A stretch of 53,699 nt of DNA from Marmoricola sp. (lineage in GTDB: Bacteria; Actinomycetota; Actinomycetes; Propionibacteriales; Nocardioidaceae). Within the stretch, counting starts at the first letter, position 1, and every line of letters begins with the position of its first letter. Both the position numbers and the translations under genes were made by a program. The notes below the pieces were generated by a model. That model did no database searches. It saw nothing but the letters and a program-made list of their open reading frames with translations, and was not told the origin of the DNA. Shown piece by piece: positions 1 through 53,699 of this stretch. The stretch covers positions 1 to 53,699 of the forward strand of contig JAOPYC010000111.1 of the NCBI GenBank assembly GCA_025964795.1. Direction: 5' to 3'.

Positions 1-280
1 AGACCTCCTGGTCGAAGAGTGGTTCCTAGGTAGCTCCACTCCACATCGGGAGGTCTTCACCCGTCTACAGACTCAGATCGATTCGTCGCACGATCTCGAC
101 CAACGTCCCTGGGCATCACACCTAGCCCTTCATGTGCCGGCCCGCTTCCCATCGACGCTCGGAGCCGCGCCATCGGCAGATCGCCCGATTGCCAGCGGCG
201 ACGTGGGTGCCCAGCATGAAGTGACGGCCTGGTGTGGGCGAGGCGCGACGGCGACGAGAGTCGAAACAAGGTGAGTTCCA
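1..280. other. Intergenic edge with short inverted repeat
   Basis: I see no supported gene here. The octamer AGACCTCC at 1-8 is repeated inverted as GGAGGTCT at 49-56, so the first 56 bases could close into a hairpin with a large loop. The window cuts whatever lies upstream, so this could be a terminator or the end of a repeat. Open frames in both directions look like shadows of GC-rich sequence. Confidence 0.3.
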
Positions 281-985
281 GTGCTGGCACATCGCGAGCT
301 TCTCGAAGCCGTCGCGGAGCGGGCGGGACTCGACCGTCCCGCTGCCGCCAAGCGGCCAGCTGAGAGCGTCCTCGTCTGCGTCGCCCGACGCCTCGACGTG
401 TCGGGGCGAGAGGTGCTTGCCTCGACCCTGCCCGCCCAGCTGGCCACACTCGTAGGTGGGTCAGCACCGCTGCCCGAGGATGAGGGCACGACCCCCTTCC
501 TGCAGACGGTGGCTTCAGAGCTCGACGCCTCTCCGGAACGAGCCCGCTTCCTCGCCCAAGCGGTGCTCTCGGCCCTCGCCGACCTTGACCCTCCTGCAGC
601 TGAGACCGTGCGCGGGCAGCTTCCCGAGGGCTTCGGGGATCTCTTCGCCGCCCCTGGTGAGGGACCACCCCCGGACCGGCTGGCGACAGCAGCTCAACCC
701 GGGCCCACCGACCTGACGGCGGAGGAGGTGTCGGCGACGCTGGCCGACCTCCCCGGCTGGACCGGTGACGTACGCGGACTGGAACGCACCGTCGTCCTGC
801 CCCCGGGTGTCGGCCAGGAGGTACGCGACGAGATCACTCGTGTCGAGCGGGCGATGAACCATCACGCCGTGGTCGAGGAGGAGGCCGACCGGACGACGTT
901 CCGTATCTGGACGCACGCTCGCGGTGTCGTGACCGAGCTCGACGTCGACCTCGCGCGGCGCATCAGTGAGATCATCGACGGGTGA
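281..985 (+). CDS. DUF2267 / pterin-4a-carbinolamine dehydratase-like fusion
   Basis: A 234-residue protein in two parts. Residues 1-130 resemble a DUF2267 helical domain (HRELLEAVAERAGLDR near the N-terminus). Residues 145-234 resemble pterin-4a-carbinolamine dehydratase: NHHAVVEEE followed by an aromatic strand and WTHARGVVTELDVDLARRI, which carries the family's His-His, Trp-x-His and late Asp positions. Known dehydratases recycle 4a-hydroxytetrahydrobiopterin; whether this fused form is catalytic is uncertain. The start is GTG at 281, because AAGGTGAG lies about 8 bases upstream. It stands alone, with a DJ-1 gene 250 bases downstream on the same strand. Confidence 0.75.
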   Translation: MLAHRELLEAVAERAGLDRPAAAKRPAESVLVCVARRLDVSGREVLASTLPAQLATLVGGSAPLPEDEGTTPFLQTVASELDASPERARFLAQAVLSALADLDPPAAETVRGQLPEGFGDLFAAPGEGPPPDRLATAAQPGPTDLTAEEVSATLADLPGWTGDVRGLERTVVLPPGVGQEVRDEITRVERAMNHHAVVEEEADRTTFRIWTHARGVVTELDVDLARRISEIIDG

Positions 986-1235
986 CGGCCAGTCCGGCGT
1001 CGCCGGGGCAGCGACCAGGTCCTTGCACTGACGACCTCACGGTGTCGGGTCACCCTCCGCGGGTGCTCGCCGTTCGGCGTAGCGAGTCGTCACATCGGGG
1101 GCGGATGAAGCAGCTCGACCGAGGTCACTCGGCGGGGTCGCGCATCGGTGGAGGACAGCCTGGGACGGCTGAACCCCACGGGTGTGGTGTTCGCGGGCAT
1201 GGGTACCGCAATCACACCCAGCACAGGAGGTGGAC

Positions 1236-1997
1236 ATGTCCAGCAGACGCGCCCTCAAGGGCCGCCGGATCGCGGTCCTCGCAGCAGACGGATTCGAGAA
1301 GGTCGAGCTGACGGTGCCGTTGCGCGCCCTGAAGGGGGCGGGCGCGAAGGCCGATGTGGTGTCGCTCCGCCGAGGACGCATCCGTGGGCTGAATCTGAAC
1401 CTGCCGGCGACCCGCGTGCGCGTTGACAGAACCGTTGAGCAGGCCAGCGCCGGCGACTACGACGGCCTTCTTGTGCCGGGAGGGTTCATCAACCCGGACC
1501 TGCTCCGCCAGTCGGCACCGGCGCGCGAGCTGGTCCGCGAGTTCGTCGAGAACGGCAAACCTGTGGTGACCCTGTGCCACGGACCGTGGGTGCTCGCCTC
1601 GGCCGGGGTCCTCCGAGGCCGCACGTTGACGTCCTGGGCCGGCATCCGGGACGACCTGGTGAACGCGGGGGCGACGTGGCTGGACCAGGAGGTCGTGCGC
1701 GAGGGCAACCTCACCACCAGCAGGGGACCTCAGGACATGGCGGCGTTCATACCCGCGATGCTCGACGCCTTCGGCGCGGGCCGGCTCGCGGCGCAGCCCT
1801 CAGAGTCGGCTCATGGGTCAGACCCCCAGCGGAACAGCCCGCCGGACCTCGTGGCAGCAGCGACGCGGTGGGCGCCGAAGCTGTCGACCGTCGCCGTGGC
1901 CGGGGCCGGCCTGGCAGCGCTGGCGAGCTGGACCGCCCGACGTTCCGAGGGACGCGGTCACGGCGCGCTCGCAAAGGCGCCGTCGCTCGCCCGGTGA
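1236..1997 (+). CDS. DJ-1/PfpI family protein
   Basis: A 253-residue DJ-1/PfpI-type alpha/beta protein. The nucleophile elbow is C114 in TLCHGPW, and E21 in DGFEKVEL fits the family's catalytic Glu, so a PfpI-like hydrolase or deglycase/chaperone role in stress protection is plausible. The family core ends near residue 185. An extra C-terminal tail of about 65 residues includes an Ala/Val/Gly-rich hydrophobic stretch (VAVAGAGLAALASW) that could be a membrane anchor, which is unusual for cytosolic PfpI proteins. ATG 1236 is chosen because AGGAGG at 1225-1230 precedes it; the in-frame upstream ATG at 1182 has no such site. Confidence 0.85.
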   Translation: MSSRRALKGRRIAVLAADGFEKVELTVPLRALKGAGAKADVVSLRRGRIRGLNLNLPATRVRVDRTVEQASAGDYDGLLVPGGFINPDLLRQSAPARELVREFVENGKPVVTLCHGPWVLASAGVLRGRTLTSWAGIRDDLVNAGATWLDQEVVREGNLTTSRGPQDMAAFIPAMLDAFGAGRLAAQPSESAHGSDPQRNSPPDLVAAATRWAPKLSTVAVAGAGLAALASWTARRSEGRGHGALAKAPSLAR

Positions 1998-2424
1998 AGG
2001 GATGGACCGGTGGCCAGGATCATGACTGGCCCGCCGGTCTTGAAGAGAGGCGCTCTCATGACAGAGCGGTCACGGGTTCTTCAGTACCGTGGGTGACCTT
2101 GCACTCGGGGCAGAGAGCCACCTTGAAGCCGCCTGTCAGAATCGAACCGACTCCCAGTACACCCACTCTTGGCGGATCTCGGCGGTCGCGTGCTGGTCGG
2201 CTTACCAGCGGCCCGCTTGCTCTGGTCGCCGGGGCATCCGCATCTGCCGCTGGTCGCGCGATCGTGCCGAGGAGCGGATGTCGGGCCCCCGACAGCGACC
2301 AGCGCGGTGCGCTCGTCGGGTTTGGCGCAGAGGTCACGCAGAGTCCGCTAAGCCGAGTACATGGCAGAGGTGACCTCGTCGCGCCGGCCGTGTCAAGGGG
2401 TGTGCTTGGGGGGTTGCCAAAGGT
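1998..2424. other. Intergenic stretch, no supported gene
   Basis: About 430 bases between a plus-strand and a minus-strand gene. The longest minus frame (2056-2337) ends in a readable peptide with a CPEC motif (FKVALCPECKVTHGT), but it has only one Cys pair, no ribosome site and no recognised family. A T-arm-like sequence near 2131-2147 does not extend to a full tRNA. Confidence 0.4.
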
Positions 2425-3018
2425 TCAGCGGTAGACCCGCGGTCCCCACTTGGGCTCAAGGCCCGGAGCGCCGGAGGTGCCGGCGTCGTCGATGTAGCCA
2501 GCGAAGCGGGTGGTGTTGGCCTTGGCCGTGGCCATGCCGACGCGCACCCATCTCGGGCGGCCGAGGCAGCGGCGCGGCACCGAGACTCTCACGAAGTGCC
2601 GGGCGTAGCTGACCGTCCAGCGCTGACCTCGACACTTGACGGCATGACCGTTCGGCGTCTCGATCGTCAAAGTTCCATAGGGCCGAGTCGCCGTGGTCTC
2701 CAAGCGGAGCTCCCGGATGGGTTGCCTGTTCGTGAGGATGCGGAAGATGTGCATGCCGAACTCGTTATCGGAGCTTGGAGAAGTCAGGTTGGCGTAGCTC
2801 ATGGCCAGCGTCACCTGGCGCTTGCCGTGCCGGACCGAGGTCCGCAGGATGTCGCCGTCGGCGCGGTCAGGCACGGGGGTCGTGGTCTGGTCCTCGTGGA
2901 ACTGGACGACGTCCTGGGCGGCGTCCATGCCGCGGTGGGTGTTGGCCGCGGCCGTCGTAGGCGCCATCACGGCCAAGAGAGTGGCGAGCACGAGCCCGCC
3001 CGAGCGTGTGGTGTTCAT
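2425..3018 (-). CDS. Secreted protein of unknown function
   Basis: A 197-residue protein with a clear Sec signal peptide: basic N-terminus, hydrophobic core GLVLATLLAVMAPTTAAA, and a likely cut near residues 24-26. The mature part is beta-rich and ends in RWVRVGMATAKANTTRFAGYIDDAG, as in several small exported actinobacterial proteins, but I recognise no named domain. Two Cys residues in the mature part could form a disulfide. The start is supported by AGGAGG immediately upstream on the minus strand, which lies inside a small hairpin (3020-3037). It appears to be a single-gene unit. Confidence 0.7.
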   Translation of the reverse strand: MNTTRSGGLVLATLLAVMAPTTAAANTHRGMDAAQDVVQFHEDQTTTPVPDRADGDILRTSVRHGKRQVTLAMSYANLTSPSSDNEFGMHIFRILTNRQPIRELRLETTATRPYGTLTIETPNGHAVKCRGQRWTVSYARHFVRVSVPRRCLGRPRWVRVGMATAKANTTRFAGYIDDAGTSGAPGLEPKWGPRVYR

Positions 3019-3019
3019 G

Positions 3020-3037
3020 GGTTCCTCCTTTGGAACC
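3020..3037 (-). promoter_or_regulatory. Hairpin enclosing the ribosome binding site
   Basis: GGTTCC at 3020-3025 pairs with GGAACC at 3032-3037. On the minus strand the loop contains the AAAGGA part of the AAAGGAGG Shine-Dalgarno sequence, one base from the ATG at 3018. A 6-bp stem this close to the start codon could limit ribosome access. Confidence 0.4.
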
Positions 3038-3584
3038 GGGCACCAACGCGCTCATGCCCTCGGTGATCTCCTGCTTCGCACCATGGAAAGAGTTCCTCAC
3101 CACTTCCTGGCCACGAAGCGCATCGACCCTATACCCGGTGCCGTTGAGACGCTGGTCTCGTCGAGCCCACTGTCAGCCAGACGTAGGAGTCGTCGGCAAC
3201 CAAAGCCCTTGACGGGTGAGTCGTCCGCATCTGCCGCATAGTGTGCGGTCGTGCGGACGAGCGGACGTCTTGGTCCGCACACTGGGCCTGGCCTTGCTCG
3301 TTGATGATCTCATTTTCTGACTGCGGGGCCCACCGGTCCGCATCACTGCCGCGCTCTGAACGAGGCGCACGCCGCCGAGTTGGGTCGGCCCCGGGCAGCT
3401 GCGCCCACGCCGGCACCCGTCATGGCTCAAGGCAGCCATCCCGAGTGTCATCGACGGGGGGACGAGACACCCGAGATGACTGCTCAGATGAGTGTTTGCG
3501 AAACCTTGCACTCCGTCAAAGGGTGGACTAGTTCATGGTCTCTGTCGGGGTGCCGGAAAGGGCCTGACGCCCGATAGTTGACCC
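3038..3584. other. Intergenic stretch, no supported gene
   Basis: About 550 bases between the divergent starts at 3018 (minus) and 3585 (plus). No open frame here has both a ribosome site and recognisable protein sequence. It presumably holds the promoters of both genes. Confidence 0.4.
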
Positions 3585-4484
3585 ATGCTCCTTACAGGGC
3601 GGCGACGTGTTGACGCGCAGGCGGCAGCTTGCGAGTGGCTCTCGGCTGCACCGACCCTGAGGCTCTTCTACCGTCTGGTCCTCCTCCTAGGGGCGACCTT
3701 CGTCGCCTTCTTGCTCGCGACCAGCGCGGCCGAGGCCGAAGAAGGCTCCGGTCCGCCAGGCGAGGTGTCTGTGAGCAGCGGGATCGAGTCGCAGATCGTC
3801 CCCGAGACGGTCCAGCCGGTGGCTGAGCCCGTCGCCGAGCGGGTCACCCGTCCGAGCACCGAGCGAGTTGCTGAGCCAGTGGCTGAGCCGGTAGCCGAGC
3901 CGGTCACCGAGCCCGTGGTCGAGCCGGTCACCGATTCGGTGGTCGAGCCGGTCACCGAGCCCGTGGTCGAGCCGGTCACCGAGCCCGTGGTCGAGACGGT
4001 CACCGAGCCGGTCACCGAGCCCGTGGTCGAGGTCGTCGAGCCGGTTACTGAGCCGGTAGTTGAGGTTGCTGAGCCATCGGCCGTACCTGGAAGCCCTGTT
4101 GCCGTCGTTACTGTCGCACTTCAGGTGGCCTCGCCGGCCGTTTGTGGGAGCGTGGCAGGGGCGGAGTCCGTCACTCGTTGGGCAGCTGCTGTCGCAACCG
4201 CTGATGCCGGAGCTGGTCGCGGCAACATGATCAAGGGCTCGAGGGCCGTTCCCCAGGGCCCCGCGCAGGCGCCGACCGCTCCTGGGGCTCCCGGCGCTCC
4301 TGGCGCTCCCTGCGCTCCGGGACACGGGCCAGCGTCGGTCAGTGAATCGGGTTGCGTGGCGCCCTCCCTGGCGGTCCTTGACAATTCTGACGTTGGCGCC
4401 GCGCTGAGTGCTGATCGATTCGCTGCTGGGGATCACACAGTGCCTCACAGTCGTGCCGCATTGCTCCGCACCTGGCCTGGTTGA
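3585..4484 (+). CDS. Exported Pro/Val/Glu repeat protein
   Basis: A 299-residue low-complexity protein. Residues about 27-50 (LFYRLVLLLGATFVAFLLA, then TSAAEA) form a signal peptide or anchor. Residues about 70-165 are a run of EPVTEPVVEPVTEPVVE-type repeats, followed by an Ala/Gly/Pro-rich tail with APGAPGAPGAP. Such acidic Pro-Val-Glu stalks usually span the cell wall and extend a domain outward, but no recognisable head domain follows here. The tail may be partly out of frame, since its composition changes after residue 165. No strong ribosome site is visible, so the start is the first ATG of the frame. Confidence 0.55.
   Translation: MLLTGRRRVDAQAAACEWLSAAPTLRLFYRLVLLLGATFVAFLLATSAAEAEEGSGPPGEVSVSSGIESQIVPETVQPVAEPVAERVTRPSTERVAEPVAEPVAEPVTEPVVEPVTDSVVEPVTEPVVEPVTEPVVETVTEPVTEPVVEVVEPVTEPVVEVAEPSAVPGSPVAVVTVALQVASPAVCGSVAGAESVTRWAAAVATADAGAGRGNMIKGSRAVPQGPAQAPTAPGAPGAPGAPCAPGHGPASVSESGCVAPSLAVLDNSDVGAALSADRFAAGDHTVPHSRAALLRTWPG
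3872..4066 (+). repeat. Tandem repeat, about 24 bp unit
   Basis: In-frame tandem copies of GAGCCGGTCACCGAGCCCGT plus GGTC, with slightly diverged units at both ends, encode EPVTEPVV. An in-frame 24-bp unit allows the stalk to change length by slippage without breaking the reading frame. Confidence 0.8.
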
Positions 4485-4663
4485 CCCTGCCTACACGGCT
4501 CACCCACCGGCCCTTCGCCATCGACGGGCGCTAGCGGCGCAGGGACCACGACAGGGACTGTGAGCCGGCGCCGGCCGCGTCTACGCCGGACTCCTGACCG
4601 CCACACGCACTCGATCTCGGTTGACACAGGCGGCTAGTGCAACGGATTGACGCCGGAAGCAAG

Positions 4664-4700
4664 CAGCGTCTCCCCCTCCACGGGGGGAAGGAGAGGCGCC
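4664..4700. terminator. Imperfect GC-rich hairpin, first copy
   Basis: AGCGTCTCCCCC is followed, after CTCCAC, by GGGGGGAAGGAGAGGCGC, forming an imperfect stem. It resembles the perfect hairpin 10 bases downstream, so the pair may have arisen by duplication. It lies between convergent genes. Confidence 0.45.
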
Positions 4701-4709
4701 GCAAACCGC

Positions 4710-4747
4710 AGCGTCTCCCCCCTCTACGGGGGGAGGGGGGAGACGCT
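4710..4747. terminator. Perfect 13-bp hairpin, likely bidirectional terminator
   Basis: AGCGTCTCCCCCC (4710-4722) pairs perfectly with GGGGGGAGACGCT (4735-4747) around a 12-base loop. There is no long U-tract, as is usual for actinobacterial intrinsic terminators. Its place between converging genes fits termination from either side. Confidence 0.6.
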
Positions 4748-5096
4748 TCGAAGTGACGTCAAGGCGTCCAACGGCTCGGCAACCCGCGTCCCGCTCGCGT
4801 GACGTGGTTGCTTTCAGAACCGATCGGAAGATGCGAGGAACTCGAGGGCCAACAGCGTGTCCCTGACGCGGTGGAGGGCGCGATCATCCGCACACGCCGC
4901 AGTGTTCGCGGAGGCCGTGGCGCGATGTGACGACGGAGTCTCCCAGCAGATGGTGCCGTTGCCCGGGGCTGCGTAGGACGTCCGATCCGGGATGCGCCGC
5001 GTCCACATGCCGCCTGACCATGCGCCGCGTGCTCGCGTCCGACGCCCGCGGCGACAGCCGCAGGCTCTACGGCTGTGGGCGCTGAGGGTCGTTCGA

Positions 5097-6287
5097 CTAC
5101 TGAAGTCGCCGCGGGCCGGCACCGAGGTGCGTATGGGGAGCCCCGTCGGCCACGACGCCCACGGGCGTGACCGGCAACGGAGCACTCGTGCGTCCCAATC
5201 GGGTGTGGCTCACACCCTCCTGGTCACCCTCGTTGAAGATGTGGGTTCGGGTCGACTGGGTGCTGGTCTGGACCTCGATGCCCCCGGGACTTCCCGTGGA
5301 CACGGTGACGACTTCGAGGTGCACCCCCAGAACATCCGCCGAAGCGCCCACCACGGGCGGCAGCACCGTCTCGAACCAAGGGGGATCCACTTCGCTTCGG
5401 CCGACCCCGACGTCGTGGGCACCGATCGAATGGATCACCACGCCCGGAGCCACACCGGCGTCGTCCGCGCTCTGGGTCCGGTACTCGATCGTGAGCTGAC
5501 TGTGGCCGATGGACAACGGTAGGACAGCAAGCACCGGGGCCGTTGTAACGACCTCGCTCAGAGCGGCGACCCATAGTCGCGCTCCGGGCTCAGCATGGGT
5601 AACCCATCCGGAGTCGACGAAGTCTGGAGTGCCGGTGAACCTGCGGTACAGCGAGGCGGCCGCGGGCCGACGTTCGCTCGTCCAGAAGCCGGAGTTGATG
5701 TTCGTCAAGCTCGCGAAGGCCGGCGGCACCGGCAGGGCGTGCGACTGCAAGCCGGTGTACCCCATGACGCAGTACGGGTCGTTGTAGAGCGACCCGAACT
5801 CGTCCGGTGGCGGTATCAACGGCCCGAAGGAGTGCTCGAAACCAAGGACATGGCCGAGCTCGTGCTGGAAGAAGGCCATCGACCCACCCTGGTCGAAGAC
5901 CGCTCCACCACCACAAGCCCCGGCGTTGGAGGGGGGCGCGTGCACGAACGCGATGACCGCGTCGAAACCGGCCAACGAGACACCGTTGTCACCCTCGACG
6001 ACTTGACGCGCCGCAGCAAGGATGCCGTTGCGGTTGTCCTTGAGCTCCGCGTGTGAGTGATCCCCGAACCGCCACCAGTGGGCGACGCTGAAGTCGAACT
6101 CCAACTGGAGCAGACCGAAGCTCGCACGCAGCCAGTAGTCACGCAGGCTCCAACCGTTGCTCGCCTGGAACACCTCGTGGAAGAACTCATCGGACCACTG
6201 CAGCTGGGGGCTCTCGTCCGCAACAGGCGGACCCGGCGCCCACAGCAGTCGTAGGACGGCGACTCTCTTCGGACCAGCCATGCTCAT
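5097..6287 (-). CDS. Zinc metalloprotease, HExxHxxGxxH type
   Basis: About 396 residues. The zinc site HELGHVLGFEHS (about residues 142-153) is followed by YCVMGYTG, which fits the Met-turn of metzincin or M6-like proteases. Upstream, DYWLRASFGLLQLEF resembles the region before the zinc helix in M6 proteins. The C-terminal 200 residues look beta-rich and may be a carbohydrate-binding or lectin-like module. No signal peptide is obvious from the ATG at 6287; a longer frame reaches 6461 but also lacks one. It could act on host or environmental proteins if exported by another route. The ribosome site is weak, so the start is uncertain. Confidence 0.7.
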   Translation of the reverse strand: MSMAGPKRVAVLRLLWAPGPPVADESPQLQWSDEFFHEVFQASNGWSLRDYWLRASFGLLQLEFDFSVAHWWRFGDHSHAELKDNRNGILAAARQVVEGDNGVSLAGFDAVIAFVHAPPSNAGACGGGAVFDQGGSMAFFQHELGHVLGFEHSFGPLIPPPDEFGSLYNDPYCVMGYTGLQSHALPVPPAFASLTNINSGFWTSERRPAAASLYRRFTGTPDFVDSGWVTHAEPGARLWVAALSEVVTTAPVLAVLPLSIGHSQLTIEYRTQSADDAGVAPGVVIHSIGAHDVGVGRSEVDPPWFETVLPPVVGASADVLGVHLEVVTVSTGSPGGIEVQTSTQSTRTHIFNEGDQEGVSHTRLGRTSAPLPVTPVGVVADGAPHTHLGAGPRRLQ

Positions 6288-6436
6288 CACCCACTCTGGA
6301 TCGCCACGGATCGAATCGACGCCCGACCGGCGCAGCGCTACTCCAGTGCTTCGGACACTAGCCCCGCTGCGCCGCCAAAGATCTCGTGGCACAGCACTTT
6401 CTCCAGCGGCATAGACCACCACGACTGGACGGCTGA

Positions 6437-6667
6437 GCACACACCAGCGAGGCCCACGCACGCTACGCTGCGGTCTCCCAGGTCGCGCCGTACTCGAACA
6501 ACAGGACCGCCCGCACCCTGAACTGGACCGATCGGGTCTACACCCAGCAGGGAGCAGCAGATTCCGTCATCACGACTACGGGCTCCCCCGCGGCCGAATA
6601 CCTGGGGACCTTCACCTTGGCCCTCGACAGCGGCCCGGCCCCAGCCACCACGGGCGCCGATCTCTAG
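6437..6667 (+). pseudogene. Orphan C-terminal coding fragment
   Basis: Between a stop at 6434-6436 and TAG at 6665, one plus frame reads as ordinary protein, including RYAAVSQVAPYSN and DRVYTQQGAADSV and ending ALDSGPAPATTGADL. It has no start codon with a ribosome site. It lies just before the left end of the IS481 relic, and its 5' part overlaps the upstream region of the metalloprotease, so it may be the tail of a gene cut by rearrangement. The family is not recognised. Confidence 0.35.
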
Positions 6668-6681
6668 AAACTGACGGAGGT

Positions 6682-7259
6682 TGTTGACAGTCCGGGTCCC
6701 TGATCCAAAGGAGATCTTTGTGACTGAATGAGAACTCGAGCTTGCGCGCCAAGCACAAGCTCGCCGTGCTCAAAGATGTGGAAGAAGTCAGCGGCAGCGC
6801 CTGTGCCGCCTGCCGCTACTACGGCATCAGCAGGAACTGTTACTAGAAGTGGCTCGGACGCTATGAACAGGAAGGCCTCGAAGGACCCAAGGACCGATCC
6901 AGCGCCCCGCACAACTCGCCGAAGGCGACCCAGGCCGAGGTCGTCGAGAAGATCCTGTGGCTGCGGCAGCGCTACCACTTCGGGCCAGGCAAGATGTCGA
7001 TGTACCTGGCGCTGTACCACCAGATCAAGATCAGCCCCTCTGGCGCCTGACGGATACTGCACCGGGTCGGCGTGAGCCGACTCCCCAGCTCCCAGCACTA
7101 CAAGCGCCGCGAAACCCGGTGGAAGCGCTAGGAGAGACAGCGCCCCGGACACCAGCTGCAGGTCGACGTGAAGTTCATCGAGCCACTTGGTCAGCAGCGC
7201 CGCAAGAAGCGTTACTACCAGCACACAGCGATCGACGACTGCACCCAGCTCCGCGTAGC
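6682..7259 (+). mobile_element. IS481-family transposase relic with three in-frame stops
   Basis: A single plus frame reads KHKLAVLKDVEEVSGSA, CRYYGISRNCY, GLEGPKDRSSAPHNSPKA, then VDVKFIEPLGQQ and TAIDDCTQLRV, the helix-turn-helix and first catalytic Asp regions of an IS481 DDE transposase. TAG, TGA and TAG interrupt it where relatives have Tyr, Trp and Tyr. The left end is probably the TGTTGACAG at 6682. Similarity stops abruptly near 7259, so the catalytic centre and right end are missing. The element cannot be mobile on its own. Confidence 0.8.
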
Positions 7260-7287
7260 GAGCGGGGGTCGCTTAGCGGCATCCTGG

Positions 7288-8298
7288 CTACTGTCGGCGA
7301 CTCAGCGTCCGCGAAGGTGGCTCGCCGAAGGCTTGGCGGTACATGTCCGCGAACCGGCTCATGTGCAGGAAGCCGCATTCCACGGCAATCGCTCGAACCG
7401 TGGTGATCTCGGGCGAGGAAGCGGAGAGCGCCGCGTGCGCAAGTCGAAGCCGTATTCGCTTGAGATAGGCCATGGGGGGCATCTGGAAGTCCCGCTTGAA
7501 CCCGTACTGGAGCGCTCGCACGCTCAGGTGCACGCGTTGGGCCAAGCTGATGACGGTCCAGGGCTCGCTGGGGAGTTCCTCCATCAGTTCCGCAGCGCGC
7601 GCTATGGCGCCAGCCCGGCCGGGTGCAGCAGCACGATGCAGGAGCTCCTGATAGTTGTGAGGTTGGGTCAACAACAGGCCGTCGACAAGTAGCCCTTCCA
7701 GGTGTCGAGCGACCACCGGTCGGGTCAGCAGACCTTTTGGGTTCTCGAGTTCCTGGCGCACCAGCTCGATGGCCGGTTGCCACTCATGACTGACCTCAGT
7801 TCGAACGGCCTGTTCGAATGTCAGCCGCTTTGGCAGGCTCCTTCCCAGCAGCTGCTCGAGCTCGCCCTCGAGGGAGGCCCGCGAAGCCATGAGGCACAGG
7901 TGTCGTGCGTTTGCTGACCACGTGAGCTGTGCTGGCTCACCCACCGGGAACACGACGGCCTGGCCGCATGTCGTCATGAGAGGGTCTTCGTTCCCGCTTC
8001 GCGACGCGGCCCGCCCCTCCAGGGTGACGTTCACGTGGAACTGGGTGCTGTCCGCGGTCTGGAGGTGAATCGTCTGTCCATATGACAAGAGCCCCGCCGT
8101 GACCTCGCCGATGCGCGCGCCGACCAGCTCCATGTCGATCTCACCGGCTGCTGTTCTCAAGACACGATGGGGAAGGTACGCCTGGGAGACAATGAACTCG
8201 GCCTCGCCGAGGTCGCGAGTGTGTTTCCGCTCGGGGCCACCTCGCGATGGCTGTTCGAGGTGCCACGGTTTTGTCGGCTGTTGGGCTGCCGTGGCCAT
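7288..8298 (-). CDS. AraC-family transcriptional regulator
   Basis: A 336-residue regulator. The N-terminal two-thirds resemble the AraC-binding-like sensor domain (SQAYLPHRVLR and VTAGLLSYG near the start). The C-terminal 100 residues form the double helix-turn-helix: VISLAQRVHLSVRALQYGFKR, then VRAIAVECGFLHMSRFADMYR and GEPPSRTL. It probably controls aromatic or other catabolic genes, but no adjacent target is obvious. ATG 8298 is chosen because AAGGAGG precedes it; the frame runs further upstream without a ribosome site. The gene ends 29 bases from the broken end of the IS481 relic. Confidence 0.85.
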   Translation of the reverse strand: MATAAQQPTKPWHLEQPSRGGPERKHTRDLGEAEFIVSQAYLPHRVLRTAAGEIDMELVGARIGEVTAGLLSYGQTIHLQTADSTQFHVNVTLEGRAASRSGNEDPLMTTCGQAVVFPVGEPAQLTWSANARHLCLMASRASLEGELEQLLGRSLPKRLTFEQAVRTEVSHEWQPAIELVRQELENPKGLLTRPVVARHLEGLLVDGLLLTQPHNYQELLHRAAAPGRAGAIARAAELMEELPSEPWTVISLAQRVHLSVRALQYGFKRDFQMPPMAYLKRIRLRLAHAALSASSPEITTVRAIAVECGFLHMSRFADMYRQAFGEPPSRTLSRRQ

Positions 8299-8661
8299 GC
8301 CGAACCTCCTTATCAGTCGACCACCTCGCGTGTGCCTCGCGATACCGGGCGCGACCCGCCAAGGAAATCTGGGCGGCAACGCCATGGTAGGCACGGGTCG
8401 AAGGCACAGCGGTAACACAAGCACGCAGTGGTTTATCCGTATTGCGCCATTCGCGGGTCTGTGGATGGTTTGTCGGAAACAGGTCAGGACACCGTGCCCG
8501 CCGGGAGCCGCGGATGCCGGCCTCCCCAGACGTGCGTTGCTGGGTCGGTGACACGGTCGAGAATCACGCAGGATGCTGGTGCTGCTTGCATTGGCGACCA
8601 GGTTTGACCTCGCTGAACAGCACGAGCTTGGGTCTGAGCGCGTGACCGAGGCCCTCGTTGC
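8299..8661. other. Intergenic stretch, no supported gene
   Basis: About 360 bases upstream of the AraC gene and downstream of the signal peptidase gene. It presumably carries the AraC promoter. I see no RNA gene, repeat or readable small frame. Confidence 0.4.
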
Positions 8662-10218
8662 TCACACCTGGCTAGCTGATTCGCCCAGTGCCCCCGGCGA
8701 ATGACGGGTTTTCAGCGATGCCGCTGGGGCCGTAGTTCGGGACGATAGAGCGCTCCTGGGCGTGCCCTCGACGCGGTAGCGATAAATGATGCCGTCGTCA
8801 TGCACTACGAAGGTCTGCTCGTGGCGTTGCGTCCAGTGCATCACGAGCACCCCGTAGCGCGTGGCGAGCTTTGCGAGCGCGACGAAGTCCGTCACCTCGA
8901 CGACCGGTCGGCCCGGTGGACTGATGATCGGCTCGACCTCGAGGAGCAGTCCGCGATACTTGCGTGCGGGGACAAGCGTCTCACTCCCGGATCGACGGCG
9001 TCCTGCGAGCACGACGGCCACCAGGACAGTCAAGGCGACTGCAGCGGTGCCAGGCGAGGCGACTCGCAGGGCCGACACCTTCACCGAGCTGCCAGCGATC
9101 TCGATGCTGGTGGCCTGGGCAGCGCCGAGGCTGGGTCCCGCACTGTCATGAAACTCCAACTGCGGCTTGTCGCTTGTTAGTCGAAGCTGTGTGGGGGTGA
9201 GCACGAGCGTGAGCCGCGGGGCGAAGGTGCCCCCATCTGCCGAGCGGATGGTCGACACCACGGCGACACTCACCTGGTCGGCGGGCATCCCGATCACCGA
9301 AGCGGCGGCAGCCGCACGGCGGTTCAGGTCGTCGAGATGGAGTTCGACCTGCCCGCGGGTTCGTGCCTGGTCGAAGCGAGTGGTCGGCTGCAACGGTATG
9401 CGGGCGTGCCAGCCGTTTGCGCTCGAGAGCTCAGCATCCAGGCGGACGGTCCCGGGCCGCCCGATGTAGGCGTAGCTCAACTGGACGGTGTGGACCAGTG
9501 AGCGGAACAACGGGTCGGGTGCCATCACGGTGGTTCCCTGGTAGGCAGGTGAGCGGGGAACCTCGGCACGGTACGAGAACGTGAGTGTGGGTCCGGAGCC
9601 TAAGGGTGTTGGTGATGGCCGTGTCGTGGGCCTGGTCCATGCGATGACCGCCAGCACGACAGCGCTCATGCCGATGGCGACCGCGAGCACAGCCACGGCC
9701 GCCGAGGTGCGGGACAGGTCGGCAAGCCAGGTCGGATTCGCAACTGGTCGCGCATGTTGAGCCATGTGCTTCTTCCTCGGTTTCCTTCTTTTGTTCGTCG
9801 CGGTCCCGCCGCCGGCCACGAGCGCGAAGGCGATGATTGCGAGTGTGTGAGGGGCTTTGAGGCGGTCTAGCCAGACGGCGCCGCCAGGAATGTGGAGCAC
9901 TTCGCGGCCGATCAACTCCTCGGCCTCGGGCCGCTCGGGGTCGTCGTATTTGTTGTGGTCTCCGCGGAAGGTGTAGCGGTTGCCGTGAATCGCCTTGATC
10001 CGGTGAAGGACGACCTGTCGCAGGTCACGGCTGTGATAGGCGACCACGTCGCCCGGGTGGTAGACCGATCGCTCGCCCACGATCACAAGATCCCCGGTGG
10101 TGATTCCCGGATACATGCTGTTGCCGTGGGTCCGCACGAAGGCCACGCTGCCGCTAAGAGCTGCGACGTACGCGACGAGAAGGAGGATGCCGGCGATGGC
10201 AGTGCCGAGTTTGCGCAT
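8662..10218 (-). CDS. SipW-type signal peptidase I fused to DUF5305-like domain
   Basis: A 518-residue membrane protein. Residues 1-100 are a signal peptidase of the SipW/archaeal type: membrane helix, catalytic S34 in HGNSMYPG, then H72 in VVLHRI replacing the bacterial Lys, and Asp residues in RGDHNKYDD. After two more hydrophobic segments (about 118-135 and 172-193) comes a beta-rich extracytoplasmic domain starting TFSYRAEVPRSPAYQGTTV, which fits DUF5305, then a membrane helix near residue 395 and a cytoplasmic tail. SipW enzymes process TasA-like fibre or coat subunits. The small secreted gene just upstream is its likely substrate. The two genes are usually separate, so the fusion is notable. 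Confidence 0.75.
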   Translation of the reverse strand: MRKLGTAIAGILLLVAYVAALSGSVAFVRTHGNSMYPGITTGDLVIVGERSVYHPGDVVAYHSRDLRQVVLHRIKAIHGNRYTFRGDHNKYDDPERPEAEELIGREVLHIPGGAVWLDRLKAPHTLAIIAFALVAGGGTATNKRRKPRKKHMAQHARPVANPTWLADLSRTSAAVAVLAVAIGMSAVVLAVIAWTRPTTRPSPTPLGSGPTLTFSYRAEVPRSPAYQGTTVMAPDPLFRSLVHTVQLSYAYIGRPGTVRLDAELSSANGWHARIPLQPTTRFDQARTRGQVELHLDDLNRRAAAAASVIGMPADQVSVAVVSTIRSADGGTFAPRLTLVLTPTQLRLTSDKPQLEFHDSAGPSLGAAQATSIEIAGSSVKVSALRVASPGTAAVALTVLVAVVLAGRRRSGSETLVPARKYRGLLLEVEPIISPPGRPVVEVTDFVALAKLATRYGVLVMHWTQRHEQTFVVHDDGIIYRYRVEGTPRSALSSRTTAPAASLKTRHSPGALGESASQV

Positions 10219-10231
10219 GATGGGCGCCCAG

Positions 10232-10269
10232 ACGTCTGGGGAGCGACGCTGAAGCCGCTCCCCAGACGT
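10232..10269 (-). terminator. Perfect 14-bp intercistronic hairpin
   Basis: ACGTCTGGGGAGCG (10232-10245) pairs perfectly with CGCTCCCCAGACGT (10256-10269) around a 10-base loop. It fills the 56-base gap between the secreted-protein gene and the downstream signal peptidase gene. It probably attenuates read-through or protects the 3' end of the first message, giving more substrate than peptidase. Confidence 0.7.
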
Positions 10270-10274
10270 GGGCC

Positions 10275-10679
10275 TCAGCCGTTGACGACGAACCGGACGC
10301 TGGTCACGCCGGGTGTGTCAGCGATGTCGCACGTGATGTCGCTGAAGTCTGTTGCGCCATCGTCGATGCCGTCCTGATCGGCATCGGTCTGGCTGACTGT
10401 GCAAGTCTCCAGCGGATCACCATTGATCGAGACCCGCACGACACCTGCCTTCGTGGGCAGGAGTTCTTCGGCCTTCGCCGAAATCGCCGTCGTTGTGTCG
10501 CTCTCCGGCGTGTAGGAGTACGCGACGTTGGTGATGTTCGCACCGCTGACCGACTGTGCCACCGAGCCAACGTGCACCGCAGCGTTGTCGATGGTGCTGG
10601 TAGCCGTGAACGCCGACGCGCCCCCAGCGATCGCCCCAGCAGCCGCAAGCGCCAGGAGCAGCTTAGAAGAGTTGTGCAT
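10275..10679 (-). CDS. Small secreted protein, probable substrate of the adjacent SipW-type peptidase
   Basis: A 134-residue exported protein. The N-terminus MHNSSKLLLALAAAGAIAGG followed by ASAFTATSTIDNAAVHVG resembles SipW-cognate signal peptides of TasA-like proteins. The mature region contains DADQDGIDDG, an Asp-rich loop like calcium-binding dockerin or thrombospondin-type loops, and two Cys residues flanking it. It could be a surface-fibre or coat subunit; this is inferred from the neighbour and signal type, not from homology. The ATG at 10679 has GAAAGG upstream. It is the first gene of a two-gene unit with the peptidase. Confidence 0.6.
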   Translation of the reverse strand: MHNSSKLLLALAAAGAIAGGASAFTATSTIDNAAVHVGSVAQSVSGANITNVAYSYTPESDTTTAISAKAEELLPTKAGVVRVSINGDPLETCTVSQTDADQDGIDDGATDFSDITCDIADTPGVTSVRFVVNG

Positions 10680-11019
10680 GTTGAGCCTTTCATCCAGGTC
10701 CGATGCCGCCCCGTGGGACACCGCGACAAGACGAATAGTTCGGGATTTTTGGTGCCTTTCGGGCGCTTCGTGTGCAGATGACTCGAGGGGGTCACTCCGC
10801 CAGCGGTTGTGATCGCGCATTTCGGCTCCCCTGTGTCCAAAGCGACTGGGCCAGCCCCCCGGATGACAACTTCGGCAAGCGCCCACGGGATCCCGGGCTC
10901 TGCGCGCAGGTCAAGGTGCTCACACGCGCCGTGAGCGCGCGGTTTCGACATCGCCATTGGGCGACTCGCAGGGAGCCAACCTCGCCAATCGGAGGCCCCG
11001 CGGTAGGAGAGGTCGTCCG
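10680..11019. other. Intergenic stretch between divergent units
   Basis: About 340 bases between the secreted-protein start (minus) and the broken VOC gene (plus). It should contain the promoter of the secreted-protein/peptidase unit. No gene or clear palindrome is visible. Confidence 0.4.
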
Positions 11020-11430
11020 ATGTATGACCCTTCACGCGGCTACCGGTCGGTGATCCCCTGCTTGTTCTACGACGACGTCGCTGATGCGTCTTGCTGGCTG
11101 TGCGAGACTCTCGGCTTTCGCGAGATGGTTCGCGCCACCCTGCCTGACGGACGGGTCGGACACTCAGAACTAGAGAGGGACGGCTTCATTGTGCTGCTGG
11201 GACGACGCACCGATTCCCAGGCGAGGAGCATCAGCACTACCCAAGTCTTCGTCGCCGACCTGGCCGCCACGTGCGCCAGCTGGTCACCACCGGTGGTGAA
11301 CTAGTGGAGGGGCAGCTGCTCGACTTTGGGGAGTCCGCCAAGCCACAGTCATCGATCCAGGCGGTCAGCAGTGGGTCCTTACCAGCACCTACGCGACACC
11401 GATCCCGCAGACTGGTTCGGCCGGGGCTTC
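11020..11430 (+). pseudogene. Frameshifted VOC/glyoxalase-family gene
   Basis: The frame from ATG 11020 reads as a VOC protein (YRSVIPCLFYDDVADASCW, LGFREMVRATLPDGR, VFVADLAATCA) and stops at 11302-11304. The match then continues in a second frame (QLVTTGGELVEGQLLDFGE) and ends in a third (ATVIDPGGQQWVLTSTY), where relatives have the closing DPxGxxW strand. Two small indels are therefore needed to rebuild a full protein of about 130 residues. It is either a decayed antibiotic-resistance or glyoxalase-like protein, or the sequence contains errors. Confidence 0.65.
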
Positions 11431-11540
11431 TGGACAGAGCTTGGTGGGTCGCCGAGGCGGGCGGCGTGAACGATGCTGTTCGGTGACTTCCAGCGTCTCC
11501 GATGTCTTGCCGGCAATCGCCAGGCAGGAGTTAGCCAGGA

Positions 11541-11729
11541 CTAGGTGTGATGTCCAGGCAGGTTGTTGAGCCTGCTGGTGGGTGTGCCGCCGATGGCGGA
11601 GTGGATCCTGTGGTGATTGTAGAAGTGGATCCAGCCTGGGAGGGCGGCTCGGCGCTCGTCTTCTGAGGTGTAGTGGCGGGCGTAGGCCCAGCCGTCGGCG
11701 AGGGTGCGGTGGAAGCGCTCGGTGTCCTG
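11541..11729 (-). mobile_element. 3' fragment of an IS481-family element
   Basis: Only the last 61 codons of a transposase remain (ERFHRT to PGHHT), read in frame with the upstream lipoprotein. It belongs to a different IS481 subgroup from the relic at 6682-7259, judging by the FYNHHRIHSAIGG ending. Confidence 0.75.
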
Positions 11730-12218
11730 GTCCGCGAGTCGGTAGTGGAAGGTCACCTGCCCGATCATCACGGCGTTCGCGCCCACCAGCTTGTATCGGC
11801 CGTCATCGACTTGTTGTCCGAGCCAATCGAGAGACCCGAACTGACCGTACCGGTCGAAGAAGTGTGAGTGCTCTCGCGAGATCGCGCCCGGGCACGGATG
11901 GCCCTCGCTGGGTCGCGGACTTCCTGCCGCGAAGCTCCGCTGACCGTTTGATGACGTTTGGCCCGACCACGCGTACTTCACCAGCGGCCCGAGGCCGGCC
12001 CTTCGCAACTCAGTGGTCAGCTCTTGGCAGGTGACTACCCGCTCCCACCTTCCGACAAGGCCTCGAGCCGGCGTGCCGGCGGGGTTCGAGACGGCCGACG
12101 ATGGCTGAGCTGTCGCTACTGCGTGGTTGTTCGAGCCGCACGCCGTGCTGAGGCTGAGCACCGCAAGTCCGACAACGATGATTGCTTCACGACAGACCTC
12201 CGTTGGACCACGAGGCAC
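11541..12218 (-). CDS. Chimera: lipoprotein with an IS481 transposase C-terminus
   Basis: One uninterrupted 225-residue frame with two origins. Residues 1-161 are a lipoprotein: hydrophobic signal, lipobox LSTAC at C27, then GRWERVVTCQELTTELRRAGL and HSHFFDRYGQFGSLDW, QVDDGRYKLV, VTFHYRL, a known actinobacterial secreted-protein pattern that normally continues with a GDTLTL-type segment. Residues 165-225 (TERFHRTLADGWAYAR, GWIHFYNHHRIHSAIGG, RLNNLPGHHT) are instead the C-terminus of an IS481 transposase. The junction lies near 11729. The fused protein may still be exported, but the missing tail probably destroys the fold. The start is a GTG with a weak ribosome site. Confidence 0.75.
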   Translation of the reverse strand: MPRGPTEVCREAIIVVGLAVLSLSTACGSNNHAVATAQPSSAVSNPAGTPARGLVGRWERVVTCQELTTELRRAGLGPLVKYAWSGQTSSNGQRSFAAGSPRPSEGHPCPGAISREHSHFFDRYGQFGSLDWLGQQVDDGRYKLVGANAVMIGQVTFHYRLADQDTERFHRTLADGWAYARHYTSEDERRAALPGWIHFYNHHRIHSAIGGTPTSRLNNLPGHHT

Positions 12219-12420
12219 AGCTCGCGTCCTGACTCAGCATGGACGTGTCGCCGGCGCTGCACCAACCATTTCGCGACCGCCGCCGACGAACGACCGTCCG
12301 GGCAGCCTCAGCACCCGCAGCTCGGCGTGGTCGCTGCCGGGACGCTCATCGGCGACAAGAGCGAGTAGTGCGGAGCGAGAGGACAGCGGCGACCGTCGGC
12401 GAGTACCGTGCCGAGCGAGG

Positions 12421-13989
12421 TCATTCGACGGTGATCGTCGACTCCCGCAGCAGATTCTTCTGGATCTTGCCGGTGGACGTATGCGGAAGATCGCCGAAGG
12501 TGATCGACTTGGGTGCCTTGAAGTTCGCCAGCAGCCCGCGCACGTGGGCGATCAGCTCCGCCTCGCCGACGTCGAAGCCCTCGCGAACGGTGACGTAGCC
12601 GACCGGCACCTCGCCCCACTTCTCGTCCGGCCGACCGACCACGGCCACCTCCAGAATGGCCGGGTGGGTTGCCAGCGCCCTCTCGACCTCGACCGAGGCG
12701 ATGTTCTCGCCGCCGGAGATGATCACGTCCTTCACACGGTCGCGGATCTCCACCACGCCGCGCGGGTGCAGCACCCCGATGTCTCCGGTGCGGAACCACC
12801 CGTCCGGCGCGGCCGCGGCAGTGGCCTGCGGGTCGTTGTAGTAGCCGAGCATGACGTTGTTGCCACGCATCGCGATCTCGCCCTGCGTGAGCCCGTCGGC
12901 TGGCACGTCGGTCCCGTCAGCCGCCACCACCCGGACGCGCTGCGACACGACGTTCTGCACACCCTGTCGCGCCCGGAGGACCGCTCGCTCCGGTGCGGGC
13001 AAATCCTCCCATTCGGAGAACCACTCGGAGATCACGGCGGGCCCGAAGGTCTCGGTCAGGCCGTAGAGATGGACGATCCGGACTCCCAAGTCGTCGAAGC
13101 GCTCGAGCAGCGACGGGGTCGGCGGCGCCCCGCCCGTCATCGCGAGGATCTCCCGGGGAGCATGCGTCGGTCTGCCCGGGTGCGCTTCCATCGAGGAGAG
13201 CACGGTCGGGGCGGCACAGAGATGGGTGACGCCCTCCTCGGCGATCGCGTGCCACACGGCATCGGCATCGGGTCGTCGTAGGCACACGTGGACGCCACCA
13301 GCTGCCGTGACCGCCCAGGGGAAGCACCATCCGTTCGTGTGGAACATCGGCAGGGTCCACAGGTAGCGGGAGTCCAGGTCCAGCCGCGCGTGGAGCGCCA
13401 TCGCGAGGGCCTGGAGGTACGCGCCTCGGTGGTGGTACATCACGCCCTTCGGCGACCCGGTCGTGCCGCTGGTGTAGTTGATGGCCAGCAGTGCTCGCTC
13501 GTCCTCCAGGTGGACGCGCACGGCCGACGACCGCATCAACCGCTCCTCGTAGTCCTCCCCCGCCACGATCACGAGGACGCGCGGGACCATGGCGGCGGTC
13601 GCCTTGCGCGCCACGCTCTCGAGCTCACCGTCCACCAGAAGAACCCTCGCTCCGCTGTGCTCGAGGATGCCCGCGATCTCACCTGGCTTCAATCGCGTGT
13701 TCAGCGCCACGAGCACCCCCCCGGCCAGGGGCACGCCCACGTGGGACTCCAGCAGGACGTGGGTGTTCGGCGACAGCACGGCCACCCGGTCACCCGGACG
13801 AATGCCCACCGAGTGCCACAGCCCTGCCTGCCGCTGGGCACGGTCCCAGTGCTCCGCATAGGTGAAGCGCAGCCCGTCCGAGACGACAGCAAGTCGATCG
13901 GGAAAGACGCGGGCGGACCGCTCCAGGAACGCAACAGGAGACAGAGCCTCGAACGACAGGCTGTCGAGCGTTCCCGACACCGGTGTCAT
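12421..13989 (-). CDS. Acyl-CoA synthetase (AMP-forming), FadD-type
   Basis: A 522-residue ANL-superfamily ligase that activates a carboxylic acid to its CoA thioester through an acyl-adenylate. The P-loop is YTSGTTGSPKGVMYHH, the adenylate motif is LYGLTETFG, the hinge region is GWFRTGDIG with EIRDRVKDVIISGGENI, and the catalytic Lys is in STGKIQKN. PMFHTNGWCFPW is typical of medium-chain or AlkK-like ligases. It is the last gene of a five-gene minus operon (18099 to 12421) and overlaps the upstream hydratase by 4 bases (ATGA). The substrate is probably the same acid handled by the kinase and ACAD11-type dehydrogenase encoded upstream. Confidence 0.88.
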   Translation of the reverse strand: MTPVSGTLDSLSFEALSPVAFLERSARVFPDRLAVVSDGLRFTYAEHWDRAQRQAGLWHSVGIRPGDRVAVLSPNTHVLLESHVGVPLAGGVLVALNTRLKPGEIAGILEHSGARVLLVDGELESVARKATAAMVPRVLVIVAGEDYEERLMRSSAVRVHLEDERALLAINYTSGTTGSPKGVMYHHRGAYLQALAMALHARLDLDSRYLWTLPMFHTNGWCFPWAVTAAGGVHVCLRRPDADAVWHAIAEEGVTHLCAAPTVLSSMEAHPGRPTHAPREILAMTGGAPPTPSLLERFDDLGVRIVHLYGLTETFGPAVISEWFSEWEDLPAPERAVLRARQGVQNVVSQRVRVVAADGTDVPADGLTQGEIAMRGNNVMLGYYNDPQATAAAAPDGWFRTGDIGVLHPRGVVEIRDRVKDVIISGGENIASVEVERALATHPAILEVAVVGRPDEKWGEVPVGYVTVREGFDVGEAELIAHVRGLLANFKAPKSITFGDLPHTSTGKIQKNLLRESTITVE

Positions 13990-14795
13990 CGACCTCCCTC
14001 GAAAAACCTCGCGATCGCCGCCTTGCCGGCGGGCTCATCCGCGATCCGTAGCGTCATCGCCTGCTCCCTCTCGTAGCCGACGCGCAGGGGCAGCTCCTCG
14101 ACCTCGTTGAGCGAGGCCTTGGCCGCAGCCAGGACCGCGGGGTCGTGACGTGCGATCAGCCCGGCGATCTCGAGGGCCCGCTGGTGCAACCTCTCCACGG
14201 GCACGGTCTCGAGGATGCCTCCCAGCCGCGCCATCTCCTTGGCTGGCATAAGCTCGCCGGTGAGGAACATGTAGCGCACCAGATGCTGCGGCAACATCCG
14301 TGCGAGGTGGCGAGGACCACCCATGACTCCCATCTTCACCTCGGGCAGACCGATGCGCGCATCGTCGGCAGCGATCACGACATCGCAGGAGGACGAGATC
14401 CCGATCCCGGTGCCCACCGCCACGCCCTGGATCGCCGCGACCGTGGGCAGCGGGCAGTCCATGATCGCGTAGAAGGCCTCACGCGCGTGGTACAGCCGCT
14501 CCCGCGCGTTGGCCGACGTCATGCTCGCGAACTCCGACAGGTCGTTGCCCGCGCTGAAGTGGGGTCCCTCGGCCAGCACGACCACCACCGACGCGTCGGG
14601 CACGAAGCGACGGGTCTGCGTGAAGAACCGGTGGAGCTCGCGGTACATGCGCTGGTTGACCGCGTTCACCGGCTTGCGGGCCAGCGACACGATGGCGATG
14701 CGGTCGGTGACCGTCCACGAGAGGAAGGCGAAGTCCGAGGCCACGTCCAGCACCGTCTCGTCCGCCTCGCGGATAGCCGGGTCGAATTCCACCAT
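13986..14795 (-). CDS. Enoyl-CoA hydratase/isomerase family protein
   Basis: A 269-residue crotonase-fold protein. The oxyanion-hole segments HFSAGNDLSEF and IQGVAVGTGIGISSSCDVVIAA are present, and the first catalytic Glu lies in IGLPEVKMG. The second Glu of classical hydratases (MEMxLTG) is replaced by Tyr in VRYMFLTGE, so it may be an isomerase, or a hydratase with altered chemistry. TGATG coupling at 14793-14797 joins it to the upstream kinase gene; an in-frame ATG at 14807 is possible but lies inside that gene. It is part of the five-gene operon and would act on the enoyl-CoA released by the ACAD11-type enzyme. Confidence 0.82.
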   Translation of the reverse strand: MVEFDPAIREADETVLDVASDFAFLSWTVTDRIAIVSLARKPVNAVNQRMYRELHRFFTQTRRFVPDASVVVVLAEGPHFSAGNDLSEFASMTSANARERLYHAREAFYAIMDCPLPTVAAIQGVAVGTGIGISSSCDVVIAADDARIGLPEVKMGVMGGPRHLARMLPQHLVRYMFLTGELMPAKEMARLGGILETVPVERLHQRALEIAGLIARHDPAVLAAAKASLNEVEELPLRVGYEREQAMTLRIADEPAGKAAIARFFEGGR

Positions 14796-15886
14796 CAGGG
14801 TCTCCATTCCTCGAGCAGCTCCAGTACCCGCTGAGCGACGCGGTCCAGTCGGTCCGCGCGTGTCCCCATGCGCTCGTCGGTCGTCTCGCCCTGCGCCCAG
14901 CGCGCATAGAGCTGCTGCATGATCACGCACGTCTTCCAGGCGCCGTAGGCCTCGTACCAGGGGGCCGCTTCGACATCGATCCCCGTGCCCGCCGCATAAT
15001 GCTCGATCACCGACTCCCGGGGGGGCAGGCCCAAGGGCTCGAGGCCGGGGAAGGCGACCCATTGGCGGGAGTCGTCCCCCGTGGGGTCCGGCCAATAGTT
15101 GAGCAGCGTGCCGAGATCCGCGAGGGGATCTCCGACGGTGGCCATGTCCCAGTCGAAGACGGATGTGACCCGGTTGGGATCGACCGCTGAGAACTGGCAG
15201 TTGTTGAGCTTGAAGTCGTTGTGCACCACGGTGGGCGGAGGCGACCTTGGAGTGTCACGGAGCAGACGGGTGGCCAGCGCGGTCATCACCGGATGCGGCG
15301 GCCCCGCTTCGGCCACGGCCTCCCATCGCGCCGACCAGCCACGCAGCTGCCGCTCGAGGAAACCGTCGGGGCGTCCGAGGGCAGCCAACCCCGTCGCTTC
15401 GATGTCCACCAGATGCAGGTCGACAAGTGCGTCCACGACCGCCAAGCCGAGCCGCCGACCGTGGTCGGGCGTCTCCGCGAACGCCGGGGGCACCGACTCG
15501 ACGTCGTGGATGACGACTCCTGGACGGTATTCCACCACCAGGAACTCGGCCCCGACCACGCCCGGGTCGCCGCAGTGGGCCAGCGGCCGCGGCGCCCGGT
15601 CGTAGGCCGCCCACAAACCCGCCAGCGCCCGGTACTCCCGGCCCATGTCGTGGGCCCCGAGCGCAATGTGACCCATCGGGGGGCGACGCACCACCATCTG
15701 GCGGTCGCCGATGCTCACGCGGTAGGTGAGGTTCGCCGACCCGTGCGGGAACTGGAGGACCGAGAACGGTCCGTCCAGGTCCGGGATCTCGCGGCGCAGA
15801 TAGGACTCGAGGGAGCCCCAGTCGAGGTCCTCCCCGTCTCGGACCGGAGCGACCTCGATCGTGCTCGGAACCCCGGACACCGTCAC
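14795..15886 (-). CDS. APH-fold kinase, ACAD10/11 N-terminal-domain type
   Basis: A 363-residue phosphotransferase-fold protein. The catalytic loop is VVHNDFKLNNCQF and the metal-binding motif VFDWDMATVGDPLADLG; the N-terminal lobe starts LQFPHGSANLTYRV. These match the kinase domain fused to human ACAD10/11 and its free-standing bacterial forms, such as LvaA of levulinate catabolism, which phosphorylate the 4-hydroxyl of 4-hydroxyacyl-CoA. Here the dehydrogenase partner is encoded immediately upstream, overlapping by 4 bases. The pair should convert a 4-hydroxyacyl-CoA into an enoyl-CoA. An antibiotic kinase is unlikely in this context. Confidence 0.8.
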   Translation of the reverse strand: MTVSGVPSTIEVAPVRDGEDLDWGSLESYLRREIPDLDGPFSVLQFPHGSANLTYRVSIGDRQMVVRRPPMGHIALGAHDMGREYRALAGLWAAYDRAPRPLAHCGDPGVVGAEFLVVEYRPGVVIHDVESVPPAFAETPDHGRRLGLAVVDALVDLHLVDIEATGLAALGRPDGFLERQLRGWSARWEAVAEAGPPHPVMTALATRLLRDTPRSPPPTVVHNDFKLNNCQFSAVDPNRVTSVFDWDMATVGDPLADLGTLLNYWPDPTGDDSRQWVAFPGLEPLGLPPRESVIEHYAAGTGIDVEAAPWYEAYGAWKTCVIMQQLYARWAQGETTDERMGTRADRLDRVAQRVLELLEEWRP

Positions 15887-17199
15887 CTCACGACACCGAG
15901 CGGCGGCACCGTCAAGTTCGACTCGAGCCGGTCGGCGTACTTCGCCTCGGCCGCGGCACGCAGACGCAACAGGTGCTGGCTGGGGAAGAGGTCAGGCGCG
16001 GGTACAGCGTTCTTCAGCAGCTCCCGGGCGAGGTTCAGCTTGTGCACCTCGGTCGCCCCGTCGGCGAGGCCGAGCTCGTAGCTCTCGATGAGCCACTTGC
16101 CGAGGCTCATCTCCGTGGAGATGCCCAGCGAGCCGTGGACCTGGATGGATCGCGAGACGACGTTGCGCAGCATCACCGGCATCGTGGCCTTCACGGCGGC
16201 GATGTCGGCACGCACCCGGCTGTAGTCCTGGTACTTGTCGATGCGCCACGCCGTACGCATGACGAGAAGGCGGTACTGCTCGATCTCGATCCAGGAGTCG
16301 GCGATCATCTCCTGCACGAGCTGGCGACCGGAGAGCACACCGGTCCCGGATGCGCGACTGACCGACCTCTCCACCATCATGTCGTAGGCCTTCTGGGCGA
16401 CCCCGACCGCTCGCATGGCGTGGTGCACGCGGCCGCCCCCGAGTCGGACCTGAGCGACGTGGAAGCCCTTGCCCACCTCGCCGAGGAGGTTGCCGACCGG
16501 GATCCGGACATCCTCGTAGCGGACGTAGCAGTGCGTGGCGTCGCTCTCGGGGTGTCCCCACGGGGCCACCCCCCGGAGGATGTTGATGCCGGGAGTGTCA
16601 CTGGGGACCACGAACATCGACGCCCGCGAGTGCGGGGCGGCGTCCGGGTCGGTCACGGCGAGCACGATCAGGAAGTCGGCCAGGTTCGCGTGGGAGCTGA
16701 ACCACTTCTCACCGTTGATGACCCACTCGTCGCCGTCCCGGGTGGCCCGGGTGGCGAAGCTGGTCGGGTCCGAGCCGCCGGCCGGCTCAGTCATCGAGTA
16801 GGCAGAGACGATGTCGTTGCGCAGCAGCGGATCGAGGAATCGGCTCTTGAGCTCCGGCGAGCCGAAGTGCGCCAGGATCTCCGCGTTGCCCGAGTCGGGC
16901 GCCTGGCTTCCGAAGACCACCGGACCGGCTACGGTGCGGCCCAGGATCTCGTTCATCTGGGCGAGCCTGACCTGGCCGAGACCCATGCCTCCGAGCTCGG
17001 GCCCGAGGTTCGCCGCCCACAGCTTGCGACGGCGTACCTCGTCCTGAAGCGGCTTGATCAGGTCGTTGCGAACCGGGTCGCTGACATCCCAGACGTTCCT
17101 GATGACGAGGTCCAGCGGTTCGACCTCGTCTCGCACGAAGTCCTTGATCCAGTCGAGCTGCTCCTGGAACTCAGGGTCGGTCTCGAAATCCCACGCCAC
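15883..17199 (-). CDS. ACAD11-type acyl-CoA dehydrogenase
   Basis: A 438-residue flavoprotein with the full acyl-CoA dehydrogenase fold. QAPDSGNAEILAHFGS, AYSMTEPAGGSDPT, WVINGEKWFSSHA and RLGGGRVHHAMRAVG closely follow the ACAD10/11 pattern, especially the RxHHxMR helix; QVHGSLGISTEMSLGKW lies near the flavin. In ACAD11 the enzyme removes phosphate from 4-phosphoacyl-CoA to give an enoyl-CoA. It is the second gene of the minus operon, 45 bases after the luciferase-like gene and overlapping the kinase gene. Ordinary alpha,beta-dehydrogenation is the alternative. Confidence 0.82.
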   Translation of the reverse strand: MAWDFETDPEFQEQLDWIKDFVRDEVEPLDLVIRNVWDVSDPVRNDLIKPLQDEVRRRKLWAANLGPELGGMGLGQVRLAQMNEILGRTVAGPVVFGSQAPDSGNAEILAHFGSPELKSRFLDPLLRNDIVSAYSMTEPAGGSDPTSFATRATRDGDEWVINGEKWFSSHANLADFLIVLAVTDPDAAPHSRASMFVVPSDTPGINILRGVAPWGHPESDATHCYVRYEDVRIPVGNLLGEVGKGFHVAQVRLGGGRVHHAMRAVGVAQKAYDMMVERSVSRASGTGVLSGRQLVQEMIADSWIEIEQYRLLVMRTAWRIDKYQDYSRVRADIAAVKATMPVMLRNVVSRSIQVHGSLGISTEMSLGKWLIESYELGLADGATEVHKLNLARELLKNAVPAPDLFPSQHLLRLRAAAEAKYADRLESNLTVPPLGVVR

Positions 17200-17244
17200 G
17201 ATGACTCCTACGGTTCGGACCCATGGGGACGGGTCGGGGTTGAC

Positions 17245-18099
17245 TCAGGGGTTGAGGTGCTCCGACACCACGTCGGCGAGAACATCGAGCTCGGCGTCGA
17301 GGTTGGTCGGGGTGAACTGGGTCATGACCTTGGACACGATCAGGCGATCCGCCCCGTTCTCGGCGTAGAAGGCCAGTCGTTCGGCGTCGGGGTGCCTGTC
17401 CGTCACCGTGATGCTGACAGTGCTCGGGTCGCGACCTGCCTCGTCACACGCCTGCCGCAGCAGCGGGAGTCCCTTGACGAAGTTGTCATATCCCGTCGGC
17501 ATCCACCCGTCGAAGTAGCGCGCCACGGCGGCGAGGCCCTTGGGCCCGGTGGCGCCGAGGAGCATCGGGGGGCGGGGCGACTGGAGCGGCTTCGGCCAGC
17601 ACAGGATGTTCTCGAACGCGACGTGCTCCCCGGCATAGCTGGCCACCTCCTGGGTCCAGATCGCCGTCATCGCCTCGAGGTTCTCGTGGAGGACCTCGCG
17701 GCGCTCGGAGAACTTCACACCGTGATTGCTGATCTCCGGGACGTTCCACCCGTAGCCGGAGCCGACGACGAGGCGTCCACTCGAGAGCCGGTCGACCGAG
17801 GAGATGACCTTGGCGAGCAGGATCGGGTCGTAGACCGCCATCTCGCAGATGGAGGTGCCCAGCCTCAGCCTCTCGGTCGCCGTGGCAGCGGCCATGAGTG
17901 CCGTCCAGGGGTCGAAGCTCCGGTTGACCCCGGGTGGCAGCTCGCCGCGCTCCCCGGGGTAGTCGACCTCGGGCTGTGCCGGCATATGGGTGTGCTCGCC
18001 CACGAAGAGGGACTCGAAACCGCGCACCTCGAGAGCCCGCGCCACGGCGAAAGGCGAGGCTGTCTCGTCGGTCAGGAGGAGCATGACTCCGACGTCCAT
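17245..18099 (-). CDS. LLM-class, probably F420-dependent oxidoreductase
   Basis: A 284-residue luciferase-like TIM-barrel protein (GFESLFVGEHTHMPAQPE, TATERLRLGTSICEMAVYDP, VDRLSSGRLVVGSGYGWN). The length and motifs fit actinobacterial F420-dependent enzymes such as hydride-transferring dehydrogenases rather than FMN luciferases, though the cofactor cannot be proven from sequence. It is the first gene of the operon running to 12421 and diverges from the FadD gene at 18286, with an operator between them. It could reduce or oxidise the substrate before or after CoA activation. Confidence 0.8.
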   Translation of the reverse strand: MDVGVMLLLTDETASPFAVARALEVRGFESLFVGEHTHMPAQPEVDYPGERGELPPGVNRSFDPWTALMAAATATERLRLGTSICEMAVYDPILLAKVISSVDRLSSGRLVVGSGYGWNVPEISNHGVKFSERREVLHENLEAMTAIWTQEVASYAGEHVAFENILCWPKPLQSPRPPMLLGATGPKGLAAVARYFDGWMPTGYDNFVKGLPLLRQACDEAGRDPSTVSITVTDRHPDAERLAFYAENGADRLIVSKVMTQFTPTNLDAELDVLADVVSEHLNP

Positions 18100-18188
18100 C
18101 GTCTTCCCCTAGCTCTTGGGCCGTCCACCTGGCCAGCGGGTTGGTGGGAACGAGCGCGAGGCTATTCGCCGCCGTCGAAGTTTGTCAA

Positions 18189-18200
18189 CCGGGCGCTTGA
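18189..18200. promoter_or_regulatory. TetR-type operator, divergent LLM / fadD units
   Basis: CCGGGCGCTTGA fits the island's core YCRRGC-GCYYGR, with one perfect half (GCGCTTGAT). It lies 90 bases from each of two divergent starts (18099 minus, 18286 plus), so one site could control both operons. Confidence 0.6.
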
Positions 18201-18285
18201 TTAATAGATGTTTCTCGTGCGAGAGTTGCCGCGGCCGGTGTTGCACAGGCCTCAGCGACGATGTGCGGAGAGAAGGAGTCGACCG

Positions 18286-19842
18286 GTGCAGGACACCACT
18301 CTCGGCAGCATGTTCGTGCGGTGCGGCCGCCGATACTCCGACCTCACCGCCGTGAGGTCGCACAACGGCGAGCGGACGTACGGCGAGGTGATCGACCGTG
18401 CCGCGCGGCTGTCTAACGTGCTGCGTGCCCACGGCCTGGAACCTGGTGACCGCGTCCTCATGGTGCTCGAGAACTGCGTCGAGGCCGTGGAGGTCATTGC
18501 CGGGATCACCCTCGCGGGCCTGGTCGTGGTGCCGGTCAACTCCGGCTTCAAGGCCTCCGAGCTCGACCACGTGCTGCGTGACTCGGGAGCCCGGGCCGTC
18601 GTGCACACCGACGGGGTAAGCACCAACCTGGCGCGCTCGTCGCAGGCGGCCGCTATTGACCTCGTCCTGCACATCGGGGGGTCCGGTCCGTCCGCCGGCA
18701 ACGTCCTGGACTACGACTCGGCCCTGGCCGCTGCCGACACGACGCTGACCGTGCACCGGGCGGCCCCCGACGACCTCGCCATCATCGGCTACACCAGCGG
18801 GACCACTGGGTTCCCGAAGGGCGCCATGGTGGATCAGGCGACCCTGGTGCTCTGTATCCGCTCCAGTGTCGGCGTGCTGCGCGTCCCGCACTACAGCCAC
18901 CTCGCATTCATCGGCGGCCTGGGGTACGCCGCCCCGTGGTGGACCATCATCCTCCCCCACCTCTACGTAGGCGGGATGGTGAACCTCATCCGCGACTACA
19001 CCGTCGACTCGTGGTTCGAGACCATGCGGCGTGACCGGACGACCTTCACCTACTGCCCGAGCCCGCTGATCGACCGTTTCGTCGACCAGGCCAAGAACTA
19101 CCCCGACGTCATCGAGCAGCTCGAGACGCTCAACCACAGCGCGTCCGCGGCCACCCCGGCCGAGATCCAGAAGATCATCGGGCTGGTGGGCGAGAAGTAC
19201 TTCCACGGCTGGGGGGCGACCGAGATCGTGGGTGCCCTCACCTGCCTGACCCGCAGCGACGTGGTCGGGCTCGGTGACGCGGAGGATCGGTGGGCAACCG
19301 TCGGACGGCCGGGGCCCACGACCGGACTGTTCGTCCTGGACGAGGACGGCAACGAGCTGCCCCGTGGTCGCGAGCACGTCGGCGAGTTCGCCGTCGAGCA
19401 GGACACGATCTTCTCCGGCTACTGGAACAACCCCGAGCAGACGGCTGCGGCCTTCAAGGACGGGCGCTACCTGACCGGCGACGTGGGCTGGATCGACCAC
19501 GCGGGCTACGCATACATCGTCGATCGCAAGCGGGACATGGTCGTCAGCGGCGGCGCGAACGTGTATCCGGCGGAGGTGGAGCGAGTGCTCCGCGAGCTCG
19601 ACGGCGTGGCTGAGATCGCCGTGTTCGGCATCCCCCACGAGAAGTGGGGAGAGACGGTCGCCGCTGCCGTCGTACGCCTCCCCGGGTCGACGCTGCGCGA
19701 GGAGGACGTCGTGGCCTTCGCCAAGGAACACCTGGCCAGCTTCAAGAAGCCGACGTCGGTGCGGTTCCTCGACGAGCTGCCGCGCAACCCGATGCAGAAG
19801 GTGCGCAAGGATGCCCTGCGCGAGATGTGGAGTGCCACATGA
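18286..19842 (+). CDS. Acyl-CoA synthetase (AMP-forming)
   Basis: A 518-residue ANL ligase. The P-loop is GYTSGTTGFPKGAMVDQ, adenylate site GWGATEIVGALT, hinge GRYLTGDVG with VDRKRDMVVSGGANVYPAEVE, and the Lys motif is NPMQKVRKDALRE. It should make the CoA ester that feeds the two acyl-CoA dehydrogenase subunits encoded next. GTG 18286 is chosen because AAGGAG at 18272-18277 precedes it; an in-frame ATG at 18208 has no ribosome site and gives a basic, unlike-family extension. It is first in a four-gene plus operon and overlaps the next gene by 4 bases. Confidence 0.88.
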   Translation: MQDTTLGSMFVRCGRRYSDLTAVRSHNGERTYGEVIDRAARLSNVLRAHGLEPGDRVLMVLENCVEAVEVIAGITLAGLVVVPVNSGFKASELDHVLRDSGARAVVHTDGVSTNLARSSQAAAIDLVLHIGGSGPSAGNVLDYDSALAAADTTLTVHRAAPDDLAIIGYTSGTTGFPKGAMVDQATLVLCIRSSVGVLRVPHYSHLAFIGGLGYAAPWWTIILPHLYVGGMVNLIRDYTVDSWFETMRRDRTTFTYCPSPLIDRFVDQAKNYPDVIEQLETLNHSASAATPAEIQKIIGLVGEKYFHGWGATEIVGALTCLTRSDVVGLGDAEDRWATVGRPGPTTGLFVLDEDGNELPRGREHVGEFAVEQDTIFSGYWNNPEQTAAAFKDGRYLTGDVGWIDHAGYAYIVDRKRDMVVSGGANVYPAEVERVLRELDGVAEIAVFGIPHEKWGETVAAAVVRLPGSTLREEDVVAFAKEHLASFKKPTSVRFLDELPRNPMQKVRKDALREMWSAT

Positions 19843-20993
19843 CGACCCTCTCCGCGAGCACGCCCGAGCTGCAGCTCGTCGAGCTGACCGATGACCTGCA
19901 GTCGATGGCAGAGACCGTCGCCGCGGTGGTGAGATCCCAGTCGCCCGCCGAGCGAGTCGCTGCTGTCGCCGACGGACCTGAGGAGTACGACGAGCCCCTG
20001 TGGCGCACCCTTGCAGTGGACCTCGGCGTCACGGGGGTCCTCGTGCCCGAGGAGTACGGCGGGCTGGGGATGGGCTGGGCCGAGGCACGCGTCGTGCTTG
20101 CCGAGCTCGGGCGCGGGCTGGCTTGTGTCCCCTTCCTCAGCAGCTGCGTCGTGGCCGTCTCGGTCGTGCTCGAGTCGAACGACGCGGCGGCCGCCGCCGC
20201 GATCCTGCCCGGCGTCGCCGAGGGCAGCTCCATCGTGGCGGTCGCCCTCGGCGACGATCGCCTTCTTCCGGCGCTGGGAAGCTCCGCCGTCGCCGCCCGT
20301 ACCGGAGCCGACGGTGGCTGGCAGCTCAGCGGGGTCCAGCCGTTCGTCGTGGACGGCATCGCCGCCGACCGCATCCTGCTCCTGGGACGGACGGACAACG
20401 GTGCCCACGGTTGGTTCCTCGTCGAGGCGGGTGCCGGTGGACTCACCCGGACGACCATGGAGGTCGTCGATCCCACCCGGCCCCAGGCCACGCTCACCCT
20501 TGACGGGGTGACCGCCCGGCTCATCGGTGACCTCGGCACGTGCGACGACCTGGTGGCGCCGGCGCTCGACGCCCTCGTCGTGGGAACCGGTTGCGAGATG
20601 GCCGAGGCCAGCCGTCACCTGCTCGACCTCACGATCGTCTATGCCACGACGCGCTACCAGTTCGGTCAGCCGATCGGGTCCTTCCAGGCGCTCCAGCATC
20701 GGCTGGCCGATCTCGCCATCATGATCGACACGTCGGTCTCGGCGGTGGAGTACGCCATCGCGTCCGCAGTCCACCACCCGGAGCGACTCCGAGAAGCCGC
20801 CTCCATCGCAGGGTTCGTCTGCACGGAGGCGTTCTACCAAGCCGCCCTGGAGACGATCCAGGTGCACGGGGGTATCGGATTCACCTGGGAGCACCAGGCC
20901 CACCGCTACTACCGACGCGCCCTCGCGTCACGCGCCCTGCTGGGCACGCCCGCCGTCCATCGAGAGCGGCTCATGCAGTCGCTGTCCCTCTGA
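19839..20993 (+). CDS. Acyl-CoA dehydrogenase, probable heteromer subunit
   Basis: A 384-residue acyl-CoA dehydrogenase-fold protein. The middle domain is short and divergent; the C-terminal part has TTRYQFGQPIGSFQALQHRLAD and QVHGGIGFTWEHQAHRYYRR, which fits the subunit that binds flavin in actinobacterial alpha2beta2 dehydrogenases such as FadE28-FadE29. With the following gene it probably forms one heterotetramer acting on a bulky acyl-CoA. The start overlaps the fadD stop (ATGA at 19839) and a 12-base gap precedes the partner gene. Whether it carries the catalytic base alone cannot be decided from sequence. Confidence 0.82.
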   Translation: MTTLSASTPELQLVELTDDLQSMAETVAAVVRSQSPAERVAAVADGPEEYDEPLWRTLAVDLGVTGVLVPEEYGGLGMGWAEARVVLAELGRGLACVPFLSSCVVAVSVVLESNDAAAAAAILPGVAEGSSIVAVALGDDRLLPALGSSAVAARTGADGGWQLSGVQPFVVDGIAADRILLLGRTDNGAHGWFLVEAGAGGLTRTTMEVVDPTRPQATLTLDGVTARLIGDLGTCDDLVAPALDALVVGTGCEMAEASRHLLDLTIVYATTRYQFGQPIGSFQALQHRLADLAIMIDTSVSAVEYAIASAVHHPERLREAASIAGFVCTEAFYQAALETIQVHGGIGFTWEHQAHRYYRRALASRALLGTPAVHRERLMQSLSL

Positions 20994-21005
20994 TCGGTCG
21001 TTGAC

Positions 21006-22241
21006 GTGGAGACACTCGAAGAGACAACGTGGCGGGCGCGGGAGTGGTTCGAGGCTCGCGTACCGCGGCGCGCGGACTCCGCGGCCAGGTCCGGGAAACC
21101 GTGGAGCGTGGCGATCTTCCCGGAGACGTCACACGTCGAGGAGCGTGTCCAGCTCGACGAGGCACGGGCGTGGCTCCAAGCCAAGTGGTCGGCACGCCTG
21201 GCCGGGCTCGACTGGCCCGAAGCCTTCGGTGGCCATGGCCTGGGCCGGGCGTACGCCGACGCCGTCTCGGCCGTCGAAGCGGACTACGACGTCCCCCACC
21301 ACGACCTCCTGCCGATCACCACCCGCCTGGTCGCGCCGATGCTCCGGCTGCTCGGCACCGAGGAGCAGAAAGCGCGATACGTCGGACCATTGGCCCGGTC
21401 GGAGATCGTCTGCGCCCAGCTGTTCTCCGAGCCGTCGGCCGGTTCCGACCTAGCCGGCATCTCCACGCGCGCCAGGCACTCGCCGGACGGCACCTGGTCC
21501 GTGACCGGGCAGAAGGTGTGGTCGAGCGGAGCCCAGTTCGCCGACTACGGCCTGCTCCTGACCCGCACGGACGTGGATGCGGTGAAGCACGCCGGGATCA
21601 CCGCGTTCCTATTGCCGCTCGACACCCCCGGGGTCGACATCCGGCCGCTGCGGCAGATGACGGGTGGGGCCTGTTTCAACGAGCTCTTCCTCGACGACGT
21701 CCCGGTCTCGGACGACTACCGGGTGGGTAACGTCGGGGACGGCTGGAAGGTCGCCACGACCATGCTCGGCTTCGAGCGCGACGCCTCGGGGGACGACACC
21801 ACGCTCGGGGGATCCTGGATCCAGGTGTTGAGCCTCGCCGCGGCCATGTCCAAGACGAGCGACCCGGTCGTGCGGCCGTTGCTGGCCGACGTCTATGCCC
21901 GTCACCTGCTGGCGAAGGTGAACGTCGCCCGCGACCTGAGCGATCGGAGCCGAGGACTCCCCCGCGGCCCCGAGGGCTCGATGCGCAAGCTGCAGTGGGT
22001 CGAGGGCATGGTGCAGATCAGCGAGGCGGTCTCTCAGATCCTCGGCCCCCGCCTGGTGGCTGACACCGGGGATCCGGAGACCTTCGGCTGGAACAGCCAC
22101 GTCCTCGGGGCCCTTGGCTACCGGATCGCCGGCGGCTCCAACGAGATCCAGCGCACGATCATCGCGGAGCGAGTCCTTGGGCTCCCACCCGGACCGCGCG
22201 TCGATCGCGGTATCCCGTTCCGCGACATCCCCACCTCATGA
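21006..22241 (+). CDS. Acyl-CoA dehydrogenase, partner subunit
   Basis: A 411-residue acyl-CoA dehydrogenase. LDWPEAFGGHGLGRAYADAV, QLFSEPSAGSDLAGISTRA, WSVTGQKVWSSGAQFADYG and GYRIAGGSNEIQRTIIAERVLGLP are the standard substrate and flavin segments. The last lacks the usual catalytic Glu in QIHGGxGYxxE context, as in one subunit of heteromeric FadE pairs. The GTG start at 21006 lacks a clear ribosome site, so coupling to the preceding gene is likely. The SDR downstream overlaps it by 4 bases. Heteromeric dehydrogenases of this kind are known from steroid side-chain and ring degradation. Confidence 0.82.
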   Translation: METLEETTWRAREWFEARVPRRADSAARSGKPWSVAIFPETSHVEERVQLDEARAWLQAKWSARLAGLDWPEAFGGHGLGRAYADAVSAVEADYDVPHHDLLPITTRLVAPMLRLLGTEEQKARYVGPLARSEIVCAQLFSEPSAGSDLAGISTRARHSPDGTWSVTGQKVWSSGAQFADYGLLLTRTDVDAVKHAGITAFLLPLDTPGVDIRPLRQMTGGACFNELFLDDVPVSDDYRVGNVGDGWKVATTMLGFERDASGDDTTLGGSWIQVLSLAAAMSKTSDPVVRPLLADVYARHLLAKVNVARDLSDRSRGLPRGPEGSMRKLQWVEGMVQISEAVSQILGPRLVADTGDPETFGWNSHVLGALGYRIAGGSNEIQRTIIAERVLGLPPGPRVDRGIPFRDIPTS

Positions 22242-23002
22242 CGGCGCGACACACCGGTCGCGTCGTCCTCATCACCGGCGCCGCCCACGGGATCGGTGCC
22301 GCTACGGCCGCAGCCGTGGTGCGCGAGGGCGGCAGCGTGGTCCTGGGAGACCTCGACGTCCCGGCCGCGCAGACCCGTGCCGGGGAGCTGGGCGAGCGAG
22401 CACTGGCGCTCCCCCTCGACGTTGCCGTCGCAGCGTCCTGGGACGCCTGCGTGGCAGCCGCCCTGAACCGGTTCGGGCGCATCGACGGGCTGGTCAACAA
22501 CGCCGGGATCGCCACCGGCCACAACCTCGTCGAGACCGATGCCGACGAGATGGTGCGGGTGCTCACGGTCAATACGATCGGCCCGTTCCTCGGCATCAAG
22601 GCGGTGCTCGGAACCATGCGCGCCGGCGGGCACGGCTCGATCGTCAACATCTCGTCCTGCGCCGGGCTCGGAGGCCTGCGCAGCAACGTCGCCTACTCCA
22701 CGAGCAAGTACGCGATCCGCGGGCTCACCCAGACGCTGGTGCACGAGCTCGGTGGCTACGGGATCCGCGTCAACAGCGTGTTCCCCGGCTACGTGGACAC
22801 CCCGCTCAGCCGACCGGACTGGGTCGAGCAGTCGGAGGCCGGCCAGCAACCCGCGAACGTCGCCCTCGGCCGCACCGGGCATCCTCGCGAGCTCGCCGAG
22901 GTGATCTCGTTCCTGCTCTCCGAAGAGGCCTCATACTGCACCGGCTCGGAGTTCGTTGCCGACGGGGGCCTGATGTCAGTCGTGCCCCCGCGCGACCTCT
23001 GA
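22238..23002 (+). CDS. SDR-family dehydrogenase
   Basis: A 254-residue classical short-chain dehydrogenase: NAD(P) motif TGAAHGIG, structural NNAG, catalytic Ser in IVNISSCAG and YSTSK. GDLD after the second strand suggests NAD preference. It closes the four-gene plus operon and most likely oxidises or reduces a hydroxyl or keto group on the acyl-CoA made by the upstream enzymes, resembling 3-alpha/20-beta-hydroxysteroid-type SDRs. Start overlap ATGA at 22238. Confidence 0.85.
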   Translation: MTARHTGRVVLITGAAHGIGAATAAAVVREGGSVVLGDLDVPAAQTRAGELGERALALPLDVAVAASWDACVAAALNRFGRIDGLVNNAGIATGHNLVETDADEMVRVLTVNTIGPFLGIKAVLGTMRAGGHGSIVNISSCAGLGGLRSNVAYSTSKYAIRGLTQTLVHELGGYGIRVNSVFPGYVDTPLSRPDWVEQSEAGQQPANVALGRTGHPRELAEVISFLLSEEASYCTGSEFVADGGLMSVVPPRDL

Positions 23003-23047
23003 CCAGCACGCCTCTGACGAAACCGGCCGCGTCGACGGATCAACGGT

Positions 23048-23641
23048 TCAGGATCGCACGGTGAACAGGGTGTAGCTGTGGTCCTGCGCGTCCGGACGTC
23101 CGAAGACAGTGCGGGCCACGGCCTCCTCGGGGATCGAGTGCCCACCCCAGACACCCTTGGGCCTGTCGTGGTCCGGGCCCACCCAGGGGGTCCGCACCGG
23201 CTCGGAGTGGATCTCGCCGTCATAGACCACGGTGCGCTTGAGGATGCGGAACACCCCGTCCCGGCGCTCCCACCGGTCCAGGTAGCGGCCCTGGCTGACG
23301 GTGCGCCAAGCCACTCCCTCCGGGTCGCGCAGCCACTGGGTCGAGTGGAAGTAGACCTCGCTGACTGCGCTGTCCGCGTCCACCTCGATGTAGTGCTGGC
23401 CCAGCAGATGCGTGGTGCTGACCCACTCGACCGGGAACCCCGTCCCGTCCGTGCGCACCTTGGCCGCGAGGCCCCAACCGGACGAGTCGTTGCCGAAGCC
23501 GTGGTCGTCGATCGAGTCCTCGTGGTAGACCGACCTGACCAGCTCCTCGTCGCGGCGGTCGATGCCGCGCGCATAGCGGGCCATGGCGTCCATGATCTGC
23601 TGCTTCGCGACCAGCACGTCGAGCACGTTGCTGTCGTTCAT
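23048..23641 (-). CDS. SnoaL/NTF2-like protein
   Basis: A 197-residue NTF2-fold protein. Typical SnoaL_4 features are AKQQIMDAMARYARGIDRRDEE, then VYHEDSIDDHG and TTHLLGQHYIEVD, and RYLDRWERRDGVFRILKR. Relatives act as small cyclases, isomerases or hydratases, or as small dioxygenase subunit-like proteins; here it may isomerise or hydrate a cyclic intermediate. ATG 23641 has AGGAG upstream. It lies 78 bases downstream of the sugar-type binding protein gene, so it is probably in the transporter operon. Confidence 0.75.
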   Translation of the reverse strand: MNDSNVLDVLVAKQQIMDAMARYARGIDRRDEELVRSVYHEDSIDDHGFGNDSSGWGLAAKVRTDGTGFPVEWVSTTHLLGQHYIEVDADSAVSEVYFHSTQWLRDPEGVAWRTVSQGRYLDRWERRDGVFRILKRTVVYDGEIHSEPVRTPWVGPDHDRPKGVWGGHSIPEEAVARTVFGRPDAQDHSYTLFTVRS

Positions 23642-23719
23642 GTTGACTCCTCGTGTTGCGCCAGTGGGGTCCGCCGTCACAGGCGGACCCCACCAGCAGT
23701 CAGTTGCGTGGATCAGCGA

Positions 23720-24895
23720 TCAGGAGACGCCCCACAGCTTCTTGTATCCAGCCAGCCAGTCGGTCGAGCCGTCGAAGAACTTCCCCTTGGCCGGAAGGTT
23801 GTGCTTGGCGTCGATGAGCGTCGGACCGATGCCCTCCGGCACCTGCTTCTCACCGGCGAAGTAGCGGTTCAGGTTGTCCATGGCACCGAAGGACAGCTGC
23901 CGGAAGCTCTGCGCGTTGGTGAGCGCCACCTTCTCCCCGTCCCGCACGGACTGGAGCAGCTCCGCCTGGTTGCCGGCACCACCGACCAGCCAGAGGTCGA
24001 GACCGCTGTCCTTGATGGCCTGCTTGCCGCCGGAGCCGATCATGAGTGAGTCGAACGGGATGAAGACGCCGTTGGCGTTGGGGTTCTTGGCCAGTGCCAC
24101 GGTGAAAGCCTGGATCCAGGGGCCGTTCGGGGCGGTGTCAGCATCTGCCCACCTGACCTCCTTCAGGATCTCGCACTTGGCACAGGTCGCCATCTCGTCG
24201 CGGAAGCCCTTGTTCATGTACTCGTAGAAGCCGCCCTTCCCGAGGTTCGCGATGACATTGGCCTTGCCGTCGTTGGCACCGATGAGGTATGCCGCGGCGT
24301 TCTTGCCGATGGCCTCGTAGTAGTCCTGCACCGTCTCGGCGTCCTTGTGGTACTGCATCTTGACCGGGATCAGCGAGGGCTGCGACGGGTCGATCTCCGA
24401 GCAGTCCAGGGACTGCAGGCCGAACACCGGCACGCCCTGGTCCTTGGCCTCTTGGAGCGGCTGCTGGATGACCGAGCAGTCCATGCCCTGGATCACCAGG
24501 GCGTCGGGCTTGGCGGCGAGCGCCGTACGCACGGCGGCCGCGTATCCCCCGCCCTGGTTGACCTTGCCGTCGGCCACGTGGAAGTCCCAGCCCAGCAGCT
24601 TGGCCGCCTCGCCGCCGGCGTCCGACAAGGTCTTGCAGTCGGGGACGGCGTTGCCGCAACCCATCCACCACACCGACTTGTTCTTGGCCGGCGCGGGGCC
24701 GGTCGTGGGAACCTCACCGACGAAGGAGGTGGCGATCTTGTCCGCCCAGTCGCCGCCGACGTCTGCCGGCGCCTTGGCCGAGCTCGACCCTGAGGCCGAG
24801 CTCGAGTCGTTGCCGCATGCGGCCGCCAGAGGAAGGAACAGCACGAGCGCTGCCCCCATCCCCAGCAGGCGTTTGAGACTAACCTGAACACTCAT
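23720..24895 (-). CDS. Ribose-type ABC transporter substrate-binding lipoprotein
   Basis: A 391-residue periplasmic-binding-protein type 1 fold with a lipoprotein signal (LVLFLPLAAACGND, lipobox LAAAC). The mature part has two Rossmann-like lobes, with NKSVWWMGCGNAVPDC and PDALVIQGMDCSVIQQPL in the first lobe. It has several Cys residues (CGNAVPDCK, MDCSV, LDCSE, CAKCE), more than typical sugar binders. The context, inside an acyl-CoA catabolic regulon, suggests the ligand is the island's substrate rather than ribose. A 144-base gap with an inverted repeat separates it from the permease gene upstream. Confidence 0.85.
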   Translation of the reverse strand: MSVQVSLKRLLGMGAALVLFLPLAAACGNDSSSASGSSSAKAPADVGGDWADKIATSFVGEVPTTGPAPAKNKSVWWMGCGNAVPDCKTLSDAGGEAAKLLGWDFHVADGKVNQGGGYAAAVRTALAAKPDALVIQGMDCSVIQQPLQEAKDQGVPVFGLQSLDCSEIDPSQPSLIPVKMQYHKDAETVQDYYEAIGKNAAAYLIGANDGKANVIANLGKGGFYEYMNKGFRDEMATCAKCEILKEVRWADADTAPNGPWIQAFTVALAKNPNANGVFIPFDSLMIGSGGKQAIKDSGLDLWLVGGAGNQAELLQSVRDGEKVALTNAQSFRQLSFGAMDNLNRYFAGEKQVPEGIGPTLIDAKHNLPAKGKFFDGSTDWLAGYKKLWGVS

Positions 24896-25002
24896 CGTTG
24901 CTCCTTGTGGTGTGGAATCTGCGTTGGTCGAACCGTTGGTGATGCGGGGTTCGGACCGCTGCTGAGCGTTGGCCCGAGGCTGGCCTGCAGTGAGTCCGTA
25001 GG

Positions 25003-25027
25003 ACGACCCGCGCTCGCGGGCCGTCGT
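25003..25027 (-). repeat. Inverted repeat before the binding-protein gene
   Basis: ACGACCCGCG and CGCGGGCCGTCGT form an imperfect stem around CT, between the permease stop and the binding-protein start. Such hairpins often stabilise or partially terminate the transporter message so the binding protein is made in excess; that role is inferred. Confidence 0.35.
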
Positions 25028-25039
25028 TGGTGTGGCGGG

Positions 25040-26152
25040 CTATGCGTGACTCGGCGTGGCTTTCGCCGCTGCCTCTCCGGGACCACTCGTGGGCTCGGGT
25101 GCGGGCGGGACGTCGTCGGTATCCATCAGCAGCCGCTTCGCCTTGCGTTCCCGCTGTCGCCCCATGAGCGTCGAGACCGCCACGGCCAGGACGAGTGCGA
25201 GCCCGTTGAACGCGTTCTGGACCCAGGCCTCGGCACCCAGGAAGGTGAAGCCGTTGATGGCCACCGCCAGGGTGAAGATGCCGATGATGGTTCCCCAGAC
25301 GTTGTAGCGACCCGGGCGGATCGTGGTGGCACCCAGGAACACCGCGGCCAGCGCGGGAAACAGGTAGTTGGTCGCGACCGTCGGGTCTGCTCCGCCCTGT
25401 CGCGAGGTCAGGAGCGCTCCGGCGATCGAGGCCACGAGGGCAGATCCTAGGAAACTCAGCGCCACCAGTCGGTCCACGGAGATACCGACGAGTCGTGCCG
25501 CATTCTCGTTGGAGCCGATCGCCTCGAGCTGCCGACCGTTGGGGGTGTGCATCAGGGCGTACCAGACGATCGCGGCGACGACGATCAGGAGGTAGAAGGG
25601 TCGGGGGATCCCGAGCCACGTGAGCGAGCCCCAGTTGGCGAACCCACGCGGAACTCCGAAGATGCTGGTGCCCTTCGTGTACCACTGCAGAACCCCGCTC
25701 AGCAGAGTGAAGGTACCCAGCGTCGCGATGAAGCCGTTGAGGCGCAGACCGGCGACGAGGAAGGCGTTCAGGGCGCCGGCGGCCAGCCCGACTCCCACGC
25801 CCACCAGGATGGCCAGGGGCGTGGACAGGCCGTGGTCGACCATCGCCGAGGCGATGGCGACGTTCGCCAATCCGGCGATCGCGGCGACCGAGAGGTCGAA
25901 GTAGCCCGACACGAGTGGGATCACCATCGCGACGGCCACGAGGCCGGTGACCGACTGGTTGCCCAGGATGTTGATGAGGTTGGGTCGCGCAGCGAACAGG
26001 TCCTGGGTCTGTGGGTGCAACATGAAGAAGGCGATGAGGATGACCAGGAAGATGGGCAGTCCGGCGACCTCGATCACCTCGCCTACGGACTTGCGGGTCC
26101 GGGGCGTGGCCGAGGCGTTCTCGCTTGTGGTGTCCGACACGGCGCCGGTCAT
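25040..26152 (-). CDS. Ribose-type ABC transporter permease
   Basis: A 370-residue RbsC-like inner-membrane protein with about 9-10 hydrophobic segments, starting LPIFLVILIAFFMLHPQ. VSGYFDLSVAAIAGLANV, LNGFIATLGTFTLLSGV and GSNENAARLVGISV are family landmarks, the last being the cytoplasmic EAA-like loop. The C-terminal tail after residue 335 is polar and Pro/Ala-rich. It overlaps the upstream ATPase gene by 4 bases. It should form a homodimeric channel with the RbsA-like ATPase. Confidence 0.88.
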   Translation of the reverse strand: MTGAVSDTTSENASATPRTRKSVGEVIEVAGLPIFLVILIAFFMLHPQTQDLFAARPNLINILGNQSVTGLVAVAMVIPLVSGYFDLSVAAIAGLANVAIASAMVDHGLSTPLAILVGVGVGLAAGALNAFLVAGLRLNGFIATLGTFTLLSGVLQWYTKGTSIFGVPRGFANWGSLTWLGIPRPFYLLIVVAAIVWYALMHTPNGRQLEAIGSNENAARLVGISVDRLVALSFLGSALVASIAGALLTSRQGGADPTVATNYLFPALAAVFLGATTIRPGRYNVWGTIIGIFTLAVAINGFTFLGAEAWVQNAFNGLALVLAVAVSTLMGRQRERKAKRLLMDTDDVPPAPEPTSGPGEAAAKATPSHA

Positions 26153-27771
26153 CCCTTCTGGAGAGTGTTGACGGGTGCCCGGTTGGCTGGTGCGCCCGAT
26201 GCATGGAGCGTCTGGCCCGCGTGGCTGAGGCGAGCGAGTCGGTGAGCGGTGATCTCGTCGCCCCGGAGCTCGGCGACGACTCGGCCGTTGCGAATGACGA
26301 TGGCGCGGTCGACGACCTGAGCCATCTCCTGGAAGTCCGAGGCGACCAGGACCGCGGCGGCACCCTCCTGGGTGGCGCGGCGCAGGATGTTGTAGATCTC
26401 GGCTCGTGCCCCCACGTCGACGCCTTGCGTCGGCTCGTCCAGGAGGACCAGTCGCGGCTTGCGGCGCAGCCAGCGAGCGACGATCACCTTCTGCTGGTTG
26501 CCGCCCGACAGAGAGCTCATCAAGGAGCGTCCGCTCGGAACCTTGACCCGGAAGTCGCTGATCAGGCGGTCGGAGTCACGTCGCAGCGACCGGCGGGCCA
26601 CGACGAGCCTGCGCCAGTAGCTGCCGATCACCCCGATGGAGATGTTCATGTCGACCGATTCGTTGCCGAAGGAGGCATCGCGCAGCCGGTGCTCCGGCAC
26701 CATCGCGATGCCCGCCTGCATCGCGATCTTCGGAGAGCTCGCGGCCAGGGGCTGTCCATCGAGTGTGTAAGCGCCGCTCTCCGCCTTGATGACCCCGAAG
26801 ATCGACTTGAGCAGGGTGCTCCGGCCCGACCCCATGACCCCGGCGACGCCCAGGAGCTCCCCGGGGTGCACGTCGAACGAGACGCCCTTGAGCGGCCCCG
26901 CCACGAGGTTCTCCACCTTGAACACCGGAGTCCCGGCGAACGACACAGGCTCGTGCTCGAGTGCCTTGTGCACGGCGCGGCCCAGCATCAGGTCGATGAG
27001 TCGTGACTCGTCGAGCTCGCTGGTCGCGAAGGTGCCCACGAGCTCCCCGTCGCGCAGCACCGACACACAGTCGGCGAGGCTGAGGACCTCGTCCAAGCGG
27101 TGGCTGACGTAGAGGATCGACTGGCCGCTCGCGGCCAGGTCCCTCAGCGAGGTCAGAAGCGACTCGACCTGCGTCACGGGCAGCGCCGCGGTCGGCTCGT
27201 CCAGGATGAGCAGACCGCGCCCGCGGTCGTCCTGGTCACGAAGCGAGCGGGCGATGGCCACCTCGGTGCGCGCCGCCAGCGACAGCTCGGCGAGCGTGCT
27301 CGTGGGACGGGCCGGGATCTTGAAGTCGCGGAGGAGCTGCTCGGTGGAGCGGTGCTGCCGGAGCCACCGGATGTTGCCGAGGAAGCCTGTCTGGAAGCCA
27401 CCGTTGATGGCGAGGTTCTCCTCGACCGTGAGCTCGGGGAAGACCCCGAGGTCCTGGTGCACCACCCGGACGCCCTGCCGGTGAGCGAGTCCCGGAGTCA
27501 GCTTGTCGGCGGCGAACTCCTCACCGTTCAACGTGACGGTTCCACCCGGGTCTGCCTCGTAGACGCCCGCGAGGATCTTGATCATCGTCGACTTGCCGGA
27601 GCCGTTCTCCCCGCACACCGCGTGGATCTGTCCGGGAAAGAAGTCCACGTCGACGCGGCGCAAGGCACGGGTGCCGGCGAAGGTCTTGGTGACGCCTCGG
27701 AGGGACACGGTCGCCTCCTCGCGAGGAGTTCCGGTCTCGCGGGTTCTGGTCGGGTCGACAGACGTAGCCAC
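26149..27771 (-). CDS. Ribose-type ABC transporter ATPase, two-domain
   Basis: A 540-residue RbsA-like protein with two nucleotide-binding domains. Domain 1 has Walker A GENGSGKST and Walker B LLILDEPTAAL. Domain 2 has the degenerate Walker A GVMGSGRST usual in this family, signature LSGGNQQKV and Walker B LVLLDEPTQGVD. GTG 27771 is chosen because GGGAGG lies 8 bases upstream; the frame extends to 27876 but that would put the operator inside the gene. It is the first gene of the transporter operon, about 100 bases from the perfect operator at 27873-27884. Confidence 0.88.
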   Translation of the reverse strand: MATSVDPTRTRETGTPREEATVSLRGVTKTFAGTRALRRVDVDFFPGQIHAVCGENGSGKSTMIKILAGVYEADPGGTVTLNGEEFAADKLTPGLAHRQGVRVVHQDLGVFPELTVEENLAINGGFQTGFLGNIRWLRQHRSTEQLLRDFKIPARPTSTLAELSLAARTEVAIARSLRDQDDRGRGLLILDEPTAALPVTQVESLLTSLRDLAASGQSILYVSHRLDEVLSLADCVSVLRDGELVGTFATSELDESRLIDLMLGRAVHKALEHEPVSFAGTPVFKVENLVAGPLKGVSFDVHPGELLGVAGVMGSGRSTLLKSIFGVIKAESGAYTLDGQPLAASSPKIAMQAGIAMVPEHRLRDASFGNESVDMNISIGVIGSYWRRLVVARRSLRRDSDRLISDFRVKVPSGRSLMSSLSGGNQQKVIVARWLRRKPRLVLLDEPTQGVDVGARAEIYNILRRATQEGAAAVLVASDFQEMAQVVDRAIVIRNGRVVAELRGDEITAHRLARLSHAGQTLHASGAPANRAPVNTLQKG

Positions 27772-27872
27772 TGCCTGCACCTCCCTGGTGTGCGAGGAGC
27801 AGTCGGTGGGCGGTCTGTAAGGGCCCCTGCGCCTTGCGATTGAGGAGATAGTGACATGCGCCACGTTGCTAA

Positions 27873-27884
27873 TCAAGCGCTTGA
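27873..27884. promoter_or_regulatory. TetR-type operator, transporter operon
   Basis: TCAAGCGCTTGA, a perfect palindrome extended to 14 bp as ATCAAGCGCTTGAT (27872-27885). It fits the KstR2 consensus AnCAAGnnCTTGnT as I recall it. It lies 102 bases upstream of the ATPase start and is followed by TAGAAAC, as at the 35833 site. Confidence 0.8.
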
Positions 27885-27919
27885 TAGAAACTTCTGAAGT
27901 GGTGTCGCGAGATCAGTGA

Positions 27920-28675
27920 CTAGTGGCCGGCCCACCGCGGCAGCCGCTTCTCGGAAAAGGCCAGCGGGCCCTCCTTCGCGTCGGCCGAGGCCAAGATGGC
28001 CGCCTCGAGCGGCTCCTGGATCTCCCAGAGCTCCGCCTCCGTGGCCCCCTGGGTGGCCCGGATGATCCGCTTGGAGGTCGAGACCGAGAGCGGCGCGTTG
28101 CGCGCCACGCGCTCCGCCAGCTCGAGGGCGGCTGACACTGCCTGCCCCGGCTCACACACGCGCGCGACGAGTCCGCGCTCGTACGCCTCCTCCGCGAGGA
28201 TCGGATCGCCGGTGAGCGCCATCTCCATGGCCTTGCTGTAGCCGACCCGCCCCGGCAGGCGCATGACCCCGCCCGCAGAGGCGAACAGTCCCATCTTCGC
28301 CTCGGGGATCCCGAGCCGCGCCCCGCGCGCGGCCACGAGCAGGTCGCAGGTCAACGCCATCTCGAGACCACCGGCGAGCGCCAGCCCCTCGATCGCACCG
28401 ATGATCGGCTTGGTCGCACCACGACGGATGAAGGTGTAGATGCCGCGCATGTCCTCACCGCGACTAAAGGCCTTCAGGTCCATCCCCGCCGAGAAGGCCC
28501 GCGTGCCGGCGCCGGTGAGGACGCCCACGGTGAGGTCGGGATCCTCGTCCAGTCGGTCGACGGCCGCGAGCAGGCCCTCCACCAGGGCCGCGTTGATCGC
28601 GTTCATCGCCTCAGGTCGGTTGAGGGTGATGAGCAGGGTCCGATCACGTTGTTCGGTGAGCACCTCGTCGGTCAT
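27920..28675 (-). CDS. Enoyl-CoA hydratase
   Basis: A 251-residue crotonase. Both catalytic Glu residues of classical hydratases are present: LGIPEAKMG and KAMEMALTGD. Oxyanion-hole segments are AFSAGMDLKAF and IEGLALAGGLEMALTCD. The reaction should be hydration of 2-enoyl-CoA to 3-hydroxyacyl-CoA, which the divergent MFE-like dehydrogenase at 28800 could then oxidise. It is a single gene read toward the transporter operon, from a promoter region holding a perfect operator at 28700. Confidence 0.88.
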   Translation of the reverse strand: MTDEVLTEQRDRTLLITLNRPEAMNAINAALVEGLLAAVDRLDEDPDLTVGVLTGAGTRAFSAGMDLKAFSRGEDMRGIYTFIRRGATKPIIGAIEGLALAGGLEMALTCDLLVAARGARLGIPEAKMGLFASAGGVMRLPGRVGYSKAMEMALTGDPILAEEAYERGLVARVCEPGQAVSAALELAERVARNAPLSVSTSKRIIRATQGATEAELWEIQEPLEAAILASADAKEGPLAFSEKRLPRWAGH

Positions 28676-28699
28676 GCCAGCCTCTCCCAGTGGTGTCTA

Positions 28700-28711
28700 T
28701 CAAGCGCTTGA
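28700..28711. promoter_or_regulatory. TetR-type operator, divergent hydratase / SDR
   Basis: TCAAGCGCTTGA perfect palindrome in the 124-base gap between the divergent starts at 28675 (minus) and 28800 (plus). It could repress both genes at once. Confidence 0.8.
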
Positions 28712-28799
28712 CAGTCATTCCTCGCCGAGCATACCTTCAGCTGATCGCACACGCCCCCTCCACCACAGGCGGGGCCATCGAGGCGAGGAGGCCGGCGGC

Positions 28800-29732
28800 A
28801 TGGAAGAGCTTCGTCTGGACGGACAGGTCGCCGTCATCACCGGCGCCGGTCGCGGCCTGGGCCGGGAGCACGCGTTGCTGCTTGCGGCGCGGGGCGCGCG
28901 AGTGCTGGTGAACGACCCCGGCGTCGAGCTCGACGGCAGCGGTGGCGACGCGACTCCTGCCGCCGAGGTGGTCGATCTCATCCGTGCGCGTGGCGGGGAG
29001 GCCGAGGTGAACCTCGACCCGGTCGGCACTGTCGAGGCCGGTGAAGCGCTCATCGCGCAGGCACTCGAGCGCTGGGGCCGGATCGACATCCTGGTCAACA
29101 ACGCCGGGATTTTCACCGATCGCTATCCCTTCCTCGACACCACCCAGGAGAGCTTCGAGCGCGTGCTCCTCGTCCACCTCTACGGGACGATCAACTGCAC
29201 GCGCGCCGCCTGGCCCCACATGGCGGCGCGAGGCTACGGCAAGGTCATCAACACCACCTCGGCCGTCGGGTTCGTCGGCAGCGTCGGCCGCATGGAGTAC
29301 GGCGTGGCCAAGGGCGGCATCCATGCGTTCACGCGCACCCTCTCGCTCGACTCCCTCGACAGTGGCATCTATGTCAACGAGATATCCCCTGGGGCCGGCA
29401 CCCGCCCGGTGAGTGCGAGCAGCGAGTTCTTCACCGACGAGCTGCTGGCCAAGTTCTCACCTCACCTCGTGTCGCCGACGGTGCTCTGGCTGGCCCACCC
29501 CGACACCACCGTGAACGGAGAGACCTTCACCGCCATCGCAGGCACGACGGCCCAGGTCGTGATCGGCGAGGCACACGGCTTCGGCTCGGACGAGCCGTCT
29601 CCCGAGAGCATTCGCGATCACGCCGACGAGGTTTTCCTCGACGAGAAGGTCTACGCCGCAGGGTTGGTGCGCCACAACGAGGCAGACGGCCAGGGCCAGG
29701 TGCTGATCGCCAGGTTCGGCAACCGGGTCTAA
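28800..29732 (+). CDS. MFE-2-like SDR, 3-hydroxyacyl-CoA dehydrogenase type
   Basis: A 310-residue SDR longer than classical ones. TGAGRGLGREHALLLAARGARVLVNDPG, EAGEALIAQALERWGRIDILVNNAGIF and YGVAK follow the dehydrogenase domain of peroxisomal multifunctional enzyme type 2 (HSD17B4), and the C-terminal 70 residues (NGETFTAIAG to VLIARFGNRV) fit this branch. Those enzymes oxidise (3R)-hydroxyacyl-CoA. GAGGAGG upstream supports ATG 28800. It is alone on the plus strand, divergent from an enoyl-CoA hydratase. Confidence 0.85.
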   Translation: MEELRLDGQVAVITGAGRGLGREHALLLAARGARVLVNDPGVELDGSGGDATPAAEVVDLIRARGGEAEVNLDPVGTVEAGEALIAQALERWGRIDILVNNAGIFTDRYPFLDTTQESFERVLLVHLYGTINCTRAAWPHMAARGYGKVINTTSAVGFVGSVGRMEYGVAKGGIHAFTRTLSLDSLDSGIYVNEISPGAGTRPVSASSEFFTDELLAKFSPHLVSPTVLWLAHPDTTVNGETFTAIAGTTAQVVIGEAHGFGSDEPSPESIRDHADEVFLDEKVYAAGLVRHNEADGQGQVLIARFGNRV

Positions 29733-29765
29733 CGGCGCCGCGCCCGGTCGGTCGCAGGTGACACG

Positions 29766-30743
29766 TCACGGGTCGATGGTGCTCATGTCGGCATACCGGT
29801 CACCGTGAGCCGCGCCCGGCGGAGCGGCCCGATCGAGCGCGGACAGGTCGTCGGCGGTCAGCATCATGTCGGCGGCCGCGATGTTCGCATCGAGGTGCGC
29901 GATCCGGGTGGTGCCGGGGATCGGAACGACGTCGTCGCCCTGCGCGAGCACCCAGGCCAGTGCCAGCTGCCCCGGGGTAACGCCTCGCCGCACGGCGGTC
30001 CGCGCCAGCTCGTCGACCAGGGCGAGGTTCGCTGGAAAGTTGTCGGGCGCGAAGCGCGGGAGGCCGCGACGGTAGTCGTCGGGTCCGAGGTCCTCGACCG
30101 ATCGGATCTGCGCGGACAGCATCCCCCGGCCCATGGGTGAGTAGGGCACGAAGCCGGCGCCGAGCTCGCGCACGCAGGCGACGACGCCGTTGGCCTCCGG
30201 GTCACGGGTCCACAGCGACCACTCCGTCTCCACGGCGGTCACCGGGTGCACGGCATGAGCGCGGCGGATCGTCGAGGCCGATGCCTCCGACAGGCCGAGG
30301 TGACGCACCTTCCCCGCGGTCACGAGCTCGGCCAGGGCACCCCAGGTCTCCTCGACCGGCACCGTGGGATCCACCCGGTGCTGGAAGTACAGATCGAGGT
30401 GACTGACTCCCAACCGGGAGAGCGAGGCGTCGCAGGCTGACCGGACGTGGTCGGGGCGGCAGTTGACGACCACCTCGCCCGGGGAGTTGCGGACGAAACC
30501 GAACTTGGTGGCGAGCACCACCTCGTCACACCGCCCAGCAATGGCTCGACCGACGATCTCCTCGTTCCGGTGCGCGCCGTACATGTCCGCTGTGTCCAGC
30601 AACGTGACGCCCGCATCGAGGGCGTGCCGGATGGTCGCGATGGCCCCGGGCTCGTCGACGACGCTCCCGGGGAGGGTGAAGCCCATGCACCCCAGTCCGG
30701 TGGCGCTGACCTGAAGGCCCTGACCGAGGGTGCGTGGGTGCAT
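29766..30743 (-). CDS. Aldo/keto reductase
   Basis: A 325-residue AKR TIM barrel. The catalytic tetrad is visible: Asp and Tyr in LLDTADMYG, Lys in LATKFGF, His in [25 protein letters not shown] and [16 protein letters not shown] are the NADP-binding segments of the YajO/Tas-like group. It should reduce an aldehyde or ketone with NADPH. It is the last gene of the seven-gene minus operon that begins at 35754, 27 bases after the preceding SDR. Confidence 0.85.
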
Positions 30744-30770
30744 GGGAGCTCCTGGATTTGGGTGCTGTGG

Positions 30771-31541
30771 TCAGGCCAGGGAATCGACGAGGGTCGTCAG
30801 CAGGAGACCACCATCGATGACGAGGGTCTGGCCCGTGATCCACGAGGAGTCGTCACTCGCGAAGAACGCGATGGCCTCGGCGACGTCCTCAGGCTCACCG
30901 GCACGTCCGAGCGGATAGGCCGCAGCCGCCGCCTCCTCGTTGCCCTCCCAGAACTGCGCCGCGAACCTGGTGCGCACCGTTCCAGGGGCGACGGCATTGA
31001 CCCGGATGCCCAACGGCGCCTTCTCCAGTGCCAGCTGCTCGGTGAGTCGCACAAGAGCAGCCTTCGTCACCCCGTAGGACCCGAGCAGCGGCCCGCCGCG
31101 GAACGCGCCGGCCGAGGAGAGGTTGACGACCGAACCCCCGTGCTCGCCCATCCACACCTTCTCGCACACCGTGAACCACGCCAGTGGAGCAAGGACGTTC
31201 GTCCGGTACATCTTCAGGGCGACGTCCTGGGGCAGGTCGCTGGTGGATCCGTAGAACGGGTTGATGCCGACCCCGTTCACGAGGACGTCCACCGACCCGA
31301 AGGTCTCCATCGTCCGCGCGACGGTGGCCTCCTGGTGCTCGGGCTCCGCAGCGTGCCCGCACACCGAGATCGCGCGACCTGGGGCGGCGAGGTGATCGAG
31401 AGCCTCGGCGAGCTGGTCCTCGTGGCGGCCGGTGAGACACACGTTGGAACCTCGGTCGAGCATCGCCTTCGCGGCGGCCAGGCAGATCCCGCGACTGCCT
31501 CCCGTGACGATGGCCGTCCGGTTGATCATCGAGGCTGTCAT
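30771..31541 (-). CDS. SDR, tandem paralogue A
   Basis: A 256-residue short-chain dehydrogenase with YGVTK and catalytic Ser in VVNLSSAGAF. The glycine motif is TGGSRGIC, with Cys where nearly all family members have the third Gly. The same change occurs in its neighbour, with which it shares length and most of its sequence, so the two arose by tandem duplication. NGVGINPFYGSTSDLP replaces the usual NNAG context. It is sixth in the operon from 35754. Confidence 0.83.
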   Translation of the reverse strand: MTASMINRTAIVTGGSRGICLAAAKAMLDRGSNVCLTGRHEDQLAEALDHLAAPGRAISVCGHAAEPEHQEATVARTMETFGSVDVLVNGVGINPFYGSTSDLPQDVALKMYRTNVLAPLAWFTVCEKVWMGEHGGSVVNLSSAGAFRGGPLLGSYGVTKAALVRLTEQLALEKAPLGIRVNAVAPGTVRTRFAAQFWEGNEEAAAAAYPLGRAGEPEDVAEAIAFFASDDSSWITGQTLVIDGGLLLTTLVDSLA

Positions 31542-31548
31542 GGCGACC

Positions 31549-32319
31549 TCAGGCCAGCGAGTCGACGGAGGTGGTCAGCAGCAGCCCGCCGTCGATCGCG
31601 AGCGTCTGGCCGGTGATCCACGACGAGTCACGGCTGGCGAAGAACGCGATCGCCTCCGCCACGTCCTCGGGCTCGCCGGCGCGACCGATTGGGTACGCCG
31701 CGGCAACGGCCTCCTCGTTGCCCTCCCAGAACTTCGCCGCGAACCGCGTGCGCACAGTGGCAGGCGCCACAGCGTTGAACCGGATGCGGAGCGGCGCTTT
31801 CTCGAGCGCGAGCTGCTCCGTGAGGCGTACGAGCGCGGCCTTCGAGACGCAGTAGGCGCCCAGCAGCGGGCCGCCGCGATAGACGCCGGCAGCGGCGAGG
31901 TTCACGACCGACCCTCCGTGCTCGGCCATCCAGGCCTTCTCGCACAGCTTGAACCACTCCAGGGCGGCCAGGACGTTGGTGCGGTACATCTTGAGCGCGA
32001 TGTCCTCGGGCAGGTCGGACAGGGATCCGTAGTAGGGATTGATCCCGACGCCGTTGACCAGGACGTCGACGGAGCCGAAGGTCTCCATCACGGTCGACAC
32101 CGTTGCCTCCCGGTGCTCGGCCTCGGCCGCGTGCCCGGCGACCGAGATCGCGCGGCCTGGTGCAGCGAGGTGGTCGAGCGCCTCAGCGAGCTGGTCCTCG
32201 TGGCGACCCGTGATGCACACGTTGGCGCCACGGTCGAGCATCGCTCGGGCCGCGGCCAGGCAGATTCCGCGGCTTCCTCCGGTGACGATGGCCGTCTGGC
32301 CCTGCATCGAAGCCGGCAC
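31549..32319 (-). CDS. SDR, tandem paralogue B
   Basis: A 256-residue SDR nearly matching its neighbour (YCVSK in place of YGVTK; NGVGINPYYGSLSDLP; TGGSRGIC). GTG 32319 is chosen because it aligns exactly with the paralogue's ATG (V-P-A-S versus M-T-A-S). Longer or shorter starts at 32340 and 32307 are possible. The stop lies 8 bases before the paralogue's start. Both probably act on related intermediates of the same pathway, perhaps opposite stereoisomers; this is inference. Confidence 0.83.
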   Translation of the reverse strand: MPASMQGQTAIVTGGSRGICLAAARAMLDRGANVCITGRHEDQLAEALDHLAAPGRAISVAGHAAEAEHREATVSTVMETFGSVDVLVNGVGINPYYGSLSDLPEDIALKMYRTNVLAALEWFKLCEKAWMAEHGGSVVNLAAAGVYRGGPLLGAYCVSKAALVRLTEQLALEKAPLRIRFNAVAPATVRTRFAAKFWEGNEEAVAAAYPIGRAGEPEDVAEAIAFFASRDSSWITGQTLAIDGGLLLTTSVDSLA

Positions 32320-32320
32320 G

Positions 32321-32860
32321 TCAGACCGTTCCCCAGCCACCGGCGGAGAGCTCGACGAACTCGAGCAGCGTCCCGTCCGGGTCCTCGAAGAAGACGATCT
32401 TGATCGCGGTGGCGCCCAGGGTGATCAGCGTCGGGCTGCTGACGAACTCGACGCCGGCGGCTTGCATCCGGGCGTACTCCGCCTCGATGTCGTCGACCTG
32501 CAGCGCCAGCCGGGCAAAGCCGCTGCCCTTCGGGGTGCGCTCGACCGCGTAGCCGCCCTCGTTCCACTCCAGGAGGTCGATGTAGGGCCCCTCCGGCATG
32601 CCGGCCCAGTAGAGGAGGACGCCCCTGCTTCCCATGTCACCGGTCATGCCGAGAGCTCGGCGCGAACCCTCCTGGTCCGCGTCCTTGGTCCGCGCCTCAC
32701 CCGGTAGGCGACCGTCCGGCAGCTTGGTGAGCGCACCTGCCGGCGCGCCGCCACCCGCAGCGGTCCTGCGCGTGAGCGGGACCATCCCCAGCTTCTCGGT
32801 GTAGAAGGCGTATGACTTCTCGAAGTCCGTGCAGACCACGTTGATGTGGAAGAGCTTCAT
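32321..32860 (-). CDS. VOC-family protein
   Basis: A 179-residue vicinal-oxygen-chelate protein with two betaalphabetabetabeta modules: MKLFHINVVCTDFEKSYAFY at the start and ARLALQVDDIEAEYARMQA, then FFEDPDGTLLEFVEL, at the end. H5 and the final Glu fit metal ligands. Candidate roles are an epimerase, a glyoxalase-like lyase or a one-module dioxygenase; at 179 residues it is too short to be an HsaC-type extradiol dioxygenase. Fourth gene of the operon, directly abutting the following SDR. Confidence 0.78.
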   Translation of the reverse strand: MKLFHINVVCTDFEKSYAFYTEKLGMVPLTRRTAAGGGAPAGALTKLPDGRLPGEARTKDADQEGSRRALGMTGDMGSRGVLLYWAGMPEGPYIDLLEWNEGGYAVERTPKGSGFARLALQVDDIEAEYARMQAAGVEFVSSPTLITLGATAIKIVFFEDPDGTLLEFVELSAGGWGTV

Positions 32861-32888
32861 GCCGCTGTCCTTCCGGAGCGTCCGGGCA

Positions 32889-33638
32889 TCACGCGGGTCC
32901 TTGTGCCTTGCGGAGCCCGCTGGCGCGGTCGTGGCCGCGCGCGCTCATCAGCGAGGAGCCGCCGTCGAGGGCGACGACCTGCCCGGTCATCCAGGTCGAC
33001 TGGAGCACGTTGAGGATTCCTTGTGCAATGTCGTCGGGCTGTCCGATCCGCCCCAACGGGGTCGTGTCGGCGATCTGCTGCTGATAGCCCTCGATGGCCA
33101 GTACTCCGCTCATCATGGGGGTCTCGACGGGACCGGGCGCGATGGCGTTGACGCGGATCCCCTCCGGACCCAGCTCCACCGCCGCGCACCTGGCGAGGTG
33201 GTTCACCGCTGCCTTGCTGGTGGAGTACATGGAGTGAGCCGCGTCCGCCACTGTGCCGTTGACGCTGCTGATCAGCACGATGCCGCCCGGGAGCCCGGCG
33301 GTGATCATCTCTCGCGCCACGACCCGCAGCGCCAGCATCGTGCCGCGCACGTTCACGGCGTACGTCAGGTCCCAGTCCTCCAGCGCAAGGTCGACGATCC
33401 GCCCCGTCCGGCCGACACCGGCCGCCGCCACGAGCACCGTGGGCACCCCGTAGGTCTCCACCGTCTCGGCTATGGCGGCCTCCACCGAGACCACGTCCGT
33501 GACGTCGCAGACCACGTCGCCACCGGTGAGATCCCAGGCGACCGACCGTGCACCGCGGGAGGCCAGCAGCTCACACGTCGCCCTACCGATGCCGGACCCG
33601 CCGCCGGTCACCACGGCGATCGCTCCGCTGAGGTCCAT
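32889..33638 (-). CDS. SDR-family dehydrogenase
   Basis: A 249-residue classical SDR: TGGGSGIG, Ser in VLISSVNG, YSTSK. An AAAG motif replaces NNAG. AWDLTG followed by GDVVCDVTD suggests NAD use. ATG 33638 lies 5 bases after the hydrolase stop, with GAGGAGG inside the upstream gene, so translation is probably coupled. Third gene of the operon from 35754. Confidence 0.85.
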   Translation of the reverse strand: MDLSGAIAVVTGGGSGIGRATCELLASRGARSVAWDLTGGDVVCDVTDVVSVEAAIAETVETYGVPTVLVAAAGVGRTGRIVDLALEDWDLTYAVNVRGTMLALRVVAREMITAGLPGGIVLISSVNGTVADAAHSMYSTSKAAVNHLARCAAVELGPEGIRVNAIAPGPVETPMMSGVLAIEGYQQQIADTTPLGRIGQPDDIAQGILNVLQSTWMTGQVVALDGGSSLMSARGHDRASGLRKAQGPA

Positions 33639-33643
33639 GGAGC

Positions 33644-34507
33644 TCAACGCGTTGCCTCCTCGTCCGCGATGGGCGACCAGGCGTAGCCCGTTCCCCCGCG
33701 TACCACGCGACCCCACTCGAAGTCGCGAAAGTGCGCACCGGCCACAGGGATGCCGGTGTCCACGAGGTCCTCCAGCAGACGGGCCTGCGACGCGGCGGAC
33801 TCCTCGGGGACCATGTCCACGATGAAGTGGATCTCCGGGTCGACGAGCTCGGCCTGGTGGTGGGCGATGTCGCCGATCAGCATCGCCGACTCCCCCATCG
33901 AGCTGACCTTGATCGCGGTCGTGCCCGGCGTGTGCCCGGGGAACGCCAGCACCTCGAGGCCGGGAACGACCTCGCCGTCGCTGTCCCAGCGCTTCATCAG
34001 GTGCTCGATGGCGCCGAGCCGGTGGCTCGTGAGCATCTCCGCGGGCCACGTCTCGATCCCTGCCGCCGGACCGAACATCATCGGGTTGTCCGCGTGGTCG
34101 GGACTCGTGAAGTGGGCCCAGTCACGCTCGTGGCAGCGATGGACGGCGTGGGGGAAGACCGGGTCCCCGTCCACGACCGCCCACCCGATGTGGTCGAAGT
34201 GGAGGTGCGTGAACAGCACCTCCGTCACGTCCTCCGGCTTGACCCCCAGAGCCGCGAGGGAATCCAGGAACTTGCCCGACTCCCAGGTCGGCACCCTCGT
34301 CGGGCCGAAACCGAGGTCGACGAGCACGATGTCGTCGTCAGTGCGCACCAGGTAGCCACCGAGCTGGTTGACCACCTCGCGGCCGCCTCGCAGCATGGAC
34401 TCGTAGCGACTCCAACGCCGCGGGTCGACCCCTGGGTAGGGAACCTCGCGGTCCAGGACGAACTCGCCGTCGAGGACCGCGTCCACGGTCACCTTGCCGA
34501 TCTGCAT
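33644..34507 (-). CDS. Metallo-beta-lactamase-fold hydrolase
   Basis: A 287-residue MBL-fold enzyme with HLHFDH at residues 101-106, the two-metal site, and later GHTPGTTAIK. The overall pattern (GGYLVRTDDDIVLVDLGFGP, VLFTHLHFDHIGW) fits quorum-quenching lactonase-like or arylesterase-like hydrolases. In this operon it may open a lactone formed by Baeyer-Villiger-type or hydroxylation chemistry of the flavin monooxygenase upstream; this is inferred. Confidence 0.83.
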   Translation of the reverse strand: MQIGKVTVDAVLDGEFVLDREVPYPGVDPRRWSRYESMLRGGREVVNQLGGYLVRTDDDIVLVDLGFGPTRVPTWESGKFLDSLAALGVKPEDVTEVLFTHLHFDHIGWAVVDGDPVFPHAVHRCHERDWAHFTSPDHADNPMMFGPAAGIETWPAEMLTSHRLGAIEHLMKRWDSDGEVVPGLEVLAFPGHTPGTTAIKVSSMGESAMLIGDIAHHQAELVDPEIHFIVDMVPEESAASQARLLEDLVDTGIPVAGAHFRDFEWGRVVRGGTGYAWSPIADEEATR

Positions 34508-34548
34508 GGTTTGCCTCTCGTGAGATCACGCGTCGCGGTCGGTGAGCG

Positions 34549-35754
34549 TCACGCGAAGTCTGCGGCGCCCTCGGCCAGCAGCGGCATGACGCTGTCCGCG
34601 GCGACGACGAAGTTGTTGCGGTCCACCGCGATGTGGACGTCCATCGCGTGCACGTTGCGGAAGCAACGGCCGACGACGCCCTCGGACCGCAGACCGACGG
34701 TGCCGGACCAGTGGTAGGCGAAGTCGACACACTTCAGGGCCGTGTCATGGATGTGGCGGGCGACGTACTTGGCCCGGTCGACGAGCTCCCTCGGCGGCGC
34801 GGCGTCGTTGTGCTCGGTCCAGTCGTCGAGCCTCCTGAGCAGGTCGTCCCAGAGCAAGTGGGTGGCCTGCAGGTCGGCCCAGCGCGCCACGAGGTCGTGA
34901 CGGAAGAGCGGCTGGTCACCGACCGTCGGGAACATGGCGTCCACTCGCTTGCGCGTGGGGGCCAGGGCGGCGACCTCCTGCAGGGCACGCTTGGAGACAC
35001 CCAGGGCCGGGGCGCAGTGACCCAGTGGGCCCAGGATCTCGACGCCGAGGGCCCAGAACGAGGTGCCCCGGTAGACCTTGGTCGGCCACGGGTTCACGTG
35101 CACGACCTTGCCCTCCTCCACGAAGATGGGGCCGATCTCGAAGTCGATGCTCGCGGTGGCCTCGAGGCCGGTAACGTTCCAGTTTCCGAGCAGTCGGACC
35201 TCGTCGCGCGGGATGATCACGGCGATCATCTCCGGCGCACCGTTGCTCGCCATGATCGGAGTGCCCTCGGAGTCATGGACGACCCCACCACCGACGAAGT
35301 GGTCCGCCAGTGCGGAACCGGAGGCGAACTGGTGCTTGCCGGTGAACAGGTAGCCCCCCTCGACACGCTCGGCCCGCCCCCGCGGGGCAGGCATCCCGGC
35401 GATGACCGGAGGGATCCCGTCAGCGTAGAAGGCCTCGACCCCGGCGTCGGGCAGCACGGCGCTGAAGGACGCGGCGTGGCTGCTGGTCGCCATGTAGCAC
35501 CAGCCGGCCGACCCGTCGGCACGGGCGAGCTCCTCGAGGACGGCCGCCCACTCGGCGTAGGAGCACGCCTCCCCGCCGACCTCCGTGGCCACGCCGATCT
35601 TCATCAGCCCGGAGTCGAGGATCGCCTCGACCACGTCCGGGGTGATCGATCCCGCGCGCACGCCGGCCTCGGCCTCGCGGTTGAGCACGTGCCCGATCTC
35701 GCGTGCGACCTTCAGTCGCTTCTCCTGCAGGTATTCCCCGGCGAACGTGGTCAC
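34549..35754 (-). CDS. HsaA-like flavin-dependent monooxygenase
   Basis: A 401-residue protein of the acyl-CoA-dehydrogenase fold, group D flavin monooxygenase branch (HsaA, p-hydroxyphenylacetate hydroxylase C2). GWCYMATSSHAASFSAVLP, GYLFTGKHQFASGSALADH and GNWNVTGLEATASIDFEI are the flavin-pocket segments; the catalytic Glu of true acyl-CoA dehydrogenases is absent. It needs reduced flavin from a reductase such as 40393-40899. First gene of the seven-gene minus operon, with an operator 79 bases upstream. A close paralogue lies at 40954. Its substrate is unknown. Confidence 0.83.
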   Translation of the reverse strand: MTTFAGEYLQEKRLKVAREIGHVLNREAEAGVRAGSITPDVVEAILDSGLMKIGVATEVGGEACSYAEWAAVLEELARADGSAGWCYMATSSHAASFSAVLPDAGVEAFYADGIPPVIAGMPAPRGRAERVEGGYLFTGKHQFASGSALADHFVGGGVVHDSEGTPIMASNGAPEMIAVIIPRDEVRLLGNWNVTGLEATASIDFEIGPIFVEEGKVVHVNPWPTKVYRGTSFWALGVEILGPLGHCAPALGVSKRALQEVAALAPTRKRVDAMFPTVGDQPLFRHDLVARWADLQATHLLWDDLLRRLDDWTEHNDAAPPRELVDRAKYVARHIHDTALKCVDFAYHWSGTVGLRSEGVVGRCFRNVHAMDVHIAVDRNNFVVAADSVMPLLAEGAADFA

Positions 35755-35832
35755 TCTGTCTCCTCAGCTCCTGGACCCGACGTGCTCACGCACCGTCGGT
35801 GTCGCGACTTTATGGCGGTGGATTTCACTCTG

Positions 35833-35844
35833 TCAAGCGCTCGG
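35833..35844. promoter_or_regulatory. TetR-type operator, seven-gene operon
   Basis: TCAAGCGCTCGG with flank GGTAGAAACC. It lies between the monooxygenase start (35754) and the end of the MaoC gene, so it marks a separate promoter for the operon 35754-29766. Confidence 0.75.
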
Positions 35845-35884
35845 TAGAAACCTGTCTCGGATCCGCGAGCACGGCCCGAGAGCC

Positions 35885-36340
35885 TCATCCGTCTATGAGC
35901 AGCGCCACGACGTCGGCCACGCAGGCGGGCTTGTTCTCGCCCTCGATCTCGACCACGTGGCGGACCACCACCTGCCGCCCGGACGACAGTTCGGTCACCT
36001 CGATCAGTGTGCACGTGTCCCGGATCCGGCGGCCCACCAGCAGGGGCGCCGGGAAGCGGATCTTGTTGGCCCCGTAGTTGAGCCTCGGCCCAGGCGTCTC
36101 GAACGAGAAGACCTCGGCCTGCATGACAGGGATCAGCGAGAGCGTCAGGAAGCCGTGAGCGATCGTTCCTCCGAACGGTCCAGCCCCGCTCCGCGCGACG
36201 TCGACGTGGATCCACTGGTGGTCGCCCGTGCAGTCCGCGAAGGCATCGACCCGCGCCTGGTCCACCTGCCACCACGAGCTGGTGCCGAGCTCCTGGCCCA
36301 CGCGGGCTGAGACCTCGTCGTACGTCCGGAACACGATCAT
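35885..36340 (-). CDS. MaoC-like (R)-specific enoyl-CoA hydratase
   Basis: A 151-residue hot-dog-fold protein. The hydratase 2 motif FADCTGDHQWIHVDVARSGAGPFGGTIAHGFLTLSL has the catalytic Asp and His. It should hydrate trans-2-enoyl-CoA to (3R)-hydroxyacyl-CoA. ATG 36340 has GAGGAG upstream. It is the last of four genes from the P450 promoter (39682-35885). GCTCGGTGGAAACC just upstream resembles half of the island operator, but too weakly to call a site. Confidence 0.85.
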   Translation of the reverse strand: MIVFRTYDEVSARVGQELGTSSWWQVDQARVDAFADCTGDHQWIHVDVARSGAGPFGGTIAHGFLTLSLIPVMQAEVFSFETPGPRLNYGANKIRFPAPLLVGRRIRDTCTLIEVTELSSGRQVVVRHVVEIEGENKPACVADVVALLIDG

Positions 36341-36380
36341 CACAGCTCCTCGTTGCTGGCTCGGTGGAAACCCGGCACGG

Positions 36381-37154
36381 TCAGCCGGTCGGTCCCCCGG
36401 CCGCGTAGACGACCTGGCCCGACACGAATCCCGACCCCTCACTCACGAGGTAGGACGCGAGGTGCGCGATGTCCTCGGGCTGACCCACCCTTCCGACGGG
36501 GATCTGCTCGGCGCCGCGACGCTTGACCTCCTCGAAGTCCATCCCCATGCGGGCCGCGGTCGCCGCCGTCATGTCCGTATCGATGAACCCAGGGGCGATG
36601 GCGTTGACCGTGATGCCGAACCTGCCGAGCTCGACGGCCAGCGTCTTGGTCAGGCCCTGCACGCCGGCCTTGGCCGCGGAGTAGTTGGCCTGCCCCCGGT
36701 TGCCGAGCGCGGAGACGCTCGAGAGGTTGACGATGCGGCCGAACCGAGCAGGGACCATGTGTCTCTGCGTCTCCCGGCACATCAGGAAGCACCCGCGCAG
36801 GTGCACCGCCCCCACAGCGTCCCAGTCGGACACAGTCATCTTGTGGAGCAGGTTGTCGCGGGTGATGCCGGCGTTGTTGATCAGCACCGTGGGCACGCCG
36901 AGCCCGGACACCACACGGTCGACCGCGGCGACCACCCCGGCCTCGTCGGAGACGTCGGCGCCGATGGCCATCGCGGCGCCCCCCGCCGCACGGATCGCGT
37001 CGACGGTGCCCGCGCACGCCGCCTCCTCGAGGTCCAGCACCGCCACCACGAGACCATCCGCCGCCAGTCGGCGAGCGATCGCCGCGCCGATCCCCCGGGC
37101 GCCGCCCGTGACGATGGCGATGCGGGGGGCTGCGGCTTCGTCGGTGGGTGTCAT
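36381..37154 (-). CDS. FabG-like SDR
   Basis: A 257-residue SDR: TGGARGIGAAIARRLAADG, NNAGITRDNLLHKM, Ser in VNLSSVSALGN and YSAAK. Typical of beta-ketoacyl (ACP or CoA) reductases and 3-hydroxyacyl-CoA dehydrogenases. It overlaps the thiolase gene by 4 bases (ATGA), and thiolase plus dehydrogenase plus MaoC hydratase together make a complete last half of a beta-oxidation turn. Confidence 0.87.
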   Translation of the reverse strand: MTPTDEAAAPRIAIVTGGARGIGAAIARRLAADGLVVAVLDLEEAACAGTVDAIRAAGGAAMAIGADVSDEAGVVAAVDRVVSGLGVPTVLINNAGITRDNLLHKMTVSDWDAVGAVHLRGCFLMCRETQRHMVPARFGRIVNLSSVSALGNRGQANYSAAKAGVQGLTKTLAVELGRFGITVNAIAPGFIDTDMTAATAARMGMDFEEVKRRGAEQIPVGRVGQPEDIAHLASYLVSEGSGFVSGQVVYAAGGPTG

Positions 37155-38353
37155 GACGCCACCTCGAACAGACCGGCCGCGCCCATGCCGCCTCCGACAC
37201 ACATCGAGATCACGACGTAGCGGACGCCTCGTCGTCTGCCCTCGAGCAGGGCGTGTCCGACCAGGCGCGCCCCGGTCATGCCGTAGGGATGTCCGACGGC
37301 GATGCCACCACCGTTGACGTTGAACAGCTCGGGGTCGATCTTGAGGTGTTCTCGGCAGTACAGCGCCTGCGAGGCGAAAGCCTCGTTGAGCTCCCACAGA
37401 CCGATGTCGTCGATGGTGAGGCCGTGGCGCTCGAGCAGCTGCGGGATCGCCGTCACCGGACCGATGCCCATCTCGTCCGGGGCACATCCCGTCACGACGA
37501 TGCCCCGGTAGAGGCCCAGTGGCTCGATCCCCCGGCGCGACGCCTCCTGCGTCTCCATGAGCACCACGGCCGAAGCCCCGTCGGAGAGCTGTGAGGCATT
37601 GCCGGCCGTGACGGTCGAGTGCGTGGACGCCGTACCGTCCGGGAGCACCGGCCGGAGAGCCGACAGCGTCTCGAAGGTGGTGCCCGCACGGATGCCCTCG
37701 TCGTCGGAGAGTGTCACCACGGACTCGCTGGTGGTTCCGCTTGCCCTGTCCAGGACGAGCTTGGTCGTCCTCATGGGCACGATCTCGTCACGGAGGGCCC
37801 CCCGGGCCACGGCAGCCGCTGCGCGCTGCTGGGAGAGGGCACTGAACTCGTCCTGCGCCTCGCGCGTCACCCCGTAGCGCTCCGCCACGATCTCGGCCGT
37901 ATGGAGCATCGGCATGTAGATGGAGGGATGGTGCTCCACGAGCCAGGGGTCGGTCATCCGGTGCGTGTTCTGGTGGGTGTTCTGCACCAGCGAGACGGAC
38001 TCGACCCCACCCCCGATGGCGATCCGTACGCCGTCGACCACGATCTGCTTGGCGGCCGTGGCGATGGCCATCAGGCCCGAAGAGCACTGTCGGTCCATGG
38101 TCGTGCCAGGCACCGTCACCGGCAGGCCGGCGCGAATGGCGGCCTGGCGCGCGACGTTGAGTCCGGTCGACCCTTCCGGGAGCGCGCATCCCAGGACCAC
38201 GTCCTCGATCTCGGCCGGATCGGCACCGGAGCGCTCCACCGCGGCCGCGATGGCATGCGCCGCCAGCGCCTGGCCCTGGGTGTCGTTGAAGGCTCCCCGG
38301 TAGGCCTTGCCGATGGGCGTGCGTGCCGTCGATACGATCACTGCTTCTCGCAC
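37151..38353 (-). CDS. Thiolase (acetyl-CoA C-acyltransferase)
   Basis: A 400-residue thiolase. Nucleophile C90 in DRQCSSGL, His in GGIAVGHPYGMTGARL, and the second Cys in CVGGGMGAAGLFE are all present. The reaction is thiolytic cleavage of a 3-ketoacyl-CoA to acetyl-CoA (or propionyl-CoA) and a shortened acyl-CoA. NEAFASQALYC follows the family pattern. It lies 72 bases downstream of the P450 gene and couples to the FabG-like SDR. Confidence 0.9.
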   Translation of the reverse strand: MREAVIVSTARTPIGKAYRGAFNDTQGQALAAHAIAAAVERSGADPAEIEDVVLGCALPEGSTGLNVARQAAIRAGLPVTVPGTTMDRQCSSGLMAIATAAKQIVVDGVRIAIGGGVESVSLVQNTHQNTHRMTDPWLVEHHPSIYMPMLHTAEIVAERYGVTREAQDEFSALSQQRAAAAVARGALRDEIVPMRTTKLVLDRASGTTSESVVTLSDDEGIRAGTTFETLSALRPVLPDGTASTHSTVTAGNASQLSDGASAVVLMETQEASRRGIEPLGLYRGIVVTGCAPDEMGIGPVTAIPQLLERHGLTIDDIGLWELNEAFASQALYCREHLKIDPELFNVNGGGIAVGHPYGMTGARLVGHALLEGRRRGVRYVVISMCVGGGMGAAGLFEVAS

Positions 38354-38425
38354 AGGTGAGTCGCTCCAGTCGATGTCGGTCCGGTGCCGTCGATGCGGGA
38401 TCGCACCGGGCGTTCGAGAGTCGGG

Positions 38426-39682
38426 TCAGGCCAGGGCCGGCGCACGATCGGGCGCGAAGTCCACCAACAGGCCCCGCGGGCCCCGTTGGGAGATGTTGGG
38501 AACGAAGTCGAGGACCTGGTCCTCGACGAGCCGCATTCCGGGTGCCTTCTCGATCAGGTTCTCCAGGACGACCCGCATCTCCATGCGTGCCATCGGCGCC
38601 CCCGAGCAGAAGTGCGTCCCCTTGCCGAACGTGAGGTGCGAGCGAGCGTCCGGACGGGTGATGTCGAAGGCCTCGGCTCCATCGAACCGGCGCGGGTCGT
38701 GGTTGGCGGAATAGAGGAGCATCAGCACCACCGAGTCCTGCGGGATGACGGTCCCGGCCACCTCGACGTCCTCGGTGGCGCGGCGGCGCCAGCCGATCAC
38801 CGGCCCGTCGAAGCGCAGGCACTCCTCGATCGCGTTGCCGATCAGGCTGGGATCGGCCATCAGCGCCTCCCACTGCTCACGATGGGTGAGCAGCTGGCGG
38901 ATGCCGTTCGTCATCAGGTTGGTGGTGGTCTCGTGCGCGGCGATCGACAGGCCGAACAGGACGGCCGCGACATCGCGCAGCGAGAACTCCTCGGGCTCCT
39001 CGAGGTGGTGCTCGATGAGGTCGCTGGTGAGGTCGTCCTTGGGCTCCTCGAGGCGTGACTTGACGAACTCGTTGGTGTACCGCCAGAAAGCTGCGACGTT
39101 CTCGGCCACCTCGACCTGCTCGGCACCGGCTGCCCGCCCGTAGGTCAGGACGACTCGACGGTCACACCAGGACTTGAGCTGCTCGACGTCGGCCTCGGGG
39201 AAGCCGATGAGCGTGAACCCCGTGATCGCAGGCAGCGGGAAGCACAGGTGCTCGTAGACGTCCGCGGTCCCCAGGGTCACCATCTCCTCGACCCTCGCCG
39301 CGGCCCAGGCACGCACGCCGGGCTCGAGTGCCCGGATCCTCCGGGGCCGCATCGCGTCAGCGACCCAGCGACGCACCATGGTGTGCCGAGGGGCGTCCGC
39401 GTTCGTCAGGTTCGGGCGAAACCAGACCTCGGCCTCGTCGAGGACGCGTTGGGCCTCCGGGTTGATCGGGGTCACCGGCACGTTGGTCGCGGCGTTCGAG
39501 AACCGGGCGTGGTCGGTCAGCACAGCCTGCACCTCGTCGTACCGCGTGACGACGTAGCACTCAAGGTCGCTGGACCAGAACACCGGAGACTCCTGCATGG
39601 CCGGGCAGGTGGCGTACGGATCCGCCACGAAGGCCGAGTCGAACATGTTCAGGTCGTGGCGCACCGGGCACTGACCGGCCAT
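38426..39682 (-). CDS. Cytochrome P450
   Basis: A 418-residue soluble bacterial P450. Heme-binding segment FGKGTHFCSGAPMAR with C359, ExxR in EECLR (287-290), and I-helix AAHETT (248-253), where Glu replaces the common acidic Asp next to Thr. It should hydroxylate the substrate or an early intermediate; an electron-transfer ferredoxin is not encoded nearby. First gene of the operon 39682-35885, with the perfect operator 64 bases upstream. Confidence 0.9.
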   Translation of the reverse strand: MAGQCPVRHDLNMFDSAFVADPYATCPAMQESPVFWSSDLECYVVTRYDEVQAVLTDHARFSNAATNVPVTPINPEAQRVLDEAEVWFRPNLTNADAPRHTMVRRWVADAMRPRRIRALEPGVRAWAAARVEEMVTLGTADVYEHLCFPLPAITGFTLIGFPEADVEQLKSWCDRRVVLTYGRAAGAEQVEVAENVAAFWRYTNEFVKSRLEEPKDDLTSDLIEHHLEEPEEFSLRDVAAVLFGLSIAAHETTTNLMTNGIRQLLTHREQWEALMADPSLIGNAIEECLRFDGPVIGWRRRATEDVEVAGTVIPQDSVVLMLLYSANHDPRRFDGAEAFDITRPDARSHLTFGKGTHFCSGAPMARMEMRVVLENLIEKAPGMRLVEDQVLDFVPNISQRGPRGLLVDFAPDRAPALA

Positions 39683-39745
39683 CGCGTCCTCCCCTGTCTC
39701 ACCCTCACTGACTCCGGCGAGATTAGGCCTGTCCCGATCTATCTG

Positions 39746-39757
39746 TCAAGCGCTTGA
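39746..39757. promoter_or_regulatory. TetR-type operator, P450 operon and broken thioesterase
   Basis: TCAAGCGCTTGA perfect palindrome 64 bases from the P450 start on one side and about 140 bases from the decayed thioesterase on the other. Confidence 0.8.
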
Positions 39758-39896
39758 TCGACACTTGACGCCGCCACAGTTCCCCGTGAGCTCGAGGAGG
39801 ACGTACGCCGGGCCGTCGACTACTGCCCCCGGCTCGCGATCAGCGTCCACGAATGTCCCCCGCCCCAGGGGCGCCGCGCCCGCCACCGAGCCGGCC

Positions 39897-40392
39897 GTGA
39901 CTGCCCTGCTCGCGCTCCTCGACCTCCCGCGGATCGAGGCCGACGTGTACGCCGCCCCCACCGGGAGGGAGGACGCCGGCCACCCTGTCCTCGGCGGACT
40001 CCTGGTGACCCAGTCACTCGTCGCGGCCGGACACACCGTCCTGGCCACGCGGCGCCCACACGCGCTGCACGCCAGCACCCGTCAGGTCCACGTCGAGCAG
40101 GACGGCCGGGTCATCTGCACCGTGAGCACGTCGTTCCAAGACCCCGAGGCCGGAGTCGAGCACCAGACACCGATGCCACCCCACTCACAGCCCGCGGAGC
40201 TGCCCAGGGTGGCAGAACCGCCCAACCTCCCGGGCGCGGTACGGCGCGATCGCCCCCGTCGAGTGGTCCGCCCTAGACCGACGGTGCGACGCCTGTGACG
40301 TCCATCCGGACAACCCCACCCTCCAGGTATGGCTGAGGTCCACCGCGCGCCTGCCGGACGACCCCCTGCTGCACGCGGCACGGGCCGGACGG
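39897..40392 (+). pseudogene. Decayed acyl-CoA thioesterase (TesB-like)
   Basis: The frame reads TALLALLDLPRIEADVYAAP, then GGLLVTQSLVAAGHTVLATR and HALHA, then jumps straight to RQVHVEQDGRVICTVSTSFQ and GVEHQTPMPP. Intact TesB proteins have about 25 residues between these parts (the FLRPGD and RDGRSF region), so an internal deletion is present. The end of the protein continues in another frame (YGAIAPVEWSALD, LQVWLRSTARLPDDPLLHAA). One deletion and at least one frameshift make it non-functional. It lies divergent to the P450 operon and shares its operator, so it was probably once in the regulon. Confidence 0.75.
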
Positions 40393-40899
40393 TCAGAGCA
40401 GTGTGGCGTGCGACCCGAACGTGCGGTTGTGATAGGTCAGCGGCGCCAGACCCTCAGTGGCCTGGGCGTTGACCACGTCCCCCACCAGGATCAGGTGGTC
40501 GCCCGCCGGCACGAGCTGCCGAATGTCCAGGGCGACCCAGGCGTGGGTCCCCGACACCCGCGGAGCCCGCGAGTCGAGAACCCAGTCGACGTGCTCGAAC
40601 TTGTTCTCGCTCTTGCCCGCGAAGGTCAGGGCCAGGGCGTGCTGCCCGTTGGCCAGGATGTTGACCCCGACGCGCGACCGGACGCCGAGGCGAGCCAGCA
40701 GCCGGGAACCGCGGTCCAGCGCGAACATGAGCATCGGGGGGCTCATCGACAGGGACGCGAAGGCACTGACCGTGGTCCCGTGGGGTTCGCCCTCCTGGAT
40801 GGTGGTCATCACCGCGACCGGAGCCGCCACGTTGCCCATGGCGTCACGGAACCGCCCCTCCACCACGCTGAACCACTCGGAGTCGCTCTCGACCGGCAT
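40393..40899 (-). CDS. Flavin reductase (HpaC/HsaB-like)
   Basis: A 168-residue split-barrel flavin reductase: FRDAMGNVAAPVAVMTT, GTTVSAFASLSMSPPMLMFALDRGSRLL, GVNILANGQHALALTFAG. It should supply FMNH2 or FADH2 to a group D monooxygenase. It lies 54 bases after the HsaA-like gene at 40954 and is the only such reductase in the window, so it may serve both HsaA-like paralogues. Confidence 0.87.
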   Translation of the reverse strand: MPVESDSEWFSVVEGRFRDAMGNVAAPVAVMTTIQEGEPHGTTVSAFASLSMSPPMLMFALDRGSRLLARLGVRSRVGVNILANGQHALALTFAGKSENKFEHVDWVLDSRAPRVSGTHAWVALDIRQLVPAGDHLILVGDVVNAQATEGLAPLTYHNRTFGSHATLL

Positions 40900-40953
40900 C
40901 CGGCTACCTCCTTCCGGCTCGGTAGGACCGGGTCGTCGTGTCGCCCGGGTGCC

Positions 40954-42162
40954 TCACAGCGGTCCGCCGGTGTGGAAGTCGGCGACACCGCGCGCCAGCT
41001 GCGCCATCACCGAGGGCGCCGCGTCGATGTAGTTGTGACGGTCCACCGCGATGTGCTGGTTCATGGCGTGCACGTCGCGGAAGTTGCGTCCGATCACGCC
41101 GTCGGAGCGCAGACCCGCCGAGCCCGACCAGTCGAAGGCGAAGTCGACGCAGCGTACGGCAACGTCATGGACGTAGCGAGCAGTCAGCTTGGTCCGGTCG
41201 GTGAGCTCTCGCGGGGCCGGCCGGTCGTTGTTCATCGTCCACGCATCCAGCTCGCGGAGGAGGTCGTGGAAGAGCAGGCGTGCCGCATCGAGCTCCGCGA
41301 CGTGCCGCGTGAGCTCATACTGGAAGTGTGGCTGGTCGCCCACGGGGGCGTAGGGCCCGTCGCGGCGCCGGCGCTGGGGCGCAAGCGCCGCGATCTCCTG
41401 CAGTGCGCGGCGGGAGACTCCGAGGGCGGGCGCCAGGTGGCCGAGTGGACCCAGGATCTCCACGCCGAGAGCCCAGAAGGAGGTCCCCCGGTAGACCTTG
41501 GACGGCCACGGGTTGACCTGGACGACGAGGTGCTCAGGAACGAACATCGGCCCCACCTCGTAGTCGATGCTGGCCGTCCCGGCGAGACCGCTGACGTCCC
41601 AGTTGCCCGTCTCGCGTACGTCGGCCCGCGGCACGATCACGGCGATCATCTCGGGCATCCCGTTGTCGGCGAAGACCAGGTCTCCGTCCTCGTGCACCAG
41701 ACCACCCGCGACGAAGTGGTCGCACATCATGGAGCCGGACGCGAACTGGTGCTTGCCGGTGAAGTGATAGCCGCCATCGACGCGTTCGGCATGGCCGCGC
41801 GGAGCGGGCATGCCCGAGATCACCGGTGGGCCGTCCGCGTAGAGCTCGGCAGCGCCGCCGTCGGGAAGCACAGAGCTGAACGAGGCCGCGTGGCTGCTCG
41901 TGGCCATCAGCGACCACCCTGCAGCCCCATCGCCGCGGGACACCTCTTCGATCACGTCGGCCCACTCGCGATAGCTGCACTGCTCGCCGCCCAACTCGTG
42001 GGCGACCCCCATGTTCATGAAGCCGGTCCCCAGCAGGGCGTTCACGGCGCGAGGGGTGAGCGCAGCGGCTGCCGCTCCCGCCGCCGCCTCGCCGTCGAGC
42101 AGCACGGCGACCTCGTGGGCGAGCTCGAGCCGCCGCTGGTGGTCGACCCGGGTGAGTGTCAT
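40954..42162 (-). CDS. HsaA-like flavin-dependent monooxygenase, second copy
   Basis: A 402-residue paralogue of the protein at 34549, sharing ATSSHAASFSSVLPDGG, TGKHQFASGS, VNPWPSKVYRGTSFWALGVE and LGPLGHLAPALGVSRRALQE. It belongs to group D flavin monooxygenases, not true acyl-CoA dehydrogenases. ATG 42162 with GAGGAG upstream is preferred over an in-frame upstream start at 42249, which would swallow the operator. It heads the two-gene operon with the flavin reductase. Two copies suggest two successive hydroxylations or two isomeric substrates. Confidence 0.83.
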   Translation of the reverse strand: MTLTRVDHQRRLELAHEVAVLLDGEAAAGAAAAALTPRAVNALLGTGFMNMGVAHELGGEQCSYREWADVIEEVSRGDGAAGWSLMATSSHAASFSSVLPDGGAAELYADGPPVISGMPAPRGHAERVDGGYHFTGKHQFASGSMMCDHFVAGGLVHEDGDLVFADNGMPEMIAVIVPRADVRETGNWDVSGLAGTASIDYEVGPMFVPEHLVVQVNPWPSKVYRGTSFWALGVEILGPLGHLAPALGVSRRALQEIAALAPQRRRRDGPYAPVGDQPHFQYELTRHVAELDAARLLFHDLLRELDAWTMNNDRPAPRELTDRTKLTARYVHDVAVRCVDFAFDWSGSAGLRSDGVIGRNFRDVHAMNQHIAVDRHNYIDAAPSVMAQLARGVADFHTGGPL

Positions 42163-42245
42163 GGGATCTCCTCGGACAGCCCCGGGACGCACGGTCATGC
42201 GTCGTGCTGGCTGGTCGCTCAAAATATCCGGCTGCCTGGTCTCTG

Positions 42246-42257
42246 TCAAGCGCTCGA
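42246..42257. promoter_or_regulatory. TetR-type operator, monooxygenase/reductase operon
   Basis: TCAAGCGCTCGA flanked by CTG on the left and CAG on the right, 84 bases upstream of the start at 42162. Confidence 0.75.
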
Positions 42258-42271
42258 CAGATTCGACACAA

Positions 42272-43081
42272 TCACCCGGCAGTGGCGGGCGGCGCGACGT
42301 TCAGGCCGCCGTCCGCCGAAATCGTAGTGCCGGTGATGTAGTCCCCTGCCACGGAGGCCAGGAAGCCGACGAGCGCCGCCACCTCGTCCGCCGCCTCCGG
42401 TCGTTGCAGGGGCGCCGTACGGGCGAGCGCTGCGACGTCGACGCCGTACCGGGTCAGCGCCTCGGTGTGGACGAAGCCCGGCGCTACGGCGACGAGGCGG
42501 ACCCCTCGCGGGCCCCACTCGACGGCCAGCGTCCTGGTGAGCGACTCAACGGCGGCACGCGCGGCCGAGGAGTGCGCCATCCCGGGAATGCCACGTTGCG
42601 GAGATGTGACGATGTTGATGACCTTGCCGTAGCCCGCTGGCAGCATCGAGAGCTCCGCGACCCGGGTCGTGAGGTACCACGTGGCATCGAGGTTGAGCCG
42701 GGTCACGGCGCGGAAGCCGCGGTGGGAGACGGTCTCAGCGGGCGACATGAACTGCCCGCCGGCGTTGTTCACCAGGATGTCGATACGCCCGGCGCCGAAC
42801 AGGACGGACTCCAGGAGCACGTCGACCTGTTCGATCTCCCTGATGTCGCAGACCGAGGCGACGAGCGGGTGCTCGTACGCCGCGCGCGCGCCGATCGCGA
42901 CCGTCTCGTCCAGCGACTCCTGGGTGCGACCCACGACGTGCACGCGTGCTCCGAGCCGGGACATCAGCAGGGCACAGGCGCGACCGATCCCCCCACCGCC
43001 GCCGGTGACGAGCGCCGTGCGCCGCGCGAGCGCTCCGTCCGCGAGGACCGCGAGGGACTCGGGGCTGCGAGGTTCGGTCAT
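42272..43081 (-). CDS. PECR-like SDR lacking the YxxxK pair
   Basis: A 269-residue SDR with an intact NAD(P) site (TGGGGGIGRACALLMSRLGARV) and NNAGGQFMSPAE. Where classical SDRs have YxxxK it reads AHSSAARAAVESLTRTLA, as in peroxisomal trans-2-enoyl-CoA reductase and 2,4-dienoyl-CoA reductase relatives. It probably reduces a double bond of an enoyl- or dienoyl-CoA with NADPH. It overlaps the upstream SDR gene by 4 bases. Confidence 0.82.
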   Translation of the reverse strand: MTEPRSPESLAVLADGALARRTALVTGGGGGIGRACALLMSRLGARVHVVGRTQESLDETVAIGARAAYEHPLVASVCDIREIEQVDVLLESVLFGAGRIDILVNNAGGQFMSPAETVSHRGFRAVTRLNLDATWYLTTRVAELSMLPAGYGKVINIVTSPQRGIPGMAHSSAARAAVESLTRTLAVEWGPRGVRLVAVAPGFVHTEALTRYGVDVAALARTAPLQRPEAADEVAALVGFLASVAGDYITGTTISADGGLNVAPPATAG

Positions 43082-43866
43082 GACATCTCCAATCGTCCGT
43101 CGGCCCGGGCCGAGTCGAGGACGGCCACCAGCTCGTCGGTGCGGGCGAACAGCCGCTCGTAGCGAAGCGGGTCGCTCACCCAGATGTCTCCGAGCAGTCG
43201 CGCCACGGGGTCAGGGAAGATGTCCTTCTCCCCTCTCTCGACGCCGTCCAACGTGCCTCCGGCGACCAGTCGGGCCGACGACTTCGGCGCCTCGAGGCCC
43301 TTGAGCATGTCGGTGTCGACGCCACCGGGGTAGACGCCGCTCACGGTGACGCCCCGGAGCTCCAACGCCGGGCGGAGCGACTGCAACAACGAGTGCAGCG
43401 CTGCCTTGGAGGCCGAGTAGCCATCGAGACCGCTGGATCCGGCGAAGGACTGCAACGACAAAATGGTGACGATGCGGCCGCCCCCGTGGCGCTCGAGCAC
43501 GGGCGCGAAGGCCCGAATCACGTCGAAGGTGCCCAAGGTGTTCGTGGTCAGGTGGCGCGCGAGGTTCTCACGCTCCCCCGTCAGTCCCTCTCCGAACTCC
43601 AGGATGGCGGCATTGTTGATGAGCAGGGTCACGTCGGAGGCGCTCTGTGCAGCCCGGGTGATGCTCTCGGCGTCCAGCAGGTCGAGGTGCAGTGGAACCA
43701 CGCGAGCCGGATCGAGCGCGATCACCGGGGGTAGGGACTCCGGGTCGCGCGCGCCGGCGTACACCCTGGCCACCCCGCGCTCGAGGAGAGCCTCCACGAG
43801 CGCTCGCCCCACTCCCCGATTCGAGCCCGTGACGCATACGACCGAACCACGCACACTCAAGTCCAT
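43078..43866 (-). CDS. SDR-family dehydrogenase
   Basis: A 262-residue SDR: TGSNRGVGRALVEALLERG, NNAAI replacing NNAG, Ser in TILSLQSFAGSSG, and YSASK. The C-terminal 60 residues (EKDIFPDPVARLLGDIWVSDP) resemble the extended tail of SDRs acting on long or bulky substrates. It heads the two-gene operon, with a weak operator copy 12 bases upstream of the start. Confidence 0.83.
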   Translation of the reverse strand: MDLSVRGSVVCVTGSNRGVGRALVEALLERGVARVYAGARDPESLPPVIALDPARVVPLHLDLLDAESITRAAQSASDVTLLINNAAILEFGEGLTGERENLARHLTTNTLGTFDVIRAFAPVLERHGGGRIVTILSLQSFAGSSGLDGYSASKAALHSLLQSLRPALELRGVTVSGVYPGGVDTDMLKGLEAPKSSARLVAGGTLDGVERGEKDIFPDPVARLLGDIWVSDPLRYERLFARTDELVAVLDSARADGRLEMS

Positions 43867-43878
43867 GTTGGAAACCTA

Positions 43879-43890
43879 CCGGTCGCCCGA
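43879..43890. promoter_or_regulatory. Weak TetR-type operator copy
   Basis: CCGGTCGCCCGA; on the minus strand this reads TCGGGCGACCGG with GTAGGTTTCC after it, matching the flank at 35833-35854. One mismatch to YCRRGC-GCYYGR. It sits just upstream of the start at 43866. Confidence 0.5.
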
Positions 43891-43994
43891 CAGATAGTCG
43901 AGGTGCCCCTGGTGACGGGTCAGACACCGCTGAGGCGGACCCCTCGGCCCGCCCGCGCAGGACGAAGTGCAGTGTCCTCCACGCGCACGCTCCT

Positions 43995-44774
43995 TCAGTG
44001 CTTGGCGCGGAAGGCCGCAATGCGTCGCTGGGCCGTGTCGGTGGCCAGCGCCCGCGCGAACGTCTCCGCCTCGTCGACGGCGCTTGCGTCGCGACCGACC
44101 GTGAATCCGGACCTGACCAGGCGCTTGGTCTCCCTAGCCTGGACCGACCCGGCCAGGCGCCGGGCGAGCTCCTCGGTGCGGGCGAGCGCCGTGTCGTCCT
44201 CGACCACCTCCGTCACCAGGCCCCACTGGCATGCGGTCTCGGAGGCGAGGTCACGCCCCGACAGCAGGAACTGCAATGCGCGTCGCTCGCCGACGACTCG
44301 AGGCAGCAGAAAGGAGACCCCGACGTCCGGCGTCAGGCCCAGAGCGCCGTAGGCGGGCACGAAACGAGCAGAGCGGGCAGCCACGACCAGGTCGGCCACG
44401 AGCATCAGCGCCAGGCCCGCGCCGGCCACTGCGCCGTGGACCAGCACGACGACCGGCACGTCGAGGTCCTGGAGCCGGCGCAGCACCCCCTCGGTACGCA
44501 TGACCATGCCTCTCGATCGTTCCTCCGAGACGGCGGAGGTGTCGGCGCCGAGCTCCGACACGTCGCCGCCGACGCAGAAGTGCTTTCCAGCTCCACGCAC
44601 CAACACGCACCGCACCTCGCTGGAGCTCGTGTGCTCGAGGGCAGAATCCAGGGCGGTCACCAGGCTCGAGCTGAGGGCGTTTCCGGCTCGAGGGCGGTTG
44701 AGGGTGACTGCGAGGACCCCGTCACGCACCTCGACGGCGACCGGTTCGGCGCTCAGCACTGCCTCCGCCCTCAT
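43995..44774 (-). CDS. Enoyl-CoA hydratase/isomerase, PaaG-like
   Basis: A 259-residue crotonase. KHFCVGGDVSELG and VHGAVAGAGLALMLVADLVVAA form the oxyanion hole. The usual first Glu is absent; instead YGALGLTPDVGVSFLLPRVVG carries an Asp where PaaG-type isomerases have theirs. It may isomerise a double bond rather than hydrate. It overlaps the upstream SDR gene by 4 bases and is the second gene of the operon from 45508. Confidence 0.82.
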   Translation of the reverse strand: MRAEAVLSAEPVAVEVRDGVLAVTLNRPRAGNALSSSLVTALDSALEHTSSSEVRCVLVRGAGKHFCVGGDVSELGADTSAVSEERSRGMVMRTEGVLRRLQDLDVPVVVLVHGAVAGAGLALMLVADLVVAARSARFVPAYGALGLTPDVGVSFLLPRVVGERRALQFLLSGRDLASETACQWGLVTEVVEDDTALARTEELARRLAGSVQARETKRLVRSGFTVGRDASAVDEAETFARALATDTAQRRIAAFRAKH

Positions 44775-45508
44775 ATCGAGAGACCGCCGTCGACCGGTAG
44801 GACCACACCCGTGATGTAGGCAGCCTCGTCCGAGGCCAGGAACCCCACTGCTGCGCACATCTCGTCAGCTCTCCCGAACCGGGCCAGCGGAGCCATCAGC
44901 TCGATCTCCCGTCGACGCTCCTCCGGGATCGCCTCGACCATGCGTGTCGCGGCGTTCGGGCTGATGGCGTTGACCGTGACGCCGAAACGCGCGACCTCTT
45001 TCGCCACGGTCTTGGTGAAGCCGATGATCCCGGCCTTGGCGGTCGCATAGTTGGCCTGTCCGACGTTCCCGTGCAGCCCCGTGTACGACGTGACGTTCAC
45101 GATGCGTCCAGCCCCTTGAGCTCGCATGGAGGGAACGCAGGCACGCGTGAGCCGGAAGGTCCCGCCGGCATGGACGCCGAGGACGAGGTCCCAGTCGTCG
45201 TCGGTGATCTTCCAGACGACGTTGTCGCGCAGGATCCCCGCGTTGTTCACCAAGATGTCGACCCTCCCCGTTGCCTCGAGAGCGGCCGTGACAGCAGCGT
45301 CGGCGGTGGAGGCAGCCGCCACGTCGCCGACCACCGGGACGGCACCGCTGCTGCCGCACACCGCCGCCAGACCTGCTGCGTCAAGATCTACAGCGACGAC
45401 GGTCGCTCCCGCTGCGCGGAAGAAGCGCACGAGCTCTGCGCCGATGCCCTGGGCGGCACCGGAGACGATGACGGTGCGGTCGTGGAAGTCATAGGTCAAC
45501 GTGGGCAT
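44771..45508 (-). CDS. FabG-like SDR
   Basis: A 245-residue SDR: SGAAQGIGAELVRFFRAAG, NNAGILRDNVVWKIT, Ser in VNVTSYTGL, and YATAK. Close to beta-ketoacyl reductases and 3-hydroxyacyl-CoA dehydrogenases; VDLDAAG suggests NAD. It heads the two-gene operon, with an operator 46 bases upstream. Confidence 0.86.
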   Translation of the reverse strand: MPTLTYDFHDRTVIVSGAAQGIGAELVRFFRAAGATVVAVDLDAAGLAAVCGSSGAVPVVGDVAAASTADAAVTAALEATGRVDILVNNAGILRDNVVWKITDDDWDLVLGVHAGGTFRLTRACVPSMRAQGAGRIVNVTSYTGLHGNVGQANYATAKAGIIGFTKTVAKEVARFGVTVNAISPNAATRMVEAIPEERRREIELMAPLARFGRADEMCAAVGFLASDEAAYITGVVLPVDGGLSI

Positions 45509-45553
45509 GAAACCTCACAGCTCGACAGAGTGGGGGTCCAACCTAGCAATCTG

Positions 45554-45565
45554 TCGGGCGCCCGG
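45554..45565. promoter_or_regulatory. TetR-type operator variant
   Basis: TCGGGCGCCCGG, a near-palindrome that fits YCRRGC-GCYYGR, flanked by CTG and TCTACAG. It lies between the tetR stop (45621) and the SDR start (45508). Confidence 0.65.
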
Positions 45566-45620
45566 TCTACAGAACTTTCAACCTCACCCGGAGGGTCGCC
45601 GAGCGCGGGCAAGGCCGGCC

Positions 45621-46214
45621 TCAGGCCGACGCGCCCCGTAGGAACTGCTTCTCGATCTCGTCGATCATCCGCTGCTTGGTGACGCCCCGCTCGGACCGGT
45701 ACCAGAAGATGGTCCAGTTCATGAGGTTGAGCAGCAGCAGCGTGAGCATCGTGGCCTCGCTGTCGGTGCGTAGGATGCCCTCTTGCTGGCCCGCCGCGAT
45801 CTCGTTGCGCAGCATGGTCTCGTACTCCGCACGGGACTCGATGACCTCTTGACGTCGCTCCTCGGACAGGGCTCGCCACTGGAGCTCGGTGAGGACCGTC
45901 GAGTGTTGATGACTGCCCATGATGGTGGTCATGTGCGCCTCGATCATCGCCCGGATGCGGTTCTCGACACCCTCCGCTCCGGCAAGCGCATCGGCCACTG
46001 CCGTGGAGATCTCGTCCAGCGCCATCTTGGAGATCTCGTAGAGGAGGTCTTCCTTGCTGCTGAAGTAGTAGTAGAAGGTGCCGTTCGTGACCTCCATGGC
46101 GGCCGCGAGCTCGCGCGTCGTCGTCTCGGCGTACCCCTTCTCGGAGAAGAGCTTCGCTCCGAGCTCGCGTGCTCGCGCCTTGGCCGCCTCGTTGCGCTCG
46201 GTCTTGGAACTCAT
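45621..46214 (-). CDS. TetR-family regulator, candidate island repressor
   Basis: A 197-residue TetR. The DNA-binding domain spans about residues 10-60: AKLFSEKGYAETTTRELAAAMEV, then TNGTFYYYFSSKEDLLYEI. The ligand domain has aromatic LNLMNWTIFWYRSERG near the C-terminus, as in regulators that sense acyl-CoA esters (KstR2 and FadR-like actinobacterial types). ATG 46214 has AGGAG upstream. It is the only TetR in the window and lies amid the operator copies, so it is the best candidate to bind them and be released by a CoA-ester intermediate. A weak site upstream suggests self-control. Confidence 0.87.
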   Translation of the reverse strand: MSSKTERNEAAKARARELGAKLFSEKGYAETTTRELAAAMEVTNGTFYYYFSSKEDLLYEISKMALDEISTAVADALAGAEGVENRIRAMIEAHMTTIMGSHQHSTVLTELQWRALSEERRQEVIESRAEYETMLRNEIAAGQQEGILRTDSEATMLTLLLLNLMNWTIFWYRSERGVTKQRMIDEIEKQFLRGASA

Positions 46215-46290
46215 ACGTGACTCCTGTGGCTGAGATGCGGCGACGCGGGTGCGCCGTGCGAAGATCGAGCCCCAGATTTCGGGAGTCCGA

Positions 46291-46302
46291 CCGAGCGCAT
46301 GG
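46291..46302. promoter_or_regulatory. Weak operator copy upstream of tetR
   Basis: CCGAGCGCATGG followed by TAGAT; 11 of 12 positions fit YCRRGC-GCYYGR. It lies 77 bases upstream of the tetR start, and just before the stop of the downstream-facing gene at 46325. Confidence 0.4.
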
Positions 46303-46324
46303 TAGATGATCGGCCCGGATAGGC

Positions 46325-46783
46325 TCAACGAGCCGCGTCAGCAACCACGGCTCGATGCAACAGCATCAGGGGGATCTCTCGCTCCGTGGAGAGCTGGTAG
46401 TCCGCGTACGTCGGGTAGGCCACCACCGCCCGCTGCCACCACACGTCCCGCTCACGACCCTCGAGTCGGCGGGCGACGAAGTCGTCGCGCATGCTCCCGT
46501 CCTGGAGCATCAGATGCGGGTTCGCCACCAGGTTGTGGAACCACTCCGGGTTGCGAGGAGCGCCCGCCAGGGACGCAACGGCGGCATAGTCACCGTCATG
46601 TTCCACGCGCATCACTGGATTCTTGCGCAACAGGCCCGACTGCGCCCCGCGCGTGGTCAAGATGACGATGCGCCGCCCCTCGGGATCGGCGCCGCCGGAC
46701 TCGCCGTTCGAGCGTTCATAGCGTTCGACGTGGTCACGCACCCACGCGGTCGGGCTGGGCGCGTACGTCCCCTGAAGCGGCAT
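46325..46783 (-). CDS. Deazaflavin (F420)-dependent nitroreductase-family protein
   Basis: A 152-residue Ddn-family split-barrel protein: RRIVILTTRGAQSGLLRKNPVMRVEHDGDYAAVASLAGAP, then NPEWFHNLVANPHLMLQDG. These are the F420-binding landmarks of quinone-reductase-like proteins. With the LLM enzyme it suggests F420 chemistry in the pathway. It has its own operator 31 bases upstream and ends before tetR. Confidence 0.85.
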   Translation of the reverse strand: MPLQGTYAPSPTAWVRDHVERYERSNGESGGADPEGRRIVILTTRGAQSGLLRKNPVMRVEHDGDYAAVASLAGAPRNPEWFHNLVANPHLMLQDGSMRDDFVARRLEGRERDVWWQRAVVAYPTYADYQLSTEREIPLMLLHRAVVADAAR

Positions 46784-46813
46784 GGTTCAGTGTCTGGAGT
46801 CCCGGGTTGCCTG

Positions 46814-46825
46814 TCAAGCGCTCGA
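46814..46825. promoter_or_regulatory. TetR-type operator, F420-dependent gene
   Basis: TCAAGCGCTCGA flanked by CTG on the left, 31 bases upstream of the start at 46783. It is the rightmost copy and marks the edge of the regulon. Confidence 0.75.
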
Positions 46826-47000
46826 TTCAGAAGTTGGGCCGCCGAGCACCCGAGACCACGGCGATCAGAGATGCCGAGGTCGCTGTCGTAGTGCGCCTTC
46901 GCACGCTGGTCCGGAGCTTCGGCTGTGGCGCAGCTTGGCGCTCTTCGACCGTCTCGGCACGGGAACTGCAGCCGCCGTGCACCGCGCAGCAAACCGAGAG

Positions 47001-48500
47001 CTACACGCGAGACTGCGCGCGGCCGCTGCTCTCCGACGTGGTCGCCCGACCGGGCACGACTTCAAGGTCTTCCAGGCCGGCGGCGGCGAGCATGCCCTCC
47101 TCCACCTCGAACGCATCGAGGTCCCCAGAGCCGCGGGCAGTTGCCTGCGAGCCCGGGAGCAGCCAGGCGACGATCGCGGTCAGGACGCCGAGCCCCGCGG
47201 CCACGAGCGCCGTCGCTTGGTAGGAGCCGAGAGTCGGTACGCCGCGGTCACCGAAGGCGCGCAGGAGGGTGACCGCCAGACCGCTGCCGATGGCGAAGCC
47301 GATGTAGCGCGAGACCTGGTAGAAGCCCATCGCACTGCTTGTCTCCTCGGCAGGCACAGCGGCGACGATGAGACCGGGCATGGCGGCGAACGTGTAGCCG
47401 AGGCCGATGCCCAGCAAGCCGGTCGTGACGAAGACCTGCCACAGCTGCGCATGGCCGAACGCGAAGAACAGCGAGGATGACGAGACCATCAACGCGCCGA
47501 ACGGGATCACGGGACGCAGACCGATCCGCGCGCTCATCCACGGCAGCGTCCTGCTGACAGAGGCGCTCAGGACCGACAACGGCAGCAAGGTCAACCCGGC
47601 GACGAAGACGGACTCCCCCAGCCCGAAGCCAGGCAGCTGCACGAACTCCGTGATCACCACCATCGAGATGTACATGACCACGCCGAGCAGCAGCCCGCTC
47701 ACGTTCGCCGTGAGCACCGGTCGGCGGCGGACGAGCCGGAGGTCGACGAGCGGCTCAGCGGTCTTGAGTTCGTAGAGCGCCCACGCCGCCAGCAGCAGGA
47801 GGCCGACCGCGATCATGCCCAGCACACCGACCGACCCCCAGCCCCAGTCGGCCCCTTTGTCGAGCGCCACCAGGAGCGACACGAGGCCGACCCCGATGAT
47901 CCCCGCACCGGGCAGGTCGATCGAGTGGGCGGTCCCCACGTCCGCGGGCGCCGGCACGACGAGCCAAGCCAGAGCAAGCGCCAGCGCACTCACCGCCGTG
48001 CCGACCCAGTACGCCACGGCAACACCCCCGTGGTCGGCGATCAGCCCGGTGATCGGGTAGCCGAGACCCACGCCCGCCGCCGCCACCACGGACAGGGAGG
48101 CGATCACCCTGCCGGCACGCTCTACTGGCAGGCTCTCCCGAGCCGCGGCCATGGCCAGAGGCATGAGGGCCAGACCCAGCCCCTGGAAGGCGCGGCCGAC
48201 AATCAGCACAGGGAGCGTGGTTGCGATGGCTGCGAGTGCGCCGCCCAGCACCACGGCCGCGAGATTGATCAGCATGATCCGCTTGCGGTGACGACCGTCG
48301 CCCAGCCGACCGACCAACGGAGACGCCACGGCCGCGACCAGCACCGTCGCCGTGAGCGCCCACTGCGCGCTGCCGACGCTGGTGTGCAGGCGCTCGGCCA
48401 ATCGCGGGATCAAGGGAGCGCCGAGGCTGCTGACGATCGATACGACCGCGCAGATGAACAACAGCACCGGCACGAAGGCTTGCTCACGAAACCTGGTCAC
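47001..48500 (-). CDS. MFS transporter, DHA2-like
   Basis: A 499-residue membrane protein with about 14 hydrophobic segments. GRLGDGRHRKRIMLI is the loop 2-3 motif, and GRAFQGLGLALMPLAMAAARE is the family's fourth-fifth helix region. It probably exports drugs or toxic metabolites by proton antiport. The GTG at 48500 follows the TATAGT box (48508-48513) by 7 bases, which suggests a leaderless message; an ATG at 48521 lies inside the operator and is less likely. It diverges from a MarR gene that probably represses it. Confidence 0.85.
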   Translation of the reverse strand: MTRFREQAFVPVLLFICAVVSIVSSLGAPLIPRLAERLHTSVGSAQWALTATVLVAAVASPLVGRLGDGRHRKRIMLINLAAVVLGGALAAIATTLPVLIVGRAFQGLGLALMPLAMAAARESLPVERAGRVIASLSVVAAAGVGLGYPITGLIADHGGVAVAYWVGTAVSALALALAWLVVPAPADVGTAHSIDLPGAGIIGVGLVSLLVALDKGADWGWGSVGVLGMIAVGLLLLAAWALYELKTAEPLVDLRLVRRRPVLTANVSGLLLGVVMYISMVVITEFVQLPGFGLGESVFVAGLTLLPLSVLSASVSRTLPWMSARIGLRPVIPFGALMVSSSSLFFAFGHAQLWQVFVTTGLLGIGLGYTFAAMPGLIVAAVPAEETSSAMGFYQVSRYIGFAIGSGLAVTLLRAFGDRGVPTLGSYQATALVAAGLGVLTAIVAWLLPGSQATARGSGDLDAFEVEEGMLAAAGLEDLEVVPGRATTSESSGRAQSRV

Positions 48501-48507
48501 GCCGGTA

Positions 48508-48513
48508 ACTATA
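48508..48513 (-). promoter_or_regulatory. -10 box of the MFS gene
   Basis: ACTATA on the plus strand is TATAGT on the minus, 7 bases before the GTG at 48500. Transcription starting at this distance would begin at the start codon. Confidence 0.5.
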
Positions 48514-48514
48514 C

Positions 48515-48536
48515 AGATCATCTGCGCAGATGATCT
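48515..48536. promoter_or_regulatory. Perfect 22-bp palindrome, MarR operator candidate
   Basis: AGATCATCTGC and GCAGATGATCT are exact inverted halves. The site lies between the divergent MFS and MarR genes and covers the -35 and spacer regions of both predicted promoters, so one bound dimer could block both. Confidence 0.8.
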
Positions 48537-48547
48537 GGCGACGTCGT

Positions 48548-48553
48548 TATGCT
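48548..48553 (+). promoter_or_regulatory. -10 box of the marR gene
   Basis: TATGCT, 6 bases before the ATG at 48560. As on the other side, this would give a leaderless transcript. Confidence 0.5.
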
Positions 48554-48559
48554 GACCAC

Positions 48560-48997
48560 ATGAACGCCGCACCAGGTACCCATGAGGGCTCGGCTGTGAT
48601 CGCCGAAGACCTCCGCACCGTCGTCGGACGCCTCGTGCGCCGCCTGCGCGCGGACTATGCCATCGCACCTCATCAGTTCAGCGTCCTGAACACCATCGAA
48701 CGCAACGGACCACAGACCGCGAGCCAGCTCGCGGCACTGGAGATCGTCCGCCCCCAATCGATGGCCCACACACTCCACCAGCTCGCCGAGGCAGGATTCG
48801 TCGCCAAGCGCCCCGACCCCACCGACGGTCGCCAGATCCTGATCGCGCTGAGCGACGCAGGCCGCCGGGCCATCGAGGAGCAGCGCCGCGAAACCACCGG
48901 CTGGCTCTCAGCCGCCATCGATCACGAGCTCGACGGCGACGAACTACGCGCACTCGCCACCGCCGTCGCTCTCCTCGGTCGTCTCGTCGAGGGCTGA
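48560..48997 (+). CDS. MarR-family regulator
   Basis: A 145-residue winged-helix repressor: APHQFSVLNTIERNGPQTASQLAALEIVRPQSMAHTLHQL is the helix-turn-helix, and KRPDPTDGRQILIALSDAGRR the wing. It lacks the long Cys-based sensors of OhrR. It most likely binds the 22-bp palindrome and responds to a small aromatic or drug ligand that the MFS pump exports. ATG 48560 is chosen for its closeness to the -10 box; an upstream in-frame start at 48530 would begin inside the palindrome. Confidence 0.87.
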   Translation: MNAAPGTHEGSAVIAEDLRTVVGRLVRRLRADYAIAPHQFSVLNTIERNGPQTASQLAALEIVRPQSMAHTLHQLAEAGFVAKRPDPTDGRQILIALSDAGRRAIEEQRRETTGWLSAAIDHELDGDELRALATAVALLGRLVEG

Positions 48998-49068
48998 GGC
49001 ACTGAGAGGCAGCGCGGAGTGCGTACACACGACCACGAACCGAGCCAGTCCGGGAGAAGGCGACGTAC

Positions 49069-50001
49069 ATGACCCAAGACCCGGTCTTCACGAACGGCGC
49101 GGCGTTCATCGACGGTGAGGTCGTGGCGATGATCGACGCCCGCATCCCGATCACGGACACGGGCTTCACCCGCTCCGACCTGACGTACGACGTGGTGAGC
49201 GTCTGGGACGGAGCCTTCTTCCGCCTCGAGGACCATCTCGACCGTTTTCTGCGGAACTGCCGGCGACTCCGGCTCACGCCGCCGCACGATCGCGACGAGA
49301 TCCGGGAGGTGCTCATCGGGCTCATCGAGGTCTCAGGCTTGCGGGAGTCGTACGTGGAGATGATCTGCACGCGAGGTCCGAGCGTCAACGGCTCCCGGGA
49401 CCCACGCACGTTCGTCAACTGCTTCTACGCGTTCGCGATCCCCTACGTATGGATCCTCGAGCCGGAGACGGCCGAGGGCATGGACGCGGTCATCGCGAAG
49501 ACCTCACGACGCATCCCTGCAGACTCCGTGGACCCGACCGTGAAGAACTTCCACTGGGCCGACCTGACGAAGGGGCTGTTCGAGGCCTACGACCGTGGCG
49601 CCGACCAGGCCCTCCTGCTCGACCACCAGGGCAACCTCACGGAGGGTCCCGGTTACAACGTGTTCGCGGTGATAGCGAGTCGCCTGCTCACTCCGGCCAC
49701 TGGCGTCCTGGAGGGCATCACCCGCCGGACGATCCTGGAGCTTGCTGAGGAACAAGGCATCGAGACCTGGGCGACGGAGATCTCCGAGGCCGACCTGCGG
49801 ACTGCGACGGAACTGTTCGCGACCTCCACGGCCGGCGGCGTCATGCCGATCACCAGGCTGGACGGCCGTCCCGTCGCCGACGGGCAGGTCGGAGGCGTCA
49901 CCAAGCGATTGCGCCAGCGGTACTGGGCGGTTCACGCCGACGGACCCTTCGCGACCCGCGTGCTGCCCTCCTCCCCCCATGGCCCGGGGCATCGCTTCTA
50001 G
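49069..50001 (+). CDS. Class IV aminotransferase, (R)-amine transaminase-like
   Basis: A 310-residue fold-type IV PLP enzyme. The PLP Lys is K159 in DPTVKNFHWADL. YVEMICTRGPSVNGSRDPR, YAFAIPYVWI, GNLTEGPGYNVFAV and TSTAGGVMPITRLDG closely follow (R)-selective amine:pyruvate transaminases of the ATA-117 type rather than branched-chain or D-alanine aminotransferases. It should move an amino group between a chiral amine and a keto acid. It stands alone after marR with a 71-base gap; no partner gene is visible, and it has none of the island operators. Confidence 0.83.
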   Translation: MTQDPVFTNGAAFIDGEVVAMIDARIPITDTGFTRSDLTYDVVSVWDGAFFRLEDHLDRFLRNCRRLRLTPPHDRDEIREVLIGLIEVSGLRESYVEMICTRGPSVNGSRDPRTFVNCFYAFAIPYVWILEPETAEGMDAVIAKTSRRIPADSVDPTVKNFHWADLTKGLFEAYDRGADQALLLDHQGNLTEGPGYNVFAVIASRLLTPATGVLEGITRRTILELAEEQGIETWATEISEADLRTATELFATSTAGGVMPITRLDGRPVADGQVGGVTKRLRQRYWAVHADGPFATRVLPSSPHGPGHRF

Positions 50002-50161
50002 GCGTGCGCGCGGGTCTCGAGGAAGTAGAGGTTGGCCAGCGTCCCATCGTCCACGACGATGTCGATGCGCCTACGACTCCGGTGACAGGGTCGTGACCAG
50101 GCCACCTTGCCCAGGGATCGAACCTCAAACTTCTCCTCCGGCGGGTGGACCGGAGGCTCCG

Positions 50162-50908
50162 CTAGAGGGTGAAGCCACCATCGATGGTGTACGACGCACC
50201 CGTCGCCATGTCGGCTTCGCGTGAGGCGAGCCAGGCCACCAGCCGGGCGACCTCGACGGGCTCTACGAACCGCTTGATGGCGTTCCTCGCCATAAACACC
50301 GACTCGATGACCTCATCCTCCGCGATGCCGTTCGCCTTCGCCTGGTCGCTGACCTGCTTGTCGACCAACGGCGTGCGCACGTAAGCGGGGTTCACGCAGT
50401 TGCTGGTAACACCGTGCGGACCTCCCTCCAGGGCGATGACCTTGGAGAGGCCTTCGAGACCGTGCTTGGCCGCGACGTACGCCGCCTTGTGCTTGCTGGC
50501 GCGCAGCCCGTGGACGGACGAGACGTTGATGATCCGCCCGAACCCCCGCTCATACATGTGCGGCAGCGCGGCACGCGTCAGCAGGAAGGGCGCCTCGAGC
50601 ATCAGCATCAGGATGCGGTGGAAGCTCTCGGGCGGGAAGTCCTCGATCGGGCTGACGACCTGGATGCCGGCATTGTTGACAAGGATGTCGCAGTCGAGCT
50701 CGAGCGAGGCCAGAGCCTCGTTGTCGAGCAGGTCGAGGATCTGCGGTGTACCACCGATCTCCTGGGCGAGCGCTGCGGTCGCGTCCCCGTCGACGTCCAC
50801 GATCGTGACGGTCGCCCCACGTGCGGCGAGCTCGCGCACACACGCCTCGCCGATCCCGCTGGCACCGCCGGTCACCAGTGCGTTGAGTCCCTGCATCGAT
50901 TCGCTCAT
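50162..50908 (-). CDS. 3-hydroxybutyrate dehydrogenase-like SDR
   Basis: A 248-residue SDR: TGGASGIGEACVRELAARG, NNAGIQVVSPIEDFP, Ser in VSSVHGLRAS, YVAAK, and CVNPAYVRTPLVDKQV. The VRTPLV and QVSPIEDFP segments are typical of D-3-hydroxybutyrate dehydrogenase, which oxidises 3-hydroxybutyrate to acetoacetate. The frame continues upstream into IS110 sequence, but ATG 50908 fits the family length, so that extension is accidental. The ribosome site is weak. Confidence 0.83.
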   Translation of the reverse strand: MSESMQGLNALVTGGASGIGEACVRELAARGATVTIVDVDGDATAALAQEIGGTPQILDLLDNEALASLELDCDILVNNAGIQVVSPIEDFPPESFHRILMLMLEAPFLLTRAALPHMYERGFGRIINVSSVHGLRASKHKAAYVAAKHGLEGLSKVIALEGGPHGVTSNCVNPAYVRTPLVDKQVSDQAKANGIAEDEVIESVFMARNAIKRFVEPVEVARLVAWLASREADMATGASYTIDGGFTL

Positions 50909-51034
50909 ACGAACACCATGACACCGTCGTCGATGGGGCCGGTCAGGAGCCGCTTGGTCGCCCCGTGGTTCTGGGGGTTGATCCAGGGAGCCTGGTCGCC
51001 CTGGCATGTCCACAAGGCCGATGGCCGCTAGGGA

Positions 51035-51153
51035 CGGTACGGCCTCGACGACTACGAGAAGGTCTACACCCCGGCCGCGACGACGTCTTCGACCGGCGCG
51101 GGATCGACCGGGCGGCTTGGACGCTGGTCGTTGTGCGACCCGGTCAGTGGTGA
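51035..51153 (+). pseudogene. C-terminal relic of a flavin hydroxylase
   Basis: GRDDVFDRRGIDRAAWTLVVV followed by RPGQW and a stop resembles the end of phenol 2-monooxygenase-type FAD hydroxylases (DVFxxRGxDRxxxxxVVVRPDQ). The preceding DDYEKVYTP is one base out of frame. Only about 35 codons remain, and the match ends at the IS110 fragment on the other strand, which probably cut the gene. Confidence 0.5.
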
Positions 51154-51247
51154 ACCGGCCCGAGCCCAGCAGCTTCTCGTGCTGGTCGACGACCTCGATC
51201 GTGGCCGACAACTTGTGGCGATCGACCCCGATGACGACCTGCTCCAC
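51148..51247 (-). mobile_element. N-terminal fragment of an IS110-family transposase
   Basis: GTG 51247 begins EQVVIGVDRHKLSATIEVVD and continues HEKLLGSGRFTTD, the conserved start of IS110 DEDD transposases, with the first Asp in GVDRHK. Similarity stops after about 33 codons at the hydroxylase relic. Confidence 0.72.
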
Positions 51248-51551
51248 GTGCTGCTCCCGCCTGTTCGTTCCGCGCGGACGGCCAGGTGGGCATTGCTACT
51301 ACGAGCAGGGCAGTCCCTTCTTGAGCCACGCCTCGTCACGGTGTCCGGCGGGACGCGACCGATAGAGAGCCACACCAGCGAACAGGTGGGCAGCCGAATG
51401 GAGAGCTTCCCGCCGGACAGCCGAACCGTTTTCTGGCCAGACGCCAGCCCTAAGGGAATCGTCTAGTAGCCGCGAGTTTTACGGCGTGGCAGGGCGGATC
51501 ATGACGATGAACGGCGCATTCGGGCAAGTCTGCAGGGTGTGTCTGGCGCGT
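51248..51551. other. Intergenic stretch, no supported gene
   Basis: About 300 bases between the IS110 fragment and the broken response regulator. It may contain the 5' end of the IS110 element. No readable frame or clear repeat is visible. Confidence 0.4.
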
Positions 51552-52210
51552 TCAGTGAGGTGGCGTCGTCACCAGTCCGGCGTTGTAGGCGGCGATGACT
51601 GCTTGGGCGCGGTCGCGGACCTCCAACTTGGCGAAGATCCGACTGATGTGTGTCTTCACCGTGGCCGGGCTCAGGAACATGGTGGCGGCGATGTCGTCAT
51701 TCGAGCTGCCGCGGGCGATCATGACAAGGACTTCCCGCTCGCGGCCGGTCAGCGTCGCCGGGGCACCGGGCACGGCGACGACAGCGGATCGTTGGGCGAC
51801 GAATCGTTCGACGAGTCTCCTGGTGACCGACGGAGCGAGCAGTGCATCGCCAGCGTGGGCGGTGCGAATGGCGTCGGAGAGCGCATCTGCCTTGACGTCC
51901 TTGAGCAAGAAATCCGCTGGCACCTGCTGCCAGGGCGTCGTAGACGTACTCGTCGAGATCAAATGTGGTCAGGATGACTCCGCGTGAGGGGGTGCTCGTC
52001 GTGGATCTGTCGCGCCGCGGCGATCCCGTCCATGACCGGCATTCGGAAGTTCATCAGGACGACGTCTGGGCGCAGCTGGGCGGTCAACCGTACGGCGGCG
52101 GACCCGTCAGCGGCCTCGCCCACCACATCGATGTCAGGTTCGCCGGCCAGGATGAGCCGGAAGCCGGTGCGCACCAGGTCCTGATCATCCGCCACCACGA
52201 CTCGGATCAC
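51552..52210 (-). pseudogene. Frameshifted NarL/LuxR response regulator
   Basis: The receiver part (52210-51959) reads RVVVADDQDLVRTGFRLIL and PDVVLMNFRMPVMDG, then shifts frame. The match continues as VILTTFDLDEYVYDALAAGASGF in a second frame and FLLKDVKADALSDAIR in a third, ending in an intact LuxR helix-turn-helix (LTGREREVLVMIARGSSNDDI, SPATVKTHISRIFAKL). Two indels break the gene. In addition the phospho-acceptor Asp of the MDxRMP strand is Asn. The downstream part (51552-51962) remains open but has no receiver. Confidence 0.8.
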
Positions 52211-52770
52211 GATGACTGACTCCCGACTGGAGACTCGGCCGCAGGGATGAGTGCATGCACGCGAAAACCGGTGCCGTCGTACCCGGCTTCGATCAGTTGT
52301 CCGCCGGCCAGGGTGATCCGTTCCCGCATCCCGATCAGGCCTCGCCCAGTTCCCGACGTGGCAGGCCCACTCGGCATCGCCGGGCCGTCGTCGACCGCGA
52401 GAAGTTCGAGCAGCTGGCCACGCCGACGTACCCGTACGAGGGCCTTCGCGCCTGGGGCGTGGCGCATCGTATTGGTGAGTGCCTCCTGGACGAGCCGAAA
52501 TGCGGCGAGGTCTGCCATGGGTGACCCGGGCGCCAGCGCGGCGTCAATGTCTACGTCGATCGTCAGTCCCGCAGCGCGACACTGATCGATCAGCGAACCC
52601 ACATGACGCATCGAGGCAGCCACGGGCCATCGGAGTCGCGGGTACGGCTTCATCATCGGGCGTCAGCACCGTCAACAGCTGTCGTAGTTCCGTCATGGCA
52701 CTTCGCGCGCTGGTCTCGATGGACTCGAGGGAATCACCGACGACCTCGAGGTCTGTGGGCGCTGATCTCT
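52207..52770 (-). pseudogene. Truncated, frameshifted histidine kinase
   Basis: The HATPase domain remains: LAAFRLVQEALTNTMRHAP (N-box) and GTGRGLIGMRERITLAGG (G-box). Upstream, GDSLESIETSARSAMTELRQ and LLTVLTPDDEA continue the family in another frame, joined near 52650. The membrane sensor and the H-box with its phosphorylated His are absent. Partner of the adjacent response regulator (4-base overlap), and equally decayed. Confidence 0.75.
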
Positions 52771-53640
52771 GGACATCGTCGTTGGGCGGCCGTGCTGCCC
52801 TTCCTGGGCAAGTTCGTAGGCATCGCCGGCGGTGACCACGGCGGCTCCATCGTCACCGGAGTGATCTGGGCAGTGATCGGCCCTCCATGCTTCGACCCAC
52901 CCCTGAACCAGACCCGCGGTTCACCGCACCGCCCCAAACATCGCCTCGCCTCACTCACACATACCTCTGCGAGATGCTCGATCCGGTACAGCGAGGACCT
53001 CCCGCGTCGTGGTCGATCGGGTTGGGCGGTCCTTCTGGCGGTGCTGGTGCCCGGTTGCGCAGCAGGCGAGCTTCATGGTGGACACCGAAACGCTCTCCTC
53101 GGCGCGCTCGGCGGTATGTGCCTCCGCGAGCGCCCGACGCTGGGAGTCTTGGTTGGCAGCGGCGTCGTACATCGGTGTGAGTGAGAGCGTCATCGACCCA
53201 GGTTGCGGCTCCCGGCGCCCGGTCGAACCCTCACTACGGCAGGCGCGCCGCCGGCCTCGCACCTGCGACAAGTGCGAATACGTGCGTCACGACTCAACTC
53301 CCGCAGGCCCGTAGTCCCACCTCCCACATTACCTCTGGGCTCCGGAGATCCGGCAGCGTCGAACGGCAGCCGGCGACAGCCTCTCACCAATTTCCGCAAA
53401 CACCGTCGAGCTTCTTGCCAGAGCATTCAGCACATCCACTACTCCATGGCCCTGTCGGATCCTCACCACACCTGCGCAGGCCCCACTCCCCCGTCCCTAC
53501 AGACAGGCCCGACAATACGGCGAACGACTCTCATGCCGACGTCCGGACGTTGAGGACCGCCTCGAAGGCCCAGGACTGTGGATTTAACGGTGTTTCCGGC
53601 CCGACGCGCTGAGCGGTGAGCTCAGCGGAGAGGTGCCGTG
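52771..53640. other. Intergenic stretch with unrecognised fragments
   Basis: About 870 bases. A plus-strand frame near 52790-52880 reads VLPFLGKFVGIAGGDHGGSIV with TGVIWAVIGP after it, which looks protein-like and membrane-like, but it has no start and no known family. The rest shows nothing I can support. The right end (53573-53590, GGACTGTGGATTTAACGG) may be the outer end of the insertion element that starts here. Confidence 0.35.
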
Positions 53641-53699
53641 ATGACGACACTGGATGTTGTGAGTCCGATGAAGAAGCCCGAGCCCTCGGCTGAGGAGCT
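53641..53699 (+). CDS. 5' end of a probable IS256-type transposase (partial)
   Basis: ATG 53641 with GGAGAGG upstream opens MTTLDVVSPMKKPEPSAEE and runs off the window. This start is reminiscent of actinobacterial Mutator-type (IS256) transposases, but 19 codons cannot prove it. An alternative GTG lies 3 bases earlier. Confidence 0.4.
   Translation, partial: MTTLDVVSPMKKPEPSAEE

Follow-up and report, generated by a model that had tools for sequence, protein, structure and literature searches.

Between positions 12421 and 46825 of the window, by which we mean the whole 53,699-nucleotide stretch of Marmoricola sp. DNA that was analysed, lies a catabolic island in which every parsed gene unit has a copy of one palindromic element upstream (Table 1). 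The operon structure is predicted, and by our parse the element links 33 genes, besides that for a TetR-family regulator, into one candidate pathway. A preliminary description of this locus had given the extent as 28 kb; the block served by the element is instead about 34 kb long, because the site at 18189 also faces a leftward operon extending to 12421. The first ACAD of the 18286–23002 operon has Tcur3481, which we take to be a steroid ACAD, as its sole PDB match at 1e-30. The island also encodes an IpdE2-like ACAD that scores 174 bits, far under the model cut-off of 450, and no CoA-transferase family of the ipdAB type is found among the families listed for the island proteins. A MarR gene is located at 48530–48997, 1.7 kb beyond the island.

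Table 1. Predicted gene units of the island and copies of the palindromic element (window coordinates; scores from the 20-bp matrix)
Feature	Position	Strand	Basis or context
F420 LLM oxidoreductase, ACAD, APH-type kinase, ECH, acyl-CoA synthetase operon	12421–18099	-	NCBIfam, Pfam
Acyl-CoA ligase, two adjacent ACADs, SDR operon	18286–23002	+	NCBIfam
Sugar-type ABC transporter (ATPase, permease, binding protein) and SnoaL-like protein operon	23048–27780	-	Pfam, NCBIfam
Enoyl-CoA hydratase	27920–28675	-	Pfam
SDR	about 28799–29732	+	Pfam, scanned as longer frame 28440–29732
HsaA-like flavin monooxygenase FMO_a, MBL lactonase-like, three SDRs, VOC protein, aldo/keto reductase operon	29766–35754	-	
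P450, thiolase, SDR, MaoC-like hydratase operon	35885–39682	-	
HsaA-like flavin monooxygenase FMO_b and flavin reductase	40393–42198	-	
Two SDRs	42272–43866	-	
SDR and enoyl-CoA hydratase	43995–45508	-	
TetR-family regulator, 197 aa, proposed island repressor	45621–46214	-	PF00440 8.5e-16, PF17932 7.9e-21
F420H2-dependent quinone reductase-like protein	46325–46783	-	
Site 18189	18185–18204	.	Between leftward LLM/ACAD/APH/ECH/FadD and rightward FadD/ACAD/ACAD/SDR operons; 23.2 bits; intergenic
Site 27873	27869–27888	.	Upstream of ABC-transporter operon; 28.0 bits; orthologous operon (L044) has two upstream sites
Site 28700	28696–28715	.	Between divergent ECH (27920–28675) and SDR (about 28799–29732); 29.0 bits; TTGACA-18-TACCTT toward SDR
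Site 35833	35829–35848	.	Upstream of FMO_a/MBL/SDR/VOC/SDR/SDR/AKR operon; 29.0 bits; TTGACA-18-TAAAGT
Site 39746	39742–39761	.	Upstream of P450/thiolase/SDR/MaoC operon; 29.6 bits; TTGACA-18-TAATCT
Site 42246	42242–42261	.	Upstream of FMO_b/flavin reductase operon; 29.6 bits; TTGACA-17-TATTTT
Site 43879, weak	43875–43894	.	Upstream of two SDR genes; 17.3 bits; one non-site position higher in leave-one-out
Site 45554, weak	45550–45569	.	Upstream of SDR/ECH operon; 17.4 bits; one non-site position higher in leave-one-out
Site 46291, weak	46287–46306	.	Upstream of TetR gene (possible autoregulation); 19.3 bits
Site 46814	46810–46829	.	Upstream of F420H2-dependent reductase gene; 23.5 bits; gene-facing half TTGACA, -10 match weak

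The element is a dyad of about 20 bp, TCTRTCAAGCGCTYGAYAGA, in which an outer CTR...YAG dyad flanks the core YCRRGCGCYYGR. All ten coordinates in the preliminary description proved correct; the core is exact at eight sites and carries one mismatch at 43879 and 46291, the two that had been labelled weak there. Of the right flank resembling TAGAAAC that it described for several sites, the literal form is present at just two of the ten (27873 and 35833). Allowing one mismatch, the core has 39 matches in the window against 23.8 expected, a number reached by none of 100 shuffles. Two further exact matches, at 16895 and 44117, are intragenic and look like chance occurrences. When the whole window was scored with a 20-bp matrix derived from the ten sites, these gave 17.3–29.6 bits, all above any other position (the highest non-site, at 9236, reached 15.6 bits), and in a leave-one-out analysis eight of the ten still outscored all non-site positions. 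As had been claimed, the sites fall in gaps: all ten are intergenic by our gene calls, in a region (12421–46825) that is 7.1% intergenic, a count that depends on the chosen start codons, since with the longest frames the 5′ ends of three genes overlap the sites at 27873, 42246 and 46291. The gap of about 145–180 bp before the ABC binding-protein gene contains no site. A literal search of the literature with the operator strings gave no match.

The distribution of the element was examined in the source assembly, a 4.3-Mb draft, with the reversed pattern as control. TCAAGCGCTYGA gave eight strand hits at five places, all inside the island (control, 2 + 2 strand hits). The pattern CTRYCRRGCGCYYGR gave 13 strand hits, with ten in the window (seven distinct sites) and three elsewhere, compared with 3 + 6 for the control, so that for this pattern it is the clustering rather than the total that stands out. 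Neither situation named beforehand as damaging to a local operator, a motif equally common within genes or equally common genome-wide, was encountered, as judged from these counts against the control and from the intergenic position of all ten sites. Three outliers elsewhere in the assembly (contigs C147, C158 and C189; 11.1–11.7 bits) were not counted; a partial FadD match is the sole island homologue found in the 6, 8 and 20 kb around them.

The TetR gene lies among the sites, as first described, and the weak site upstream of it is that at 46291, with its single core mismatch. Its product has a TetR_N helix-turn-helix and an all-helical ligand domain, and the predicted structure is all-helical (pLDDT 93.6). 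The nearest folds identified with Foldseek are PfmR, KstR2, AibR and DarR (top matches 3vpr, 4w97 and 5k7h), and among the neighbours AibR was solved with isovaleryl-CoA and FadR with stearoyl-CoA. The model thus has the fold of the CoA-thioester-responsive group (PfmR/AibR/FadR-like), with DarR ranking close behind; DarR is a c-di-AMP binder, and therefore fold alone leaves the effector unsettled. The runner-up TetR protein in the source assembly matches the island TetR at 5e-14, with 26% identity.

Sites also accompany homologues of this TetR in other genomes. A Pseudonocardiales MAG (G453) encodes a TetR of 54% identity on a 3.2-kb contig on which ECH, TetR and FadD were the only island homologues found; ACGATCAAGCGCTTGGTTAA stands 74 bp upstream of the estimated start of this TetR gene. 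The same MAG contains an orthologous ABC operon (L044; ATPase 74%, permease 76% and part of the binding protein 71% identical) with two upstream sites of 24.3 and 22.9 bits, and a 16.3-bit match inside the binding-protein frame. An upstream site at p ≤ 0.01 was detected for four of six homologues of 40–55% identity as against one of 39 others, and the helix-turn-helix stretch TTTRELAAAM.VTNGTFYYYF is almost unchanged in the two closest homologues. No site precedes the gene of the closest of all (L019, 55%) over roughly 300 bp, and L016 (43%) has its site on the 3′ side of the TetR gene. At 13–17 bits, the L015, L016, L017 and L002 sites are G+C-rich variants without CAAGCGCTTG; the recognition helices there are unlike that of the window TetR. 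A stricter pattern gave four matches in G005, G098 and G110, distant from their TetR genes. Within G453, neither the core YCRRGCGCYYGR (128 places, control 124) nor the 15-mer CTRYCRRGCGCYYGR with one mismatch (90 + 75 strand hits, control 94 + 96) is enriched, and a 21-bit match on contig C61 (L043), located within an ORF on a contig where no island homologue was found, was taken as chance. No convincing site was found for relatives of the ABC transporter in G535 (57%) and Streptomyces chartreusis (55%) or of the FMO in G463 (37%), where the best scores were 9.5, 12.9 and 9.4 bits, respectively.

A different regulator might nevertheless bind the sites, for example the nearby MarR protein or a TetR absent from the draft. 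MarR proteins also bind palindromes, and with a draft assembly of 204 contigs that is 92% complete, a regulator may have gone unseen. We regard this as unlikely, given the site beside the TetR homologue on the small G453 contig and the sites that four further genomes carry close to their TetR homologues.

KstR2 governs the HIP pathway (ipdAB, fadD3, fadE30 and others) and has HIP-CoA as its effector. A genuine KstR2 encoded elsewhere could act on these operators, the island then being a branch of steroid C/D-ring catabolism. The IpdE2-like ACAD and the match of the first ACAD to Tcur3481 are in keeping with this, as is the core CAAGCGCTTG, which is identical to that of one KstR2-bound tuberculosis operator in PMC3068626. 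That paper gives the KstR2 motif as AnCAAGnnCTTGnT, just as the preliminary description did, and places KstR2 orthologues at over 50% identity. However, this 14-bp motif fits exactly at only one of the ten sites (27873), the flanks are unlike those of KstR2 sites, no ipdAB-type family is listed for the island proteins, the motif follows homologues of the island TetR, and the latter has 22% identity to KstR2 (4w97) in the Foldseek alignment. The identity and the motif fit exclude the island TetR from KstR2 itself, and we consider action of a distant KstR2 on the island improbable, slightly more so than that of a different regulator. What stands of the proposed KstR2-like regulon is an island-wide regulon with one operator of KstR2-like design and the TetR as likeliest regulator; strict KstR2 membership falls, and the substrate is likely to differ from that of KstR2.

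Some sites overlap -35-like boxes. In five of 12 unit-facing orientations the half towards the gene contains TTGACA, and in four of 12 a TTGACA within the half-site is followed at 17–18 bp by TAnnnT (binomial P about 1e-4, for a test designed after the sites were seen and with sites 18189 and 28700 counted in both directions). That the repeats are common strong promoters and not operators, as these boxes might indicate, is very improbable, since the opposite half is conserved too as a dyad, the dyad persists at 43879, 45554 and 46291, where no TTGACA faces the gene, and TCAAGCGCTYGA was not found elsewhere in the draft genome. The overlap suggests promoter occlusion.

Taken together, the sequence comparisons indicate that the TetR encoded in the island is probably a repressor with the palindrome as its operator; derepression by a pathway intermediate would then switch the whole island on. 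We infer TetR binding, repression, the class of effector and the substrate as follows. When substrate is absent, TetR dimers would occupy the dyad before each unit, at or beside the -35 element, and exclude RNA polymerase. When it is present, an intermediate of the pathway, with an acyl-CoA thioester the likeliest candidate, would bind TetR and release it from the DNA, such that uptake, activation, oxidation and β-oxidation are induced together. Mild autoregulation may come from the weak site upstream of the TetR gene. The candidate operator–repressor pair offers a route to the substrate via derepression.

The local regulon is real and of a known kind, and this operator and regulon are apparently undescribed. 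According to PMC3068626, the KstR2 regulon of mycobacteria and rhodococci likewise combines a TetR protein, a palindrome with a CAAGnnCTTG core in the gaps of one catabolic cluster, and acyl-CoA pathway genes. It has three sites per genome, in contrast to ten in the island, with different flanks, and the island, unlike that regulon, has a sugar-type ABC transporter, a P450 and two flavin monooxygenases, with no ipdAB-type match among the families listed. By sequence comparison, PfmR (TTHB023) of Thermus thermophilus is nearer than KstR2 to the island TetR; it is the nearest solved structure (3vpr) by both sequence and fold, with 28–30% identity. According to PMC7022988, its operator is a 16-bp palindrome found at fatty-acid gene promoters; both operators are thus palindromic, but their letters differ and PfmR sites are not confined to one island. 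AibR and Bacillus FadR, the fold neighbours with solved acyl-CoA complexes, have 17–21% identity to the island TetR and other targets. A related arrangement is found on plasmid pLP1 of Rhodococcus qingshengii VT6, where ACCAANCGNTTGGT occurs at nine places, all within one 29-kb block. This island (about 24–58 kb) likewise has a related ABC transporter, an FMO (46%), an LLM protein, paired ACADs, a TetR (29%) and one palindrome in gaps, but differs in its diverged operator and its enzyme set; the two are related islands with apparently diverged TetR operator specificity. We tentatively raise the possibility that both belong to a class of mobile, self-contained catabolic islands, acting on a so far undescribed and possibly polycyclic or terpenoid-like substrate, whose private TetR–operator codes might avoid cross-regulation between islands and with host KstR2-type regulons.

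All ten positions picked out in the preliminary description carry a palindrome of the type described there. The 12-bp core it gave is present, but alignment of the ten sites extends the conserved element to about 20 bp (TCTRTCAAGCGCTYGAYAGA). Scored with a 20-bp matrix, the sites reach 17.3-29.6 bits and outscore all other positions of the 53.7-kb window; on leave-one-out scoring eight of ten outscore every non-site position, 43879 and 45554 each being beaten by one. As originally proposed, all ten lie between genes, in a block (12421-46825) that is 7.1% intergenic with our chosen gene starts and with the decayed frame at 39765 treated as non-coding; with the longest frames instead, the genes for the ABC ATPase, FMO_b and TetR would extend at their 5' ends across sites 27873, 42246 and 46291. 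Further exact core matches at 16895 and 44117, both within genes, look like chance occurrences.

The sites yield twelve unit-facing orientations, and the block served extends over about 34 kb rather than the 28 kb first estimated. Operon grouping is inferred from strand and spacing, and no site was found in the ~145-180-bp gap within the ABC operon. Genes are named at family level because most NCBIfam matches score under curated cut-offs. With the closest homologues found in a Pseudonocardiales MAG and in Rhodococcus, the source organism is probably an actinobacterium. The frame divergent from the P450 operon has a partial TesB-thioesterase match of ~45 residues and no Pfam hit, and looks like a decayed thioesterase gene. 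The two HsaA-like flavin monooxygenases, FMO_a and FMO_b, are 64% identical and are likely to reflect duplication within the island.

Features of the island and units facing the palindromic sites
Feature	Position	Direction	Basis
Integrase-core (rve_3) fragment	11541-12218		
LLM-to-FadD operon	12421-18099	- (leftward)	own parse
FadD/ACAD/ACAD/SDR operon		rightward	own parse
ABC operon; ECH; SDR			own parse
FMO_a operon	FMO_a, 34549-35754		own parse
P450 operon			own parse
Apparently decayed frame	39765-40298	rightward	
FMO_b operon	FMO_b, 40954-42198		own parse
Two SDR-led units; F420-type reductase			own parse
TetR	45621-46214		own parse
Palindromic sites	18189, 27873, 28700, 35833, 39746, 42246, 43879, 45554, 46291, 46814		

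In the draft assembly (4,322,372 bases, 204 contigs, 92% complete), TCAAGCGCTYGA gave 8 strand hits at five places, every one inside the window (reversed pattern, 2 + 2), and CTRYCRRGCGCYYGR gave 13, comprising 10 in the window at seven sites and 3 outside (reversed pattern, 3 + 6). These totals are modest against the reversed-pattern counts, so that clustering of the sites, rather than their number, carries the signal. The three outside CTRYCRRGCGCYYGR matches score 11.1-11.7 bits, with no comparable cluster in the stretch fetched around them.

Four of the twelve orientations (28700 rightward, 35833, 39746 and 42246) show TTGACA as the half-site towards the gene and, at a spacing of 17-18 bp, a TAnnnT hexamer. 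At 46814 TTGACA is present, but the -10 match is weak. Best -10 scores average 5.17 at 16-19 bp and 3.19 at other spacings, and -35/-10 co-occurrence gives a binomial P of ~1e-4 against intergenic background, in a test devised post hoc with the sites already seen and two of them counted in both directions. A like arrangement, TTGATT-17-CATAGT, can be read at a locus with an orthologous ABC operon (L044). These boxes are consensus matches, the promoters being predicted rather than mapped; on a simple reading, a repressor on the dyad would occlude the -35 region.

The 197-residue TetR is the only regulator found inside the block, the next TetR of the assembly being 26% identical (5e-14). The Pseudonocardiales MAG (RYN_165) has a 22.1-bit site between orthologues of the ECH (78%) and TetR (54%) genes, and two sites (24.3 and 22.9 bits) upstream of its ABC operon, whose ATPase is 74% and permease 76% identical, with 71% for part of the binding protein. 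This conservation of operator and target in another genome provides the strongest evidence that TetR is the regulator. Against it stand a 16.3-bit match within the binding-protein frame of the same ABC-operon contig, a 21-bit match within an unrelated gene of the MAG, the lack of enrichment of looser patterns there, and four matches distant from TetR in three other genomes (G005, G098 and G110).

We also scanned ~330 bp around the estimated start at 45 fetched homologue loci with the window matrix and 100 shuffles each, for which p<=0.01 is the lowest attainable value. Such matches occur in four of the six homologues that are 40-55% identical across most of their length (L020, L015, L017 and L002; none in L019 and L016), and in one of the 39 remaining loci (L009, with a palindrome of different type), among which L006, L007 and L010 gave p of 0.03-0.04. 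Because the 39 include numerous partial matches and several near-identical loci, and because start positions were extrapolated, the co-occurrence is an indication, less than a clean test. L016 has a 13.3-bit site 3' of its TetR gene. L015, L016, L017 and L002 carry G+C-rich dyad variants of 13-17 bits, and their proteins have a different recognition helix; that of the window TetR recurs in L019 and L020 only. L019, a second close homologue (55%) in the Pseudonocardiales MAG, has no site in ~300 bp upstream, and its specificity or targets may have diverged. Separately, a different palindrome, roughly CTAAGCNNTTGCTTAG, precedes further TetR homologues from related genomes (L006, L009, L010 and L014), possibly another conserved TetR operator.

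Among 394 genomes of the class, counting the island's own, 2 have an ABC permease match (E<=1e-110) and likewise 2 an FMO_b match (1e-60); TetR matches at 1e-15 occur in 11 of 58 relatives (own included), none but its own above 40% identity. Together with the integrase-core fragment at the left edge, this rarity suggests that the island was acquired. The first of the paired ACADs has Tcur3481, which we take to be a steroid ACAD, as its sole PDB match at 1e-30; this pair, together with two HsaA-like monooxygenases, a P450 and numerous SDRs, suggests that the substrate may be cyclic and oxygenated.

The AlphaFold model of TetR is confident (mean pLDDT 93.6), and Foldseek places PfmR at the top (28-30% identity), followed by KstR2 (22%), AibR (20%) and DarR (25%), with FadR lower. 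The AibR and FadR structure entries contain acyl-CoA ligands, and DarR is a c-di-AMP binder (PMC10636190), so this fold group extends beyond CoA sensors. Since the regulon has two acyl-CoA ligases and several ACADs and ECHs, acyl-CoA would be the best guess for the effector.

KstR2, as described by Kendall et al. (PMC3068626), has the motif AnCAAGnnCTTGnT, three sites per genome and orthologues >50% identical. With 22% identity and AnCAAGnnCTTGnT matched exactly by one of ten sites (27873), we rejected the identification of the island TetR as KstR2. No ipdAB-type family is among the matches listed for island proteins, and the KstR2-type core CAAGNNCTTG occurs at 20 places in the draft assembly, four of them in the window. 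The core CAAGCGCTTG is common to both systems, a likeness of operator design only.

Both flavin monooxygenases have their best plasmid match on pLP1 of Rhodococcus qingshengii VT6, in a neighbourhood that, like the island, combines a related ABC transporter with LLM, paired ACADs, thiolase and flavin reductase, alongside a TetR (29% identity). When up to one mismatch is allowed, ACCAANCGNTTGGT has nine occurrences in the 501,672-bp plasmid, confined to 26,018-54,860 (reversed control, 0) and all nine in gaps of an annotation that is incomplete. In the fetched region (L073, 18000-60000) the nine sites form one 29-kb block, with recombinase/integrase genes annotated on either side. The pLP1 operator is presumably read by that plasmid's own TetR; the two islands share the same plan, whereas their operator letters have diverged.
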